Source: Rivularia sp. MS3 (lineage in GTDB: Bacteria; Cyanobacteriota; Cyanobacteriia; Cyanobacteriales; Nostocaceae). From it: DNA of 52,529 nucleotides. The stretch spans positions 1-52,529 of the forward strand of contig JAHCMI010000065.1 of NCBI GenBank assembly GCA_019192545.1, in the 5' to 3' direction. The notes below the pieces were generated by a model that was not told where the DNA came from, searched no databases, and saw nothing but the letters and a program-made list of their open reading frames with translations. The translations under genes and the position numbers were made by a program. Shown in pieces: positions 1-52,529 of this stretch (position 1 is the first letter of the stretch; each line of letters starts with the position of its first letter).

Positions 1-1
1 G

Positions 2-265
2 TTAGAGGAATTTAACGGTCGTCTTTACCAAACTGTACGTGGTGAAGATCAAGGAGTATACATTCGCTCAACTTCTGACGGAAATAACTGGACAGGTTGG
101 CAACGCGATGGTGGGACTTTGGATGCACCTGAGTTAGAGGAATTTAACGGTCGTCTTTACCAAACTGTACGTGGTGAAGATCAAGGAATATATATTCGGT
201 CAACTTCTGATGGAAATAATTGGACAGGTTGGCAACGTGATGGTGAGAGCTTGGGTACACCGACT
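2..265 (+). repeat. In-frame 132-bp tandem repeat
   Basis: The sequence from TTAGAGGAATTTAACGGTCG at position 2 returns at position 134 with only a few changes, a period of 132 bp or 44 codons. A third, diverged unit follows at about 266-390 and keeps the tryptophan pattern. The two near-identical copies indicate recent unit duplication, and more copies may lie left of the window. Confidence 0.85.
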
Positions 266-1537
266 TTGACAATATTTAAGAACACACTATTCCAACATGT
301 TGAGGGTACTGATGGCAAATTCTATACACGCTTTCTGACAAATCCAACAGAGGCTTGGAGTGGGTGGCAAGAATCTGGGGAGTGGAGATTTGGAGAAGGA
401 TACTACCCAGATTTATCTTCATTAACTGATAATGACTGGGACATAGAAAGTGGAGATAATACTCGGTTTGATGGAAATTTAAATAATGGAGAAAGTCGAG
501 ATTCAATTAAACAAATTTACCGAGATTTAAGCACAGCAATTTTAGGAAATCATCGGGCAATGAATGCTGGTTATTTATATGATACAAGTTACAGAAGTGT
601 AATTGGAAAATCGCATTCTGGAATTGACATGAGAGCTTCTGCTGGAGACAGCGTAAAAGCAGCAACTAATGGTAAAGTTTTATGGACAGATGATTGGAAT
701 GCGTCGGCAAATGGCTACTTTATAGCTGTTGAAGATACAAATGGTAGAGTTTGGGTTTATGGTCATTTACAAAATTTAGGTAATTGGAAAAAAGGTGATT
801 CGGTAAAAGTAGGAGATCAAATTGGTGCTGTTGGAAATCAGTTAGGAAGAAACGAACATTTTCATCTAGCGGTTGGGACTAAAATAGGTGGTGGCTCTGT
901 TGCAGCAGGTACAGAAACAAATGTTAGAAATGCAACAGTCAGCCCTTTGCAAGCCTACTGGGAATGGGAAAATCGAGATAGTCAACAAGCAACAATTAGT
1001 CAAAGTTCAGTATTAACTGAAAATATAGCTAAATCTGCTTCCGCACCTATTGATAATGTAAGGACTTATCTTCCCCATATTATTACCGCACTACGAGAGG
1101 TTGGAATTTATGATCGCCTCACGCTAATTGCCACTGTTGCCACTATTGCGGTAGAAACTGGTTCTTTTGCTCCGATTCGTGAGTACGGGGGTGCCAATTA
1201 TTTCTCTAGGTATGATGGGAGGACAGATTTGGGCAATACTCAGCCTGGAGACGGAGCTAAGTATCGTGGACGAGGATTCATTCAACTGACTGGACGCGCA
1301 AACTATCGCCAGTACGGTGCCCAGTTAGGCGTTGATCTAGAAAATAATCCTGATTTAGCCTTAGATCCAGTTATCTCAGCAAGAATTCTCGCTGCCTACT
1401 TCATAAATCGTGGTATTCACACTGTAGCTCGTCAGGAAAACTGGGAAGAAGTTCGCAAAAGAGTAAATGGAGGTTTGAATGGTTGGAACAAATTTATAGG
1501 AGTAGTCAACAAAGCGAAACAATTCATCACTGATTAG
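2..1537 (+). CDS. Cell-wall hydrolase: lectin-like repeats, M23 peptidase and GH19-like domain (5' end outside window)
   Basis: The frame is open through the left edge of the window, so the true start is not visible and the TTG at 119 is only an internal codon. The N-terminal part has 44-residue repeats with a W-T-G-W core, like beta-propeller or tectonin-type sugar-binding repeats. Numbering from codon 119, an M23/LytM domain follows at about residues 150-280, with its zinc ligands visible as HSGID (H166, D170) and HFH (H247, H249). The last 150 residues resemble the GH19 chitinase/lysozyme fold: an early VET glutamate, then YRGRGFIQLTGRANY. The protein would therefore cut both peptide and glycan bonds of peptidoglycan and bind a glycan through the repeats. 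It could be a secreted lysin or a phage-derived endolysin. Domain calls are firm; the biological role is inferred. Confidence 0.85.
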   Translation, partial: LEEFNGRLYQTVRGEDQGVYIRSTSDGNNWTGWQRDGGTLDAPELEEFNGRLYQTVRGEDQGIYIRSTSDGNNWTGWQRDGESLGTPTLTIFKNTLFQHVEGTDGKFYTRFLTNPTEAWSGWQESGEWRFGEGYYPDLSSLTDNDWDIESGDNTRFDGNLNNGESRDSIKQIYRDLSTAILGNHRAMNAGYLYDTSYRSVIGKSHSGIDMRASAGDSVKAATNGKVLWTDDWNASANGYFIAVEDTNGRVWVYGHLQNLGNWKKGDSVKVGDQIGAVGNQLGRNEHFHLAVGTKIGGGSVAAGTETNVRNATVSPLQAYWEWENRDSQQATISQSSVLTENIAKSASAPIDNVRTYLPHIITALREVGIYDRLTLIATVATIAVETGSFAPIREYGGANYFSRYDGRTDLGNTQPGDGAKYRGRGFIQLTGRANYRQYGAQLGVDLENNPDLALDPVISARILAAYFINRGIHTVARQENWEEVRKRVNGGLNGWNKFIGVVNKAKQFITD

Positions 1538-1564
1538 CTATTCTAACAGCACTTAACTAAGACT

Positions 1565-1628
1565 TAGGTTGGGTTCCACCCCATTCAATCCAACACCCAC
1601 TTTGGGTTTCGTTCCTCAACCCAACCTA
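1565..1628. repeat. Small inverted-repeat element (TAGGTTGGGTT ends)
   Basis: TAGGTTGGGTT at 1565-1575 is matched by its exact reverse complement at 1618-1628, with about 42 bp between. This is the shape of a short interspersed cyanobacterial repeat. It lies between the stop of the hydrolase and the next gene and could form a hairpin in either transcript. Confidence 0.6.
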
Positions 1629-1709
1629 CATTTTTTTTAGCTGCTGCACTCGTAAAAAGTTAAAATTACTATTTACAACATGACTACTTTAAGGGCTAAA
1701 AAAATCTAA

Positions 1710-2708
1710 ATGGCTCAGTACAAACATGACCGTTTTTTCAAGTTTTATATCCAGTCTTTATATAAAACCAAAGGGGAAACTCTACAAAACATTCAAGTCC
1801 GTAATGATGAAGACCTAGAAATCGATTTAATGTTTACAGTCGAGCGAGAAAAGTCCGGGTGGAAGCAGGAGAATTTAGGTTTATTCGACTTGTTAATGCA
1901 AGAACATTCGACTCTCATTATTGAACACTATAGTTCATATTTAGAAGAAACCGATATTAATAAATCGATTACTAGAAAGAATCTGTACTGGGATAGAAAG
2001 CAGAAAGAACTGCTAGAGAACGCCAAAACCAAATCGGAATTAACAAGTCGAGAGCGACTGTCAAAGGAAGCAAAAAAACAAATTGAAAATCAAAATCCAT
2101 TTACCTGGATTCTCACGGTTAATTGCAGTGAAAAACTATTGATATCATGTGACGCTCAACCAGCAGAAGAATTAGGTGTGGGTGTGTATCGACTTTCACC
2201 AATTTTGCGAATGGGAATTGTGATTATCGAGCAACTGGTAGATAGTCCAGAAACGATGTGGTTGAAAATGTTGGGAAATAAAAAAACTGCTCGAAGTGCT
2301 TTTGAATCAATCAAGCAGTTATCTCCAGAGCGCAGGGAAAAAAATGATATAATTAGCGCATGTATCAAGTACTGTGTTTACCTCAAAGATATACCTACTG
2401 ATAGCTTAACTCCAGAAGAGGAAGATTTTATGAAAACGATGCAAGAAATCGATGCTTGGTATGAAGCTGAAATTAACAAAGCTAAGTTAGAAGGTGAATT
2501 TCTAGGTAAGCTAAAAGGTAAGATTGAATCGGCAAGTAATATAATTCGGGCTAAGTTCAGCGCTTCGTCTCTCACCCCACAAATAGTTAATCAACTCCAA
2601 CAGTTAAACGAGCAGCAACTTGATGAATTCACAGTACTTATGTTTAATTGGCAACAACCTCTTGAGATGGAGGAATGGTTCTCTACGATTGAGAACTCTA
2701 AAGGCTAA
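1710..2708 (+). CDS. Hypothetical protein, PD-(D/E)XK/Rpn-like nuclease family with DUF4351-like tail
   Basis: A 332-residue soluble protein. The first 150 residues open with a Q-Y-K-H-D-R-F-F-K stretch, then have D-L-E-I-D-L at about residues 36-41 followed by a strand-rich region, which resembles the Rpn/transposase-like PD-(D/E)XK proteins that are abundant in cyanobacteria. The last 70 residues (from about GKLKGKIESASNI) are helical and resemble the DUF4351-type tail often attached to such proteins. No clean E-x-K catalytic motif can be fixed by eye, so nuclease activity is only a suggestion. It is transcribed alone. The ATG at 1710 has a weak purine-rich stretch (AAGGG) upstream. Confidence 0.5.
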   Translation: MAQYKHDRFFKFYIQSLYKTKGETLQNIQVRNDEDLEIDLMFTVEREKSGWKQENLGLFDLLMQEHSTLIIEHYSSYLEETDINKSITRKNLYWDRKQKELLENAKTKSELTSRERLSKEAKKQIENQNPFTWILTVNCSEKLLISCDAQPAEELGVGVYRLSPILRMGIVIIEQLVDSPETMWLKMLGNKKTARSAFESIKQLSPERREKNDIISACIKYCVYLKDIPTDSLTPEEEDFMKTMQEIDAWYEAEINKAKLEGEFLGKLKGKIESASNIIRAKFSASSLTPQIVNQLQQLNEQQLDEFTVLMFNWQQPLEMEEWFSTIENSKG

Positions 2709-2787
2709 TTAATATCATTAAACGCAAGTTGTTCGGGGATAAAATTTTCGTAGTTACTAGGGAGCTAATTGTTTACCAATACTAACT

Positions 2788-3531
2788 TCAAGAACCAACA
2801 GTTGTTTTCTTAGCTCCAAACCCCTTATTTACCCCGTAGCGAACAGTTTTAAATTCCACTTGATTATTATTCGGGTTGTAGAGAGTATAAGTTGCTTCCC
2901 CTGCTTTTCTACCCACATTCCCTACACCTACAACCATACGTGGACTGACGCTGATAGTTTGATTTGGTGTTTGATTATCAAGAGTAGTTATTCCCGTATC
3001 AATCGAACCAGCTTCTAAATTATATTGAAAAGTTGAACCAGAACGAGCGCAAAATAAATTATTAGCTTGCATACGTGCTACCCGGTCTAACATAATAACT
3101 GGAGAAGTATCCGGAGTTAATGCTTCGTCCACAGATACAGTTGTCCCGTGAATTAACAAACAATCTAACTCAAAGAAACCAAAATCAAGATTTCGTATCC
3201 ACTCCACAGTATTACGAGAAACACTATTCCATAGTAATTTTACTGTCTCGCCACCATATGTTTTTAATAAATCCGTAGGTTCTGAAGTTGCAGATAAACC
3301 ATGCAATATTAAACATTGCTCCTCCCACCAGCCCTTACAAACGAGCGGTGTTAACCCAGACTGTGGCTGAAGCAAACGCTCCACCAGTTTCTCAGACTCC
3401 GGAGTTGGTCCAACCACATCTCCTAGAATATATAAAGCTTCTATGTAACGACTTTGACGTTTAATATCCGCCATCACCGCTTCATAAGCTGCCAAATTAC
3501 CTTCAATACCGCTTAAAATTGCCCACTTCAT
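2788..3531 (-). CDS. Calcineurin-like phosphoesterase homologue with degraded metal site
   Basis: The fold signature of a metallophosphoesterase is recognisable, but most metal ligands are changed. The N-terminal D-x-H-G-N is SGIEGN, GDxxG survives as GDVVG, the GNHD position reads GWWEE, the late H survives in IHGTT, and the GHxH position reads ARSGST. It is 247 residues long and lies downstream of, and on the same strand as, the related gene at 3748-4557. The two look like ancient paralogues, of which this one has probably lost catalysis and may bind a ligand or a partner. A palindromic repeat separates them, so co-transcription is uncertain. Confidence 0.7.
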   Translation of the reverse strand: MKWAILSGIEGNLAAYEAVMADIKRQSRYIEALYILGDVVGPTPESEKLVERLLQPQSGLTPLVCKGWWEEQCLILHGLSATSEPTDLLKTYGGETVKLLWNSVSRNTVEWIRNLDFGFFELDCLLIHGTTVSVDEALTPDTSPVIMLDRVARMQANNLFCARSGSTFQYNLEAGSIDTGITTLDNQTPNQTISVSPRMVVGVGNVGRKAGEATYTLYNPNNNQVEFKTVRYGVNKGFGAKKTTVGS

Positions 3532-3559
3532 AATGATGAGTTAGTTGTTAGTTGTTATG

Positions 3560-3669
3560 TGATGTCCGTTAAATTAAGTGTCATTGCGAACGAAGTGAAG
3601 CAATCGCAACGTCTTGAGATTGCTTCGTTTCACTCGCAATGACATATATGTGTAATTTGCCGGACATCA
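3560..3669. repeat. Nested palindromic interspersed repeat
   Basis: The outer arms TGATGTCCG (3560-3568) and CGGACATCA (3661-3669) enclose an inner near-palindrome that begins GTCATTGCGAACGAAGTGAA at 3580 and returns as its complement ending at 3643. The inner part is of the common GTCATTGCGA...TCGCAATGAC type. It looks like a MITE-like or REP-like element in the gap between the two phosphoesterase genes. Confidence 0.75.
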
Positions 3670-3747
3670 TATTAATTGTTAGTGGTTAGTAGATAGTGGT
3701 TAAGAATTAATTTTCTCTGTGCTCAATTCCCAATTACCCATTACTGA

Positions 3748-4557
3748 TTACCTAGTACAAACATGACTTGGGTCATCTGCACGTTCTGCAAACTCTATTC
3801 CCCGCGCTAAACGCCATGCAAAGATGGGTGGTAATCCTCTTTCTACAATTGCCGTACAGGTTTTTTGATAATCGTAAGCAACTTCTCGTAATGTCACTTC
3901 TTGAGTGTCGGTGTCATAAATGACATAAGTTGCATTGGGTCTTCCATGTCTTGGTTCTCCTACGGAACCTGCATTAATAATCTTTTTCAAGTTAGCTGTA
4001 AAGCTTTTTTCTTCAGATGAATTTTTGCTTTCTACTCGAATTTTTAGTTTACCTGAATCTAAATTACGGTAATAAGGGGCGTGAGTATGACCGCAAAAAA
4101 GCACATCTGCACCTGTTGAAATCACTCGTTCTAATGCTACAAATGCATCGAGTTCTGGTAATAAATATTCGTGGTTGCTGTGGGGACTACCGTGAACAAA
4201 AGCCAAGTTATCTTCTTGGATAATATGAGGTAATTGAGCTAAAAAGTCACGATTTTCTGGTTTTATCTGTTTATTAGTCCACTCATGAGCGATAAGACCG
4301 CGTTTTTCTGCCAACATCGAAGGATAACTACAATCACAAGCATTTAGACCTTCAACCACATCTTCATCCCAACAACCGGCACAAGTAGGAATATTTAAAG
4401 AACGAATTTTTTCTACTACTTGATTGGGATAAGGACCATACCCAACTAGATCGCCCAAGCAAAATATTTTTTCAGCTTTATATTTATCTATATCCAATAA
4501 AACAGCATCCAAAGCTTCAATATTGCCGTGAATACATGACATAACTGCTACTTTCAT
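3748..4557 (-). CDS. Metallophosphoesterase with cysteine substitutions in the metal site
   Basis: A 269-residue calcineurin-like phosphoesterase of the small YfcE/ApaH-like type. GDLVGYGP, VHGSP and CGHTH are intact. The usual D-x-H-G-N reads CIHGN (Asp to Cys), and the usual GNHD reads G-C-W-D-E (Asn to Cys). Two cysteines at or beside the dinuclear site suggest altered metal preference; this is an inference. The start codon overlaps the stop of the CobW-like gene upstream by four bases (4554-4557), a tight translational coupling. The pair may be driven from the shared intergenic region that holds a Zur-like box at 5452. The substrate is unknown; a phosphoprotein or nucleotide phosphatase is possible. 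Confidence 0.8.
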   Translation of the reverse strand: MKVAVMSCIHGNIEALDAVLLDIDKYKAEKIFCLGDLVGYGPYPNQVVEKIRSLNIPTCAGCWDEDVVEGLNACDCSYPSMLAEKRGLIAHEWTNKQIKPENRDFLAQLPHIIQEDNLAFVHGSPHSNHEYLLPELDAFVALERVISTGADVLFCGHTHAPYYRNLDSGKLKIRVESKNSSEEKSFTANLKKIINAGSVGEPRHGRPNATYVIYDTDTQEVTLREVAYDYQKTCTAIVERGLPPIFAWRLARGIEFAERADDPSHVCTR

Positions 4558-5330
4558 ACTTGCATTCCTTCTAATAACATCTGTTTAACTTGTTGCTGGT
4601 ACTGCTTAACTAATGAATCTGGTAAAAAACAATCAGATAAAGTTTCTTTGAGAGCAGTTTCATCCAAATTTTCTCCCGCTACTTCAATACCGCTAAAACG
4701 TTGTGGTCTACCTTCTAAATGACGAGGTAAATTTAATTCCAAAAAACCTGCTTGAGGTACACCCGTAACAAAATCACAGTAAATACTTCTACCATCATTA
4801 ACATCAAAAATTGCCTTAGCACGAGTCACATTACCATAAGCACCGTGAGTTAATTCATACCAAAACTCTTCTAAAGAATATTCATCAATCACTTGAGTAT
4901 TAGTTGCGACTCTCCACAAGTGTTTAGATGAATTAGTTTCCGCTGGAACTCCCCGAATAATTTCATTAGCCCAAGCATGATATTCAGAATCTTTGAGATG
5001 CGGTGGTAATACAGCTACAGGATGATAAGGTAAATTATTTAATAATGCTGATAAACTGTTCAAGTCCAAGTAAAAGCCCAACTCTATATAAACCGCTTTC
5101 GCTTCGGGTATTTGCTTGAATAAATCAGCTTCTCGATCGTCACTAAAAACTTGTATTTGAGGGAAATCGGCTGCAATTCGGTTTTTATCTATAGAAACAT
5201 TACCAGTACCGGGACTGAAATAAATAATATCTTTATCTTCGACAGTTGTATCTTGGATTTGCTGATGAATCCAAGCAGTCTTTCCCGAACCCGCACAACC
5301 AGCTACAACATTAATTAAAGGTACAGTCAT
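4554..5330 (-). CDS. CobW/COG0523-like P-loop protein lacking the GCxCC motif
   Basis: The Walker A motif GCAGSGKT sits at about residues 11-18. The C-terminal half (from about ELTHGAYGNVTRAKAIFD through FSGIEVAGENLDE) resembles the CobW C-terminal domain. The metal-binding GCxCC motif that normally follows the P-loop is absent, and the middle of the protein is divergent. COG0523 proteins are GTPases that pass metals, often zinc, to client proteins; this one would have to bind metal differently or act as a partner. It is coupled to the downstream phosphoesterase and divergent from hisI, so the box at 5452 could control both directions. Zinc-chaperone function is an inference from context. Confidence 0.7.
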   Translation of the reverse strand: MTVPLINVVAGCAGSGKTAWIHQQIQDTTVEDKDIIYFSPGTGNVSIDKNRIAADFPQIQVFSDDREADLFKQIPEAKAVYIELGFYLDLNSLSALLNNLPYHPVAVLPPHLKDSEYHAWANEIIRGVPAETNSSKHLWRVATNTQVIDEYSLEEFWYELTHGAYGNVTRAKAIFDVNDGRSIYCDFVTGVPQAGFLELNLPRHLEGRPQRFSGIEVAGENLDETALKETLSDCFLPDSLVKQYQQQVKQMLLEGMQV

Positions 5331-5451
5331 TTCAGTTATCAGTTATCAGTTGTTCATCCGTTCACCGTAAGGTGTTCCCATAGGGTAGGGTGTGGATCAT
5401 CAGTCATAGATAGATGGAGATTTATCAACCCTAGTATAAACTATATGTGAA

Positions 5452-5466
5452 TGATAATCGTTTTCA
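5452..5466. promoter_or_regulatory. Zur-like box between cobW-like gene and hisI
   Basis: TGATAATCGTTTTCA matches the 7-1-7 palindrome TGATAATnATTATCA in the whole left half and in five of seven right-half positions. It lies 25 bp before the hisI start and 122 bp before the leftward CobW-like gene, so it could repress both. Confidence 0.6.
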
Positions 5467-5490
5467 GCTAGATTTAGAAATAAAATTAAG

Positions 5491-5976
5491 ATGAATTTAA
5501 AATTTAGTAATCGCACTTCAATCGAACAAGTAGAAGAAGGTCTAGAACTCGCTCCCAAATTTGATTGCAACGGTTTGATACCAGTAGTGACCACAGATGC
5601 AAACACTGGGGAAGTGTTGATGCAAGGCTACATGAATCAGGATGCATTAGTTAAAACAATTGAAACTGGTGAAGCCCATTATTATAGTCGCAGTCGTCAA
5701 CAGCTATGGCATAAAGGTCAATCAAGCGGATTGGTACAGAAAGTTAAGCAGTTATTGATTGATGATGACCAAGACTGTATTTGGATGCGGGTTGAAGTTG
5801 CTGGTTCTGGAGCAAGTTGCCATGTTGGTTATCGTTCTTGTTTTTATCGTAGTATTCCTGTAGGGAAAGATGTTGTATCTTCCGAGCAACCACTAAGATT
5901 AACTTTTACCGAAACCGAAAAAACCTTTGACCCCAAGACAGTTTACGGGGATGCACCCAATCCAACACAACTTTAA
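5491..5976 (+). CDS. hisI: Phosphoribosyl-AMP cyclohydrolase
   Basis: A stand-alone HisI of 161 residues, without a fused HisE domain. It catalyses the third step of histidine synthesis, opening the adenine ring of phosphoribosyl-AMP, in the cytoplasm. The signature HKGQSSG, the metal-binding acidic run IDDDQDC and the following ASCHVGYRSC are present, so the three cysteines that bind zinc in the family are all kept. A Zur-like box lies directly upstream, which suggests that this copy is induced when zinc is short. It may be a second copy dedicated to that condition, but the window cannot show whether another hisI exists. It ends 1 bp before the convergent M23 gene. Confidence 0.9.
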   Translation: MNLKFSNRTSIEQVEEGLELAPKFDCNGLIPVVTTDANTGEVLMQGYMNQDALVKTIETGEAHYYSRSRQQLWHKGQSSGLVQKVKQLLIDDDQDCIWMRVEVAGSGASCHVGYRSCFYRSIPVGKDVVSSEQPLRLTFTETEKTFDPKTVYGDAPNPTQL

Positions 5977-5977
5977 T

Positions 5978-6710
5978 TTATCCTCGTGATGGTAAATAAG
6001 CGATGGGATTAACAGCCCTCTTTCCGGTCGGGTGAATTTCAAAATGCAAGTGAGGACCCGTACTAAAACCAGTACTACCCATATGAGCAATCATTTGACC
6101 TTGGTTCACTTTTCGACCAAGTTTAACAAAGTGCCTGTGATTATGGGCATAACGAGTTAAACTACCGTCGAGATGACGAATATCAATTATCTTCCCATAA
6201 CCTCTTTGTCTACCTTCAAATGTTACGACTCCACCTGCTGCTGCAACTATTGGTGTTCCAGTTTTGTTAGCGATATCAATACCTCTGTGCATTCGACCCC
6301 AGCGCATACCATAGCCTGAAGTTAAAACTCCTTTTGCTGGCCAAATATAAGCAATTTTTGTATTATCCAAAGATGGTGGAAGGGTATTTTGCTCAATTGG
6401 TTGGGGAAGATATTTTTCGATAATTGCGCTTAGGTGGTAAAGGTTGTCTTGTAAAAACTTTCTCGCTTGACTCTACTGGTTCTGCTGAAGCAGTTTGGTT
6501 ACTTTGTCCAAGAAATAAAATGCCAACATTTACGATGGACATTGCTACAGCAATTGTTATAAAATTTGTCTGTGTTTTTCGGTAGTTTTTCAATAGTTTA
6601 TTTAAACGAAACACCGAGACATCAGCATTCCTTTGGGATAAAGTCTTTGCCGTCTTGATTGATATAGACTTCAAGAATAGCCTCCAGGCTTGAATGTATG
6701 AGGAAAACAA
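5978..6710 (-). pseudogene. M23 (LytM-type) peptidase gene split by a frameshift
   Basis: Two reading frames together make one ordinary gene. The upstream frame (6393-6710, starting at 6710) encodes a charged N-terminus, one membrane or signal segment (FITIAVAMSIVNVGILFL) and a linker rich in P, K and R. The downstream frame (about 5978-6450) encodes the peptidase, with HRGID, YAHNH and HLHFE zinc-site motifs. The downstream frame has no ATG before the domain but stays open back into the linker to about 6450, so one lost or gained base near 6420-6450 explains the break. It could be a real disruption, a sequencing error or a programmed shift. A strong Zur/Fur-like palindrome lies just upstream. 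Confidence 0.75.
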
Positions 6711-6726
6711 ACGTTTGTTATCTATT

Positions 6727-6747
6727 TGAGAATGATAATCATTCTCA
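6727..6747. promoter_or_regulatory. Perfect Zur/Fur-type palindrome before the M23 gene
   Basis: GAGAATGATAATCATTCTC (6728-6746) is a perfect 9-1-9 inverted repeat, extended by one more pair on each side. It lies 17 bp before the start of the leftward M23 gene. It is the most symmetrical box of the window and belongs to the GAGAAT/ATTCTC subtype. Confidence 0.75.
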
Positions 6748-6880
6748 TGCGTTTGGTCAAGGCTATTCTAGATACAATTTACTTCCTTCCCGCTGTAAAA
6801 TTGCCTATAAAAATTTTTCCCTCCCTCAGTCAACATCTGTAATCTTCGAGCGGTTGGAGGAGTAGTACTGGCATCTCGCC

Positions 6881-6960
6881 CGTTCTTCCCATTCCCCAAG
6901 GTGACTCCTAAGCAGGTTCTCCCGGTTTCGCTGCTTTCCACAAGGGAAAATCAGATAGTT
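6881..6960 (-). pseudogene. Fragment of cysS
   Basis: Positions 6891-6960 align without gaps to 8501-8570 inside the intact cysS, with 7 differences in 70 by my count; the match weakens from 6890 back to 6881. Read leftward in the cysS frame it gives SDFPLWKAAKPGEPA, then a stop, then ESPWG, the same segment as in the real enzyme. Similarity stops abruptly on both sides. It is a non-functional duplicate or the last trace of a second cysS, in the promoter region of the zur-like gene. Confidence 0.85.
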
Positions 6961-6971
6961 AATGATTATTA
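6957..6971. promoter_or_regulatory. Zur-like box before the zur-like gene
   Basis: AGTTAATGATTATTA contains TAATGATTATTA, which differs from the consensus core TAATGATTATCA at one base. It lies 36 bp before the regulator start and abuts the cysS fragment. It would allow autoregulation. Confidence 0.5.
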
Positions 6972-7007
6972 TGTAAGCAGCAGCAGCAATAAATAAAGAA
7001 TAGTTTT

Positions 7008-7532
7008 ATGTATAGTGCAAATTCTCTGAAGGCAGAACTCAATGCAAAAGGGTGGCGATTAACACCACAGCGTGAAGTCATTTTACAGATATTTCAAAAT
7101 TTACCAAGAGGAAAACATTTAAGTGCAGACGACTTAAGTAAATTGCTTGAAAAGCGCGGGGAAGAAATTAGTTTATCAACGATTTATCGAACTTTAAAGT
7201 TAATGACACGAATGGGACTATTACGAGAGTTAGAATTAGCAGAAATACACAAACATTATGAACTTAATACAACTTCCCCCAATCATCACCATCATATTGT
7301 TTGCGCTCAATGTAATATGACAATTGAGTTTGATAATTCAACTATTCTCAAGCAAGCTATCAAGCAAGTTGAAAAATCTCATTTAGAATTGATTGATTGT
7401 CAGTTAACTATTTATGCAGTTTGTCCAGAAGCTATAAGAAAAGGTTTTCCTGCTATTATGTCTGAAAATTGGGCTTGTTCTCGTGCGAAAAATGCAAAAG
7501 ATAAGTTGGAACAAGACTTCCTAAGTAATTAG
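7008..7532 (+). CDS. zur: Fur-family regulator, Zur type
   Basis: A winged-helix Fur-family protein of 174 residues. The DNA-binding part holds WRLTPQRE and SLSTIYRTLKLM. It continues with the H-H-H-H run (93-96) and a CxxC (C99, C102), as in cyanobacterial Zur. It should repress zinc-uptake genes when loaded with zinc, and its place among Zur-type boxes, folE, hemB and a zinc importer supports that. The second structural CxxC expected near the end is not seen: C139 is followed by P-E-A, and the next cysteine is C157 in a C-terminal extension of about 30 residues. C157 might replace the lost ligand. It is therefore either Zur itself in a variant form or a Zur paralogue. Confidence 0.8.
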   Translation: MYSANSLKAELNAKGWRLTPQREVILQIFQNLPRGKHLSADDLSKLLEKRGEEISLSTIYRTLKLMTRMGLLRELELAEIHKHYELNTTSPNHHHHIVCAQCNMTIEFDNSTILKQAIKQVEKSHLELIDCQLTIYAVCPEAIRKGFPAIMSENWACSRAKNAKDKLEQDFLSN

Positions 7533-7565
7533 AGATAGTAGAGAAAAAAATTAACAGGTTCTAAC

Positions 7566-7587
7566 TAACCCTAAGCAGTTAGGGTTA
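7566..7587. terminator. Hairpin between convergent zur-like gene and cysS
   Basis: TAACCCTAA, a GCAG loop and TTAGGGTTA form a perfect 9-bp stem between the stop codons of two convergent genes. No T-run follows on either strand, so it is a possible two-way terminator or RNA 3'-end structure rather than a clear intrinsic terminator. Confidence 0.45.
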
Positions 7588-7653
7588 AACAGCATCGCTT
7601 GCAAATCGTGTGACAGCAATTTAATACATACGATTTTCTATACTCTATTTCAA

Positions 7654-9111
7654 TTATTCCCGATACCAGCGAGTTTCCCCATTAGATTGATCGATTAAAT
7701 TGATTCCTACGGCTTGTAATCGATTGCGAATAGAGTCGGATAAATCAAAGTTACGATTTTGACGTGCATCTTTCCTTTGCTCAATTAAAGCTGCAATTTC
7801 TGCATTACTAATTACTTCTGATGGGTTTTTATTTTCTGCTGGGGATAAAATCTCAAGTCCAAAAACCTCTGCTAATGTCACTAAAGTTTGCCACATTTGC
7901 TTTAACTTTTCTGGATGTTTTTCAGTATTACCTTGATGGGTGATGATATTAGCATTCCGACGCAGTTCTTTGGCTAATTCAAATAATACAGCTAACCCCC
8001 CTGGTGTATTAAAATCATCATTCATTGCTGTTTTAAAGCTGTTAATCTCAGAATTTTGCAATTCAGTTTCTGGATTTAAATTTGCTTCATCCCATCCCAA
8101 TTTTTCGCCATACTGATGTCGAAATAACAAACCAGTTTTGAGAGTTTCCCAAGAATTTTGAGCGGAAGAAATAGCATCTTCTGTAAAGTCCAAAGGCTTG
8201 CGGTAATGACCTTGCAGTACAAATAATCTGATAACCATTGGGTCGATTGGTCGGTCAAGCAATTCTCGAATGGTCGTAAAATTACCTAGAGACTTGGACA
8301 TTTTTTCACCATTCACAGTCACCATACCGTTATGCATCCAGTAATTAGCAAGTGGTTTACCCGTGACTACTTCTGATTGAGCAATTTCATTTTCATGATG
8401 GGGAAATACCAAATCACCACCACCACCATGAATATCAATGGTTTCCCCCAAATTAGCACGAATCATTGCCGAACATTCAACGTGCCATCCCGGTCTTCCG
8501 ATTCCCCAAGGTGACTCCCAAAAGGGTTCTCCCGGTTTTGCTGCTTTCCACAAGGCAAAATCAGATGGTTTATGTTTGTTTCGAGATAAGTCTTCTAAAT
8601 CAATACCACTTGCCCCAGCTTGCATATCTTCTAATTGCTTGCCGGAAAGTTTGCCATATTCAGAAAAGTTGTCTGTTTTGTAGTAAACATCTCCATTTAC
8701 CGCATAAGCGTAGTCTTTTCGTTCTAATTCTGCAATCAACTGATGAATAGGGGTGATATTTTCAGTTACACGGGGATACGAGGATGCATCAATGACGTTT
8801 AAGCGACGGATATCTTCAAAATAGGCTTGAATGTACTTTTGGGAAACCTCTTCCATTGATGTATTTTCAGCATTAGCGCGATTGAGGATTTTGTCATCAA
8901 TGTCGGTAAAATTTTGCATGTAACGCACTTCATAACCGCTAAATTTTAAATAGCGTCGCACCGTATCCCAAGCAATATAAGACCTTGCATGACCCAGGTG
9001 ACAATAATCATACACCGTGACACCACAGCAGTACATTTTGACCTTTCCTGGCTCTAAAGGTTGAAAGGTTTCTTTACGACGGGTGAGGGTATTGTATATT
9101 GTTAGGCTCAT
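7654..9111 (-). CDS. cysS: Cysteinyl-tRNA synthetase
   Basis: A class I synthetase charging tRNA-Cys in the cytoplasm. HLGHAR (the HIGH motif) and KMSKS are present. The zinc site that selects cysteine appears complete: the Cys in MYCCGVTVYD, the Cys in WHVECSAM, and the His and Glu in FPHHENE. The ATG at 9111 (MSLTIYN) is preferred over the in-frame start four codons upstream because the family begins there. It lies 56 bp downstream of the COG0523 gene on the same strand and probably shares the folE transcript. Zinc-dependent synthetase copies in Zur regulons are known from other bacteria; whether this is the only cysS of the cell cannot be seen. Confidence 0.93.
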   Translation of the reverse strand: MSLTIYNTLTRRKETFQPLEPGKVKMYCCGVTVYDYCHLGHARSYIAWDTVRRYLKFSGYEVRYMQNFTDIDDKILNRANAENTSMEEVSQKYIQAYFEDIRRLNVIDASSYPRVTENITPIHQLIAELERKDYAYAVNGDVYYKTDNFSEYGKLSGKQLEDMQAGASGIDLEDLSRNKHKPSDFALWKAAKPGEPFWESPWGIGRPGWHVECSAMIRANLGETIDIHGGGGDLVFPHHENEIAQSEVVTGKPLANYWMHNGMVTVNGEKMSKSLGNFTTIRELLDRPIDPMVIRLFVLQGHYRKPLDFTEDAISSAQNSWETLKTGLLFRHQYGEKLGWDEANLNPETELQNSEINSFKTAMNDDFNTPGGLAVLFELAKELRRNANIITHQGNTEKHPEKLKQMWQTLVTLAEVFGLEILSPAENKNPSEVISNAEIAALIEQRKDARQNRNFDLSDSIRNRLQAVGINLIDQSNGETRWYRE

Positions 9112-9167
9112 GTCAATTATCAATTATTCACCCGTAGGGTGTGGATCATCAATTTTGTTAATCAAGT

Positions 9168-9773
9168 TTAGGAGGAAAAGGAAATTACAGTAGAAACACT
9201 CTTAGATGCTTCTACTGTTGAAGACACGCGAAAATCATTGGTGTTAACAACTCCTTGAGTAGCATTAAATATTGGCTGCCATTTTACTCTACGAATATGT
9301 TTATAACATTTATTTATTTGCTCATCAGTTGCTCTGTCGCAGTGATTAACTATTATTTTATCGGCAAAAAATATTTGATTAGTAACTAAATAGCACTCTG
9401 CATCTGTAGGTGGATAGTTAGCAGCATTTATTATTGTAATCACTTCTTTCAAAAAAATACTTCCTGGGGAAAAAGATTGTCGAATTGTTCTGATAACTGG
9501 AATTGGGTCGGTTTCGTGACTAGCTTCGATAAACAATTGCTGACATTCAATTTTTTCGCTTTTTCTATCAATAAGTAAATCTTTAATTAACTGTTTTAAA
9601 TCCTTGAGTCCACTACAGCAAATACAACCACCACCAAGTTCTTCAGAACCACTGTGTATATGTTCTACAGTAGTTCCAATTTGATTACTCAGATGTTGAA
9701 TTAAACTAGTTTTTCCACTACCTGCAAAACCCAAAACTAGGGTAGCAGGCAATGGTGAAGTTTTGTTTCCCAT
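9168..9773 (-). CDS. COG0523 (CobW-like) GTPase with GCxCC metal motif, short form
   Basis: Walker A GFAGSGKT lies at about residues 15-22, GGCICC (the GCxCC metal motif of COG0523) at about 48-53, and N-H-C-D occupies the NKxD position. At 201 residues it is much shorter than the usual 300-400 because the C-terminal CobW domain is absent. Proteins of this family couple GTP hydrolysis to metal transfer, and several are Zur-controlled zinc chaperones. It lies 21 bp from folE and 56 bp from cysS on the same strand, so its client may be one of those zinc enzymes. That assignment is an inference. Confidence 0.85.
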   Translation of the reverse strand: MGNKTSPLPATLVLGFAGSGKTSLIQHLSNQIGTTVEHIHSGSEELGGGCICCSGLKDLKQLIKDLLIDRKSEKIECQQLFIEASHETDPIPVIRTIRQSFSPGSIFLKEVITIINAANYPPTDAECYLVTNQIFFADKIIVNHCDRATDEQINKCYKHIRRVKWQPIFNATQGVVNTNDFRVSSTVEASKSVSTVISFSS

Positions 9774-9794
9774 TGCCTCTATTCAAGTTATAAA

Positions 9795-10445
9795 TTAATG
9801 AAAATTAGCCTTATGTCGAATCAAATTCATGAATTCCTCGCGGGTTCTTGCATCTTCTGCGAATACACCACGCATTGCGCTGGTGACAGTCCATGAACCA
9901 GGTTTTTGTACACCACGCATTACCATACACATATGACTAGCTTCTACAACTACTGCTACACCTTGAGGTTTAAGTAAACCTTGGAGCGCATCAGCTATTT
10001 GTAGAGTCAATCTTTCCTGTACCTGTAAACGTCTTGCGTACATCTCACATATGCGGGCAATTTTTGATAATCCAATGACTTTACCATTAGGAATATAAGC
10101 GACATGAGCGCGACCAAGGACTGGTAAAATATGGTGTTCGCAGGAACTAAAAATATCAATATCTCTTACCAATACCATTTCATTGGCATCTTCTGTAAAC
10201 ACTGCACCATTTAACAGTTCGTCCAAAGATTCATGGTAGCCTTTGGTCAAAAACTGTAAGGCTTTTACAACTCTTTTAGGAGTATCTTTAAGTCCTTCTC
10301 TATCTGGGTCTTCTCCTAATCCAAGTAGCAAAGTTCTCACAGCTTGCATCATTTCTTCATCCGTAACGTTTGGTTTATTTTGTGTAGATAAAGATGAAAC
10401 AACTTCCTCAGCAGAATTTAATTCGGGACGAAAAGATAAAGTCAT
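9795..10445 (-). CDS. folE: GTP cyclohydrolase I (type IA)
   Basis: A 216-residue enzyme converting GTP to 7,8-dihydroneopterin triphosphate, the first step of folate and pterin synthesis. The zinc ligands are visible as Cys and His in [12 protein letters not shown] and Cys in [11 protein letters not shown], so this is the zinc-dependent IA type, not the zinc-independent FolE2 often found in Zur regulons. It is the first gene of a probable folE - COG0523 - cysS transcript. Two Zur/Fur-like boxes lie upstream (10468 and 10633). A dedicated GTPase metallochaperone directly behind it is consistent with metallating this enzyme when zinc is scarce. Confidence 0.93.
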
Positions 10446-10467
10446 TATTTTAATTTAATTGCTTTTT

Positions 10468-10482
10468 AGTTAATAATTATCA
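10468..10482. promoter_or_regulatory. Zur-like box before folE
   Basis: AGTTAATAATTATCA has 12 of 13 matches to the core ATAATnATTATCA. It lies 23 bp before the folE start, where binding would block transcription or promoter clearance. The 310-bp gap between hemB and folE otherwise holds only the second box at 10633. Confidence 0.65.
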
Positions 10483-10632
10483 CTGATTAGTTATTAGACG
10501 CTATAAAATTTCACCCCGGAGATTAGACAAATAAAATCTAATTGGAGGGTGTATTTGCGGTCTTGCAAATAACTATTTAACGAGCAATAATTACTAACGT
10601 TATTTCAATTATAGTAAAAAATTGTTAAGTTG

Positions 10633-10649
10633 AGAATGAATCTCATTCT
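10633..10649. promoter_or_regulatory. Second Zur/Fur-like palindrome before folE
   Basis: AGAATGA, ATC, TCATTCT is a perfect 7-3-7 inverted repeat of the same GAGAAT/ATTCTC subtype as the box at 6727. It lies about 190 bp before folE and about 105 bp after the hemB stop. Confidence 0.5.
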
Positions 10650-10754
10650 TATCCTGTTACTACATTACCTCTGGATAAAAGTTTACTTGAATAATAAAAC
10701 TGTAATGCTTCATATCCAATTTGTGTCTTGGAATCGCCAAGACACCCGTATTAA

Positions 10755-11804
<1,050 letters not shown>

Positions 11805-11898
11805 TCATAGTTGTTTTTGTCAAAAATTTTTTAGTTTTTGAGGATAACTACAATTAACTTTAAAGTTGAACCAGTATTGATTTTTGTTGGTTAAAAAT

Positions 11899-12084
11899 CT
11901 AGAACGACGATGTTTTCATCACCCACATGACAACGGGGGTACCAATCAAAGCAGTAACGGAGTTAAAAGGTAAAACAGTCTCGCTTCCCGGTAGCTGGGA
12001 TACTAAATCTGCAAGCAAAGCCAAAATAGCACCCATCACAGCGACAATGAGAATCAGTATTTTATGGTCTATACATTTAAACAA
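11899..12084 (-). pseudogene. C-terminal remnant of a FecCD/BtuC-type ABC permease
   Basis: Only 61 codons remain. They match the end of iron-siderophore/cobalamin permeases: a hydrophobic helix, then ADLVSQLPGSETVLPFNSVT and ALIGTPVVMWVM, where the family has A-D-L...LPVGVVTALIGAPFF. The other eight or so membrane helices are missing and no ABC ATPase or binding protein lies nearby. It is a deletion relic beside hemB, evidence that a metal or siderophore importer once stood here. Confidence 0.75.
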
Positions 12085-12147
12085 ATTACGATATAGATGA
12101 GAACAACACCCAAAAATCCAGCCGATTCAACAAAAAATTAAATGTAT

Positions 12148-13071
12148 CTAATCGCAGCGATTTACCCGAGCAGTTTGCAACAAAATCCGGTCTATTGCCC
12201 AAATCAATCGCCTTCCTGACTGCCCTCGTTGATTAACCATTACGCTAAATGCGATGGTGCCATAATCTGTATTTTCTAAGTATCCCGAAAGGGTTCTTAC
12301 TCCTCGTAAAGTCCCGGTTTTGCCATGCAGTCTACCTTTGAGTGGGGTATTACGAAAACGATTTCTTAATGTTCCATTTACTCCAGCGATAGCTAACGAT
12401 TTATAAAATAAATCATTCTCAAGGTTTCTATCCACTTTATTGAGATTGCCAACATACATACCCTGAAGTAAGGATACCAATGCCGATGGTTTAGCGCGAT
12501 TACTTCTAGATAATCCAGAGCCATCTACTTGCTTGTAAGCACTGCTATCTAAACCTAGAATAGAGAGGGCGTTTCTTGCTGCTCTTTGCCCCCCAATACG
12601 GCGCAAAAGAGAGTTGGCTTTACTGTTGTTGCTGTAGCGATTCACCGCACTTAACAAAGGACGAAGGGAAGCAAGCTTTTCTGGATTGCGATCGCCATAA
12701 ATTCTAACTGCTGCGGCTGTTGTCAATAGTTTAGTATTTGATGCCGGAATTAAGGAAATATGGGGGTTGAATTGATAAAGAACCTTGTCTTCCCTAACAG
12801 GTTTGATCAAAATTCCCCACCTTGCAGTTTTAAAACTTGGATTTTTAACAATAGATGTAATGGCAGACTCCAGGTTTTTTTGACAAAATCTTGGCTTGAT
12901 TTGCGGGACATAGATAGGAATAGACTTGGCAGGATTAGTTTTTGGAATCTGTGGAACAACAGTAGCTTCCGCTCGGTTCGAGGTTTCCAAGTTTATACTA
13001 GCAGTGATTGTGGTTATTGTTACTATTACTCCAGAAAGCCAAACTGGAACTTGTGTTTTGAATCTTCGCAT
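12148..13071 (-). CDS. D-alanyl-D-alanine carboxypeptidase, PBP4/S13 family, compact form
   Basis: A 307-residue exported protein with an N-terminal hydrophobic segment (about residues 10-25). The three penicillin-binding motifs are present: SNTK (SxxK), Y-S-N-N (SxN) and HGKTGT (KTG). It lacks the large insert between the first two motifs of typical DacB, which explains its short length. It would trim peptide stems or cross-links of peptidoglycan in the periplasm. It lies in the zinc island beside other cell-wall genes, but only a weak Zur-like sequence (13191) is found upstream, so co-regulation is not shown. Confidence 0.88.
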   Translation of the reverse strand: MRRFKTQVPVWLSGVIVTITTITASINLETSNRAEATVVPQIPKTNPAKSIPIYVPQIKPRFCQKNLESAITSIVKNPSFKTARWGILIKPVREDKVLYQFNPHISLIPASNTKLLTTAAAVRIYGDRNPEKLASLRPLLSAVNRYSNNSKANSLLRRIGGQRAARNALSILGLDSSAYKQVDGSGLSRSNRAKPSALVSLLQGMYVGNLNKVDRNLENDLFYKSLAIAGVNGTLRNRFRNTPLKGRLHGKTGTLRGVRTLSGYLENTDYGTIAFSVMVNQRGQSGRRLIWAIDRILLQTARVNRCD

Positions 13072-13319
13072 CTTGCCTCACATCGCTTCTTCGATAAAAT
13101 CGTAACAAATCCTAACTTTTAAAAAAGTTGGAAAGTAAACAAATAAGTTTATTGTAATTATCAAATAAATAAATATACTAGTAAATTAGTTGATAAAAAT
13201 ATCACAAGCATAAAAACTAGTAAAGAGTATTGATAATACTGTTAAACTCTAAACTGAGAGTTAGAAGATTAACAATTCTAAAAATAGTAGAAAACAGTTC
13301 TATATAATCCTTATAACCA

Positions 13320-13757
13320 TTAAACAGGTCTAACCATTACTGTATTTAACAGTATCTTGGCTTCATAAGTTGAGAGTGGTTTTGTTGCTGGTCCATTTTG
13401 GACTTTACCATCTGTAGTGAATTCTGAAGCATGACAGGGACATAAAAAGATATTTTCTTCTGCTTCCCAATCCACATTACAACCGAGGTGTGTACAAGTT
13501 GGATTAACAGCAATCAAGTTTTCACTTTTAGATGTACCAATTACTAAAATTGCACCAAAAGACGATTCCTCTTTAAATATTTGACCTGCTTTATCTAACT
13601 CTTCTACAGTTCCTACAGAAATCCATCTTTTAGATTTCGATGGATTGGTTTTGGATTTCAGTTTGGATTCGGCTGCGTAACTAGCAGCGAACAATAAAGG
13701 CGAACAACTTGCGAATAAACTTACACTAAATAAAGTCAGAAAGTTGCGACGATTCAT
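13320..13757 (-). CDS. Exported Rieske-type [2Fe-2S] protein
   Basis: The cluster motifs C-T-H-L-G-C and C-P-C-H are intact and correctly spaced for a Rieske [2Fe-2S] centre, followed by GPATKPLSTY. The N-terminus MNRRNFLTLF has the twin-arginine pattern, and a cysteine at residue 18 (LFASC) could be a lipoprotein site, so export by Tat and anchoring outside the cytoplasmic membrane are likely. At 145 residues it lacks the transmembrane arrangement of a classic PetC and is more like an arsenite-oxidase-type or orphan Rieske protein. The electron partner is unknown. No Zur-type box is visible upstream. Confidence 0.85.
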   Translation of the reverse strand: MNRRNFLTLFSVSLFASCSPLLFAASYAAESKLKSKTNPSKSKRWISVGTVEELDKAGQIFKEESSFGAILVIGTSKSENLIAVNPTCTHLGCNVDWEAEENIFLCPCHASEFTTDGKVQNGPATKPLSTYEAKILLNTVMVRPV

Positions 13758-13974
13758 ATAATTTCAATAAGATAAATCAACAGATTATTAAGTTTGCGAA
13801 CATCAAAAATATAGGTCAAAATAAATTTCAAGAACAATAATATGTTCATAAATAAAGGCATAGGGAACAATACAAACCTAAACAAATTAACTTACCCTAT
13901 ACCTTTGAACTAATTACACCCTATATTTATAATTAATCAGTAAACAGATAGAAATTACGACGATAAAATTAATT

Positions 13975-14367
13975 TTACGGTAAACGATTCCGCAGCTTAC
14001 GTAAACAGTTTATCGATGCAACACAATCGCAACCAAACATATTTACAGCAGCGTCACTTTCTTCATCTGTAACGCCAAGCAACGCATCCTGATTATTTAA
14101 ATCGGCAGCATCAATTTGTGGATTACCTTTTTTTAAATGAGATAATTGGTTCGCATTTGCACAGAAAAATGTACCGAATTTTGCATGTCTCACACAAGCC
14201 TTTTGGCTTTCTCCGGAAACTGGTGTAACGTTAGCATCGGAACGTTTTACTGGTTGAACTTTCTTAGCCGTTTCGTTAGCTACGGCTATTTTTCCAGTCA
14301 TTAAGAGTGAACCTAGAGAAATAAAAGCTAGGGGTTTTCTTGGTAAATTCGCGAGTAACTTTTTCAC
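13975..14367 (-). CDS. Small exported Cys-containing protein of unknown function
   Basis: I do not recognise the family. The 130-residue protein has a basic N-terminus and a hydrophobic segment (about residues 12-27) ending in AVA-N, a typical signal peptide. The mature part has five cysteines: ACVRH, FFCANA, and C-D-C followed by a further C in GCDCVASINC near the end. This is compatible with disulfides or metal binding outside the cytoplasm. A Zur/Fur-like palindrome lies about 60 bp before the ATG, so a role in metal starvation is a reasonable guess and no more. A signal peptide, a single clean frame and its own promoter box argue that the gene is real. Confidence 0.65.
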   Translation of the reverse strand: MKKLLANLPRKPLAFISLGSLLMTGKIAVANETAKKVQPVKRSDANVTPVSGESQKACVRHAKFGTFFCANANQLSHLKKGNPQIDAADLNNQDALLGVTDEESDAAVNMFGCDCVASINCLRKLRNRLP

Positions 14368-14425
14368 TTAATTTTCCTACAAATACAGAGATTGCTATTA
14401 TCAATCAGTTATAAACTCAATTGAC

Positions 14426-14438
14426 GAGAATCATTCTC
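14426..14438. promoter_or_regulatory. Zur/Fur-like palindrome before the exported Cys protein gene
   Basis: GAGAAT-C-ATTCTC is a perfect 6-1-6 inverted repeat of the GAGAAT/ATTCTC subtype. It lies 59 bp upstream of the gene starting at 14367 on the minus strand. Confidence 0.55.
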
Positions 14439-14648
14439 ATTCTGTTCCTTGAATTAATTAGGTGTAACACATTATTTGTTTTTTGGCGATATATAAATCG
14501 TGTATTTTTTTTGAAAAATGTTACCAGACAAACTGTTTTATTTCTCGAAGAGTTTATGTCAAGGTTATGTCAATGTTGTGAAGTTTTTTTGAGAATGCTT
14601 ACTCAAACTTTTTCATCATATGGTGTTAATTATAATTCAAAATAAGCG

Positions 14649-14709
14649 AAAAAGGGACGCGAGATAACCATACTTTATTAATACTAGAAAATACATTATT
14701 GCGTCCCAT
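14649..14709 (-). terminator. Possible terminator after the metE remnant
   Basis: Read leftward, GGGACGC (14707-14701) pairs with GCGTCCC (14660-14654) and is followed by TTTTTC. The loop is long, about 40 bases. It would end the DUF1636 - metE-remnant transcript. Confidence 0.45.
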
Positions 14710-14768
14710 TTTAGAAATGGCTTCCCTAGGCTATATAACCAATTGGTAAAAATTCAATAATTAGAGCC

Positions 14769-15254
14769 TTAATCACTATTTAATAATCTTCCTGGCTTTT
14801 GGTCTTTTTTACAACGTGTAACCGTGAGTTTAGTCGCGTCAAATTTTGACTGATTTTGACCGTGATTTCGATTGAAATTAACTAAAGGTTCGTGGTTACA
14901 TTTAGCATCACAAACAGTAACTTTCTTAGCTAAAAAGACTATTTCTTGTAGCTTTTTTTCGGCAAAACTTAAAACGTTACGTAAAGCTTCAGGAAGTTGC
15001 GTTTCTTGCGTTGCGTCGTAGGGTACAAATTGTAAAGAAGCAGAAGGCTGCACTTCAAATTCCCTGAATATATCTTTGATAGTTTCCAACTTGGAAATAA
15101 CTTCTTCAGGACGAATTTGCCAAATATTTTTTGCATAGATTATTCCTATTCCCAAAGGTTTATCTTTAGGAAAACCAAAAGCCTCCAACGCTTTCTTTAC
15201 CTCCCGGTTTTTACCAATGCGGGGATAACCTAAAGTCGCAGTTTTAATTTTCAT
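14769..15254 (-). pseudogene. Collapsed metE (cobalamin-independent methionine synthase) remnant
   Basis: The frame starts like MetE (TATLGYPRIGKNREVKKALEAF) but jumps at once to a segment that in full-length MetE lies roughly 300 residues in (PLGIGIIYAKNIWQIRPEEV, then SASLQFVPYDATQETQLPEA and LRNVLSFAEKKLQEI). The whole C-terminal catalytic domain with its zinc-binding His/Cys residues is missing; the last 50 residues are unrelated. At about 160 codons against roughly 750, it cannot be a methionine synthase. It follows the riboswitch-controlled DUF1636 gene on the same strand. MetE is classically repressed by B12 riboswitches, so this is probably what the switch once controlled. The ATG at 15254 is preferred to the TTG three codons earlier. 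Confidence 0.85.
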
Positions 15255-15494
15255 TTTTTCCAATTTATGAAGGTGGAAGATGCGTGAGTTCTATATCAGA
15301 TATAGGTTTTGTTGAGTTAAATTTCTCTCTAAATCTCTTTCCTAAGAAATAGACTTTGAAGCTTAAACTTTTTAGAAATCAAACCAAATCTCTAAAATCG
15401 AAATATTTGCAAACGGATTTGGGCAGTCGTGCAAAATAAGCACAACTGCAACTTAATTACAACAAGATTTTGCTGCAATTAAATTCTCAAATCC

Positions 15495-15920
15495 CTAATT
15501 ACATAATTCCAGTTCAATACTTTCCTTTTTGACAGGAACTTCCACTGCTGGAATCCTCGCTAAAATCCCTTTTTTCAGCGGTTGAACACGTTCAGCCCAA
15601 GGTAAGGAACCTTCTGGATGCACGTAATACTTACCTGCACAATCAAATACACCCTCAACTTCTGCGGGAGTTAAATCAGAGGAAATATCACCGAAAAGAT
15701 ACGTTGTTTTACCAGGTGAAGCGAAGGAAATTACACAAGAGCGATTGCAAGCGCTCATGCATTCGACTGGTTGAATAGTAAATTCTTGGTTTAATTCCCA
15801 ATTAGGGCAATCATCTTGCAAAAGTTTAAGTAGCTTTTCACCACCACTTTCACCGACGCGCTTACCGTTTTCCCACTTACTCGCACAAGTGGTACAAACA
15901 AATATTGTATGTGCCTTCAT
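15495..15920 (-). CDS. DUF1636 (COG5469) Cys-rich protein under a cobalamin riboswitch
   Basis: A 141-residue soluble protein. An N-terminal FVCTTCASK (CxxC) and a later C-M-S-A-C-N-R-S-C run fit the DUF1636 family, which has a thioredoxin-like ferredoxin appearance and probably binds a metal or [2Fe-2S] cluster. Family members often lie near cobalamin genes. Here the start codon is 37 bp downstream of a cobalamin riboswitch on the same strand, so expression should fall when adenosyl- or methylcobalamin is plentiful. Biochemical function is unknown. A metE remnant follows about 240 bp downstream. Confidence 0.85.
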   Translation of the reverse strand: MKAHTIFVCTTCASKWENGKRVGESGGEKLLKLLQDDCPNWELNQEFTIQPVECMSACNRSCVISFASPGKTTYLFGDISSDLTPAEVEGVFDCAGKYYVHPEGSLPWAERVQPLKKGILARIPAVEVPVKKESIELELCN

Positions 15921-15956
15921 CTATACCTCGTAGATTTAGCTATGTTTTTCTTGATT

Positions 15957-16081
15957 TGTCGGCGGGCATTCTGACTTACAAGGTGGCAATTTTTCCTTGC
16001 TTACAGCTGCGGGACAGCGCCAGATTTACACTGGACTTTCCCCGTTACCTCTAATGGCTGCTCCCCATTAGAACCGAAGTT
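15957..16081 (-). promoter_or_regulatory. Cobalamin (B12) riboswitch
   Basis: Read on the minus strand, the region holds the B12-box core GTCCCGCAGCTGTAAGC (16015-15999), preceded by GGGGAAAGTCCAGTGTAAAT with the standard spacing and followed by AAGTCAGAATGCCCGCC. A peripheral stem CTAATGG/CCATTAG lies at 16071-16051. These are the conserved elements of the cobalamin riboswitch in the right order. It sits directly upstream of the DUF1636 gene. The expression platform (terminator or ribosome-site sequestration) is not resolved. Confidence 0.93.
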
Positions 16082-16602
16082 GAATTTTATATTAACACAA
16101 AATGTTTGCATACATTTAAATCTTGCCATCAAAATTAACTAAGCTTTTGATATAATTTTTCATTCAAACTATTGCTGGTTCATTTTGTAAGCGAACTAAT
16201 TTGGAAAAACTTACTCTATGCGTTAATGATATGAAAATGCACCTGATTATATATATTAGATATATTAGATATCGATTTAGATAAATTACCTTTAATCAAC
16301 GATGACAATGTTAATGTCAATGTGAGTGTTACTGTTAATGTCAATGTTAAGCTTTTAATTAATATTTTCTATTAATTAAGTTGACAAAATTTTCCTTGAT
16401 AACTTCTTGTTTTTTATATGGTAATTTAAGTATATTTAGACCATAAAAAGGAGTAGGAAACGTAAGTGAGCTTAACTGGAATGACCTACTTCCGAGCAAA
16501 TTTATCCTGCTAGTTAAAAGAAATTTGTCAAATTAATCTAAAAACTCGATGTATCAGCTTATCCTCTAACAACCTTCTCAAGAGTCAATTACGGCAATAT
16601 CG
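16082..16602. other. Non-coding stretch with a hexamer tandem repeat
   Basis: No gene is supported in these 520 bp between the riboswitch and the zinc-ribbon promoter region. At 16307-16348 there are seven degenerate 6-bp units of the form AATGTT/AATGTC. Elsewhere only AT-rich sequence is seen. Confidence 0.6.
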
Positions 16603-16617
16603 TGATAATGATTATCG
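16603..16617. promoter_or_regulatory. Distal Zur box of the zinc-ribbon gene
   Basis: TGATAATGATTATCG matches the palindrome in 14 of 15 positions, the same sequence as the hemB box. It lies 163 bp before the ATG at 16780. Confidence 0.7.
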
Positions 16618-16736
16618 AATATAAGTAGTTCATGTTACATTATTTTTTGTATAATTCTTTTAAACACTGGCTTCATAGGCTTTTAGGAGCTTTTATTCTT
16701 CAAGTTTTTCTACTTTTATAATTATTTAGCTAAAAT

Positions 16737-16751
16737 TGATTATCATTATCA
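16737..16751. promoter_or_regulatory. Proximal Zur box of the zinc-ribbon gene
   Basis: TGATTATCATTATCA differs from the consensus TGATAATGATTATCA at two positions. It lies 28 bp before the ATG at 16780; together with the box at 16603 it makes a two-site promoter. Confidence 0.7.
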
Positions 16752-16779
16752 TTGTCAACTGAACATCTTTATTCAAACT

Positions 16780-16977
16780 ATGCCAAGCAAAAAAGTTCAC
16801 GTCCGGGAATATAATGTCAAAGCACACGACCGTATTATCCATACAAGGGTTTATAACTTCATTTGTCAATACTGTCGAGAGATATCGGAACGAGAGACTT
16901 ATGCTACCGGATGTCCTAAGTATGGGGAAAAATGCAATGGAGTTGCAAGTAAGTGCTTGCGATGTCAAAAGCAATAG
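16780..16977 (+). CDS. Small six-cysteine zinc-ribbon-like protein
   Basis: A 65-residue basic protein. Residues 1-26 are rich in H, K and R (H7, H16, H21). Then come C29-x2-C32, C45, C52 and C59-x2-C62, enough for a four-Cys zinc site with two extra thiols. It has no signal peptide. I do not recognise a named family. Two Zur-type boxes lie in front and an intrinsic terminator 27 bp behind, so it is a single-gene transcription unit that looks strongly zinc-responsive. It could be a cytoplasmic zinc store or buffer, or a nucleic-acid-binding zinc ribbon. The clean promoter-terminator arrangement makes the small frame credible. Confidence 0.75.
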   Translation: MPSKKVHVREYNVKAHDRIIHTRVYNFICQYCREISERETYATGCPKYGEKCNGVASKCLRCQKQ

Positions 16978-17003
16978 ACATTTATACAAATAACCTTTCT
17001 ATT

Positions 17004-17040
17004 AGAGGCAATCAAACAAATGCCTCTCTATCCTTTTTCT
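17004..17040 (+). terminator. Intrinsic terminator of the zinc-ribbon gene
   Basis: AGAGGCA (17004-17010) and TGCCTCT (17021-17027) form a 7-bp stem with a 10-base loop, followed by TATCCTTTTTCT. It lies 27 bp after the stop at 16977. Confidence 0.75.
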
Positions 17041-17214
17041 CGCGATAAGTTATACTTACTCAATTTATTGATAAAGATGATTAATAAAGTTCCAACAATA
17101 CAGAATTTTACTGATAGTGATGCTTATACAAAGGATTTGACAACAGATAAATTTTTTGACAATCTTGTATAAGTCTAAATTAATTTGTAATATCCAATAT
17201 TAGTAAATTAGTAA

Positions 17215-17246
17215 TCCACCACATAACTGAATACTTATGTGGTGGA
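17215..17246 (-). terminator. Strong hairpin downstream of the SLH porin
   Basis: TCCACCACATAA and TTATGTGGTGGA form a perfect 12-bp stem with an 8-base loop, 40 bp after the porin stop. The sequence after it on the minus strand is AT-rich without a long T-run. It probably ends the porin mRNA. Confidence 0.65.
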
Positions 17247-17285
17247 CTCTTGAGTAAATACTATTGCATTCGAGAGTTTTAATTC

Positions 17286-18854
17286 CTAGAAAGTAAAGGT
17301 AGTTCTTAAAGTACCAATTACTACATCATCATTATTTTCGTTGTGGTCTGGTGCAGTTAACCAAATCACACCGGGGGTAATAGCGATATTGTCATTAATC
17401 TTATATTGATAGAATGCTTCGATGTGGTAGGAAGTATCTGGATCTTCATTCAAACCATCAATACTAGAATCAGTAAGTCTGGGTTCCATACCGAAGATAA
17501 CTCCAGCCAAATTACCTTTCTTACCAAAATCGGGTAATCCTAAAGTAACTGCCCAGTTCCAAATCTCCGCGCTTCCACGGTCTGGGAAAGCTGCGGATGT
17601 ACTTAAATTACGAGCATTGGTATAACCAGCCCAACCACCTAAAACTAGGTTCTTACTGATTCCTAATGATGCTTGGATACCATAGGAATCGGCACTAAAA
17701 GGAGTATCTGCAAGGGTAGAAATATTATCCAACGGTGAAACTGTATTAAAGTTAGAAGCATTACTACCAGCACCATTGAACTGGTTATAAGAATTGATAT
17801 AAGTTAAACCAACCTTAAAGCGATCGCTTGGTGCAAATGTGAGTTGTGCTAATGCACCGTAGGAACCGTTGAATAAACCATTATCAGTACCCGAGTCGCT
17901 TGCAGAGCCAGCTAAATAAGCCAAACTCAAAGATAAATTCTTGCCGAACTCCTGGGTAACTCCTACACCAGCACCATCCATTGCTCCATAGATGGGGTTA
18001 CGAGTTCCAAAGCTAGATAAAGCTCCTTCAGTACCATCACCATCAAATAAGTTTACTGTATCTACAACATCATCTGCTGCACCTGCATTTGCTATAGCTA
18101 TAACGTTAGTACTCTCAGTTAAAGGAAAACTGTACCAAAGTGCATCTAATTCAACATCGTTATCTCCGCTCTCACCAGCAAAGGCTAAACTTCCTTCAGG
18201 TGTACCAATATCGGGACCAACTATATTATTGCTTTGCAGTCTGGTGTATAGGGTGTCTTTTCCTGTGAAGCTGGTAGCAAAGTTGATTCTTGCTCTTGCA
18301 CCCAATGTCGTATTTTCGTCGTCTGTATCCCCTTCAAATACATCTGTAATTCCCACCACGACTTCACCTTCGAGTTTAGAAGTTGTGGAAAATTGATTTG
18401 TTTCTAACTGAGCAGTACGTGCTTCTACAGCGTCTACTCTTCCTCTAAGGGTTGCTAATTCCGCTGAAAACTCTGATTGCAGTCTTTGTAGAGTTGCAAG
18501 GTCTTCTTTATTAACTAGGTCTGCGGTTGCGGTTGCAATCAACTCATTTACTCTATCTAAACAAGCATTCAAACCCGCAGCAAACTCGTATCTCGTTAAT
18601 GCTCGATTACCTCGAAAAGTACTGTTTGGATATCCTGCAATACACCCGTAGCGCTCTACCAAAGACTGTAATGCTTGAAATGCCCAATCTGTAGGCTGTA
18701 CATCAGAAAACTGCGAAACAGAAGTAACCTGTTCTAAGGTTTCTTCTTGGGTTTGAATTTGTGCAACAGCAGTGTCATTTACTAATAATAATGTTGCAAA
18801 CGGAAAGCTTAAGAGGGGACTAACTACTAAAAACTTACACAAACTTTTTTTCAT
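17286..18854 (-). CDS. SLH-domain porin, cyanobacterial iron-uptake-porin type
   Basis: The order is signal peptide (about residues 1-32), SLH domain (SQFSDVQPTDWAFQALQSLV ... YEFAAGLNACLDRVNELIA), a short coiled coil (ATLQRLQSEFSAELATLRGRV), then a beta-barrel with alternating polar and apolar residues ending in the outer-membrane signature T-T-F-T-F. The SLH part anchors to the cell wall and the barrel forms an outer-membrane channel for small solutes or inorganic ions. The ATG at 18854 is preferred to the upstream TTG because it starts a canonical leader (MKKSLCKF) and has GAGAAG before it. A paralogue with the same architecture is at 39177-40958. No Zur box is visible upstream, although it stands next to zinc genes. 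Confidence 0.92.
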   Translation of the reverse strand: MKKSLCKFLVVSPLLSFPFATLLLVNDTAVAQIQTQEETLEQVTSVSQFSDVQPTDWAFQALQSLVERYGCIAGYPNSTFRGNRALTRYEFAAGLNACLDRVNELIATATADLVNKEDLATLQRLQSEFSAELATLRGRVDAVEARTAQLETNQFSTTSKLEGEVVVGITDVFEGDTDDENTTLGARARINFATSFTGKDTLYTRLQSNNIVGPDIGTPEGSLAFAGESGDNDVELDALWYSFPLTESTNVIAIANAGAADDVVDTVNLFDGDGTEGALSSFGTRNPIYGAMDGAGVGVTQEFGKNLSLSLAYLAGSASDSGTDNGLFNGSYGALAQLTFAPSDRFKVGLTYINSYNQFNGAGSNASNFNTVSPLDNISTLADTPFSADSYGIQASLGISKNLVLGGWAGYTNARNLSTSAAFPDRGSAEIWNWAVTLGLPDFGKKGNLAGVIFGMEPRLTDSSIDGLNEDPDTSYHIEAFYQYKINDNIAITPGVIWLTAPDHNENNDDVVIGTLRTTFTF

Positions 18855-18866
18855 GATTCTTCTCAA

Positions 18867-19183
18867 CTCACACTCAAATTTAAAATACAGAGTAATCTAA
18901 TAAATGCAGATGATGCAACAGATACTTACACCACCTATTTTTACCCTGATACTAATTAACTATTAATTACGGATAAAACCGTCTGACACCCCAAACCGAA
19001 AAAAGAATCAACCAGATTTCTAGATTTACCTGCAAGAATCTTAATTATTAATCAAACTTTTGAGGTTGACGCATTCTTAAGAAACCCAGCTTTTTCATAG
19101 ATATTCTGATTGATTGACATCCATTACACAACTTGCACGCTAGTCAAACTAATGATTAATTACTTTAATTCCGCTATTAGCTA
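18867..19183. other. Non-coding gap between porin and znuA
   Basis: This 317-bp stretch holds the upstream region of the porin and the 3' flank of znuA. I see no open frame, box or clear hairpin in it. Confidence 0.5.
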
Positions 19184-20251
19184 TTACTTAGCAAAAGCTG
19201 TATATTGACCTCCCAAACCATCTACAATAGCTTTAGTATTAGCAATCAACATTTCCTGATAACTATCAGCATCAGTACCTTGTTCGCCCAAGCCATCAGC
19301 ATATAGTCTTTCCTGAGAAACTTTTACGTTGGCTTCTTTTCCAAGTCTTTCGATTAGTTTTGGACTATGGGTACTTTCAGCAAATATTGTCGGTACGTTC
19401 TCTTGCTTAATTTCTTTAGATAGTTCGGCGATTCTTGCTGCTGATGGTTCTGCTTCAGTACTAAAACCTTCTATAGCACCTTCGTAGTTAATATTGTATG
19501 CCTGGGTATAGTAGCTTAAAGCATCGTGAGTGGTAACTAATTTGCGTTGATTTGCAGGAATAGTAGCCACATTCTTTTTAATCCAGCTATCTATTTCTTT
19601 AATTTCCCCAGTTACTTTTTGGGCATTAGCTGCATACAATTGAGTGTTATCTGGAGCAACTTTCTCTAAATTACTACGGATAGCTTCAACCATTTGTACG
19701 CCATTTTGAGCATCGTGCCATACATGGGGGTCTGGTGCTTTTTCTTCTGAGTGTTTCTCTTCTTTTTCGTGGTCGTGGTCGTCGTGCTTGTCTTCAGAGT
19801 GTCCGGAATGACCGTGGTCGTGCTCTTCCCCCATAATTGGCTTAGGAACTGCAACTTCATGAATCGCTACTTTCGGAGCCTGATTGCTGCTTGCTTGCAC
19901 TAATTTGATAATACCGGGTTCAAAATCATAACCACCGTACAAAACTAAATCAGCCCTCTCGATTGCTTTGCGGTCATCTGGTTTTGGCTGGTATGTGTGG
20001 GGGTCCTGACCTGCATCTACTAAACACTTCAAGTCAACTGTTTGAGCAGCAACTTGTTTCGTGAGGTCACATATGACGCTAGTAGTAGCAACAACTAAGG
20101 GACGCTCCCCTGTCGCAGTACTGCTGGTGTTTACGGCAGAATTTTCTTCCGTACCAGAATTAGAATTAACTTGCTCGTTAGCACCACAGCCAATTAAACC
20201 AAGAGCCAAAGTTAATGCCGTAATTGCGCTTAGAGGTAATTTTCTAAACAT
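19184..20251 (-). CDS. znuA: Zinc ABC transporter substrate-binding protein
   Basis: A 355-residue lipoprotein: lipobox LIGC with the cysteine at residue 22, then the cluster A-1/ZnuA fold. The expected metal-binding histidines are visible in D-P-H-T-Y, D-P-H-V-W-H and T-T-H-D-A. Between the first two lies a His/Asp/Glu-rich loop (about residues 142-172) characteristic of zinc-specific members. It captures periplasmic zinc and delivers it to ZnuB/ZnuC. It is divergent from znuC, and two Zur boxes lie in the 113-bp gap. Confidence 0.95.
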   Translation of the reverse strand: MFRKLPLSAITALTLALGLIGCGANEQVNSNSGTEENSAVNTSSTATGERPLVVATTSVICDLTKQVAAQTVDLKCLVDAGQDPHTYQPKPDDRKAIERADLVLYGGYDFEPGIIKLVQASSNQAPKVAIHEVAVPKPIMGEEHDHGHSGHSEDKHDDHDHEKEEKHSEEKAPDPHVWHDAQNGVQMVEAIRSNLEKVAPDNTQLYAANAQKVTGEIKEIDSWIKKNVATIPANQRKLVTTHDALSYYTQAYNINYEGAIEGFSTEAEPSAARIAELSKEIKQENVPTIFAESTHSPKLIERLGKEANVKVSQERLYADGLGEQGTDADSYQEMLIANTKAIVDGLGGQYTAFAK

Positions 20252-20277
20252 CAGTGATTAGGAATAGTGCAGTAAAA

Positions 20278-20292
20278 TGATAATCGTTATCA
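20278..20292. promoter_or_regulatory. Zur box on the znuA side of the znuA/znuC gap
   Basis: TGATAATCGTTATCA matches the palindrome with one substitution and lies 27 bp before the znuA start. Confidence 0.85.
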
Positions 20293-20335
20293 TACAGTAG
20301 CGACTGCTCCAAGGGAAGTAGATTTGTAACATAAA

Positions 20336-20350
20336 CAATTATCATTATCA
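20336..20350. promoter_or_regulatory. Zur box on the znuC side of the znuA/znuC gap
   Basis: CAATTATCATTATCA keeps the right half ATTATCA and most of the left. It ends 15 bp before the znuC GTG; the ribosome site CAGGAGA follows at once. Confidence 0.7.
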
Positions 20351-20364
20351 TACAGGAGAAATCA

Positions 20365-21099
20365 GTGCTAGAAGTAGAGCATTTGGATGTAGATTACCGG
20401 GGTGTAGTGGCTGTTGATGATATCAGTTTTCGCGTTTTACCCGGACAAATTATTGGTGTAATCGGTCCAAATGGCGCTGGTAAAAGCACTTTGGTCAAAG
20501 CGATACTGGGTTTAATTCCTACAAGCAATGGAGTTGTTAAATTTTGTAATCGTCCGATCAAAAAGCAATTAAGGTCAGTTGCTTACGTACCTCAAAGAAC
20601 TCAAGTAGATTGGGATTATCCGATTACGGTACAGAAAGTGGTAATGATGGCTCGTACTGTTAGCACGGGTTGGTTTCGTAAACCGAGTCAGAAGTCTAAA
20701 GAAATAGTTAAATCTGCACTGCATAGAGTCGGGATGTGGGAATTTCGTTCCCGCCAAATAGGTGAGTTATCTGGGGGACAGCAGCAGCGGGTATTTTTAG
20801 CTAGAGCGCTAGCACAGCAAGCTAATTTATTTTTCTTTGACGAGCCGTTTGTTGGGATTGATAAAACTACTGAAGATATCATGTTTGATGTTTTTCATGA
20901 ATTAAAAAGAGATGGCAAAATTTTGATTTTAATTACCCATGACTTAGGTGAAACTTTAGCTCAATGTGACTCTTTATTATTGTTAAACAAACATATTATC
21001 GCTGATGGTTCTATGAAAGAAGTTGTTACAACTGAAAATTTACAGCGTGCTTATGGCAATAATATTTTATTTTTGAATCGACAAGAAAAATCAGCTTAA
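20365..21099 (+). CDS. znuC: Zinc ABC transporter ATP-binding protein
   Basis: A 244-residue ATPase with Walker A GPNGAGKST, Q-loop PQRTQVDWDYP, signature LSGGQQQRV, Walker B LFFFDEP and the switch histidine in LITHD. It powers zinc import with ZnuA and ZnuB at the cytoplasmic membrane. GTG is the start: it directly follows a good AGGAGA ribosome site and gives the standard MLEVEHL opening. znuB follows on the same strand after a 90-bp gap filled with short repeats. Confidence 0.95.
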   Translation: MLEVEHLDVDYRGVVAVDDISFRVLPGQIIGVIGPNGAGKSTLVKAILGLIPTSNGVVKFCNRPIKKQLRSVAYVPQRTQVDWDYPITVQKVVMMARTVSTGWFRKPSQKSKEIVKSALHRVGMWEFRSRQIGELSGGQQQRVFLARALAQQANLFFFDEPFVGIDKTTEDIMFDVFHELKRDGKILILITHDLGETLAQCDSLLLLNKHIIADGSMKEVVTTENLQRAYGNNILFLNRQEKSA

Positions 21100-21189
21100 T
21101 CAGTGAACAGTGAACAGTTATCAATTATCAATTACCAGTTATCAACTAACTACTAACTACTAACTACTAACCATTAACAATTACCAATA
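21100..21189. repeat. Heptamer-type tandem repeats between znuC and znuB
   Basis: Units such as CAGTGAA/CAGTTAT and later ACTACTA/ACTAACT follow each other across the whole intercistronic gap. This is the short tandemly repeated repetitive (STRR) type common in filamentous cyanobacteria. Confidence 0.7.
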
Positions 21190-22086
21190 ATGTTGAATTT
21201 GCTTTTGGAACCGCTTAGTTTTGGATTCATGCGAGATGCGCTAGTTGTTGCTGCTAGCTTGGGAATTCTTTGTTCTGTGGTTGGTTCTTATCTGATTGTA
21301 CAGCGTCAGGGAATACTCGGTGATGTGATTGCTCATGCTGTGTTACCTGGAATTGCGATCGCAATATTTCTTGGCATTGATATTTTTTTGGGTGCGTTTG
21401 TTTGCGGGACTTTCAGCACTTTTGTAATTAATTGGATAGAATCCCAGTCTCGTGTCAAAATTGATGCTGCAATGGCTTTGGTATTTTCAGGTTTTTTAGC
21501 GTTGGGTATTATGCTAATTAGCGTACTCAAAAGTAAAGTCGATTTGCATCACTTTTTATTTGGGAATATTTTAGGGGTGACAACAGAAGATGTTTTTAGA
21601 ACTTTAATAATTACAGTTGTTACCTTAGTTTTAGTTATAGTTTGTTATAAAGAATTGCTATTTTACACCTTTGACCCATCAGGGGCACAAGCGAGCGGAT
21701 TACCAGTAAATATTATTAAGTTTGGATTGACAGCAGCAATTACGTTAACAATTATTGCCAGTATGCAAGCTGTGGGAGTTGTATTAGTAATTTCTTTATT
21801 AATTGGTCCTGGAGTTACGGCTTATTTATTAGTAAAAGAGCTACATCAAATGATGATTCTAGGTTCTGCAATCGGTATGATTGGTAGCGTTGGCGGTTTA
21901 TATCTTAGCTATTATCAAAACGTGCCTTCCGGTGCATCTATTGTATTATTTATTTGCGGTTTATTTTTATTAGCATTATTATTCAGTCCTTCACAAGGTA
22001 TATTAACTCGTCCGAAGGCTAGGAAGATAAAACGTTCCGAAAGGGTTCTGCACGAAGTTATAGAAGTGAAGGGCAGTAGAAAGTAG
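21190..22086 (+). CDS. znuB: Zinc ABC transporter permease
   Basis: A 298-residue membrane protein of the ABC-3 family with about eight hydrophobic helices. The family's G-D-V-I-A-H-A-V-L-P-G coupling segment is visible at about residues 43-53 (LGDVIAHAVLPG). It forms the import channel for zinc delivered by ZnuA. It is the second gene of the znuC-znuB unit. The C-terminus is extended by about 25 charged residues beyond the last helix. Confidence 0.95.
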   Translation: MLNLLLEPLSFGFMRDALVVAASLGILCSVVGSYLIVQRQGILGDVIAHAVLPGIAIAIFLGIDIFLGAFVCGTFSTFVINWIESQSRVKIDAAMALVFSGFLALGIMLISVLKSKVDLHHFLFGNILGVTTEDVFRTLIITVVTLVLVIVCYKELLFYTFDPSGAQASGLPVNIIKFGLTAAITLTIIASMQAVGVVLVISLLIGPGVTAYLLVKELHQMMILGSAIGMIGSVGGLYLSYYQNVPSGASIVLFICGLFLLALLFSPSQGILTRPKARKIKRSERVLHEVIEVKGSRK

Positions 22087-22274
22087 GTAGTCGGCAATGG
22101 TACCCCATAAATTAATTTAAGACTTTCCTTCCAAGGATATATTTTTTCTTATGCGTAGCATCTCGAAAAAAATGTTGTAGTATTTTTCATAAATTAATTT
22201 AGGGGCTTCCAACCCGTTTAACGACAGTCTTTATATCCTCCTTCTATGCGTAGGGTAGTTTACAAACTGACTTT

Positions 22275-22973
22275 CTAGGATTTTGAAAAGTTAATTTTTC
22301 TTTGATAAATTAGCAAAGCTAAACCTACAATACCAACTCCTAACACAGATGTAGGTTCGGGTATCTTTGTTGCAACTAAACGCTGTCCGACTTCATCCCC
22401 AGCAGTAGGATTGTTAAGTAATTCCTTTGTGGTTACATTAAAAAATGCTACATCTAAATGAGAACGAAATCCTCGTGGTAAGTCGGGGTACTCTCCTAAC
22501 CAGTCAGTCAGGTGAACGTGGGGGTTAGGACTCGGTGGAAGGTTTTCACTATCACCATCAAAAAGCGCTCTGGGTACTGACCAAAAGTTCAATCCCTCTT
22601 CTCTTGCTTCTCCAATACTAATTCCATCCGATGCATCCCATAATCCTGACTGCAAAATCTTCCCAGTAGCAGTATCGAAGTTGAAATTGAATCCCTCACT
22701 CAGATGATCATCCTTAAACTCTGCAATGAGATTTCCATTAGGATCTAAAAAGGCAATATCAAATGACTCTAAATCGTTTTTACGAACAATACCGTCTATA
22801 GGTACTAAGGTTTCATCGTAGCTAAATTTACCTTTGGCTTCGTAGCCCAATGTCTGACCAGTCCAGTCCATATTAAAGGCGATCGCCTCTGCTTTCCTTA
22901 CATTTATGAAGCCCAAGCTCAAGAGTACACCTACGGTAGCGCTGATTTTAGCAAACTTGCGGTAAATATTCAT
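22275..22973 (-). CDS. PEP-CTERM exported protein
   Basis: A 232-residue protein with a signal peptide (about residues 10-32) and a C-terminal IPEPTSVLGVGIVGLALLIY-QRK, the PEP-CTERM sorting signal recognised by exosortase. The central part is polar with a beta-rich look and contains no motif I recognise. Such proteins are processed at the membrane and exported, often into the extracellular matrix. The ATG at 22973 is chosen over the TTG four codons upstream. A Zur/Fur-like half-palindrome lies about 80 bp upstream, so metal control is possible. It is divergent from the flavoprotein gene. Confidence 0.85.
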   Translation of the reverse strand: MNIYRKFAKISATVGVLLSLGFINVRKAEAIAFNMDWTGQTLGYEAKGKFSYDETLVPIDGIVRKNDLESFDIAFLDPNGNLIAEFKDDHLSEGFNFNFDTATGKILQSGLWDASDGISIGEAREEGLNFWSVPRALFDGDSENLPPSPNPHVHLTDWLGEYPDLPRGFRSHLDVAFFNVTTKELLNNPTAGDEVGQRLVATKIPEPTSVLGVGIVGLALLIYQRKINFSKS

Positions 22974-23054
22974 GATTCGCGTCAATCAAATCCTTGTGGA
23001 ACTGTTATTACTGACTTTAGGTTGCATCCCCTAATATCTTTATTACTTTAACAA

Positions 23055-23072
23055 TAATCATAATCATTCTCA
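23055..23072. promoter_or_regulatory. Zur/Fur-like box before the PEP-CTERM gene
   Basis: TAATCATAATCATTCTCA reads GAGAATGATTATGATTA on the other strand, a full half-site of the GAGAATGAT type plus a weaker second half. It lies about 80 bp before the minus-strand start at 22973. Confidence 0.5.
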
Positions 23073-23098
23073 AGATGATGTCAGAACTTGAAGAAATA

Positions 23099-23223
23099 TC
23101 TCAGAGGATGTTTTGAAAGCTATAAATGATACTCGAAACTTTTAACCTCCCCTTTTTAAGGGAGGGGAAGGGGGATCGTCCGAGAATTGTGATAAAACTA
23201 TACTTTTCAAACATCCTCTGAGA
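23099..23223. mobile_element. MITE-like element
   Basis: The 21-bp ends TCTCAGAGGATGTTTTGAAAG (23099-23119) and its near-complement CTTTTCAAACATCCTCTGAGA (23203-23223) differ by one shift and enclose about 83 bp without coding capacity, including CCCCTTTTTAAGGGAGGGG-like sequence. The end structure suggests a non-autonomous transposon. It sits between two metal-type boxes in a divergent promoter region. Confidence 0.8.
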
Positions 23224-23237
23224 CTTACCTGCTATTA

Positions 23238-23252
23238 TGATAACGATTATCA
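23238..23252. promoter_or_regulatory. Zur box before the flavoprotein gene
   Basis: TGATAACGATTATCA matches TGATAATnATTATCA with one mismatch. It lies 15 bp before the ATG at 23268. Confidence 0.75.
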
Positions 23253-23267
23253 TTATATTGAAATTTT

Positions 23268-24509
23268 ATGCAAAGTAATCCACCACACCTTTTGAAAAAA
23301 GTCGATTTAGCAATTATTGGTGCTGGACCTCATGCTCTGACTTTAATTACCCATCTGCTACAGAAACGTCAGAAAATTCGTTCAAAAATTGCGGTATTTG
23401 ACCCCAGTGGAAAATGGATGAGTCAGTGGGAGCATCAATTTGCAGCCTTGGAAATACCTCATTTACGTTCTCCTGCGGTTCACCATCCAGATCCAAATCC
23501 TTTTGCATTACGTAAGTTTGCCGAGTCTCGCTCGAATGAGTTTTTCCCTCCCTATGATTTACCGGGAACTCGGTTATTTAATGATTTTTGTCAGGATGTA
23601 ATTCGTCGTTGGGATTTAGACAATATAGTTCTAGGTGAAAAGATTACTCGAATTCAACCTTTAAATAATCCTTTTGGATCTCAGTTTCGTTTGTGGTTGG
23701 GTTCGGGAAAATCAATATTAGCTAGTCGGGTAGTATTAGCAACTGGTAGCAGTCAATTACAAATACCTGATTGGACAAGTCAAATTAACCAAAATTATCC
23801 CGAAGATAAACTTTGTCATTCTCAATCAGTAGATTTACGCAAACTATATTTAGCTGGTGAAAAAGTATTAATTATTGGTGGAGGGTTAACAAGCGGACAT
23901 TTAGCGGTAGGTGCAGTGTCTCGCGGAGCCGAAGTGCAGATATCCATACGACGACAGTTACAGGAAAAGATATTTGATGCGGATGCTGGTTGGCTAGGAC
24001 CAAAATATTTAAAAGGATTTTTTGCAGAACCAGATTTTGAAAAGCGTTTTGAAATGATTCAGCAAGCGCGAAATGGTGGTTCTATGACTCCTGCAATGGT
24101 AACGCGGTTAAGACGACAAGTGCATAATGATAAGCTGAAAATTCAGGAAAACATGCAAGTTGTTGGGGTTGAGTGGATAGATAATCAATGGTTGGTGAAA
24201 TTTACCGATGGTGAGCAAAAACAATTTCATCGCATTTGGTTATCTACAGGAACCCGTTTCGATGTCAACTGCGAACCTTTATTAAAGGAAGTTTTACAAG
24301 CTTATCCAATACCTGTAATCAATGGTTTTCCAGTTTTAGATAGTAATTTACGTTGGCGCGGTTGCTCATTATTCATTATGGGCGGGTTAGCGGCTTTACA
24401 AATCGGGCCAACGGCAAGAAATTTATCAGGTGCAAGAATGGCAAGTGATAAAATGCTCAAGGCGATTATTAAATCTAATGTAGTTCAACATCAACCTAAA
24501 ATTGCTTGA
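23268..24509 (+). CDS. FAD/NAD(P)-dependent oxidoreductase, possible N-hydroxylating monooxygenase relative
   Basis: A 413-residue protein with two dinucleotide-binding folds: GAGPHALTL at about residues 18-26 for FAD and GGGLTSGHLA at about residues 204-213 for NAD(P)H. L-A-T-G-S closes the first domain. The N-terminal W-M-S-Q-W-E-H and L-R-S-P-A-V-H-H-P-D segments resemble the IucD/SidA-type flavoproteins, but the protein is shorter. No siderophore biosynthesis genes lie nearby. The Zur box just upstream suggests induction in low zinc, so it might make or modify a zinc-binding small molecule, which is an untested idea. Another possibility is a thioredoxin-reductase-like enzyme of unknown substrate. 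Confidence 0.75.
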   Translation: MQSNPPHLLKKVDLAIIGAGPHALTLITHLLQKRQKIRSKIAVFDPSGKWMSQWEHQFAALEIPHLRSPAVHHPDPNPFALRKFAESRSNEFFPPYDLPGTRLFNDFCQDVIRRWDLDNIVLGEKITRIQPLNNPFGSQFRLWLGSGKSILASRVVLATGSSQLQIPDWTSQINQNYPEDKLCHSQSVDLRKLYLAGEKVLIIGGGLTSGHLAVGAVSRGAEVQISIRRQLQEKIFDADAGWLGPKYLKGFFAEPDFEKRFEMIQQARNGGSMTPAMVTRLRRQVHNDKLKIQENMQVVGVEWIDNQWLVKFTDGEQKQFHRIWLSTGTRFDVNCEPLLKEVLQAYPIPVINGFPVLDSNLRWRGCSLFIMGGLAALQIGPTARNLSGARMASDKMLKAIIKSNVVQHQPKIA

Positions 24510-25085
24510 GTGTATATTTTCTCAGAAGTTGTCGAGGTTAAAAACTCCTCACCTTCAGGCAGGAGATGTAGAATGAGTTGGCGAATGCCCGTCGCAGTGA
24601 TACCTGAGTAACTGGTACATCATAAAATTGTATCTTATGCTGAGTTGCTAGCATAAGAATAAAGAAATGGTATAACCATAAATGTTTTCGGGAGTTAATA
24701 ATAATACTCAAAGGTCATGGTAATGTTCTGCAAAATTATCGACGAAACTGAGTAAAACTTTACTTTTAAAAAAAGAATAATACATGTTTTATACTCATTT
24801 ATGCTTAAAATATATTGAGTTATATTTCAAACTTTTTCATGATACTTCTAATTAAATACCGATGAGTAAAAATAGTATTTATACATATCTCAAGACTAAA
24901 TGACTTAATCTAAAAAATAATTGACAATCTTTCTTAAGACAGAGATTTGATTAAGAATATCTAACCAACAGGGCAAAATAATTAATATAAAAAAATATCA
25001 AAGCTGAGTTTTAAAATTAAAACCAGTGATAATATTCAAGAATAAGTTTGAATAGCCTACAATATTATTAAAAAATTCAAGTATT
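24510..25085. other. Non-coding stretch, nothing recognised
   Basis: These 576 bp are AT-rich with no supported frame or RNA. A short GC-richer patch at about 24540-24620 follows the flavoprotein gene. Confidence 0.5.
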
Positions 25086-26063
25086 ATGATACTAGCAACT
25101 AAACCTAAAGTCAAAACTTTAAAAGACTATAGTTACAGCGCGGTTGAAAAGCAATTAAAAAAAACTTACAAGTGGGAAAAAGCTGTTAAAGGCGATAAAG
25201 ATGCAGAAGCTTTACATCAAATGCGCGTCGGTATGCGTCGTTTGCGTACTACTATAACCGGATTTAATTCTATAGTTAATTTTCCGAAGTCGGCTAACGA
25301 TAAAAATATTAAGAAAATTGCGGCTTGCCTCGGTTCTCTCAGAGATTTAGATGTCTTAAAAGAAACCTTAGTTACTACATATAAGCCACAGCTACCTAAA
25401 AAAGAAAGAGCAAACTTAGATAAAGTTATTGATACTTTAGAAGAACAACGTGTAGACGCGGTAGCAGACGTAAAAGCATTATTGAAAAGCGAGCGCTACA
25501 AATCTTTAAAAACCGGATTGCAAGGATGGTTAGAAAAACCCGAATATTTTCAATTAGCAAATTTAACAATTCAACAAAGTTTGCCGGATTTACTTTTACC
25601 TGAATTGAGTAATTTTTTGCTACATCCTGGTTGGTTAGTAGGAACTACAGTAGAAGATAATAAAATTGTTGTTTCAACTAATTTTGATGAGAAACAAATA
25701 GAAAAGCAATTATCGACGGATTTAGCTGAAGATTTACATGGTTTACGCAAGCAAGCAAAAAGACTGCGATATCAGATGGAATTATTTACTAGTTTCTACG
25801 GTGAAGGATACGCAAACTATCTCGCACAAGTCAAAAATATTCAAGAAATTTTAGGTTCAATACAGGATAGCGTAATTCTGGATGAGTGGCTAAAAAATGT
25901 GCTGAAATCAAAAGCGAGTAAAGAGCTTCCCACTTTAGTTAATTTGTTGAAGAAAAATCGTTATGATTTATGGCAACAATGGCAGTCTTTACAGCAACGA
26001 TTTCTCAAACTCGAAACAAGACATGAGTTTCATTTGATTATTCTACATCCTGCACTTAAGTAG
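25086..26063 (+). CDS. CHAD-domain protein
   Basis: A 325-residue soluble, helical, very lysine-rich protein. The CHAD signature is visible as LHQMRVGMRRLRTT (about residues 43-56) and LHGLRKQAKRLRYQME (about residues 218-233), the two conserved His/Arg helices that bind polyphosphate in this family. It has no fused CYTH domain, so it is not a triphosphatase but probably a polyphosphate-granule-associated protein. It stands alone, with long AT-rich flanks. Confidence 0.9.
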   Translation: MILATKPKVKTLKDYSYSAVEKQLKKTYKWEKAVKGDKDAEALHQMRVGMRRLRTTITGFNSIVNFPKSANDKNIKKIAACLGSLRDLDVLKETLVTTYKPQLPKKERANLDKVIDTLEEQRVDAVADVKALLKSERYKSLKTGLQGWLEKPEYFQLANLTIQQSLPDLLLPELSNFLLHPGWLVGTTVEDNKIVVSTNFDEKQIEKQLSTDLAEDLHGLRKQAKRLRYQMELFTSFYGEGYANYLAQVKNIQEILGSIQDSVILDEWLKNVLKSKASKELPTLVNLLKKNRYDLWQQWQSLQQRFLKLETRHEFHLIILHPALK

Positions 26064-26741
26064 AGTGAGTGGTCGATTTCATTAAATTTAAGTGGTAATA
26101 ATGAGTAGGGGAAGATGGGTTAGGGCAAGCACAGAAAGCAGAGGAAGCAGGGGAGTAGAGGGAGAAAATATTTTTACGTCTTTATAGACTCATTAAAACT
26201 AATGAAAAGAACTAATCGTGGAGTGGTTAACCATATTAATTTTGAGGAGTTATAAGTCGCAGAGTGACTAGCCTTCGGGTGCCAAATATTTGGCGCTGTA
26301 AGCGCAACTACGAACGATGATTAACCCCTGATAACTTAGTCCTCTTAAGAGGACTTTTGCTATGAGACAGGGGTTTTCAACCCCTGACGGATTGGATGCA
26401 CACCCCTCAAGAGCATACAATTCTCCGAATTAATTTATGAGAAAATTATAAAATTACATATCTAAAATACAAAATTGAATAACTATTAATCAGCATTGCT
26501 AAATTACAACTTCATTTTTAGTTAAAATACATTTTTTTATTAAATTATTCGCAGATAATTTTTAAAATATTTAATTAGAAATATCAGCTTTTTTGCGGAT
26601 AAAAAGAATTACTTGTAGGTACATTTTTCAAAATGTGCTTGTTTCACGATGCTCGAATAATTCAGTCTAATTTTGCGAGAAAAAATACTCAACTCCTGAC
26701 AGGGTGTCTCGAATTGCAGTAGTAAACAAGGAGATACACTA
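26064..26741. other. Non-coding stretch with stacked hairpins and repeat fragments
   Basis: No gene is supported in these 678 bp. At 26250-26315 lies a sequence ending AGCGCAACTACGAAC, shared with the element at 48616-48685. At 26323-26375 AACCCCTG and CAGGGGTT flank AGTCCTCTTAAGAGGACTTTT, a perfect palindrome with T-run, and CAGGGGTT then pairs again with AACCCCTG at 26379-26386. The arrangement resembles ends of small transposable elements or a terminator cluster. Confidence 0.55.
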
Positions 26742-27506
26742 ATGTTCTTTGCTATCGATATTGGTCATAATTGCCCTCCCCATGACACCGGTGCCCGCAC
26801 AAACAAGTACAGTGAAGATGCTTTAACTAAACTAGTAGGGGAGTTAGTTATTAGTAAGCTCCGTCTAAGAAAACATAAAGCTATTTCTGTTACGCCGCAA
26901 TCTGCATATAGTACCGATGATTCTTTGATGCAAAGAGCTAGAAAAGCTAATCAACTTGATGCTGATTATTTTATCTCTATTCACTTTAATGCTTTTAGCA
27001 GTCCGAGAGCTAATGGTACTGAAGTATACGTATATAACTTCCGTAGTGCCGCAAGACCTTTAGCGCAATCGGTAGTTAGCAATATTGCGTCTTTAGGTTT
27101 CTTAAATCGAGGTGTAAAAAAAGCTAGATTTAGAGTCTTGGAACTGACTGCAATGCCAGCGATTTTGATTGAATGTTGCTTTATCAGTTCCGATAAAGAT
27201 ATGCGATTGTTCAACGCTGAAAAAATGGCTACTGCAATCGTCGATGGTTTAGTTGGTAAAGAAGAAATAACAACTATATCCGGTACTCTAAAAGTTAGGT
27301 ATACTACTTATCTCAAACCTTCTTCCGACCAATCTTCTAATATAGATCCAAGCCAATTAAAAGTAATACAGCCAGGAGATTACAAAGGCAAGTTAGTTGC
27401 TAAAGAAGAATCTCACTATGCTGTAGAGCTAGAAGACAACATGGGTTCTGGTTTGCGTGACATTGACTACATATACACCGGTCATAGCGATTTTATTGCA
27501 GATTAA
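26742..27506 (+). CDS. N-acetylmuramoyl-L-alanine amidase (Amidase_3)
   Basis: A 254-residue zinc amidase that cuts the bond between N-acetylmuramic acid and the stem peptide. The zinc-site residues are visible: H9 in DIGHN, a Glu in the following SEDAL helix, His in SIHFNAF, and the catalytic Glu in LIECCF. The last 80 residues form a separate small domain (from about TISGTLKVRYTTYLK), perhaps SH3-like. No signal peptide is present, so export, if any, is non-classical, or the enzyme acts at lysis. The start is well supported by CAAGGAGA 8 bp upstream. There is no Zur box, unlike the Zur-controlled amidases known in some cyanobacteria. Confidence 0.88.
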   Translation: MFFAIDIGHNCPPHDTGARTNKYSEDALTKLVGELVISKLRLRKHKAISVTPQSAYSTDDSLMQRARKANQLDADYFISIHFNAFSSPRANGTEVYVYNFRSAARPLAQSVVSNIASLGFLNRGVKKARFRVLELTAMPAILIECCFISSDKDMRLFNAEKMATAIVDGLVGKEEITTISGTLKVRYTTYLKPSSDQSSNIDPSQLKVIQPGDYKGKLVAKEESHYAVELEDNMGSGLRDIDYIYTGHSDFIAD

Positions 27507-27612
27507 TGTCATAATTACCAGCATGTAGAGACGCTATTCGTGTCGTCTCTACAATAAATTATTGCTGCTACAGCAAAGAAATAATTATTTGAAGCCGGGT
27601 AAATAATAAAAA

Positions 27613-27684
27613 TGAGCGCGGAGGGATTCGAACCCCCGACCGTCAGAACCGGAATCTGATGTTCTATCCACTGAACTACGCGCC
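27613..27684 (-). tRNA. tRNA-Arg (anticodon CCG)
   Basis: Read leftward from 27684, the sequence starts GGGCGCG and ends CGCGCTC, giving a full acceptor stem. It has the D-arm GTTC...GAAC, the anticodon arm TCAGA-TTCCGGT-TCTGA with CCG, and the T-arm GGGGG-TTCGAAT-CCCTC. It is 72 nt long, and no CCA is encoded. Confidence 0.95.
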
Positions 27685-27940
27685 CTAATCTTTCGAGCAA
27701 TGCAGGCAATGATTGACCTACATATTAAACTTGCATACTAATAAACAGTATAACCTTTATTTCCTTTCCTGGCTACTTAAGTAATTTAACAACTTTTTTA
27801 TACTAGTATTACTCTTGAATGCAGAAGACTTATTAATTTCTGCAATTTAGATAAAATCCATAAAATAGTTGCCTCGAAAACCAATGCTAATACTGATATA
27901 AAGCTACTTTATAGTCATACAGTACGAACAGTAGTTTTAT

Positions 27941-28564
27941 ATGGATAAAAGAAATTTCAAGGATAAATTAATCGAGCATACTAATGATGCCGATAAATAT
28001 AATAGTGGTTATGTGCTGGGAATCATATCTGCGATTTTGATGATAATGTGTGTCGGCGCTTTGCTAATGTTTGATAATAAACAAGTACAGAAAATAATAA
28101 CCGAAAATTTAAATGTCGAGACTGTAGAAAATTCAATTGAAGAACAAAAAACCAGTACATTGTTAACTGCAAGAAAACTAAAGGTAAAAACAACACATCC
28201 TAATGGTGCTGTAGGCAGATTAACTTATATTTCATTTAATCAGGAAAACACGACTGTAGAATTAGCCGTAACTAATGGTTTTAGACATACAATATATCTT
28301 AATTTGCATGGTAAGGGGGTCGTAATAGTAGATAATTTAGGGAATAAATATAATGTGCAACCACCTCCAGATAATCCTTATCTTGAAATTACACCCGGTG
28401 ATACCTTCAAAGGAGAGCTAGTTTTTTCCGGTGGCATACCTTTACGGGCAAGTAATTTGACTTTGATTACAAACAATCAAATTGGTAGCGATCAAGCTTT
28501 TACTCGCCGTCCAAAAATGGAATTTTATATTCCGCTTAATGTAGAGGATAAGTTTCTCGGATAG
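27941..28564 (+). CDS. Membrane-anchored beta-rich protein of unknown function
   Basis: A 207-residue protein with a cytoplasmic charged N-terminus, one transmembrane helix at about residues 24-45 and an external domain from about residue 75. That domain has alternating strand patterns (VELAVTNGFRHTIYLNLHG, then G-N-K-Y-N-V and a P-P-P-D-N-P-Y segment), reminiscent of DUF4352-like immunoglobulin-type domains. No catalytic motif is seen. It is monocistronic, and the ATG at 27941 is the only sensible start. I do not assign a function. Confidence 0.7.
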   Translation: MDKRNFKDKLIEHTNDADKYNSGYVLGIISAILMIMCVGALLMFDNKQVQKIITENLNVETVENSIEEQKTSTLLTARKLKVKTTHPNGAVGRLTYISFNQENTTVELAVTNGFRHTIYLNLHGKGVVIVDNLGNKYNVQPPPDNPYLEITPGDTFKGELVFSGGIPLRASNLTLITNNQIGSDQAFTRRPKMEFYIPLNVEDKFLG

Positions 28565-28799
28565 CCAATAAAAAGAAAGACATAAAATATTTATAATTTC
28601 TTACTATTGGCTTTTCAAACTAATAACTAATTTCCTTTGTTTGGTAGCATATTATATTAATCTAACTACATCGGCAATGGCTGCAAGTGTTACAAAATTC
28701 GGGCAGTATAAAGTACTAGTATTGCATTTAATTAAGTTTAATGAGTAGCTTTTCCTGCTTACCCTAACCCGTCAATTTTAATGAAGTCGAATATTAGGC

Positions 28800-30017
28800 T
28801 TAAAGATAATTTGCGGGGTTTACTGGCCTACCATTTTTGCGGACTTCAAAGTGTAGGTGGGGACCTGTTGATAACCCAGTCGAACCTATGGCTGATATGG
28901 GCTGTCCGCGTTTAACGCTGTCTCCCGAATTGACGTATAATTTGCTGCTATGGGCGTAAAGTGTTGTAATTCCTTTACCGTGGTTGATGATTATTGTTTT
29001 ACCGTAACCACCATACCATCCCGAATATATAACAGTTCCGGAATCTGCGGCCCGTATTGTACTACCGTAATTTGCAGCAAAATCTATACCCGTGTGCAAG
29101 CGACCTCTACCGAGAATTGGGTGCGATCGCCAACCATAGGGGCTGCTGATATAACCGCTGCTGGGAAACGCCATGATGCCGCTTCCACGAACAAAGTTTC
29201 TTGCTTTGCTCCTAGCTTTTGCTGCTGCGATTCTAGCTTGTTCTTCAGCTACCTTTTTTTGAATTAAGTTGGCTATGGATAAAGAGTCTTTTTCTAACTG
29301 CATTCTTGCTGCATTTAATGCAATGCCATCGTCGCTCAAACGCTGTATTAATTCCGATTGTAGTTCGGCTTGCCCTTGATAGTCAGCTTTTTGTGCTAGC
29401 AGTTGTTGACGAATTAAGGATATTTCGTTCTTTTTGCTTTCAATATCGGTTTTTTGATTTTTTATAGCGATAGCTTCTTGAGTTAATTGTGCTAAAACTT
29501 TTTGATCTGCTTGATAAACTAACTTTAAATTACGACGACGACTAAGAAAGTCATTTAAATTACGACTTTGCAGTAAAACAGCCCATCCTTGATTGACTGG
29601 GGAACGCTGCAAATACTTGAGTCTGGATACAGTTGAGGCTTGATGTTGAGCGTAGGATACTTCTTTATCTGCTAAGTCTGCCTGCAATTGTTGGAGTCTT
29701 TGAGTTGCTATCTCTAAACGTCTTTCACTATCTTTAATTTGGCTATTAGTTGTTTGTAAATTTTCTTCTAAACCACCAAGGCGTTTTTCTGCTTCTTGCT
29801 GTAAATTATTCAAACGTTTTTTTTCTTTGATTACATCTTGATGCTGCTTCTGAATTTGCTTTCGCTCTTGCTTTAATTGATTTATAGTTTGTTTCGCGCT
29901 TTGCTGACCATATACGGAAAATGCTGGAGTTACGACTAATAATAGACATAAAAAGCCACACAATACAATATGTAAGCGGGAATCAATTTTCTTTTTTTGG
30001 AAGAATAATGCTTTCAT
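28800..30017 (-). CDS. EnvC/NlpD-like M23 peptidase with long coiled coil
   Basis: The layout is a signal segment (about residues 17-38), a long coiled coil (about residues 40-260), then a C-terminal M23 domain with the zinc site HTGIDFA, YAHSS and HLHFEV. This is the layout of murein hydrolase activators and septal peptidases; the motifs are complete, so catalysis is likely. It acts in the periplasm on peptidoglycan during division or cell-wall turnover. The ATG at 30017 (MKALFF) is preferred to the frame start 26 codons upstream, because it places the charged run K-K-K directly before the hydrophobic core. A 14-bp inverted-repeat element lies about 100 bp upstream. Confidence 0.9.
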   Translation of the reverse strand: MKALFFQKKKIDSRLHIVLCGFLCLLLVVTPAFSVYGQQSAKQTINQLKQERKQIQKQHQDVIKEKKRLNNLQQEAEKRLGGLEENLQTTNSQIKDSERRLEIATQRLQQLQADLADKEVSYAQHQASTVSRLKYLQRSPVNQGWAVLLQSRNLNDFLSRRRNLKLVYQADQKVLAQLTQEAIAIKNQKTDIESKKNEISLIRQQLLAQKADYQGQAELQSELIQRLSDDGIALNAARMQLEKDSLSIANLIQKKVAEEQARIAAAKARSKARNFVRGSGIMAFPSSGYISSPYGWRSHPILGRGRLHTGIDFAANYGSTIRAADSGTVIYSGWYGGYGKTIIINHGKGITTLYAHSSKLYVNSGDSVKRGQPISAIGSTGLSTGPHLHFEVRKNGRPVNPANYL

Positions 30018-30113
30018 ATTTTCTAAATTAATCCGTAATCTTTGCGGCAACACTATGTAGATTGTTCCCAGAAAAAGTTGAGAAATTAAACACAAAGATA
30101 ATTAGATAAAAAC

Positions 30114-30236
30114 AGGAATGGCCGCAATTTTCACAATAACTGGCTGGTGCCGTACACTCACCGTCTTATTATTGCTTTTAAAATCAATCAGTGTATAAGC
30201 AGCTTACGAAAAAATATGCCGGTTGCGGCCATTCCT
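30114..30236 (-). other. Candidate structured RNA or small element upstream of the M23 gene
   Basis: AGGAATGGCCGCAA (30114-30127) has an exact reverse complement at 30223-30236, a 14-bp GC-rich stem closing a 95-base interior in very AT-rich surroundings. Read leftward, the closing stem ends CATTCCTGTTTTTATC, as an intrinsic terminator would, and the interior holds GGTG-AGTGTACGG-CACC. It could be a small RNA of about 125 nt, a leader element of the M23 gene or a tiny MITE. I recognise no known riboswitch consensus. Confidence 0.5.
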
Positions 30237-30715
30237 AAAAAAAATACGATTCACTATTTTTAGCTGAGTAAAAGAGAAACCTATTTCTAAGCACTACAAA
30301 AGTAATACACGAACCACATACCTACAAACATAAATTCGCTTGCAAATTTTCACACGAATTAGATAAATGGGCAAAGATTAATGCTAATGGATTTTAAATT
30401 AACCAATCACTGTACCATTTATTTACGTAAAATCCAAGTTTTTTGAGAACAAATTGGATTAGATAATTACAATATTGTTCTCAGGGCTTTATATACTTCC
30501 AGCGTTTCAGCCTTTAGACATATAGCAAAATTTTCTTAATAATTAATTATAAAATTAACGGGCAAAATTTTTTTTTGAAAATTAGATTTAAATTGACTTG
30601 ACATTTCAAAATAAATATGTGAAAACCGAGGTGGATTTTCATTTTGACAACCAAATAATCAGGCTTTTGCAAAGTTTTGGTTGTTTGCCAATAATAAACT
30701 TTACTCTTAATTACC
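30237..30715. other. Non-coding stretch, nothing recognised
   Basis: About 480 bp of AT-rich sequence between the inverted-repeat element and the small gene at 30716. It may hold promoters for both, but no feature stands out. Confidence 0.5.
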
Positions 30716-30991
30716 ATGCTACTAACCAAGACTATCAATTCTAACGATCTGCAAAATAAATCGGAAATTGACATTTCATTATTCTCATTAGCAGACTGGA
30801 TAGCTATAGCAAGATTTATGGGATATGAACCAACATGGGCTTATAAAATGTTTTGCAAGTTTGGTGATTTAAAAAAATATAATCTTACTAAAGTTTCTCG
30901 TACTACTTGGTCGATGATAGCCAAAATGTTTCATCAAAGCCAATCTTGGGCAGAAATACAATATTTAAAATGGCAAGCTGTGAATAATTAA
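30716..30991 (+). CDS. Small hypothetical protein
   Basis: A 91-residue frame with an ATG start, balanced composition and helical, tryptophan-rich segments (DWIAIARFMGYEPTWAYKMF and TTWSMIAKMFHQSQSWAEIQ). I do not recognise the family. The amino-acid pattern looks like a real small protein rather than random AT-rich translation, but no ribosome site or neighbour supports it. Confidence 0.5.
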   Translation: MLLTKTINSNDLQNKSEIDISLFSLADWIAIARFMGYEPTWAYKMFCKFGDLKKYNLTKVSRTTWSMIAKMFHQSQSWAEIQYLKWQAVNN

Positions 30992-31305
30992 TCAAGATTT
31001 TAATTGTATTGTATTTCTAAATATATAAATCCCTCTCGATTTAGGTTGTGTGGGATTTTATTCATTTCAGGGAATAGGTAATTGGTAGTTTGGATTGGGC
31101 GCGAGGCGTTGCTGATTAATGATGCTAATTTTGAAATTTTTATTTAAACTACTTTTGCTTTTGATATCAAGCTTCAAATAAAAACTTTTTTTCTGCTATT
31201 AATCATAGAGTTTTTATAAAGTTTTGATAAATAAACTTATAGTTAAATAGGCTTTTCTTGCTTAAGTCTATAACCTATGCCGAATTACTGATTCCTAATG
31301 CTGCA

Positions 31306-31776
31306 ATGAATATAAGATTATTTAATCAAAAAGATGCCGAGCAAGTTGCACTATTGTTTCATCAAACAGTACGTGAAGTGAATATAAATGATTATTCAGT
31401 AAATCAGGTAAAAGCATGGGCACCTGATAATATTTATTTTAGAGATTGGGTAAGTGTTTGTTCGGAAAAATTCACTTACGTAGCTGATGATAATGGTACA
31501 ATTGCTGGTTTTGGGGAATTAGAATCTGACGGACATATAGACTGTTTTTACTGCCATAAAAACTATCAGCGCATGGGTGTAGGGAAGAAAATCTACTATG
31601 CTATAGAAGCTAAGGCTAGCGAGCTAAAAATACATCGTTTATATACAGAAGTAAGTATTACTGCTCAACCGTTTTTTCTGAGTATGGGCTTTGCGATTAT
31701 AAAGAAGCAACAAGTAATACGTAGAGGAGAAAGCTTTACAAATTATGCAATGGAAAAGATTCTACTGCATGATTGA
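31306..31776 (+). CDS. GNAT-family N-acetyltransferase
   Basis: About 156 residues from the ATG at 31306 (MNIRLFNQKDAEQVALLFHQ). The acetyl-CoA motif A appears as CHKNYQRMGVGKKIYYAIE, the usual R/Q-x-x-G-x-G loop with R-M-G-V-G-K. A final L-Y-T-E-V-S...F-F-L-S-M-G-F segment closes the fold. The substrate is unknown; the domain resembles YafP/ElaA-like members. The in-frame TTG 16 codons upstream is not needed, because the GNAT fold begins at MNIRLF. Confidence 0.88.
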   Translation: MNIRLFNQKDAEQVALLFHQTVREVNINDYSVNQVKAWAPDNIYFRDWVSVCSEKFTYVADDNGTIAGFGELESDGHIDCFYCHKNYQRMGVGKKIYYAIEAKASELKIHRLYTEVSITAQPFFLSMGFAIIKKQQVIRRGESFTNYAMEKILLHD

Positions 31777-31942
31777 AAAAAAATTGTTAAAACTTATATA
31801 GCAGTTCTTATATAATTTATAGACTTTAATAAAGAGGATTATGCTTATATTCGTTGTTTTCAATATATTTAATAAATTAGATGACAATGCTTTGTCCAAA
31901 TATCATAATCAGAAATTCTATTTTGCGTTCGGGTAATCGACT

Positions 31943-32392
31943 ATGCAGTTACCTATAGAAATTGATGAATTAAAAGAAGCTTTTACTTACTATTGTGAAA
32001 ACAGTGAGTGCATTTATTATTTGGACACTACTACTGGAAAAATAATACTAGACAATGGTAGTGGTGACCCTATGAATATTGATGGTAATTTTTTATATTT
32101 AGATGGTTACTCTATAGAAGAGTTTCCAAATAAAAAGAGATTTATTCGATTGCCGTCTAATAAAAGTTGTGATGAATATTACGAACTTCAGGCGTTTATC
32201 ATCGAAATTGAAAGCCAATGGCTTCGTAATAAAATAGAAAATACTATTGATAGCTATCAAGCATTTCAACGCTTTCAAAAAATTTTGCAACGAGAAGCTT
32301 CAGAGTACGAATGGTCTAATTTTAGAACTAAGCAGCTTGAAAAACTTGTTCTGAAATGGCTTGAGTCTACTGAAATAGAAACTCAAGGATAA
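31943..32392 (+). CDS. UPF0158-family protein
   Basis: A 149-residue acidic soluble protein resembling UPF0158. An N-terminal I-D-E-L-K-E-A-F is followed by Y-Y-L-D-T-T-T-G-K-I-I, then R-F-I-R-L-P-S and a C-terminal F-Q-R-F-Q-K-I-L...Y-E-W-S-N-F...W-L-E. Function is unknown. Its stop overlaps the stop region of the convergent PhyH gene by 10 bp. Confidence 0.75.
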   Translation: MQLPIEIDELKEAFTYYCENSECIYYLDTTTGKIILDNGSGDPMNIDGNFLYLDGYSIEEFPNKKRFIRLPSNKSCDEYYELQAFIIEIESQWLRNKIENTIDSYQAFQRFQKILQREASEYEWSNFRTKQLEKLVLKWLESTEIETQG

Positions 32393-33126
32393 ACTCCCGG
32401 TGTTTTAAGAATTTCTTGCTGAGATGCAGTTAAATCTGAAAAATCTTCGGGATTGTAATAATTTCTCAACCAAGCATAAGAATGAGGAGAATATTTGTAA
32501 AATAGCGTTCTGCGTTCGTTTTCTCCTTGCCAGGGAAGGGTTCCATGAGATAGCGCTTCAGTAAATATAATGGCACTTCCAGCTTTAACAGTCACAGATT
32601 TAATAATATCTTTAGGAGACTCTAAATTTAGCCATTCTTGGGGACAAGCTAAATTGCTTTTATGACTACCGGGGATACAAGCAAATCCCCCTGCACCGGG
32701 ATATACGTTGTTTAATTCGTAAGCAACAGCTAGCAAACCATTGTAAATTCTGCAATTTTGGAACGAGTAATACTGAGTTGGATCGTAAGGAGTTCCCCCA
32801 CCATGTAAATTACAACCAATTGGGCCATTACCTTCACGAATAATATGCAGATAATCGTGATCTAAACGGAACTTTCCTCCCAGCAACTCAGATAAATAAG
32901 GGGTTATGCGGGGATTATCAATCAAATTTAGAAAAGGTTTCCCCCATGAAAGCAAACCGTCAAAACGCAACTTAGAAGCTTTTGGTTGATTTTTGATAGC
33001 TACTTGCTTATCCACCAGTTCCTGCAAAGCTAAAATTTCCTCGTCGCTGAGAACATTTTCAACAACTAAAAACCCTTGTAAATCGAATAGATAACGTTCG
33101 GATTCAGGAATTAGGGATTGGGGCAT
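32383..33126 (-). CDS. Phytanoyl-CoA dioxygenase (PhyH)-family protein
   Basis: A 247-residue Fe(II)/2-oxoglutarate-type oxygenase. The distal histidine is visible in ALSHGTLPW and the Arg that binds 2-oxoglutarate in NERRTLFYKYSPH. An N-LHGGG-T segment earlier would supply the first His, with its usual Asp partner not obvious. The family hydroxylates lipid, amino-acid or natural-product substrates; here none can be named. It lies 64 bp downstream of trmFO on the same strand. Confidence 0.85.
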   Translation of the reverse strand: MPQSLIPESERYLFDLQGFLVVENVLSDEEILALQELVDKQVAIKNQPKASKLRFDGLLSWGKPFLNLIDNPRITPYLSELLGGKFRLDHDYLHIIREGNGPIGCNLHGGGTPYDPTQYYSFQNCRIYNGLLAVAYELNNVYPGAGGFACIPGSHKSNLACPQEWLNLESPKDIIKSVTVKAGSAIIFTEALSHGTLPWQGENERRTLFYKYSPHSYAWLRNYYNPEDFSDLTASQQEILKTPGVYP

Positions 33127-33190
33127 GGGGATTTTTTGGAGAGAGGGTAGAGGGAGTAGAGGGAGAGATGGGGGAGAAAGTCTGATACTC

Positions 33191-33255
33191 CTAACTGCTC
33201 ACTGTTAACTGCTCACTGCTCACTGTTAACTGTTCGCTGATACTTGATAACTGTT
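33191..33255. repeat. Heptamer repeat tract inside the 3' end of trmFO
   Basis: Units of ACTGCTC, ACTGTTA and similar run without interruption from before the trmFO stop into its last codons. The tract is of the same STRR type as those at 38251 and 51573. Confidence 0.75.
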
Positions 33256-34588
33256 CCAAAGCGCGATCGCGGTATTTTCCGTATCGTTCGCGTTTGTTCT
33301 TTATTTTCACTCCTAAGTCCGGCAAAATACCGAAGTTAGGGGGCATTGGTTGGAAGTGTTTGGGTGATGCCGAACTGATAAAGTCGAATAAAGCTCCCAT
33401 CATGGTTGTGTTTGGCATGGTTAATGGTTCTTTTCCTAATGCAATTCTGGCGGCATTTGTTCCCGCTAACCAACCTCCGGCTGATGCGGCGGTGTATCCT
33501 TCCGTACCGATGATTTGTCCTGCTGCTAGCAAGGTGGGACGAGATTTGAATTGCAGGGTGGGAATCATTAATTGGGGTGCATTAATAAAGGTGTTGCGAT
33601 GCATTACTCCGAGTCGCACGAATTCGGCATTTTCTAAACCGGGAATCATCTGGAATATCCGCTTTTGCTCTCCCCAGCGTAAGTTTGTTTGGAAACCCAC
33701 CATATTCCACAGTTTTCCAGCTTTGTCTTCTTGACGTAACTGTACCACTGCATAAGGACGTTGTTTTTTGACTTCTTCTCCTTCTTTAATTTCTGGGGGA
33801 GGAGCATCCGAACCCCATCCCGCAGATGTCGGAGGAGTCAAACCTACTGGTTTTAAAGGGCCATAACGCATGGTGTCTTCACCGCGTTGTGCTTGTTCTT
33901 CGATGGGTAAACAAGCTTCAAAAAATTTGGCGTTTTCCCGTTCAAAGCCTTTTAATTCAACTTGTTCGGCTTGACGTAACTCTTCCCAGAATCTAAGATA
34001 CTGCTCTTTATTCATGGGACAGTTAAGGTAAGCTGCTTCCCCTTTGTCGTAACGGGATGCCATGAAAGCAACATCGTGATTTATGGATTCTCCCACAACT
34101 ATGGGACTAGCAGCATCGAAAAAGCTGAGATATTCCATTCCCGTGAAACGACGCAAATCTTCAGCTAAATCGGGACTTGTGAGAGGCCCGGTTGCTAAAA
34201 CTACAATACCTTCAGGAATTTCTCTTAACTCTTCCCGGCGAAAGTCTATTAAAGGATGTTTTGCCAAAGTTTCAGTTAAATCTTGACTAAAAACACCTCT
34301 GTCAACCGCTAACGCTCCACCAGCAGGAACTTTGTGTTCGTCGGCTTTGGAAATCACAATCGAATTGAGACGACGTAATTCTTCATGCAGCAAACCGGCA
34401 GCCCTGTCACTAGCCATTGCTCCAAAAGAATTACTACATACTAATTCCGCTAAATGTTCCGTATGGTGCGCTCCCCCAAAACGTGTGGGACGCATTTCAT
34501 AAAAAATAACCGGAATTCCAGCTTGAGCAATTTGCCAAGCTGCTTCAGTTCCAGCTAATCCACCACCAATTACTGTTATAGGATTCAT
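33191..34588 (-). CDS. trmFO: Methylenetetrahydrofolate-tRNA-(uracil-5-)-methyltransferase
   Basis: A 465-residue flavoprotein making 5-methyluridine at position 54 of tRNAs with folate and FAD. The FAD fold [10 protein letters not shown] starts at residue 8. The signatures [16 protein letters not shown] and [11 protein letters not shown] are typical of TrmFO. The last 20 or so residues (S-E-Q-L-T-V-S-S repeated) do not belong to the family; they are translated from the heptamer repeat tract at 33191-33255, so the original stop has been overrun. Confidence 0.95.
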
Positions 34589-34823
34589 GTTTTAGATTTT
34601 ATATGGGGCATAGGGCATTGGGCATGGGGCATTGGGCATAGAGGATTGGTAATTGGTACTCTTAACTCCTAACTCCTGACTCCATCCCCTTGTCTCATTC
34701 GTAAAAATAATTTTGCGGTGTGTAGTTACTACTTATATTTGATGATAGCCGTGTGATAACTTTATTGTGACTTTAAATAGAAGCAAATTCCCATCAACCA
34801 TTCAAGCAGGGTGTTTATTGCAT

Positions 34824-35492
34824 ATGGAAACTTTGCAGGTAAACCGCTTCGTCGAGAATGTTAAGTTTGAACTACTTCCTAAACTTCAAATAGAAAGTGT
34901 TAATCCTCACGATCCGGTAAAGGTGCGTCATATACCTCCTCCTTGGATTTTACTTGGTACTGGAAATTACGCTGGTGTTCTTCATCATCCCGATTTTCAA
35001 GATTTGGTAGTGAAGATTTACGCACCGGGAAGGCCTGGTTTTGAGGAAGAGGTAGAAGTTTACAATCGTTTGGGTAAACATCCGGCTTTCTCTCAATTAT
35101 TTTACGCTGAAGATGGTTTTTTGGTATTGAAGCGGCTGTATGGAGTAACTATATGGGATTGCGTTCAACTTGGTGTGCCCATTCCTAAACGAGTTATCGA
35201 AGATATTGACAAAGCTTTGGATTACGCAAGAAGTCGCGGACTTTTCCCTCATGATATTCACGCACGTAATGTAATGATGTATGAAGGTAGGGGATTGGTT
35301 GTAGACATTTCAGATTTTTTACAAGAAGAAAAATGCTCTAAGTGGGATAACGTTAAGAAGGCTTATTATTGGGTATATCTTCCTTTGATTTATCCGTTTA
35401 AGTTACGAGTGCCGCTTTCTTTGTTGAATTTAGTTCGTAAAGGTTATCGGTTTATTTCTTCTATGACGAAGAAGTTGACAGGTAAAAAGTAA
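34824..35492 (+). CDS. Protein-kinase-like protein (serine/threonine kinase fold)
   Basis: About 222 residues from the ATG at 34824, which has GCAGGGTG 10 bp upstream; the GTG at 34767 is the alternative. A glycine-containing loop GTGNYAGV, an invariant-lysine strand LVVKIYA, the catalytic-loop equivalent F-P-H-D-I-H-A-R-N-V and the metal-binding D in LVVDISDF are visible, as in YrzF-like and Rio/lipopolysaccharide-kinase-like small kinases. The substrate may be a protein or a small molecule. A strong terminator follows 20 bp after the stop. Confidence 0.75.
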   Translation: METLQVNRFVENVKFELLPKLQIESVNPHDPVKVRHIPPPWILLGTGNYAGVLHHPDFQDLVVKIYAPGRPGFEEEVEVYNRLGKHPAFSQLFYAEDGFLVLKRLYGVTIWDCVQLGVPIPKRVIEDIDKALDYARSRGLFPHDIHARNVMMYEGRGLVVDISDFLQEEKCSKWDNVKKAYYWVYLPLIYPFKLRVPLSLLNLVRKGYRFISSMTKKLTGKK

Positions 35493-35512
35493 TAAAGAAT
35501 TCGTGAAAGTTT

Positions 35513-35545
35513 AAAAACCCGGTTTTTGAACAAACCGGGTTTTTG
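35513..35545. terminator. Bidirectional intrinsic terminator
   Basis: AAAAACCCGGTTT and AAACCGGGTTTTT form a long GC-centred stem with A-run and T-run on opposite sides. It lies between the convergent kinase-like and patatin-like genes and can serve both. Confidence 0.9.
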
Positions 35546-35556
35546 GGCACTTTAAT

Positions 35557-36300
35557 TTATTTGCTCTGAATAATTTTTCCATTTTGCAAGAAATTCCCGA
35601 CCTTTTTCTTCTCCATGTTGATAAACCCGATGTAAAATGTACCGGGTTGGTTGTTTATTGCAATTATTTGTTTATATCCAGCTTCAATCATTTCAATTGC
35701 CGGACATAAGCAAGTATAGGATGCATCAATATAAGGTTTTCCGTTTATCCAAGCGGGAGTATCCCAAGCGTGAAGCATTCTCGATGTTGCATAAGCGATT
35801 TCATCAAAGTTGTTTTCATCAATATTTGAATAAATATGATTTTGTCGGGTACTAAATAACTCTAGCTGCAAATTTTCATCTACCCAACTACGGTCTTTTT
35901 TTGCCGCTGATACTAATAATTTTCTTCCCAAACGTCTGGCTTTTTCTCCTTGAGTTTGACTCGCTGCTTCTGGGTTTATAACAGCATTTGCTGCAATGAA
36001 ATATTCTGGGGTTTGTGCTGCTAATAGTTTATCTAGTGGTGGATTAAAAGCTTTAATTCCACCCATAACAACCTGACTCATTCCCATATCTGGTTTTTGT
36101 AATTCTTCCATACCTTTGAGCCAGTAATTAACACCTAGTTCAGCAACTTTACCAATTGCAGCCCAAGCCGAGGGAATAACTGATGAAGATGCTCCAGCGT
36201 AAGCATCAGCGCGGATTCCTGCTGATTCTAACGCTGTTAGTACTCCGTGGGTAAATGCACCTTTGAAACTGCCAGATGCACAGGCGATCGCTAATTTCAT
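35557..36300 (-). CDS. Patatin-like phospholipase-family protein
   Basis: A 247-residue protein with the patatin oxyanion segment (ASGSFKGAFTHGVL) at about residues 9-22, a nucleophile elbow that reads AGASSSV instead of G-x-S-x-G, and a dyad aspartate in YIDASY. The second glycine of the elbow is replaced by serine. It probably hydrolyses acyl chains of membrane lipids or is an inactive relative. It stands alone, facing the kinase-like gene. Confidence 0.78.
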   Translation of the reverse strand: MKLAIACASGSFKGAFTHGVLTALESAGIRADAYAGASSSVIPSAWAAIGKVAELGVNYWLKGMEELQKPDMGMSQVVMGGIKAFNPPLDKLLAAQTPEYFIAANAVINPEAASQTQGEKARRLGRKLLVSAAKKDRSWVDENLQLELFSTRQNHIYSNIDENNFDEIAYATSRMLHAWDTPAWINGKPYIDASYTCLCPAIEMIEAGYKQIIAINNQPGTFYIGFINMEKKKVGNFLQNGKIIQSK

Positions 36301-36438
36301 TTTGGATTTTGGATTGAAAATAAATAACAGAACTTACGCAACTGCCACAAGACTCGGATGGTGCATGACACCACAAGCCTTATTATTAGGTTGAAAATTG
36401 ATCTAAGTAAGTCACTACGTCTCTAGATTGGCGGTTTT

Positions 36439-36592
36439 TATAGGAATCCTAATTGATTTTTGAAACATATGTAGGGTGTGTTGTAGCGAAGCGCAACGCA
36501 CCGTCTTATCAGATTTTCGGTGCGGCCTTACTGCCGTCGTAACACACCCTACAAATACCTAATTTTTTCAATATTCAAAACGGATTCCTATA
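36439..36592. repeat. Two nested inverted-repeat elements
   Basis: The outer arms are TATAGGAATCC (36439-36449) and GGATTCCTATA (36582-36592). The inner arms are TGTAGGGTGTGTT (36470-36482) and AACACACCCTACA (36541-36553), a well-known cyanobacterial repeat type. The arrangement suggests that one element inserted into another. Confidence 0.75.
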
Positions 36593-36609
36593 GATGGCAA
36601 GGAATTAGG

Positions 36610-37260
36610 TTAGGGTTTTATTTTTTGCCGAACCATTCTAGTTACAACCCGTCTGAATTTTTCAAAATCTTCTGGGCTCATTTCTGTTGTTTGCCATGAT
36701 TGACGCTGCATCAATCTTTCAAACCATTTATTTAAATTAGGATATTTACTAAAATCAATTCCTAAATGTGGTATAGATGAAACATCTGTACCGACGATAA
36801 TATCTGCCAAACTTAAATTTTCACCACCGAAGTAAGAATCATCTTTGAGATTATCGGCAAAAAAAGCTAATACTTTTTCAACGTGTTCTTTCGCTGCAAC
36901 AAACTTTGGTGAATCTTGTTCTTCCAACATTAAAGGTAATACCTTCGGAACTAATTCGTTTGTAGAAACCATCTGCAACATTCTGATTTTTGCTAGAGCT
37001 TGAGTATCTTTTGGTAACAGTGCGGGATTTGGATATTTTATTTCCAAATATTCTAAAATCGCAATGGATTCTATCATCTTAAATCCATCATCAATGATTG
37101 CCGGAACGTGATGAAAAGGATGTATTTGTAAATAGTCTGGCTGAAATTGGTCGCCATTTAAATTCATCACTATTCCTTCAAAGGGTATGTCTTTTTCTAA
37201 TAATCCTCTCCACACGCGACGAGCCATAGGGGAACGGGGATTGTAGTAAAATTTGAGCAT
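36610..37260 (-). CDS. Glutathione S-transferase-family protein
   Basis: A 216-residue protein with an N-terminal thioredoxin-like domain (MLKFYYNPRSPMARRVW ... HHVPAIIDDGFKMIESIAIL-EYL) that includes the cis-proline V-P-A and the E-S glutathione-binding pair, followed by a helical C-terminal domain. It probably detoxifies electrophiles. It lies downstream of a TetR-type gene on the same strand, with a matching operator (37494) between them, so it is a likely target of that regulator. Confidence 0.9.
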   Translation of the reverse strand: MLKFYYNPRSPMARRVWRGLLEKDIPFEGIVMNLNGDQFQPDYLQIHPFHHVPAIIDDGFKMIESIAILEYLEIKYPNPALLPKDTQALAKIRMLQMVSTNELVPKVLPLMLEEQDSPKFVAAKEHVEKVLAFFADNLKDDSYFGGENLSLADIIVGTDVSSIPHLGIDFSKYPNLNKWFERLMQRQSWQTTEMSPEDFEKFRRVVTRMVRQKIKP

Positions 37261-37265
37261 GATTG

Positions 37266-37369
37266 TTTAAAGGTTAAAGGTTAGAGGTCAAAGGTTAAAG
37301 GTTAAAGGTTAGAGGTTAAAGGTTAGAGGTTAAAGGTTAGAGGTCAAAGGTTAAAGGTTAGAGGTTAAA
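37266..37369. repeat. Heptamer repeats TTAAAGG/TTAGAGG/TCAAAGG
   Basis: About fifteen 7-bp units follow each other between the GST start and a small remnant frame. Identical units occur at 41829-41860 and 49699-49737. Confidence 0.85.
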
Positions 37370-37449
37370 CAATTTCTTTCGGCTGCATACAAATTTAATG
37401 CAAAAGCACCCGCAGCAGTTTCTTGAATTTCTTTAATTTCAGATAACAT
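37351..37449 (-). pseudogene. 5' remnant of a gene under the TetR-type operator
   Basis: From an ATG at 37449 a frame reads MLSEIKEIQETAAGAFALNL and a few more residues, then runs into the heptamer repeats and stops after 32 codons. The first 27 codons look like real protein. The TetR-type operator palindrome lies 45 bp upstream. I do not recognise the parent gene. It appears that a regulated gene has lost all but its start. Confidence 0.5.
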
Positions 37450-37493
37450 TTTGGGTTTAACAACGGATAGTTTTTCTTTGATTTACAATTATT

Positions 37494-37509
37494 AAGACCA
37501 ATCGGTCTT
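37494..37509. promoter_or_regulatory. TetR-type operator upstream of GST
   Basis: AAGACC-AATC-GGTCTT is a palindrome with the same half-sites as the one before the TetR gene (38158-38170). It lies between the TetR stop and the GST start, where it could control GST and the small remnant frame. Confidence 0.75.
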
Positions 37510-37552
37510 TTTTATGTCAAAAAAATATAGACCTTTCATCATCAACGGTTTT

Positions 37553-38146
37553 TCAAGCTTTTAATTCTACCTCTATATAATTATTTAAATGTTTAATTGC
37601 TCTTTGAAGATGAATCGCATCGTCATACAATTTGCTCATCATCACAGCACCTTCGAGCAATGTAATCATTACGGTTGCAACTTCATCGGGATTGACATCG
37701 GAACGAATTTCACCTCTAGAAATTCCTTTTTCAAGTACCCGACGAACCATATCCCTCCAATCATCCATTACCATTCGAGCGCGATTTCGTAATATAGGAT
37801 GAGAATCATCGCTTTCAATAGCAGTATTCATTAAAGGACAACCTCCTTCAACTACTGGATTGTCAATGTTATCTTGAAATACACCGATAATTCCCTGCAA
37901 GCGCTCCACGGCATGACGTTTATTTTTCAAAGCACCACGATAACGCTGCTTAATTAAACCAACAGCATATTCAAATGCTTGCAAAGCTAAATCATCTTTA
38001 CTTTGAAAATGGTTGTAAATTCCCCCCTTTTTTAATCCCGTCACCTGCATGATGTCCGAAATAGACGCACCAGCATAGCCACGAGTATTAAACAACGTCG
38101 CCGCTTGATGCAATATTCTTTCTTTGGTTTCTTTACCTTTGGACAT
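37553..38146 (-). CDS. TetR-family regulator (YxaF/AcrR-like)
   Basis: A 197-residue regulator with an N-terminal helix-turn-helix (ERILHQAATLFNTRGYAGAS and LKKGGIYNHFQSKDDLALQA). The C-terminal ligand domain contains C-P-L-M-N-T-A-I-E, typical of the TetR_C YxaF-type group. Two palindromes with GACC/GGTC half-sites, one in front of this gene and one in front of the downstream GST, indicate autoregulation and control of GST. The inducer is probably an electrophile or aromatic compound. Confidence 0.9.
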   Translation of the reverse strand: MSKGKETKERILHQAATLFNTRGYAGASISDIMQVTGLKKGGIYNHFQSKDDLALQAFEYAVGLIKQRYRGALKNKRHAVERLQGIIGVFQDNIDNPVVEGGCPLMNTAIESDDSHPILRNRARMVMDDWRDMVRRVLEKGISRGEIRSDVNPDEVATVMITLLEGAVMMSKLYDDAIHLQRAIKHLNNYIEVELKA

Positions 38147-38157
38147 CTTTTCGTTTC

Positions 38158-38170
38158 AGACCGATTGGTC
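38158..38170. promoter_or_regulatory. TetR-type operator before the TetR gene
   Basis: AGACCGATTGGTC lies 12 bp before the TetR start codon and shares the GACC-N4-GGTC pattern with 37494-37509. Confidence 0.75.
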
Positions 38171-38250
38171 GATTTTAGTTTACAGGATGAAAGTTTTGCA
38201 GTCAAGGGGGAGAGGGGGAAGAGGAGGAGAAGGAGGCAAGGAGAAGAAGA

Positions 38251-38350
38251 ACTAACTTGCTACTTGCTACTCCTAACTCCTAACTCCTAACTCATAACTG
38301 CTCACTGATAACTGTTCACTGTTGACTGTTAACTGTTAACTGTTCACTGA
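38251..38350. repeat. Heptamer repeat tract upstream of the TetR gene
   Basis: Units CTAACTC/ATAACTG/CACTGAT/CTGTTAA follow each other up to the stop of gloA. The adjacent 38200-38245 is purine-rich GGAGGAGAAGGAG-type sequence. Confidence 0.75.
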
Positions 38351-38791
38351 TTACCAACTTCCAGTATTTTCCATTGAAGTCCAAGGTTCTTTAGGTGGTA
38401 GTGCGTCTCCTTTTTGCAGTAGCTCTATGGAGATATGATCGGGCGATCGCACGAAAGCCATGCGTCCGTCGCGTGGGGGACGATTGATAGTAACACCGCC
38501 TGATTTCAAGCGTTCGCAGGTTTCGTAGATGTCGTCAACTCGATAAGCGAGGTGTCCGAAGTTGCGTCCACCTTGATAGTCTTCGGGGTCCCAGTTGTAA
38601 GTAAGTTCAACTAAGGGAGATGTTGATTCTTTTACTTTGTCTACGTCTTGGGGTGCGGCAAGAAAAACTAAGGTAAAACGTCCTTTTTCGCTTTCTTTTC
38701 TCCTAACTTCGACTAATCCGAGTTTATTACAATAAAAGTCGAGGGATTTTTCCAAGTCGCTGACGCGAACCATTGTGTGTAGATATTCCAT
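38351..38791 (-). CDS. gloA: Lactoylglutathione lyase (glyoxalase I)
   Basis: A 146-residue metal-dependent enzyme converting the methylglyoxal-glutathione hemithioacetal to lactoylglutathione. The four metal ligands of GlxI are visible: H5 in YLHTMVRV, Glu in LVELTYNW, His in FGHLAYRV and Glu in [19 protein letters not shown] and the paired beta-alpha-beta-beta-beta modules complete the family pattern. It is probably expressed alone. Confidence 0.93.
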
Positions 38792-38812
38792 GACAGGGCC
38801 TTGATTTGTATG

Positions 38813-39013
38813 TCAGGTAATCATGTTATCGCTTTCTTTGATAATGAAGCTTTCAACTTCAGAAAGACTTTGGTTTATCCCGTCAATCAAATCTTGAGAA
38901 TTTCCACTATCGGAAGAAGCACCAAAATTAATGCTGAATAAATCAGCAAACATATCGGTATCTTCTATATTGGATAGCAAATCTATATTGTTTAAGAAAT
39001 CGAAGTTATTAAA
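38813..39013 (-). pseudogene. 3' remnant of an unrecognised gene
   Basis: A leftward frame of about 65 codons ending at 38813 reads NNFDFLNNIDLLSNIEDTDM, continues with F-A-D-L-F-S-I-N-F-G-A and ends in E-S-D-N-M-I-T. It has protein-like acidic composition but no proper start; the first ATG is at 38953. Upstream it runs into low-complexity sequence and a MITE-like element. It may be the tail of a deleted gene, or a small protein of 47 codons. Confidence 0.35.
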
Positions 39014-39044
39014 TGGGGATTGGGGAATAGGGGAGTGTAGGAGA

Positions 39045-39177
39045 ATATAGCGAATTTCAGTTGAGCAAAATACAGCAGCTAACTACGCCCGTCCTCCGGA
39101 CACCCCTCTCCAAGTTATCGGAGAGGGGAAGGGGGTGAGGTTTCGGGTGTATTGCACTGAACCGAAAACTGCTATAT
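39045..39177. mobile_element. MITE-like element with ATATAGC ends, touching the porin stop
   Basis: ATATAGC at 39045-39051 and GCTATAT at 39171-39177 begin longer imperfect terminal repeats (to about 39075 and from about 39149). The interior has CCCCTCTCC (39103-39111) paired with GGAGAGGGG (39120-39128). The right end overlaps the first base of the porin stop codon, so the element inserted exactly at the end of the gene or supplies its stop. The same end sequence recurs at 52313. Confidence 0.7.
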
Positions 39178-40958
39178 CAAAAAGTAAACGTAGTTCTCAA
39201 CGCACCAATGAAGACATCTTCGTTATCTTCGTTTTGATTGGGAGACTTTAGCCAAATGACTCCGGGTGTAATTGAAATATTATCGTTTATCGGATAACGA
39301 TACATGGCTTCAATATGCAATGGTGTATCATTTTCAAAGTTGGCCGGTCTGGGTGAAATGTCGCCAGCATAAGGTTCTGCACCCGCAATAATTGCACCTA
39401 AACCACCCTTTTTACCCAAATCGGGGAATACTAAAGCTAAGGCATAATTCCAGATTTCGGCATCTCCCGATCCACCGTTGAAATCGACATCGGTATAGCT
39501 TCCCCAACCTCTAATACTAAACTTTGAACTGAGGTCGAGTTGAGCCTGTACTCCGTAGGAATTACTGTTAATTCGTCTTTCTTCCGTACCGGGAAGTAAA
39601 CCGTTAGCGAAGTTGGTTCCAGTACCACCGAAAGCAAAAGTTCCATCACCTGGATCGTAACCGTTTATATAGGTCAAACCAAGTTTGAATCTTTTGATTG
39701 GTTGAAAAACAAGCTGTCCCATAGCGGAATAGTTGCCGTTGAATAATCCTGCTTTTTGGTCGGGATCGGAACCATTTTTAGCAAGATAACCACCCTCTAT
39801 TTTTATTGCGTCGGCTAACTTGTAGCTGAAACCAATACCTGTTGTAGAGCGAGCAATTCCCAAGCGATAAATAGGATTTCGTTCTGCGAATCGGGACATT
39901 GCACCGGTAGCACCACCACCAGTATTTAAGCCAGAATTCAACACATCTGCGTAGAAGTGATGCGCTCCTAAACTAGCCATTGCGGTTACTTTGAGCTTGT
40001 CACCCACCGGAAAGACATAGTGCAATCTATCAATAACAAGATCGTTAGTACCGGGGCCATCAAAAGCAAAACGTCCTTCGTTAGTGCCGATTTCATCTAC
40101 AAATGAGTTACCGATGTTTCCGGTAGTTAAACGAGTAAATAGCTTATCTTTACCCGTGAAACTAGATACTAACTGAAGACGAATTCTTTCATTAAATACA
40201 ATTTCAGCATCTACATCATCTCCATCTGCACCGGCAAGGGTAAATGCTGCTTCACCCTGAAGTTTGGTAGTAGTAGAAAATTGATTGGCTTCGAGTTCTG
40301 CTGTGCGTGCTTCTAGGGCATCAACTCTACCGCGCAGAGTTGCAAGTTCGGCCGCAAATTCTTCTTGCAAGCGTTGTAAGGTAGCTAAATCTTCTCGCGA
40401 TACGATATCAGCAGTAGCCGTAGCAATTAACTCATTAACTCTATCCAAGCAAGCATTCAAACCAGCAGCAAATTCGTAACGAGTTAAAGCACGATTACCG
40501 CGATAAGTTCCATTCGGATAACCTGCTATACAACCGTAGCGCTCTACTAGTGATTGTAAAGCCGCAAATGCCCAATCTGTAGGCTGTACATCGGATAGTT
40601 GAGAAACCGAAGTCACTTGAGATTTTGCTGGTTTTTTCTCGGCTTGAGCCAATTTTTCTACCGGCAATATATTTGAATTACTTAAATTTAATTTATTTTT
40701 TGGATTTGATGTAATATCGTGCTGGCTAACTTGAGAATCAGCTAGTTTAGTTGTAGTAGCTTGCGATGCGTCTTGTATTTGTAGTTGGAAATTTATTGGA
40801 TTGTCTAAATTCTGAGTAATCTGCGATGAATCTTCAAATTCCACAAATTCTGCTTTTGCTGTTTCTGCTTTTAAACCCAAAGCAATAACTGTCATGACTA
40901 AAGCAGTACCGAATAAAGCAGAATTGCTTTCAGATAGCTTAAAAATATTCTGTATCAC
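39177..40958 (-). CDS. SLH-domain porin, cyanobacterial iron-uptake-porin type (second copy)
   Basis: A 593-residue protein built like the porin at 17286-18854: leader (about residues 1-35), then an extra region of about 80 polar residues, the SLH domain (SQLSDVQPTDWAFAALQSLV ... FAAGLNACLDRVNELIATAT), a coiled coil and a beta-barrel ending in T-T-F-T-F. The SLH and coiled-coil parts are nearly the same in the two proteins, while the barrels differ, suggesting different solute preferences. The start is the GTG at 40958. No metal-type box is visible upstream. Confidence 0.92.
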   Translation of the reverse strand: MIQNIFKLSESNSALFGTALVMTVIALGLKAETAKAEFVEFEDSSQITQNLDNPINFQLQIQDASQATTTKLADSQVSQHDITSNPKNKLNLSNSNILPVEKLAQAEKKPAKSQVTSVSQLSDVQPTDWAFAALQSLVERYGCIAGYPNGTYRGNRALTRYEFAAGLNACLDRVNELIATATADIVSREDLATLQRLQEEFAAELATLRGRVDALEARTAELEANQFSTTTKLQGEAAFTLAGADGDDVDAEIVFNERIRLQLVSSFTGKDKLFTRLTTGNIGNSFVDEIGTNEGRFAFDGPGTNDLVIDRLHYVFPVGDKLKVTAMASLGAHHFYADVLNSGLNTGGGATGAMSRFAERNPIYRLGIARSTTGIGFSYKLADAIKIEGGYLAKNGSDPDQKAGLFNGNYSAMGQLVFQPIKRFKLGLTYINGYDPGDGTFAFGGTGTNFANGLLPGTEERRINSNSYGVQAQLDLSSKFSIRGWGSYTDVDFNGGSGDAEIWNYALALVFPDLGKKGGLGAIIAGAEPYAGDISPRPANFENDTPLHIEAMYRYPINDNISITPGVIWLKSPNQNEDNEDVFIGALRTTFTF

Positions 40959-41214
40959 CTACTACTCCTCACATATTAATTCTGAAAGATAATTGTGTAA
41001 ATTCGCTTTCAGACACCAAAATTCATGTAGATAATAATACACTAAGAAAACAATAAGCGAAAGTTAATTTATGTTTAAATCAAGACAATTTGATATGAGC
41101 AAGGTGAAACAGATTGAATGAGTTGCGGCTTTCTAAAACAATTGGGATTAGAATTAGAATAAATAGTTTGTAGTAAAGGCTTTAGCCTTTAAAAGTTATT
41201 AATAGCTGCATCTT

Positions 41215-41826
41215 ATGGGATTCTATTCACAAAAAATTTTTCCTTATCTTCTGGACTGGTCGCTATCAGATTCTACTTTTAATCAATATCGTCAAGAAGT
41301 TTTAGCAGAAGTTGAAGGAGAAGTATTAGAAATTGGTTTTGGTACGGGTTTAAATCTTTCTTTTTATCCGGATGAAATTAATAAAATAATCACCGTTGAT
41401 AATAATCCCGGAGTTCATAAACTCGCTCAAAAAAGAATTGCAAAATCTTCTATAACCGTAGACCATCGAATCTTAAGTGGTGAAAATCTTCCAATGACCG
41501 ATAATACTTTTGATAGCGTTGTTAGTACTTGGACTTTATGTAGTATTGAAAAAGTAGAACAAGCTCTTAAGGAAATTCATCGAGTATTAAAACCGGGTGG
41601 TAAATTCTTTTTTATCGAGCATGGTTTAAGTAATGAGCCATCAATTCAAACTTGGCAAAATCGATTCAACCCGATACAAAATGTGATTGCAGATGGCTGT
41701 AATTTAAATCGGAATATTCGCTCGATTGTAAAACAGCAATTTAGTCAGGTAGATGTAGAAGAATTTTATGCCGATAAAACACCGAAAATTATGGGATATA
41801 TGTATAAAGGGGTGGCGGTGAAATAA
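41215..41826 (+). CDS. SAM-dependent methyltransferase (Methyltransf_11 type)
   Basis: A 203-residue class I methyltransferase. Motif I reads VLEIGFGTGLNLSFY at about residues 37-51, followed by an acidic D-N-N-P end of strand 2, the motif NTFDSVVSTWTLCSI and the post-motif HRVLKPGGKFFFIEHG. The pattern is close to small METTL7/phospholipid- or thiol-methyltransferase relatives. The substrate is unknown. Confidence 0.88.
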   Translation: MGFYSQKIFPYLLDWSLSDSTFNQYRQEVLAEVEGEVLEIGFGTGLNLSFYPDEINKIITVDNNPGVHKLAQKRIAKSSITVDHRILSGENLPMTDNTFDSVVSTWTLCSIEKVEQALKEIHRVLKPGGKFFFIEHGLSNEPSIQTWQNRFNPIQNVIADGCNLNRNIRSIVKQQFSQVDVEEFYADKTPKIMGYMYKGVAVK

Positions 41827-41933
41827 GTTATGAAGGTTAGAGGTTAAAGGTTAAAGGTTGAATTACTTTTAACTTCTACCTTGCAATTTTTAACTCTTAA
41901 CTCATAACTTATTAGATACCACGAAAGAAGACA

Positions 41934-42521
41934 TTAAACAGTAACTGCATGAGACAATTTTTCTAATACAGCAACAGCTTCTTTAGGCTCTAATCTTTTG
42001 GTATAGTCGGCATTGATATAAGCTAGGGCTATACGTCCGTTTTTCTCGATGACAAATGTACCGGGAACGGGTAATTTCCAATCATTAATACCGTTGCTTT
42101 TTGCTAAATCAATGCCCCATTGTTGGTAAAGTGCTTTTAATTCATCGTTAAATTCAAATACAAGTCCGTAATTTTCAGCAACATTTAAACCGACATCGCT
42201 CAATACATCAAATTTAAGGTCGTTTTTCTCTGCGGTACTCAAAGAAGCGTTTGGTGTCTGGGGTTATACTGCAATCAACGAAGCCCCTAATTTCTCAATT
42301 TCTGGTAATAGTTGCTGATAAGCGCGTAATTCTAAATTACAGTAAGGACACCAACCGCCGCGATAGAAAGTAAGAATAACAGGCCCTTTTGTCAATCTGT
42401 CTTTCAGACTAATGTTGTTCCCGACAGCATTGGGAAGAGTAAAATCAGGAGCTATATCTCCAACTTCAATTAAATTTCTGGTTTCAAACTCTTTAAACAG
42501 TTCGTTTGTTGCTGTTTCCAT
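41934..42521 (-). pseudogene. AhpC/TSA-type peroxiredoxin gene with an in-frame stop
   Basis: One continuous frame of 196 codons is interrupted only by a TAA at 42264-42266. Before it lie the peroxiredoxin features DFTLPNAVGN and FYRGGWCPYCNLELRAYQ (peroxidatic Cys plus a CxxC-like second Cys) up to GASLIAV; after it the frame continues PQTPNASLSTAEKNDLKFDV to the normal end. Relatives usually have serine (TCA) at the stop position, one base from TAA. The rest is undamaged, so the mutation is recent, or a sequencing error, or suppressed. The 5' neighbour is a truncated LysR gene 19 bp away. Confidence 0.85.
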
Positions 42522-42539
42522 AGTTGCAGCAACTTCAGC

Positions 42540-43061
42540 TTGGTTGAGGAAAAGGTAGATTTAGCAATTAGAATTGGTAACCATCAAGATACTTCTTTAA
42601 TTTGTCAGCGCATCGGTACTACTCGTCGTATTACTGCTGCTTCCCATGAATACTTTGAGAAAAACGGAGAACCTAAAAAACCATCAGAGTTAATTCATCA
42701 TAATTGTATTGTTTATACTCGAATTTCAACGGGAAATGAATGGTATTTCCAATTTAAAGATAAAACTATCAAAGTAGAAGTGACGGGAAATTTTCAAACA
42801 AATAATTCTACTGCTATCCGGGAAGCTGTTTTATCTGGGATTGGAATTTCTGTATTGCCTATTTGGTTGTTTGGTGACTGTATAAATGATGGACAATTAA
42901 AAGTTATTTTAAAAGAATATCAACCGACTCCTTTAGCAATAAATGCTGTTTATAGAAGAGGTCGATTTATACCTGCTAAGGTTCGATGTTTTATCAATTT
43001 CTTGGCACAGGAGTTTGAAATTGATCCTTGGGTTTCGGGTTTTGGGGAACTAAAAGCTTAA
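42540..43061 (+). pseudogene. Truncated LysR-family regulator (effector-domain half only)
   Basis: The frame begins inside the effector-binding domain with V-E-E-K-V-D-L-A-I-R-I-G and runs to a normal LysR end (SGIGISVLPIWLFGD, then the final strands). The helix-turn-helix and the first half of the effector domain, about 130 residues, are missing. The break point lies in the promoter region of the divergent peroxiredoxin gene. It therefore cannot bind DNA. A deletion that removed the regulator's 5' part is the simplest explanation. Confidence 0.85.
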
Positions 43062-43176
43062 AATTTGCGCTTGTATAAGTTTTATCTTCTGTTTTTTCCT
43101 CTGGAATTAATTATAATACTGTAGAATTTATGATTGCTATCAATCAATTATCAATCAAATATGAGTATATGAGTAT

Positions 43177-44031
43177 ATGTTAAATTGGAATCTTATCCGT
43201 GAAGTTGGCTATCCTAAGTTCTTTTATAGATATTTGATTAGACAATTTTATAAGCGTGTTCTTCACAAAGATAATATCCTGCAACTAAATCAAAAGGTAT
43301 CTATAAATCTTCCTCGCAATAGTAAATTTGGCACTGAACTTTTTTTGAAAAATGGTTTTGTTGATTGGGGAAGCGAAAAATATTTAATTCAATACCTTGA
43401 TAAAGCAAAAAGCTTTTTAGATATTGGCGCTAATATCGGTTATTATTCGTTGCTGGTTTCTCCTTACTGCCATAGCGTTTATGCTTTTGAACCGGATTTA
43501 AGAAGTATCGCGGCTTTAAAACAAAATGCCCAAAAAGTTGATAATATCCAAGTTATTCAGGAAGCTGTTTATTCTAAAGTTGGTGAGATGCAGTTTGATG
43601 TCAGTCAGCTACCTGAGTTAAGCAGATTAAATACGAAATCGAAAAATCCTCATCACTCTATTAACGTTAAGGTAGATACTTTAGATAATTTTGCCAGCAA
43701 GCATCCAGATTTAAAAGTTACCGCTATTAAGACGGATGTCGAAGGTGCAGATACTGAAGTATTATTGGGTGGGAAAAATTTAATTAAAAATCAACAGCCT
43801 TTAATTTTATCGGAAGCTTTTCCCGATAGCCGCGTTTTACAATTTGCTAAGGAACTTGATTATCTGATTTTTGCTTTTATCAAATTTAAAGATAAATCAA
43901 AAATGCATTTCAAGCCAAAATTTATTCAGATTACTAAATATCCCCAAGGCTTCCGTCCAAAAATGATTTTTCTTGTTCCGGTGAGACTTCACAATCAATT
44001 TTTGCAATTAGTTGAACCACATAAATTGTAA
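43177..44031 (+). CDS. FkbM-family methyltransferase
   Basis: A 284-residue protein with the FkbM SAM-binding region: FLDIGANIGYYSLLVSPYC at about residues 86-104, YAFEPD and later IKTDVEGADTEVLLG, the D-V-E-G-x-E-like family signature. Members methylate oxygen atoms of sugars or other polar natural products. No glycan gene cluster lies nearby. The start is at an ATG within an ATGAGTATATGAGTATATG run, so an earlier in-frame start is unlikely. Confidence 0.88.
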   Translation: MLNWNLIREVGYPKFFYRYLIRQFYKRVLHKDNILQLNQKVSINLPRNSKFGTELFLKNGFVDWGSEKYLIQYLDKAKSFLDIGANIGYYSLLVSPYCHSVYAFEPDLRSIAALKQNAQKVDNIQVIQEAVYSKVGEMQFDVSQLPELSRLNTKSKNPHHSINVKVDTLDNFASKHPDLKVTAIKTDVEGADTEVLLGGKNLIKNQQPLILSEAFPDSRVLQFAKELDYLIFAFIKFKDKSKMHFKPKFIQITKYPQGFRPKMIFLVPVRLHNQFLQLVEPHKL

Positions 44032-44165
44032 AAATAAAGATAAGATTTTCTGGTTTTATTTGAAAATTGCAATTATTTATAACTTATTGCAATACTAATT
44101 GCGTTTTTTAGAGTTAATTTTGATTTTTTATTCAAAAATAGCTAAATAGTTATTATAATACGTAG

Positions 44166-44200
44166 AAAACTATACAATACTTTCGTTTGTATAGTTTTTT
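44166..44200 (+). terminator. Intrinsic terminator after the FkbM gene
   Basis: AAAACTATACAA and TTGTATAGTTTT form a 12-bp stem with a 9-base loop, followed by more T. It lies about 135 bp after the FkbM stop; the rest of the 396-bp gap to 44428 holds nothing else I can name. Confidence 0.65.
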
Positions 44201-44427
44201 GTTATTTGACATACAAATTAGCTAAAATGTATTGAAATAGTTTCTCTAACGACTTATTTGAAATATATCTAATTTTCGCGTCCATTTAACTTAGTAATTG
44301 TGTTGTGAATTATAGCTAATAGAAACATTTAATATCGTGGTGGCTCAAACACTTATGATATTCGCGAGGATAGGTAATGAATAATGTTTTAGCATTCTGA
44401 CAATTTTTTGATATTCTTACTAAATAA

Positions 44428-47037
44428 ATGACACATAACTACTTTAATACGTCCGAACATAGCCAAGATTTTTCTTCGGAGCAGAATTTTTCAGAATCTG
44501 AGTCTACAGATATTCTTAAAGCTACTGTTGAAGAATCTGGGCAAGCATTTATCTACGAAGAACAAACGAATATTAATCAAGAATGGGCGCGGTATTTTAC
44601 GGAAACAGTGAAATATATTCGCCAATCTTTAATAAAAGAAGATATTCTCAAAACTGCAACTGAAGAAGTTCGTCGGGTATTAGATTGCGATCGCGTATTA
44701 GTTTACAGTTTGAATCAAGAATCAGAAGGATTGATAAGTGCTGAGTCGGTTTCTCCTCGCTTCACCAAAAGTTTGGGAATGATAATACAAGACCCTTGTT
44801 TTGAAGCAAGGTACATGGAAAAATATCAAGATGGAAGAGTTAATGTAATTGCCAATATTTACGAAGCTAATCTTGATGCATGTTATATCGAGCAATTAGA
44901 AAAACTCGAAGTCAAAGCTAATTTAACCGCACCAATAATTAATCAAGGCAAGCTGATAGGTTTATTAATTGCTCATCAATGCTCGCAACCGCGTTATTGG
45001 CTTTCCCATGAAATTAGCTGGTTTTCTCAGATTGCCATGCAGGTGGGTTTTGCTCTCGATAGTGCCAATGTTTTAGCAGAGGTTGCTAATTTAAAAAAGC
45101 AAGCAGACAAGGAAGTTGAATGGACGCAATATTTTACCGATACAGTAAAACTGATTCGTCAATCTCTGAATCGTGAAGATATTCTCGAAGTTGCCACCGA
45201 AGAAGTCAGACGGATATTAGAGTGCGATCGCGTGGTAATCTATGGATTAAATCAGGATTCTTATGGAGTCATCATCGCCGAATCAGTAGCTCCTCGCTTC
45301 ACCAAAGGTTTGGGAATGGTATTGCAAGATCCATGTTTTGAACAAAAGTATTTTGATAAGTATCAAAATGGTAGGGTAAGAGTAATTCCTAATATTTATC
45401 AAGCCAATCTGACTCCTTGCCATATTACTCAGCTTGAAAGATTAGAAATCAAATCGAATTTAGTCGCACCAATTATCAACGAAGGTAAACTGCTGGGTTT
45501 GCTGGTTGCCAATCAATGTTCCCGATTTCGCGATTGGCATTCTTACGAAGTCAGATGGTTTTCTCAAATTGCCATGCAGGTAGGTTTTGCTTTAGAAAAT
45601 GCTAGCGTTTTAGCAGAAGCTGACTTGTTAAAAGGTAGAGTAGATATCGAAGCTCAATGGACGCAATATTTTACTGACACAGTAAAACTGATTCGTCAAT
45701 CTCTGAATCGGGAAGATATTCTCGAAGTTGCCACCGAAGAAGTCAGGCGGATATTAGAGTGCGATCGCGTGGTAATCTATGGATTAAATCAGGATTCTTA
45801 TGGAGTCATCATCGCCGAATCAGTAGCTCCTCGCTTCACCAAAGGTTTGGGAATGGTATTGCAAGATCCATGTTTTGAACAAAAGTATTTTGATAAGTAT
45901 CAAAATGGTAGGGTAAGAGTAATTCCTAATATTTATCAAGCCAATCTGACTCCTTGCCATATTACTCAGCTTGAAAGATTAGAAATCAAATCGAATTTAG
46001 TCGCACCAATTATCAACGAAGGTAAACTGCTGGGTTTGCTGGTTGCCAATCAATGTTCCCGATTTCGCGATTGGCATTCTTACGAAGTCAGATGGTTTTC
46101 TCAAATTGCCATGCAGGTAGGTTTTGCTTTAGAAAATGCCAAACTGATAGAAAGTAATGCGAAAGCAAATGAATTAAATAAAAGTCTATTTCTTCCCCAG
46201 CAAGAAGATTTAAGAAAGGTAATTATCGAAATATCTCAAGATAGCAAAATGATATTTAAAGTTTTTTGGAATAAGGCTTTAAATGTCTCCAATTATGTTG
46301 CTGCTTGCGGTAAAGAAATTCAAGAAATTCTCGATGCTGCTAAACTTATCAAAATAACTGCTGATGAAGTAGAAAAACAAATACAAAGAAACTACGGTTT
46401 AATAGAAGAAGAAAGAGAAAACATCAAATCGACATTAGAGAATATTCCTTTACTTCAGGAAGCAGCTACAGATAGTAAAATAAGAGTCAAGCAACTTAAT
46501 GAGTATAGCCAAAACCTCTATAATTATATTTCACAGCTTGATGTTCGCATACCCAAACAAATAAGCAATTCAGAAAATACTGTAGAAAAATTCCAGAAGA
46601 TAGAAAAACAGTTATTAGTAGAGATACGAGAAAATCAACCTCTACTAACTTCCGATATTGCAAAAATTAACGAAATAGTTGAAATAATGGAAGTTAGAAA
46701 CCGAGAGATTTATGCTTGGGTACAATCATTACAAAACAACAAGCGAAAACTCGACAGAATTGTGACTGCAAATATTCAAACCAATAGATTAGTAAATCAA
46801 ATAGCTCAAACTGCGAATAGCCAAAAAGAAGCTTGCGGGCAGTTAGAAAAATATATAGAGTCAGTCAATCAAATTAACCAGCAGACATTAGAAAAATCAC
46901 AGTTTTTCACAAACTTGTTTGCTCAGTTGACAGCATTCGCTCAAAACAGTACGCAAAAAGTTATGTTTTGGGAGCGTCTTAAAAGCTTTATGGTTTCTTT
47001 TCATAAATTAATCGCATCTGTAATGCAAAAAAATTAG
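44428..47037 (+). CDS. Sensor protein with three DXCF cyanobacteriochrome-type GAF domains and a helical tail
   Basis: An 869-residue soluble protein. Three GAF domains occupy about residues 50-215, 230-395 and 410-575, each preceded by a W-x-x-Y-F-T-x-T-V-K linker helix. Each carries the DPCF motif (C124, C303, C482) and a second Cys at the canonical bilin site (C152-Y, C331-H, C510-H), as in DXCF-type cyanobacteriochromes and PixJ-like photoreceptors. GAF2 and GAF3 are identical over at least 160 residues. The last 280 residues are helical with heptad character and hold no kinase, GGDEF or complete chemoreceptor signalling tip. It may be a light sensor that signals through a partner. Bilin binding is inferred, not shown. 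Confidence 0.75.
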   Translation: MTHNYFNTSEHSQDFSSEQNFSESESTDILKATVEESGQAFIYEEQTNINQEWARYFTETVKYIRQSLIKEDILKTATEEVRRVLDCDRVLVYSLNQESEGLISAESVSPRFTKSLGMIIQDPCFEARYMEKYQDGRVNVIANIYEANLDACYIEQLEKLEVKANLTAPIINQGKLIGLLIAHQCSQPRYWLSHEISWFSQIAMQVGFALDSANVLAEVANLKKQADKEVEWTQYFTDTVKLIRQSLNREDILEVATEEVRRILECDRVVIYGLNQDSYGVIIAESVAPRFTKGLGMVLQDPCFEQKYFDKYQNGRVRVIPNIYQANLTPCHITQLERLEIKSNLVAPIINEGKLLGLLVANQCSRFRDWHSYEVRWFSQIAMQVGFALENASVLAEADLLKGRVDIEAQWTQYFTDTVKLIRQSLNREDILEVATEEVRRILECDRVVIYGLNQDSYGVIIAESVAPRFTKGLGMVLQDPCFEQKYFDKYQNGRVRVIPNIYQANLTPCHITQLERLEIKSNLVAPIINEGKLLGLLVANQCSRFRDWHSYEVRWFSQIAMQVGFALENAKLIESNAKANELNKSLFLPQQEDLRKVIIEISQDSKMIFKVFWNKALNVSNYVAACGKEIQEILDAAKLIKITADEVEKQIQRNYGLIEEERENIKSTLENIPLLQEAATDSKIRVKQLNEYSQNLYNYISQLDVRIPKQISNSENTVEKFQKIEKQLLVEIRENQPLLTSDIAKINEIVEIMEVRNREIYAWVQSLQNNKRKLDRIVTANIQTNRLVNQIAQTANSQKEACGQLEKYIESVNQINQQTLEKSQFFTNLFAQLTAFAQNSTQKVMFWERLKSFMVSFHKLIASVMQKN
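45121..46139 (+). repeat. 537-bp direct duplication encoding GAF2 and GAF3
   Basis: Positions 45121-45602 and 45658-46139 (482 bp each) differ at only four positions that I can find, all near the 5' end and all silent. The period is 537 bp (179 codons). GAF1 is clearly diverged, so only the last two domains are a recent copy or are kept the same by gene conversion. Confidence 0.9.
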
Positions 47038-47084
47038 ATACATTCCCTCATGCGTACTTGGGATGCTTAAAGATTGCTGAAAAA

Positions 47085-47120
47085 AGGGAATAGGCAATAG
47101 GCAATAGGCAATAGGGAATA
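47085..47120. repeat. Heptamer repeat (AATAGGC units)
   Basis: Five units of AATAGGC/AATAGGG follow each other after the GAF protein gene. Confidence 0.75.
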
Positions 47121-47270
47121 GAAAATAAAAATAGTAATAAATTATTCAAATCAGATTTATTGAGCAAATTTATTTTACAAAGTAAGGCTTTCAAAATTTT
47201 GATTCAGACTTTTAGCATACTATGTACATAAGAACTGATATTTTGGCAGCATCCCAATGGCGGCAAAAAG

Positions 47271-47360
47271 CCCACAGACTAGAAGTCTGGGGCTAATACT
47301 ACAAAGCCCACCTTCGTGGGCTTTGTTTATGTAGCCGCACCCTTACAGGGTGTCGGGTAA
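47271..47360. repeat. Stacked hairpins (transposon-end-like)
   Basis: CAGACTAGAAGTCTG forms a small hairpin. It is followed by CAAAGCCCAC-CTTC-GTGGGCTTTG (47302-47325), a perfect 10-bp stem with a tetraloop and TTT behind it, then CACCCTTACAGGGTG. No transposase is present. It may be the end of a deleted IS200/IS605-like element or a terminator cluster. Confidence 0.55.
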
Positions 47361-47415
47361 AATGTTTATTAAAAATCGGGATGCTCCCGATATTTTCGCT
47401 TTTAATTCTCTTTTT

Positions 47416-47571
47416 AAGGCGTTGCTGAATTGAAATATGAATTTATTGTTACTATCTAACGGTAGCACCCTAAATCACCCTTGTATTGGGGGACTTTAAA
47501 TTATATTTCTCCCCCATAATTGGGGGTTGGCGGGCTATTCATACTTTTATATGATGTTCGGCAACGCCCTT
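47416..47571. mobile_element. MITE-like element (GGCGTTGCTGAA ends)
   Basis: AAGGCGTTGCTGAA at 47416-47429 is matched by TTCGGCAACGCCCTT at 47557-47571, with one substitution and one extra base. The interior, about 125 bp, has GGGGGA/TCCCCC stems and no coding capacity. A single end of the same type is seen near 31098. Confidence 0.75.
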
Positions 47572-47583
47572 TTAATTTAGTTT

Positions 47584-48600
47584 ATGTCATCCGATTTATT
47601 GCTAGAAGTTAAAACCGTAGAAGAATCACAAGATAGCGCTGGTTATTTCCCTCTACAAAACGGACGCTATGAAATTAAACCGGGTATGATGCCTTTAGAT
47701 ACTGATTTTAGTAATCAGTCTGACAGCAAACTGTTTCAATTAGACAGTAATTTTAATAGCTATCGTCAAGTGAAACTTGCGGCGCGCAAATCATCTTTGA
47801 GCAAATATTATCAAATTTATAACTATAATGATTCTGTCGCTCAAGCAGTAGCGCAATTAATTATTAATCGTCTGACTATAGAATATCCGCAGTATTTTCA
47901 TCTGGTTAATGATGGTAATCAATTAATATTAAACTGCCAGCTAACTAAAGAAATACTATATTTTAATCAAAACTTTGAACTATTAAAATATAAGTTATTG
48001 GATAAAAGCATTTTTCCCGATTACATTTCTAGTTTAGACGCTTTAGCAGCACAAGTACAATCAGATATCTTAGTTATTAGTCGCAATCAAAACAGCGATA
48101 ACTGGATGAGTGCCATTCATTTATGTTATCCCAATCATTTTTCGGCAGCAGAAAAAATAGGGCAAGACTTTGTTAACGTACATTTGCCGGTAGCAGGTAT
48201 GGAAAAAATAAATCAGCGAGCCAAAGCGATTGTAAATACCATGATAGTAAGAAAACCAACAGTACGCTTTGCTTGGGGTTTGAGTACCGATACTCGTTTA
48301 AATCACCATCCTCAACCACCATCTGAGATAAAATCAAAACAATGGTACGGTAGAGATTTTGATATTAACAATCCTAAATTATTTTTAAGAATTGAGCGTC
48401 AAGTAATGTGGGGATTACCAGAATCTAATGCGGCTATGTTTACAATTAGAACTTATTTTAGAGATTGTCGGGAAATTAAAAAAGATACTTTGTTAAAGCA
48501 TAAATTAATTTCCGCGATTGAATCGATGACACCTAAATCTTTAATTTATAAAGGTTTAGTAGAAAGTAAGCAAGATATTTTAGCTTGGTTAAATCAGTGA
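47584..48600 (+). CDS. DUF3445 protein, haem-dependent oxidative N-demethylase family
   Basis: A 338-residue protein matching DUF3445, the family of haem-dependent oxidative N-demethylases. The conserved blocks are visible: HLCYPNHFSAAEKIGQDFV-NVHLPV, then FAWGLSTDTRLNHHP, then F-L-R-I-E-R-Q-V-M-W-G-L-P and F-T-I-R-T-Y. The family oxidises methylated amines with haem and probably a PAS-like fold. No ferredoxin or reductase partner lies nearby. Confidence 0.82.
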   Translation: MSSDLLLEVKTVEESQDSAGYFPLQNGRYEIKPGMMPLDTDFSNQSDSKLFQLDSNFNSYRQVKLAARKSSLSKYYQIYNYNDSVAQAVAQLIINRLTIEYPQYFHLVNDGNQLILNCQLTKEILYFNQNFELLKYKLLDKSIFPDYISSLDALAAQVQSDILVISRNQNSDNWMSAIHLCYPNHFSAAEKIGQDFVNVHLPVAGMEKINQRAKAIVNTMIVRKPTVRFAWGLSTDTRLNHHPQPPSEIKSKQWYGRDFDINNPKLFLRIERQVMWGLPESNAAMFTIRTYFRDCREIKKDTLLKHKLISAIESMTPKSLIYKGLVESKQDILAWLNQ

Positions 48601-48615
48601 GCAGTGAACAGGTTA

Positions 48616-48685
48616 GTAGTTGCGCTTTAGCGCTTATTATCGGAGGCGCTGTAAACGAAGTTTTCTCGAAGAGTAGCGCAACTAC
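48616..48685. repeat. Inverted repeat with GTAGTTGCGCT arms
   Basis: GTAGTTGCGCT (48616-48626) and AGCGCAACTAC (48675-48685) enclose 48 bp. The right end with its CGAAC tail is shared with 26300-26315. Confidence 0.65.
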
Positions 48686-48689
48686 GAAC

Positions 48690-49688
48690 TTAATCTAATT
48701 TCAATTCTACAAACAAAGGTAAATGATCTGAACCGATATCTTGCCCTACAAAACGTCTTACTGTAGTTAATGATTTACTATGCAAGCAGTTATCTATGGA
48801 TATTCTTAATACTGGTGGTAAAAGCGAATGCCAAGTAGTTTGTATGCCAAAGCCGCGTTGAGAATTTATCAAACCACTTTTATTTAATAGTCTGCGAAAT
48901 ACTCCATACCAAGGAGTACTATTAAAATCACCGATGACGATTAAATCTTGCTCGCTGTTTTGTAAAAGCTTTTGACTCCAGTCAGCAAGAGCATCAAGTT
49001 CTATTTCTTGATAAGCTACTGTTTTGGCATTACGAGGGCTAATAACGTGGAAACAAAGCAAAACAATTTCTCTTCCTTGATAAGAAATTTTTGCTTTTAA
49101 TAAGGGGCGATTGTTAGAGCTTGGTATACGAATAAATCCAAAGTTGTTAACTTTAATCGGCTTTGTTTTCTCTTTGCGTATAAACCAAGCAATGCCGTGA
49201 CTGTTATATTTTGGAAACGCTGTAACTAACTGGTAATTAGTCAACCCTCGTTTAAGCTGTATTAACGATTGGGGTGTAACTTCTAACAAAAATAAAATAT
49301 CCGTATTCTGCTTGTTTAAATACTCGATTGCTTTAGTTGCATCGGGTTTTTTATTATTGAGCGTTACATGAGTAAGCAGAATTGTTTCTAAGTTAGGCTC
49401 TAAAGATTTGTTTAACGATATTGAATTTTGCTGTGGAGGAATAAATAAGGGAACAATGAAAAATAAGTTTATCAATAAAGCAGTCAAACATATACTATTC
49501 CAGAGATTTATTCGCTTTCTTGAAGTTAATACACTGACAAACAGCGCCACAATTAAAATCAGCGAATACTGAACTCGTGGATGTTCCATTAAAGCAAACA
49601 CCCAATACTTGCTTCCAGCAAAACTTAATGTCGTCGCGATTACCGCACATCCTGCTAGAACATTTGTCCAAAATTTAATTAACCACAA
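48690..49688 (-). CDS. Membrane-anchored endonuclease/exonuclease/phosphatase (EEP)-family protein
   Basis: A 332-residue protein. The first 85 residues hold three hydrophobic helices, followed by an external catalytic domain with LLEVTPQS (metal-binding Glu), VIGDFNSTPW (D-x-N) and GSDHLPL (the S-D-H end), the full EEP motif set. The layout resembles cyanobacterial membrane EEP proteins that may cut phosphodiesters of nucleic acids or lipids at the cell surface. It is followed by heptamer repeats on its upstream side. Confidence 0.88.
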   Translation of the reverse strand: MWLIKFWTNVLAGCAVIATTLSFAGSKYWVFALMEHPRVQYSLILIVALFVSVLTSRKRINLWNSICLTALLINLFFIVPLFIPPQQNSISLNKSLEPNLETILLTHVTLNNKKPDATKAIEYLNKQNTDILFLLEVTPQSLIQLKRGLTNYQLVTAFPKYNSHGIAWFIRKEKTKPIKVNNFGFIRIPSSNNRPLLKAKISYQGREIVLLCFHVISPRNAKTVAYQEIELDALADWSQKLLQNSEQDLIVIGDFNSTPWYGVFRRLLNKSGLINSQRGFGIQTTWHSLLPPVLRISIDNCLHSKSLTTVRRFVGQDIGSDHLPLFVELKLD

Positions 49689-49698
49689 GGTTTTGTCA

Positions 49699-49780
49699 GG
49701 TTAAAGGTTAGAGGTTAAAGGTTAAAGGTTAGAGGTAAATTTTTTTGTTCACTGGTTACTGTTGACTGTTAACTGATTCA
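49699..49780. repeat. Heptamer repeat tracts, running into the hydrolase gene
   Basis: TTAAAGG/TTAGAGG units at 49699-49737 are followed by ACTGGTT/ACTGTTG/ACTGTTA units at about 49747-49775. The second tract encodes the last residues of the gene that ends at 49749. Confidence 0.75.
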
Positions 49781-50678
49781 CAAAGGGAGTTATGGCTTCG
49801 ACGAATTCAGTTGTTGATTCATAGGGTAAAACGTTTCTTCCGGGGATTTTGATTGAGCTTCCTTGAGGTAAATGTAAATTATAGTCAGCCAAACGTTTTT
49901 CTGTTGTATCTTGTTTGCCCGTTTTGCTGATACTTGATGCTGTTTCACCAAAAACAGCCAATGTAGGCTGCGATATAGATTCTATGTCATTTTGATAATC
50001 TTTTCGCCAGAATCCGGCCAAAAACGAAAAAACTGCATAACGACTTGCTGGATTTTTCGCTCCTTCTTGCAAAGTATCTAACCATTCATCGTCTACATCT
50101 GCTTCTGAAGCGAATAATTGCTTGATGGAAAAATCTTGCAAAAACTTCTTACGTCTAGCATAACGATAAAAAAGATTTCCTGAAGGTGAATCAAATAACA
50201 GATTCCACAATAATTTTTGCTGCCATTCCGGTGCTGGTTTAGTCATTACACTCCAAGCAGGAGGGCCTGATAAAATAATTCCGGCAATCAAATCTGGCTG
50301 TTTTTTCACAAGCTCGATAGCTACAGGGAATAAAGCACCCTGCACTACTAAAACTACAGGTTGTTTGACTATAGTTTGAATAAAATATTGCAATTGCTCT
50401 GCCCAATCAATAGGTGCATAAGCAACATGGGGCATATCGCTTTCACCACATCCTAATAAATCAGGATTGTAAATCAAATTACGATTGTTTTGTTTATACC
50501 ATTCAGTGCAAAATCTTTGCCAAAAATTCCGCGATAAACCAACACCAATGGGATGGATTAATAGTAAAGGAATTCCTGCTGGTGTGGAATTAATTGGATT
50601 CTTGACTTCATAAGCACAATGAAAGTTATTCCAGGTATAAAATTGACCCGAAGATGCTGTTATATCTTGAGTAATCAT
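49749..50678 (-). CDS. Alpha/beta-hydrolase-fold protein lacking the usual nucleophile
   Basis: About 309 residues with the alpha/beta-hydrolase layout: oxyanion segment LLLIHPIGVG, then NPDLLGCGESD, the nucleophile-elbow strand, and F-G-E-T-A-S. At the elbow the sequence is VVQGALFP where G-x-S-x-G is expected, so no serine is present, and the late P-G-R-N-V-L-P-Y-E has no catalytic His. It is probably a non-catalytic or divergent member. The ATG at 50678 is chosen because the ten codons before it are an AT-rich TTG-initiated extension. The C-terminal N-Q-L-T-V-N-S-N-Q is translated from heptamer repeats. It lies 48 bp downstream of the epimerase gene. Confidence 0.75.
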   Translation of the reverse strand: MITQDITASSGQFYTWNNFHCAYEVKNPINSTPAGIPLLLIHPIGVGLSRNFWQRFCTEWYKQNNRNLIYNPDLLGCGESDMPHVAYAPIDWAEQLQYFIQTIVKQPVVLVVQGALFPVAIELVKKQPDLIAGIILSGPPAWSVMTKPAPEWQQKLLWNLLFDSPSGNLFYRYARRKKFLQDFSIKQLFASEADVDDEWLDTLQEGAKNPASRYAVFSFLAGFWRKDYQNDIESISQPTLAVFGETASSISKTGKQDTTEKRLADYNLHLPQGSSIKIPGRNVLPYESTTEFVEAITPFVNQLTVNSNQ

Positions 50679-50725
50679 TGCTAAAAGTAAAAAATAGAAA
50701 ACTAACAAATCAAAAACGTATCACC

Positions 50726-51550
50726 TCAAAAAATCATTTGAGGATGAATTAACTCGTATCCGGCTTGTTTTATCTTTTGATTCGAGACTCTAGAATTATA
50801 AGCACGAGTTTTTGTTTGAGAAGCATCCCAAATTACTTGGGGTTTATTATATTTTTTACATAAATTATCGATTAATTCTTTACTAGCAAGATGAGCATCA
50901 TCAACTAAATTATAAATACCATCAAGCTGCTGTTGACGTGCAAATTCAATTGCACCAACAATATCATCCAAGTGAATCCAATTTGTTATCTCTTCACCAC
51001 TGCCAGGGCGAGTTTCACCAAAAGCTCGACTAAATATTTTTACTAATTCTCTACCTTCGCCGTAAATTCCACCCAATCGCAAACTACAAACTCTTAGGTT
51101 TTCGCTACTAGCCCCAAGAAGAATTTTCTCGGCTTTATCCAAAATTTCACCATTGGGATTGCTGGGTGCGGTTGCTGTTTCTTCATCAACTGTTGCACCA
51201 TTTCTATCACCGTAAACTGAATAGCTTGCAGTGTATATTAACTGTTTTACGGTTGGATTATCTTGCAATACTGAAACTATATTTTCAGCAGTTTTTAAAT
51301 AAGTTTCTTCATAAGAATCGCGACTCTTTGCACCTACACTTAAAAGAACCACATCTTGGTTTTGTAGGACAGATTTTAAAGCTTTTACGTCAGAAGTTTC
51401 CACAACTTCTACCTTTTGGGCAACTTCTTGTAAAGCCGATACCTTAGCTGGAGTAGTTGTAGTTGCAGTTATAACAAAATCAGTATTTTGTTTCCAGTAT
51501 TTAGCGACAGCATAACCAACATATCCGCAACCAACAATTGCAATATTCAT
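50726..51550 (-). CDS. NAD-dependent epimerase/dehydratase-like protein (SDR)
   Basis: A 274-residue Rossmann protein opening with IAIVGCGYVGYAVAKYW. YTASYSVYGD and W-I-H-L-D-D-I-V-G match extended SDR proteins, but the catalytic Y-x-x-x-K is not clear (S-V-Y-G-D-R), so it may be an atypical member. Its substrate is probably a nucleotide sugar or other small metabolite. The downstream hydrolase-fold gene may be co-transcribed. Confidence 0.85.
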   Translation of the reverse strand: MNIAIVGCGYVGYAVAKYWKQNTDFVITATTTTPAKVSALQEVAQKVEVVETSDVKALKSVLQNQDVVLLSVGAKSRDSYEETYLKTAENIVSVLQDNPTVKQLIYTASYSVYGDRNGATVDEETATAPSNPNGEILDKAEKILLGASSENLRVCSLRLGGIYGEGRELVKIFSRAFGETRPGSGEEITNWIHLDDIVGAIEFARQQQLDGIYNLVDDAHLASKELIDNLCKKYNKPQVIWDASQTKTRAYNSRVSNQKIKQAGYELIHPQMIF

Positions 51551-51572
51551 AAAACCTTAGCACCCTTATTCA

Positions 51573-51617
51573 TCAGTTGACAGTTAACAGTTAACAGTTA
51601 ACAGTTAACAGTAATCA
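51573..51617. repeat. Heptamer repeat (CAGTTAA units)
   Basis: Six units of CAGTTAA/CAGTTGA in direct tandem lie upstream of the epimerase-like gene. Confidence 0.85.
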
Positions 51618-51669
51618 GAATAAATTGTCTCCTTACACAATTATTAAAATATTCTACCTTTACAAATAG

Positions 51670-52155
51670 TTATTGCGCTAATTCTCTTTCTATAGCGGCA
51701 ATCACTTCAGGTGAATTTGGTTTGACACTACTTTTAAACCGGGCTACAACTTCACCTTGCTTATTAATTAAAAACTTTTCAAAGTTCCAAGCAATAGGTC
51801 CTTTTGGTTCAACTGAAGTTGTTAGTCTGCCATACAGGGGATGCTGTTCTTCACCTTTAGCATGAAGTTTATCAAATAATTCAAAAGTTGTGCCGTAATT
51901 CCTGGTACAGAAATCTATAATCTCATCATTTGTTCCGGGTTCTTGCCCGCCAAAATCGTTACAGGGAAAAGCTAAAATTCTTAAACCAGCTTCTTTATAT
52001 TTTTGATTTAGCTTTTCTAATCCTGCGTATTGCGAAGTATAACCACATTGAGAAGCAACATTGATAATTAGAAGTACCTTATTTAAGTACTCACATAATT
52101 TCTTATCTTTCCCATCCATAGTTTTGACTATAACGTCAGATATTGCGTTATTCAT
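51670..52155 (-). CDS. Glutathione peroxidase-family protein
   Basis: A 161-residue peroxidase. The catalytic cysteine lies in NVASQCGYTSQY, the glutamine and tryptophan of the tetrad in FPCNDFGGQEPG and IAWNFEKFLI, and the second cysteine in the L-A-F-P-C-N-D segment. This is the cysteine type, probably thioredoxin-dependent, reducing hydrogen or lipid peroxides. It appears to be transcribed alone. Confidence 0.93.
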   Translation of the reverse strand: MNNAISDVIVKTMDGKDKKLCEYLNKVLLIINVASQCGYTSQYAGLEKLNQKYKEAGLRILAFPCNDFGGQEPGTNDEIIDFCTRNYGTTFELFDKLHAKGEEQHPLYGRLTTSVEPKGPIAWNFEKFLINKQGEVVARFKSSVKPNSPEVIAAIERELAQ

Positions 52156-52529
52156 TCTTCTTCTTTTGATTAAGGACTATTGCCAAGTTTCTCACATTGC
52201 AGGCACTACATAACAAAATAGAGCTATTAGTGATACTGCTTACAATTATTGACGAACAGTTGATTACGTGTTTATATTTATAGGCCTGTAGCTTTAGCAG
52301 AAGTTTTTGATTATATAGCAGTTTTCAGTTGAATCCAATACGTTAGGAACCTGATTCGATTCTACGGACATTCCTCTCCTAAGTAATATCACCGCAGAGG
52401 GCATGGAGGAAAAGAAAACACCAGAGGTAAGAAGCTTATTTACCAATCATATTTAATCGCACAGAGTAGTGTTCGTTTTCATTAAAATTGACGGGTGAAG
52501 GCAGGGAGGGGGAGAGGGGGAGGAGGGGG
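52156..52529. other. Right-end non-coding stretch
   Basis: No gene is supported. At 52313 a 29-bp sequence starting ATATAGCAGTTTTCAGTTGA repeats the right end of the MITE-like element at 39045-39177; its partner end may lie outside the window. The last 30 bp are a GGGGGA-rich low-complexity run. Confidence 0.55.

Follow-up and report, generated by a model that had tools for sequence, protein, structure and literature searches.

Why do so many Zur-type palindromes stand before zinc-related genes between positions 5452 and 24509 of the window (the whole stretch of DNA analysed, 52,529 nucleotides)? We conclude, with a probability of roughly 0.92, that these genes form a zinc-starvation island under Zur repression in a cyanobacterium of the Nostocales. 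Support for a role at low zinc is good: the promoters carry Zur-type boxes, which were compared with the published transcriptome of a zur mutant, and extra copies of four enzymes (HemB, FolE, CysRS and HisI) are present. The znuABC genes, a COG0523 gene and zinc-enzyme paralogues all lie in the island (Table 1).

Table 1. Features of the island and of the adjoining operon; all boxes are predictions and, except 20336, strong sites.
Feature	Coordinates	Strand	Remarks
MPE2, pseudo-phosphoesterase	2788..3531	-	metallophosphoesterase metal motifs degraded
MPE1, calcineurin-like phosphoesterase	3748..4557	-	PF12850 1.8e-20; aligned to 3rqz
CobW-like P-loop protein	4554..5330	-	first gene of MPE operon; no CxCC
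Zur box	5452..5466		divergent gap MPE operon/hisI
hisI paralogue	5491..5976	+	PF01502; one zinc Cys to Asp; second copy on contig C153
M23 peptidase gene	5978..6710	-	PF01551; frame interrupted
Two overlapping Zur boxes (6727/6733)	6727..6747		before M23 gene
fur2, extra Fur-type regulator	7008..7532	+	C-terminal extension
cysS paralogue	7654..9123	-	PF01406; zinc ligands kept; other copy on contig C14
Short COG0523 GTPase	9168..9773	-	PF02492 8e-20; 201 aa, GGCICC; between folE and cysS
folE	9795..10445	-	PF01227; type IA zinc ligands kept
Zur box	10631..10645		about 190 bp before folE
hemB paralogue, Asp-type	10755..11774	-	PF00490; no zinc cysteines
Zur box	11779..11793		directly before hemB
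exCys, exported Cys-containing protein	13975..14367	-	export judged by eye
Zur-type box	14425..14439		before exCys
Two Zur boxes (16603, 16737)	16603..16751		before small Cys protein
Zinc-ribbon-like protein	16780..16977	+	65 aa; no known family
OprB/SLH porin	17286..18866	-	PF04966, PF00395; downstream of znuA, same strand
znuA	19184..20251	-	PF01297 3.7e-83
Zur boxes (20278 strong, 20336 weak)	20278..20350		between znuA and znuC
znuC and znuB	20365..22086	+	PF00005, PF00950
PEP-CTERM protein	22275..22985	-	TIGR02595
Zur-type box	23058..23072		before PEP-CTERM gene
Zur box	23238..23252		before flavoprotein gene
FAD/NAD(P)-binding protein (flavoprotein)	23268..24509	+	PF13454, PF13434

Palindromes of the island

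With up to three mismatches, TGATAATnATTATCA was found 30 times in the window vs. 8.5 ± 2.7 in shuffled sequence. The genome contains no perfect match and 33 matches with one mismatch; six of the latter fell inside the island, where 0.056 were expected from the rest of the genome (107-fold, P 4e-11). The possibility raised in the initial annotation, that such boxes are equally frequent genome-wide, did not hold. At up to two mismatches, 10 of 252 genome-wide matches lay in the island against 0.50 expected (20-fold, P 2e-10). A control with the reversed pattern gave 271 matches, no fewer than the 252 of the true pattern, which makes the excess a local feature of the island. GAGAATnATTCTC alone was not enriched (42 observed, 34.4 expected).

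A matrix trained on the window's own boxes detected 11 sites scoring at least 12 in the island and one elsewhere in the window, whereas the Markov control yielded 0.36 such sites per 20 kb; these counts are circular, as training and counting used the same boxes. The weaker site 20336 (score 11.4) was counted as well because its counterpart recurs between znuA and znuC at three related loci and between the genome's own second znuC and its znuA traces. This gives 12 sites in eight intergenic gaps, in agreement with the 12 palindromes originally described, within 19 kb. Their placement also matched that description for hisI/cobW-like (5452), M23, folE-COG0523-cysS (10631), hemB, the exported Cys protein, the zinc ribbon (16603 and 16737), znuA/znuCB, the PEP-CTERM protein and the flavoprotein. 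The exception was the gene then called zur-like (fur2): the sequence at 6957 scores 5.3, and the closest pair of strong sites lies 17-37 bp before the M23 frame, its end 261 bp upstream of fur2. The site at 10468 is weak (6.2), and dacB, the Rieske gene and DUF1636-metE lack a strong box. DUF1636-metE is preceded by a cobalamin riboswitch instead.

Outside the island there are 27 near-perfect matches. Among those scoring at least 14, which were looked at, only three were seen beside zinc genes and five lay inside reading frames; one outside match precedes an ArsR-type gene on contig C7. Other boxed promoters found in the genome are those of the second znuCB and of a thrS2/methyltransferase/COG0523 group with an ArsR-type gene.

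Zinc enzymes, uptake genes and other members

Second copies, which the initial annotation had suggested looking for, were found for all four enzymes: two full copies each of hisI, cysS and hemB, and three of folE. Judged by its residues, the island HemB is a clear zinc-free replacement, with Asp for Cys in the metal-site stretch, vs. DTCLCEYTSHGHCG in the Cys-type copy elsewhere in the genome. Among relatives, a box stands before 15 of 18 Asp-type hemB genes (three lack one) and before none of 20 Cys-type genes; the motif used for this classification missed hemB at three loci, of which L070 and L092 are unboxed and L074 is boxed.

A zinc-independent FolE (type IB) was rejected, as CEHH and the later Cys, presumably the type IA zinc ligands, are kept in all three copies. 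Likewise, a zinc-independent CysRS was rejected: the Cys, Cys and His-His-Glu positions, which we take to be its zinc ligands, are retained in both copies. The short GTPase encoded between folE and cysS carries both the P-loop and the CxCC of COG0523 metallochaperones. The order folE/COG0523/cysS is found in several relatives, and at four related loci folE is preceded, at a distance of 189-214 bp, by a site scoring 15-18. A COG0523-FolE link has been published for B. subtilis ZagA.

A second znuCB on contig C134 is 82-87% identical to that of the island. The M23 peptidase gene is one uninterrupted frame in a relative (G006). exCys had no Pfam or NCBIfam match; it has homologues at three loci, with the corresponding box at L058 and none at L066 or L075. 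Homologues of the zinc-ribbon-like protein occur at four loci and on Trichormus variabilis plasmid A, and the site 36-39 bp before its gene recurs at the same four loci. The flavoprotein-gene box recurs at five loci, and the pAQ7 homologue of the flavoprotein is the FAD oxidoreductase of Picosynechococcus sp. PCC 7002. We rejected the PEP-CTERM protein as a ZepA: the zinc motif described for that PEP-CTERM exoprotein, H-x2-9-H-[FY]-H (PMC10957091), is absent from the window protein and from 24 other loci, and no site of at least 13 precedes the gene at these 24 homologue loci.

A phosphoesterase operon beside the island

The least expected part is the GTPase-like/phosphoesterase/pseudo-phosphoesterase operon at 2788-5330. 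The two phosphoesterases (2788-4557) had been placed within 5452-24509; they do adjoin the island and lie just outside it. The first gene was not accepted as a COG0523 metallochaperone: its P-loop (GxxGxGK) is conserved but CxCC is absent, and no Pfam family, PF02492 included, scored above cut-off. It adjoins MPE1 in 47 of 48 distinct genes, and MPE2 follows MPE1 in 42 of the 48.

MPE1 has Cys8 for the usual Asp and Cys62-Trp63 for the usual Asn-His in all 48 distinct orthologues examined, so that it departs from the typical metallophosphoesterase set (D-x-H, GD, GNH[ED], H, GHxH), of which the remaining positions are kept. The first position is Asp in nine of nine distant relatives. Cys74 and Cys76 are also invariant. 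MPE2 gave no Pfam or NCBIfam match; all 33 rows compared, in which one gene appears twice, have Gly8 and Arg163-Ser164. A description of a Cys-substituted phosphoesterase operon was not found in the literature searched.

We tentatively propose that the three genes may form an undescribed zinc-starvation module with a thiolate-rich metal site (Cys8, Cys62, Cys74, Cys76) derived from a metallophosphoesterase fold, either a zinc-holding or zinc-transfer device working with the GTPase, for clients such as FolE, HisI and CysRS, or a phosphoesterase using a different metal. An ordinary phosphodiesterase operon with zinc genes as mere neighbours seems rather unlikely, even though MPE1 retains most His/Asp residues of the fold and a box of at least 14 lies within 200 bp in only 20 of 48 distinct operons; the invariant cysteines, the Trp at the usual catalytic His position and the presence of another island gene near MPE1 in 39 of 48 argue against it. 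The neighbouring phosphoesterase remnant of PCC 7002 did not respond to zur deletion (PMC4628125), which is no test of the operon, since MPE1 is missing and MPE2 truncated there.

Regulator, related clusters and the low-zinc response

Is the regulator encoded in the island? Alignment and tree place fur2, annotated earlier as zur-like, with FurA-like proteins, and it was rejected as Zur. Among solved structures, Fur chains come closest to it (5nbc, 1e-19; 8e-14 for M. tuberculosis Zur/FurB, 2o03), and FurA is its sole relative in the genome at 1e-20. The Zur-type gene is on contig C87; its protein best matches 7ne9 (1e-29) and 2o03 (3e-20), and a Zur-type protein of 45-100% identity occurs in 39 of 41 genomes, the other two having a fragment and a broken copy. 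It is doubtful that fur2 is a dedicated local regulator that shares the boxes with Zur or modulates it. Its DNA-recognition region is almost identical to that of FurA, it is present in five of eight genomes of the genus (one copy with stop codons, one cut by a contig end), and it adjoins cysS in G007 and hisI in G002; orthologues lie behind znuCB on the same strand in G027 and beside DUF1636 and a COG0523 gene in G028. However, the island occurs without fur2 in G005 and G006, a Zur-type gene is present as well in G027 and the other genomes, and many orthologues are the sole FurA-like match of their genome, with the island zinc genes absent from six of nine stretches around such orthologues (L077-L085). 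In addition, fur2 has no convincing box of its own, and its orthologues had no site of at least 12 within 400 bp.

The palindromes are predicted Zur boxes because the window matrix, scanned over pAQ7 of PCC 7002 (186,459 bases), found two sites of at least 16, both at transcripts derepressed in the zur mutant: the hemB-II promoter and the intergenic stretch that separates the GTPase-like gene from that of the FAD oxidoreductase. The cluster with these sites is induced by zur mutation and by TPEN, a chelator that also causes iron limitation, as that study itself says (PMC4628125). No site of at least 16 was found at pAQ7 iron-uptake loci; of four weaker sites (12.0-14.6), one (12.1) lies 35 bp upstream of an AraC-type gene that adjoins genes for iron siderophores. 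In relatives, boxes recur before znuA/znuC and the flavoprotein, zinc-ribbon and folE genes. That the palindromes are Fur boxes, and the island an iron-limitation cluster under FurA or fur2, is highly improbable: TGATAATnATTATCA is also what we take to be the classical 7-1-7 Fur-family core, fur2 is of Fur type and one weak pAQ7 site is near iron genes, yet pAQ7 carries siderophore and iron-transport genes and its strongest sites fall only at zur-dependent transcripts, the island contains zinc enzymes and znuABC, and hemB boxes split by Asp/Cys type.

The gene combination that had been singled out earlier has precedents in the comparable sets on T. variabilis plasmid A and in PCC 7002. The island is a new, large example of broad contiguous zinc clusters already known from these two and from Cupriavidus. 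Plasmid A of T. variabilis ATCC 29413 holds together znuA/C, hemB, thrS, DUF1636, hisI, two GTPase genes and two phosphoesterases, and shares with the island GTPase-MPE1-MPE2, the zinc-ribbon protein and the porin. Unlike the island, this cluster is plasmid-borne, has thrS instead of an intact cysS (a remnant is left), and its 30.8-kb stretch has no folE or flavoprotein match. The pAQ7 cluster is smaller and shares matrix-detectable boxes and hemB-II, folE-II, the GTPase-like gene and the FAD oxidoreductase, for which Zur repression was shown (PMC4628125). The Anabaena sp. PCC 7120 Zur regulon likewise contains znuABC, COG0523 genes, a paralogous tRNA-synthetase gene, hemB2 and folE2 (PMC6103462), but is described as six operons and six single units, with thrS2 (PMC4628125), whereas many island genes are contiguous, with cysS inside and thrS2 on contig C22. 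The cobW1 operon Op0317f_1 of Cupriavidus metallidurans joins COG0523, FolE, CysS2 and zinc-enzyme paralogues under Zur; it is proteobacterial, its FolE is type IB, and the account of this operon names no HemB or MPE (PMC10882993).

Boxes, paralogues, ligand states and conservation were observed directly in the present analysis. Zinc-loaded Zur, most likely from the gene on contig C87 and not fur2, would sit on the promoter palindromes and leave as zinc falls, and the island would then be expressed. ZnuABC, and probably also the porin, would raise uptake; Asp-type HemB would replace a zinc enzyme; FolE IA and CysRS would be extra or better-served copies, made from one operon with the small COG0523 GTPase between them, and HisI with one changed ligand a further extra copy. 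The MPE operon, flavoprotein and small Cys protein are less understood additions. We infer zinc re-allocation as the mechanism; GTPases may deliver the zinc, and the MPE operon may take part.

The MPE operon, in which two standard metal-site residues of the phosphoesterase have become Cys, is conserved from Nostocales to small-genome cyanobacteria. The island shows, in one contiguous stretch and with unusual completeness, the genes that a cyanobacterium would switch on as zinc is exhausted, and it separates an enzyme that appears to be replaced (HemB) from two that retain zinc, FolE and CysRS, and are coupled to a GTPase with a putative role in metal delivery.

Zur boxes of the island

The region from 5452 to 24509 is, with a probability that we put at about 0.92, a Zur-repressed zinc-starvation island of a cyanobacterium. 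It lies on a contig (C136) of 52,529 bases in a genome of 9.19 Mb and 174 contigs, and the closest named matches to one of its genes are Mastigocoleus and Richelia records (85-88% identity). The initial annotation had counted twelve palindromes here, a number that held up: eleven are strong and one is a weaker, recurring site, spread over eight intergenic gaps. Copies of the consensus TGATAATnATTATCA with up to three mismatches numbered 30 in the window, where 8.5 were expected. Genome-wide there are 33 one-mismatch copies of the Zur consensus and no perfect one; six of the 33 fall within the 19,058 bases of the island against 0.056 predicted from the rest of the genome, a 107-fold excess (P = 4e-11), and the boxes are thus not equally common elsewhere. 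At two mismatches, 10 of 252 copies lie in the island against 0.50 expected, the genome-wide total being not higher than that of a reversed-pattern control (271). The window and genome-wide counts rule out chance clustering of an AT-rich motif. GAGAATnATTCTC, proposed as a motif class of its own, showed no enrichment in count and was dropped.

The island palindromes are predicted to be Zur boxes. Because the scoring matrix was trained on the window's boxes, in-window scores are circular; the scans of plasmid pAQ7 and of hemB loci are not. The matrix was run over the complete plasmid pAQ7 of Picosynechococcus sp. PCC 7002 (186,459 bases) and gave two sites scoring at least 16. The first ends 10 bp upstream of the annotated hemB-II start, and the second lies in the gap separating a GTPase-like gene from an FAD oxidoreductase gene. 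Excerpts of the study of that strain list hemB-II, folE-II, G0131 (GTPase-like) and G0132 (FAD oxidoreductase) as the pAQ7 genes that are induced in a zur mutant and by TPEN (PMC4628125); its locus names were assigned to genes of the pAQ7 record by product and order. The whole-plasmid scan placed no site of at least 16 at the siderophore and iron-transport genes; a weaker site (12.1) was located upstream of an AraC-type gene that neighbours these, and another three scored 12.0-14.6. On the pAQ7 scan, a reading of the palindromes as iron-Fur boxes was rejected.

For hemB, 58 loci were scanned (some with the same gene twice, a few without hemB). The 38 genes kept fit a single metal-site motif and are distinct from one another in its surroundings; they come from relatives, apart from the genome's own Cys-type copy. 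Genes for HemB with other motifs were dropped. An upstream site of at least 13 was present in 15 of 18 Asp-type and 0 of 20 Cys-type genes. Among hemB genes missed by the motif, that of locus L074 is boxed and those of L070 and L092 are without a box. On contig C7 (L118), a box-like site (17.7) was observed at 4841, 75 bp upstream of an ArsR-family regulator gene.

Fur2 and the Zur-type gene

The genome has five Fur-family genes; the names FurA, PerR and FurB for their products are carried over from Anabaena, a correspondence that we assume. The fifth protein, on C86 (L050), is without CxxC motifs. The island gene fur2 had been labeled zur-like, and this assignment could not be kept: its product groups with Fur in alignment, tree and solved-chain matches, and a Zur-type gene lies on C87. 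The Fur2 protein is 63% identical to the genome's FurA. In a tree of 38 sequences, for which the tool gave a long-branch warning, it belongs to a clade (support 99/97) of Fur proteins with a C-terminal extension, and this clade also holds the sole FurA-like match of many other cyanobacteria; the input was 35 of 53 fur2 matches and the three further Fur-family proteins that the genome encodes, and G003 fur2 (two stops) and fragments were excluded. The solved chains closest to Fur2 are Fur proteins, and those closest to the 130-aa C87 protein are 7ne9 and M. tuberculosis Zur 2o03. A search of 41 genomes recovered the Zur-type gene in every one; the G026 copy is a fragment and that of G020 is broken. 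G012 has an additional Zur-type gene inside its zinc cluster (C60 17439-17801, within L061), with 58% identity to the C87 protein.

Among eight genomes from the genus, five carry the extended extra Fur; stop codons interrupt the G003 copy, and that of G007 is truncated where its contig ends. Fur2 could be a local regulator with a role in zinc control of the island: its orthologue in G027, a genome with a Zur-type gene at another location, stands 3' of znuCB on the same strand, and that in G028 adjoins DUF1636 and a COG0523 gene. However, no conserved box was found upstream of the fur2 orthologues, and the island is present without fur2 in G005 and G006. The contexts in G027 and G028 slightly raised our estimate for Fur2 as a local regulator, which we still regard as unlikely, and slightly lowered that for Zur repression of the island, to the probability stated at the outset.

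Zinc-enzyme paralogues and other island genes

The expectation of further copies of hisI, folE, cysS and hemB was borne out, the genome holding 2, 3, 2 and 2 full copies overall, respectively. The HemB copy on C3 has DTCLCEYTSHGHCG at the site where island HemB carries a differing 14-letter stretch, and the island enzyme is predicted to be a zinc-free replacement. Island FolE and CysRS retain the zinc-ligand residues. A 201-aa COG0523 GTPase with GGCICC sits between folE and cysS, an order also found in relatives (e.g., L051-L054 and L057); a contig search with this short protein matched 4 loci. The arrangement would fit delivery of scarce zinc to the retained enzymes, by analogy with ZagA-FolE of B. 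subtilis, the precedent for GTPase-FolE zinc delivery in excerpts of PMC10882993. Island HisI has Asp in place of the DCD-motif Cys of the C153 copy and a Cys four residues further; the change occurs in four of five sequences compared, and the fifth (51% identical) retains Cys. The M23 gene is in two frames in the window and in a single frame in G006.

The C98 folE (89% identical) was considered as marking another zinc locus and rejected, since the 20 kb around it contain neither a box of score 14 nor any further island gene. The idea of a repeat family in the gap from the M23 gene to fur2 was also rejected: the Pfam match there is a decayed cysS piece, whose whole-genome matches are itself, island cysS and C14 cysS. 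Dead cysS pieces were seen in the zinc islands of three genomes (the window, L057 at ~14300 and L220 at 13710-14015); that of Trichormus variabilis adjoins a GTPase gene and is annotated as a hypothetical protein. We suggest that cysS2 was lost where thrS2 is present.

The PEP-CTERM protein is without the motif described for ZepA in excerpts of PMC10957091 and was rejected as ZepA on this ground. It matched 36 of 99 genomes; 25 loci were inspected, the window's among them, and the other 24 had no box of at least 13. No Zur box precedes DUF1636 and the metE remnant, where the cobalamin riboswitch stands; this riboswitch is also found in L058 and L075 and is cut off in L066. G007 (L058) has a 780-aa metE frame at the corresponding place, and the MetE C-terminal domain PF01717 had 0 matches in the Rivularia genome. 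The small Cys-rich protein is a candidate new Zur-regulon product, with a site 36-39 bp before its gene in four relatives; a homologue lies 3' of MPE2 on T. variabilis plasmid A. PDB sequence searches with this small protein, which resembles a zinc ribbon, and with the CobW-like protein gave no useful match.

Coordinates of selected genes, remnants and sites in the window
Feature	Position	Strand	Remark
CobW-like gene, MPE1 and MPE2 together	2788-5330	minus	first gene adjoins the 5452 box
MPE2	2788-3531	minus	
MPE1	3748-4557	minus	
CobW-like P-loop protein	4554-5330	minus	
Decayed cysS piece	6878-6958		
fur2	7008-7532	plus	
metE remnant	14769-15263 and 15944-16092		164 aa, internal loss; after DUF1636 and cobalamin riboswitch
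Cys-rich protein	16780-16977		65 aa, no known family
Weaker recurring box	20336		
PEP-CTERM gene	22275-22985	minus	

Known zinc clusters and the MPE operon

The island is quite ordinary in kind, similar clusters and Zur-regulon paralogues being already known. Excerpts of PMC2770081 name proteobacterial paralogues of HisI, HemB, CysRS, ThrRS and an amidase, and the Anabaena list in excerpts of PMC6103462 has znuABC, COG0523, hemB2, thrS2 and folE2. On T. variabilis plasmid A, ~21 kb hold znuA/C, hemB, thrS, DUF1636, a GTPase, hisI, a GTPase, MPE1, MPE2 and a porin. In the Rivularia genome, C134 has a second znuCB behind two boxes, with mere traces of a znuA match alongside (L071), and C22 (L117) has a boxed group of thrS2, DUF1636, a methyltransferase, COG0523 genes and an ArsR-type gene. 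With these boxed zinc promoters on C134 and C22, part of the proposed contiguous programme lies outside the island.

The MPE operon is the least expected part of the finding. By arrangement, the three genes form an operon in the order P-loop GTPase-like protein without CxCC, calcineurin-like phosphoesterase MPE1 and degraded phosphoesterase MPE2. Compared with the solved metallophosphoesterase 3rqz, MPE1 has Cys8 in place of the first Asp and Cys62-Trp63 in place of Asn-His of the GNHD motif; it retains the other ligands, His10, Asp36, His122, His157 and His159. Cys8, Cys62, Trp63, Cys74 and Cys76 are invariant in 38/38 alignment rows and 11/11 further ones, or 48 distinct genes, since two of the 49 loci (L068 and L165) are one place. 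Some match was present in 130 genomes; the loci here are the subset that was fetched, in stretches of unequal length. Of the 48 genes, 47 adjoin the GTPase-like gene and 42 are followed by MPE2; a box of at least 14 lies within 200 bp upstream of the operon in 20, and another island gene is within the fetched stretch in 39. Nine distant phosphoesterases, the best of a longer list, all have Asp at position 8. At residue 62 their gappy alignment gave Asn in three, Cys in two and a different letter or a gap in the remaining four; the claim for them is therefore limited to residue 8.

MPE1 is absent and MPE2 truncated in PCC 7002, which may explain why no induced phosphoesterase appeared in the study of that strain. 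Literature searches on metallophosphoesterase with Zur, zinc, cyanobacteria or zinc starvation gave no description of the operon among the matches listed. AlphaFold2 models from three sequences each (mean pLDDT 40.5 for the CobW-like protein and 42.2 for MPE1) were too poor for use. A zinc-binding or zinc-passing role of the operon appears somewhat likelier than ordinary phosphodiester cleavage, because Trp takes the place of the usual catalytic His in MPE1.

Most likely, zinc-loaded Zur would repress the boxed promoters and zinc starvation would lift this repression; derepression of the island would then lead to uptake, enzyme replacement and guided metallation.
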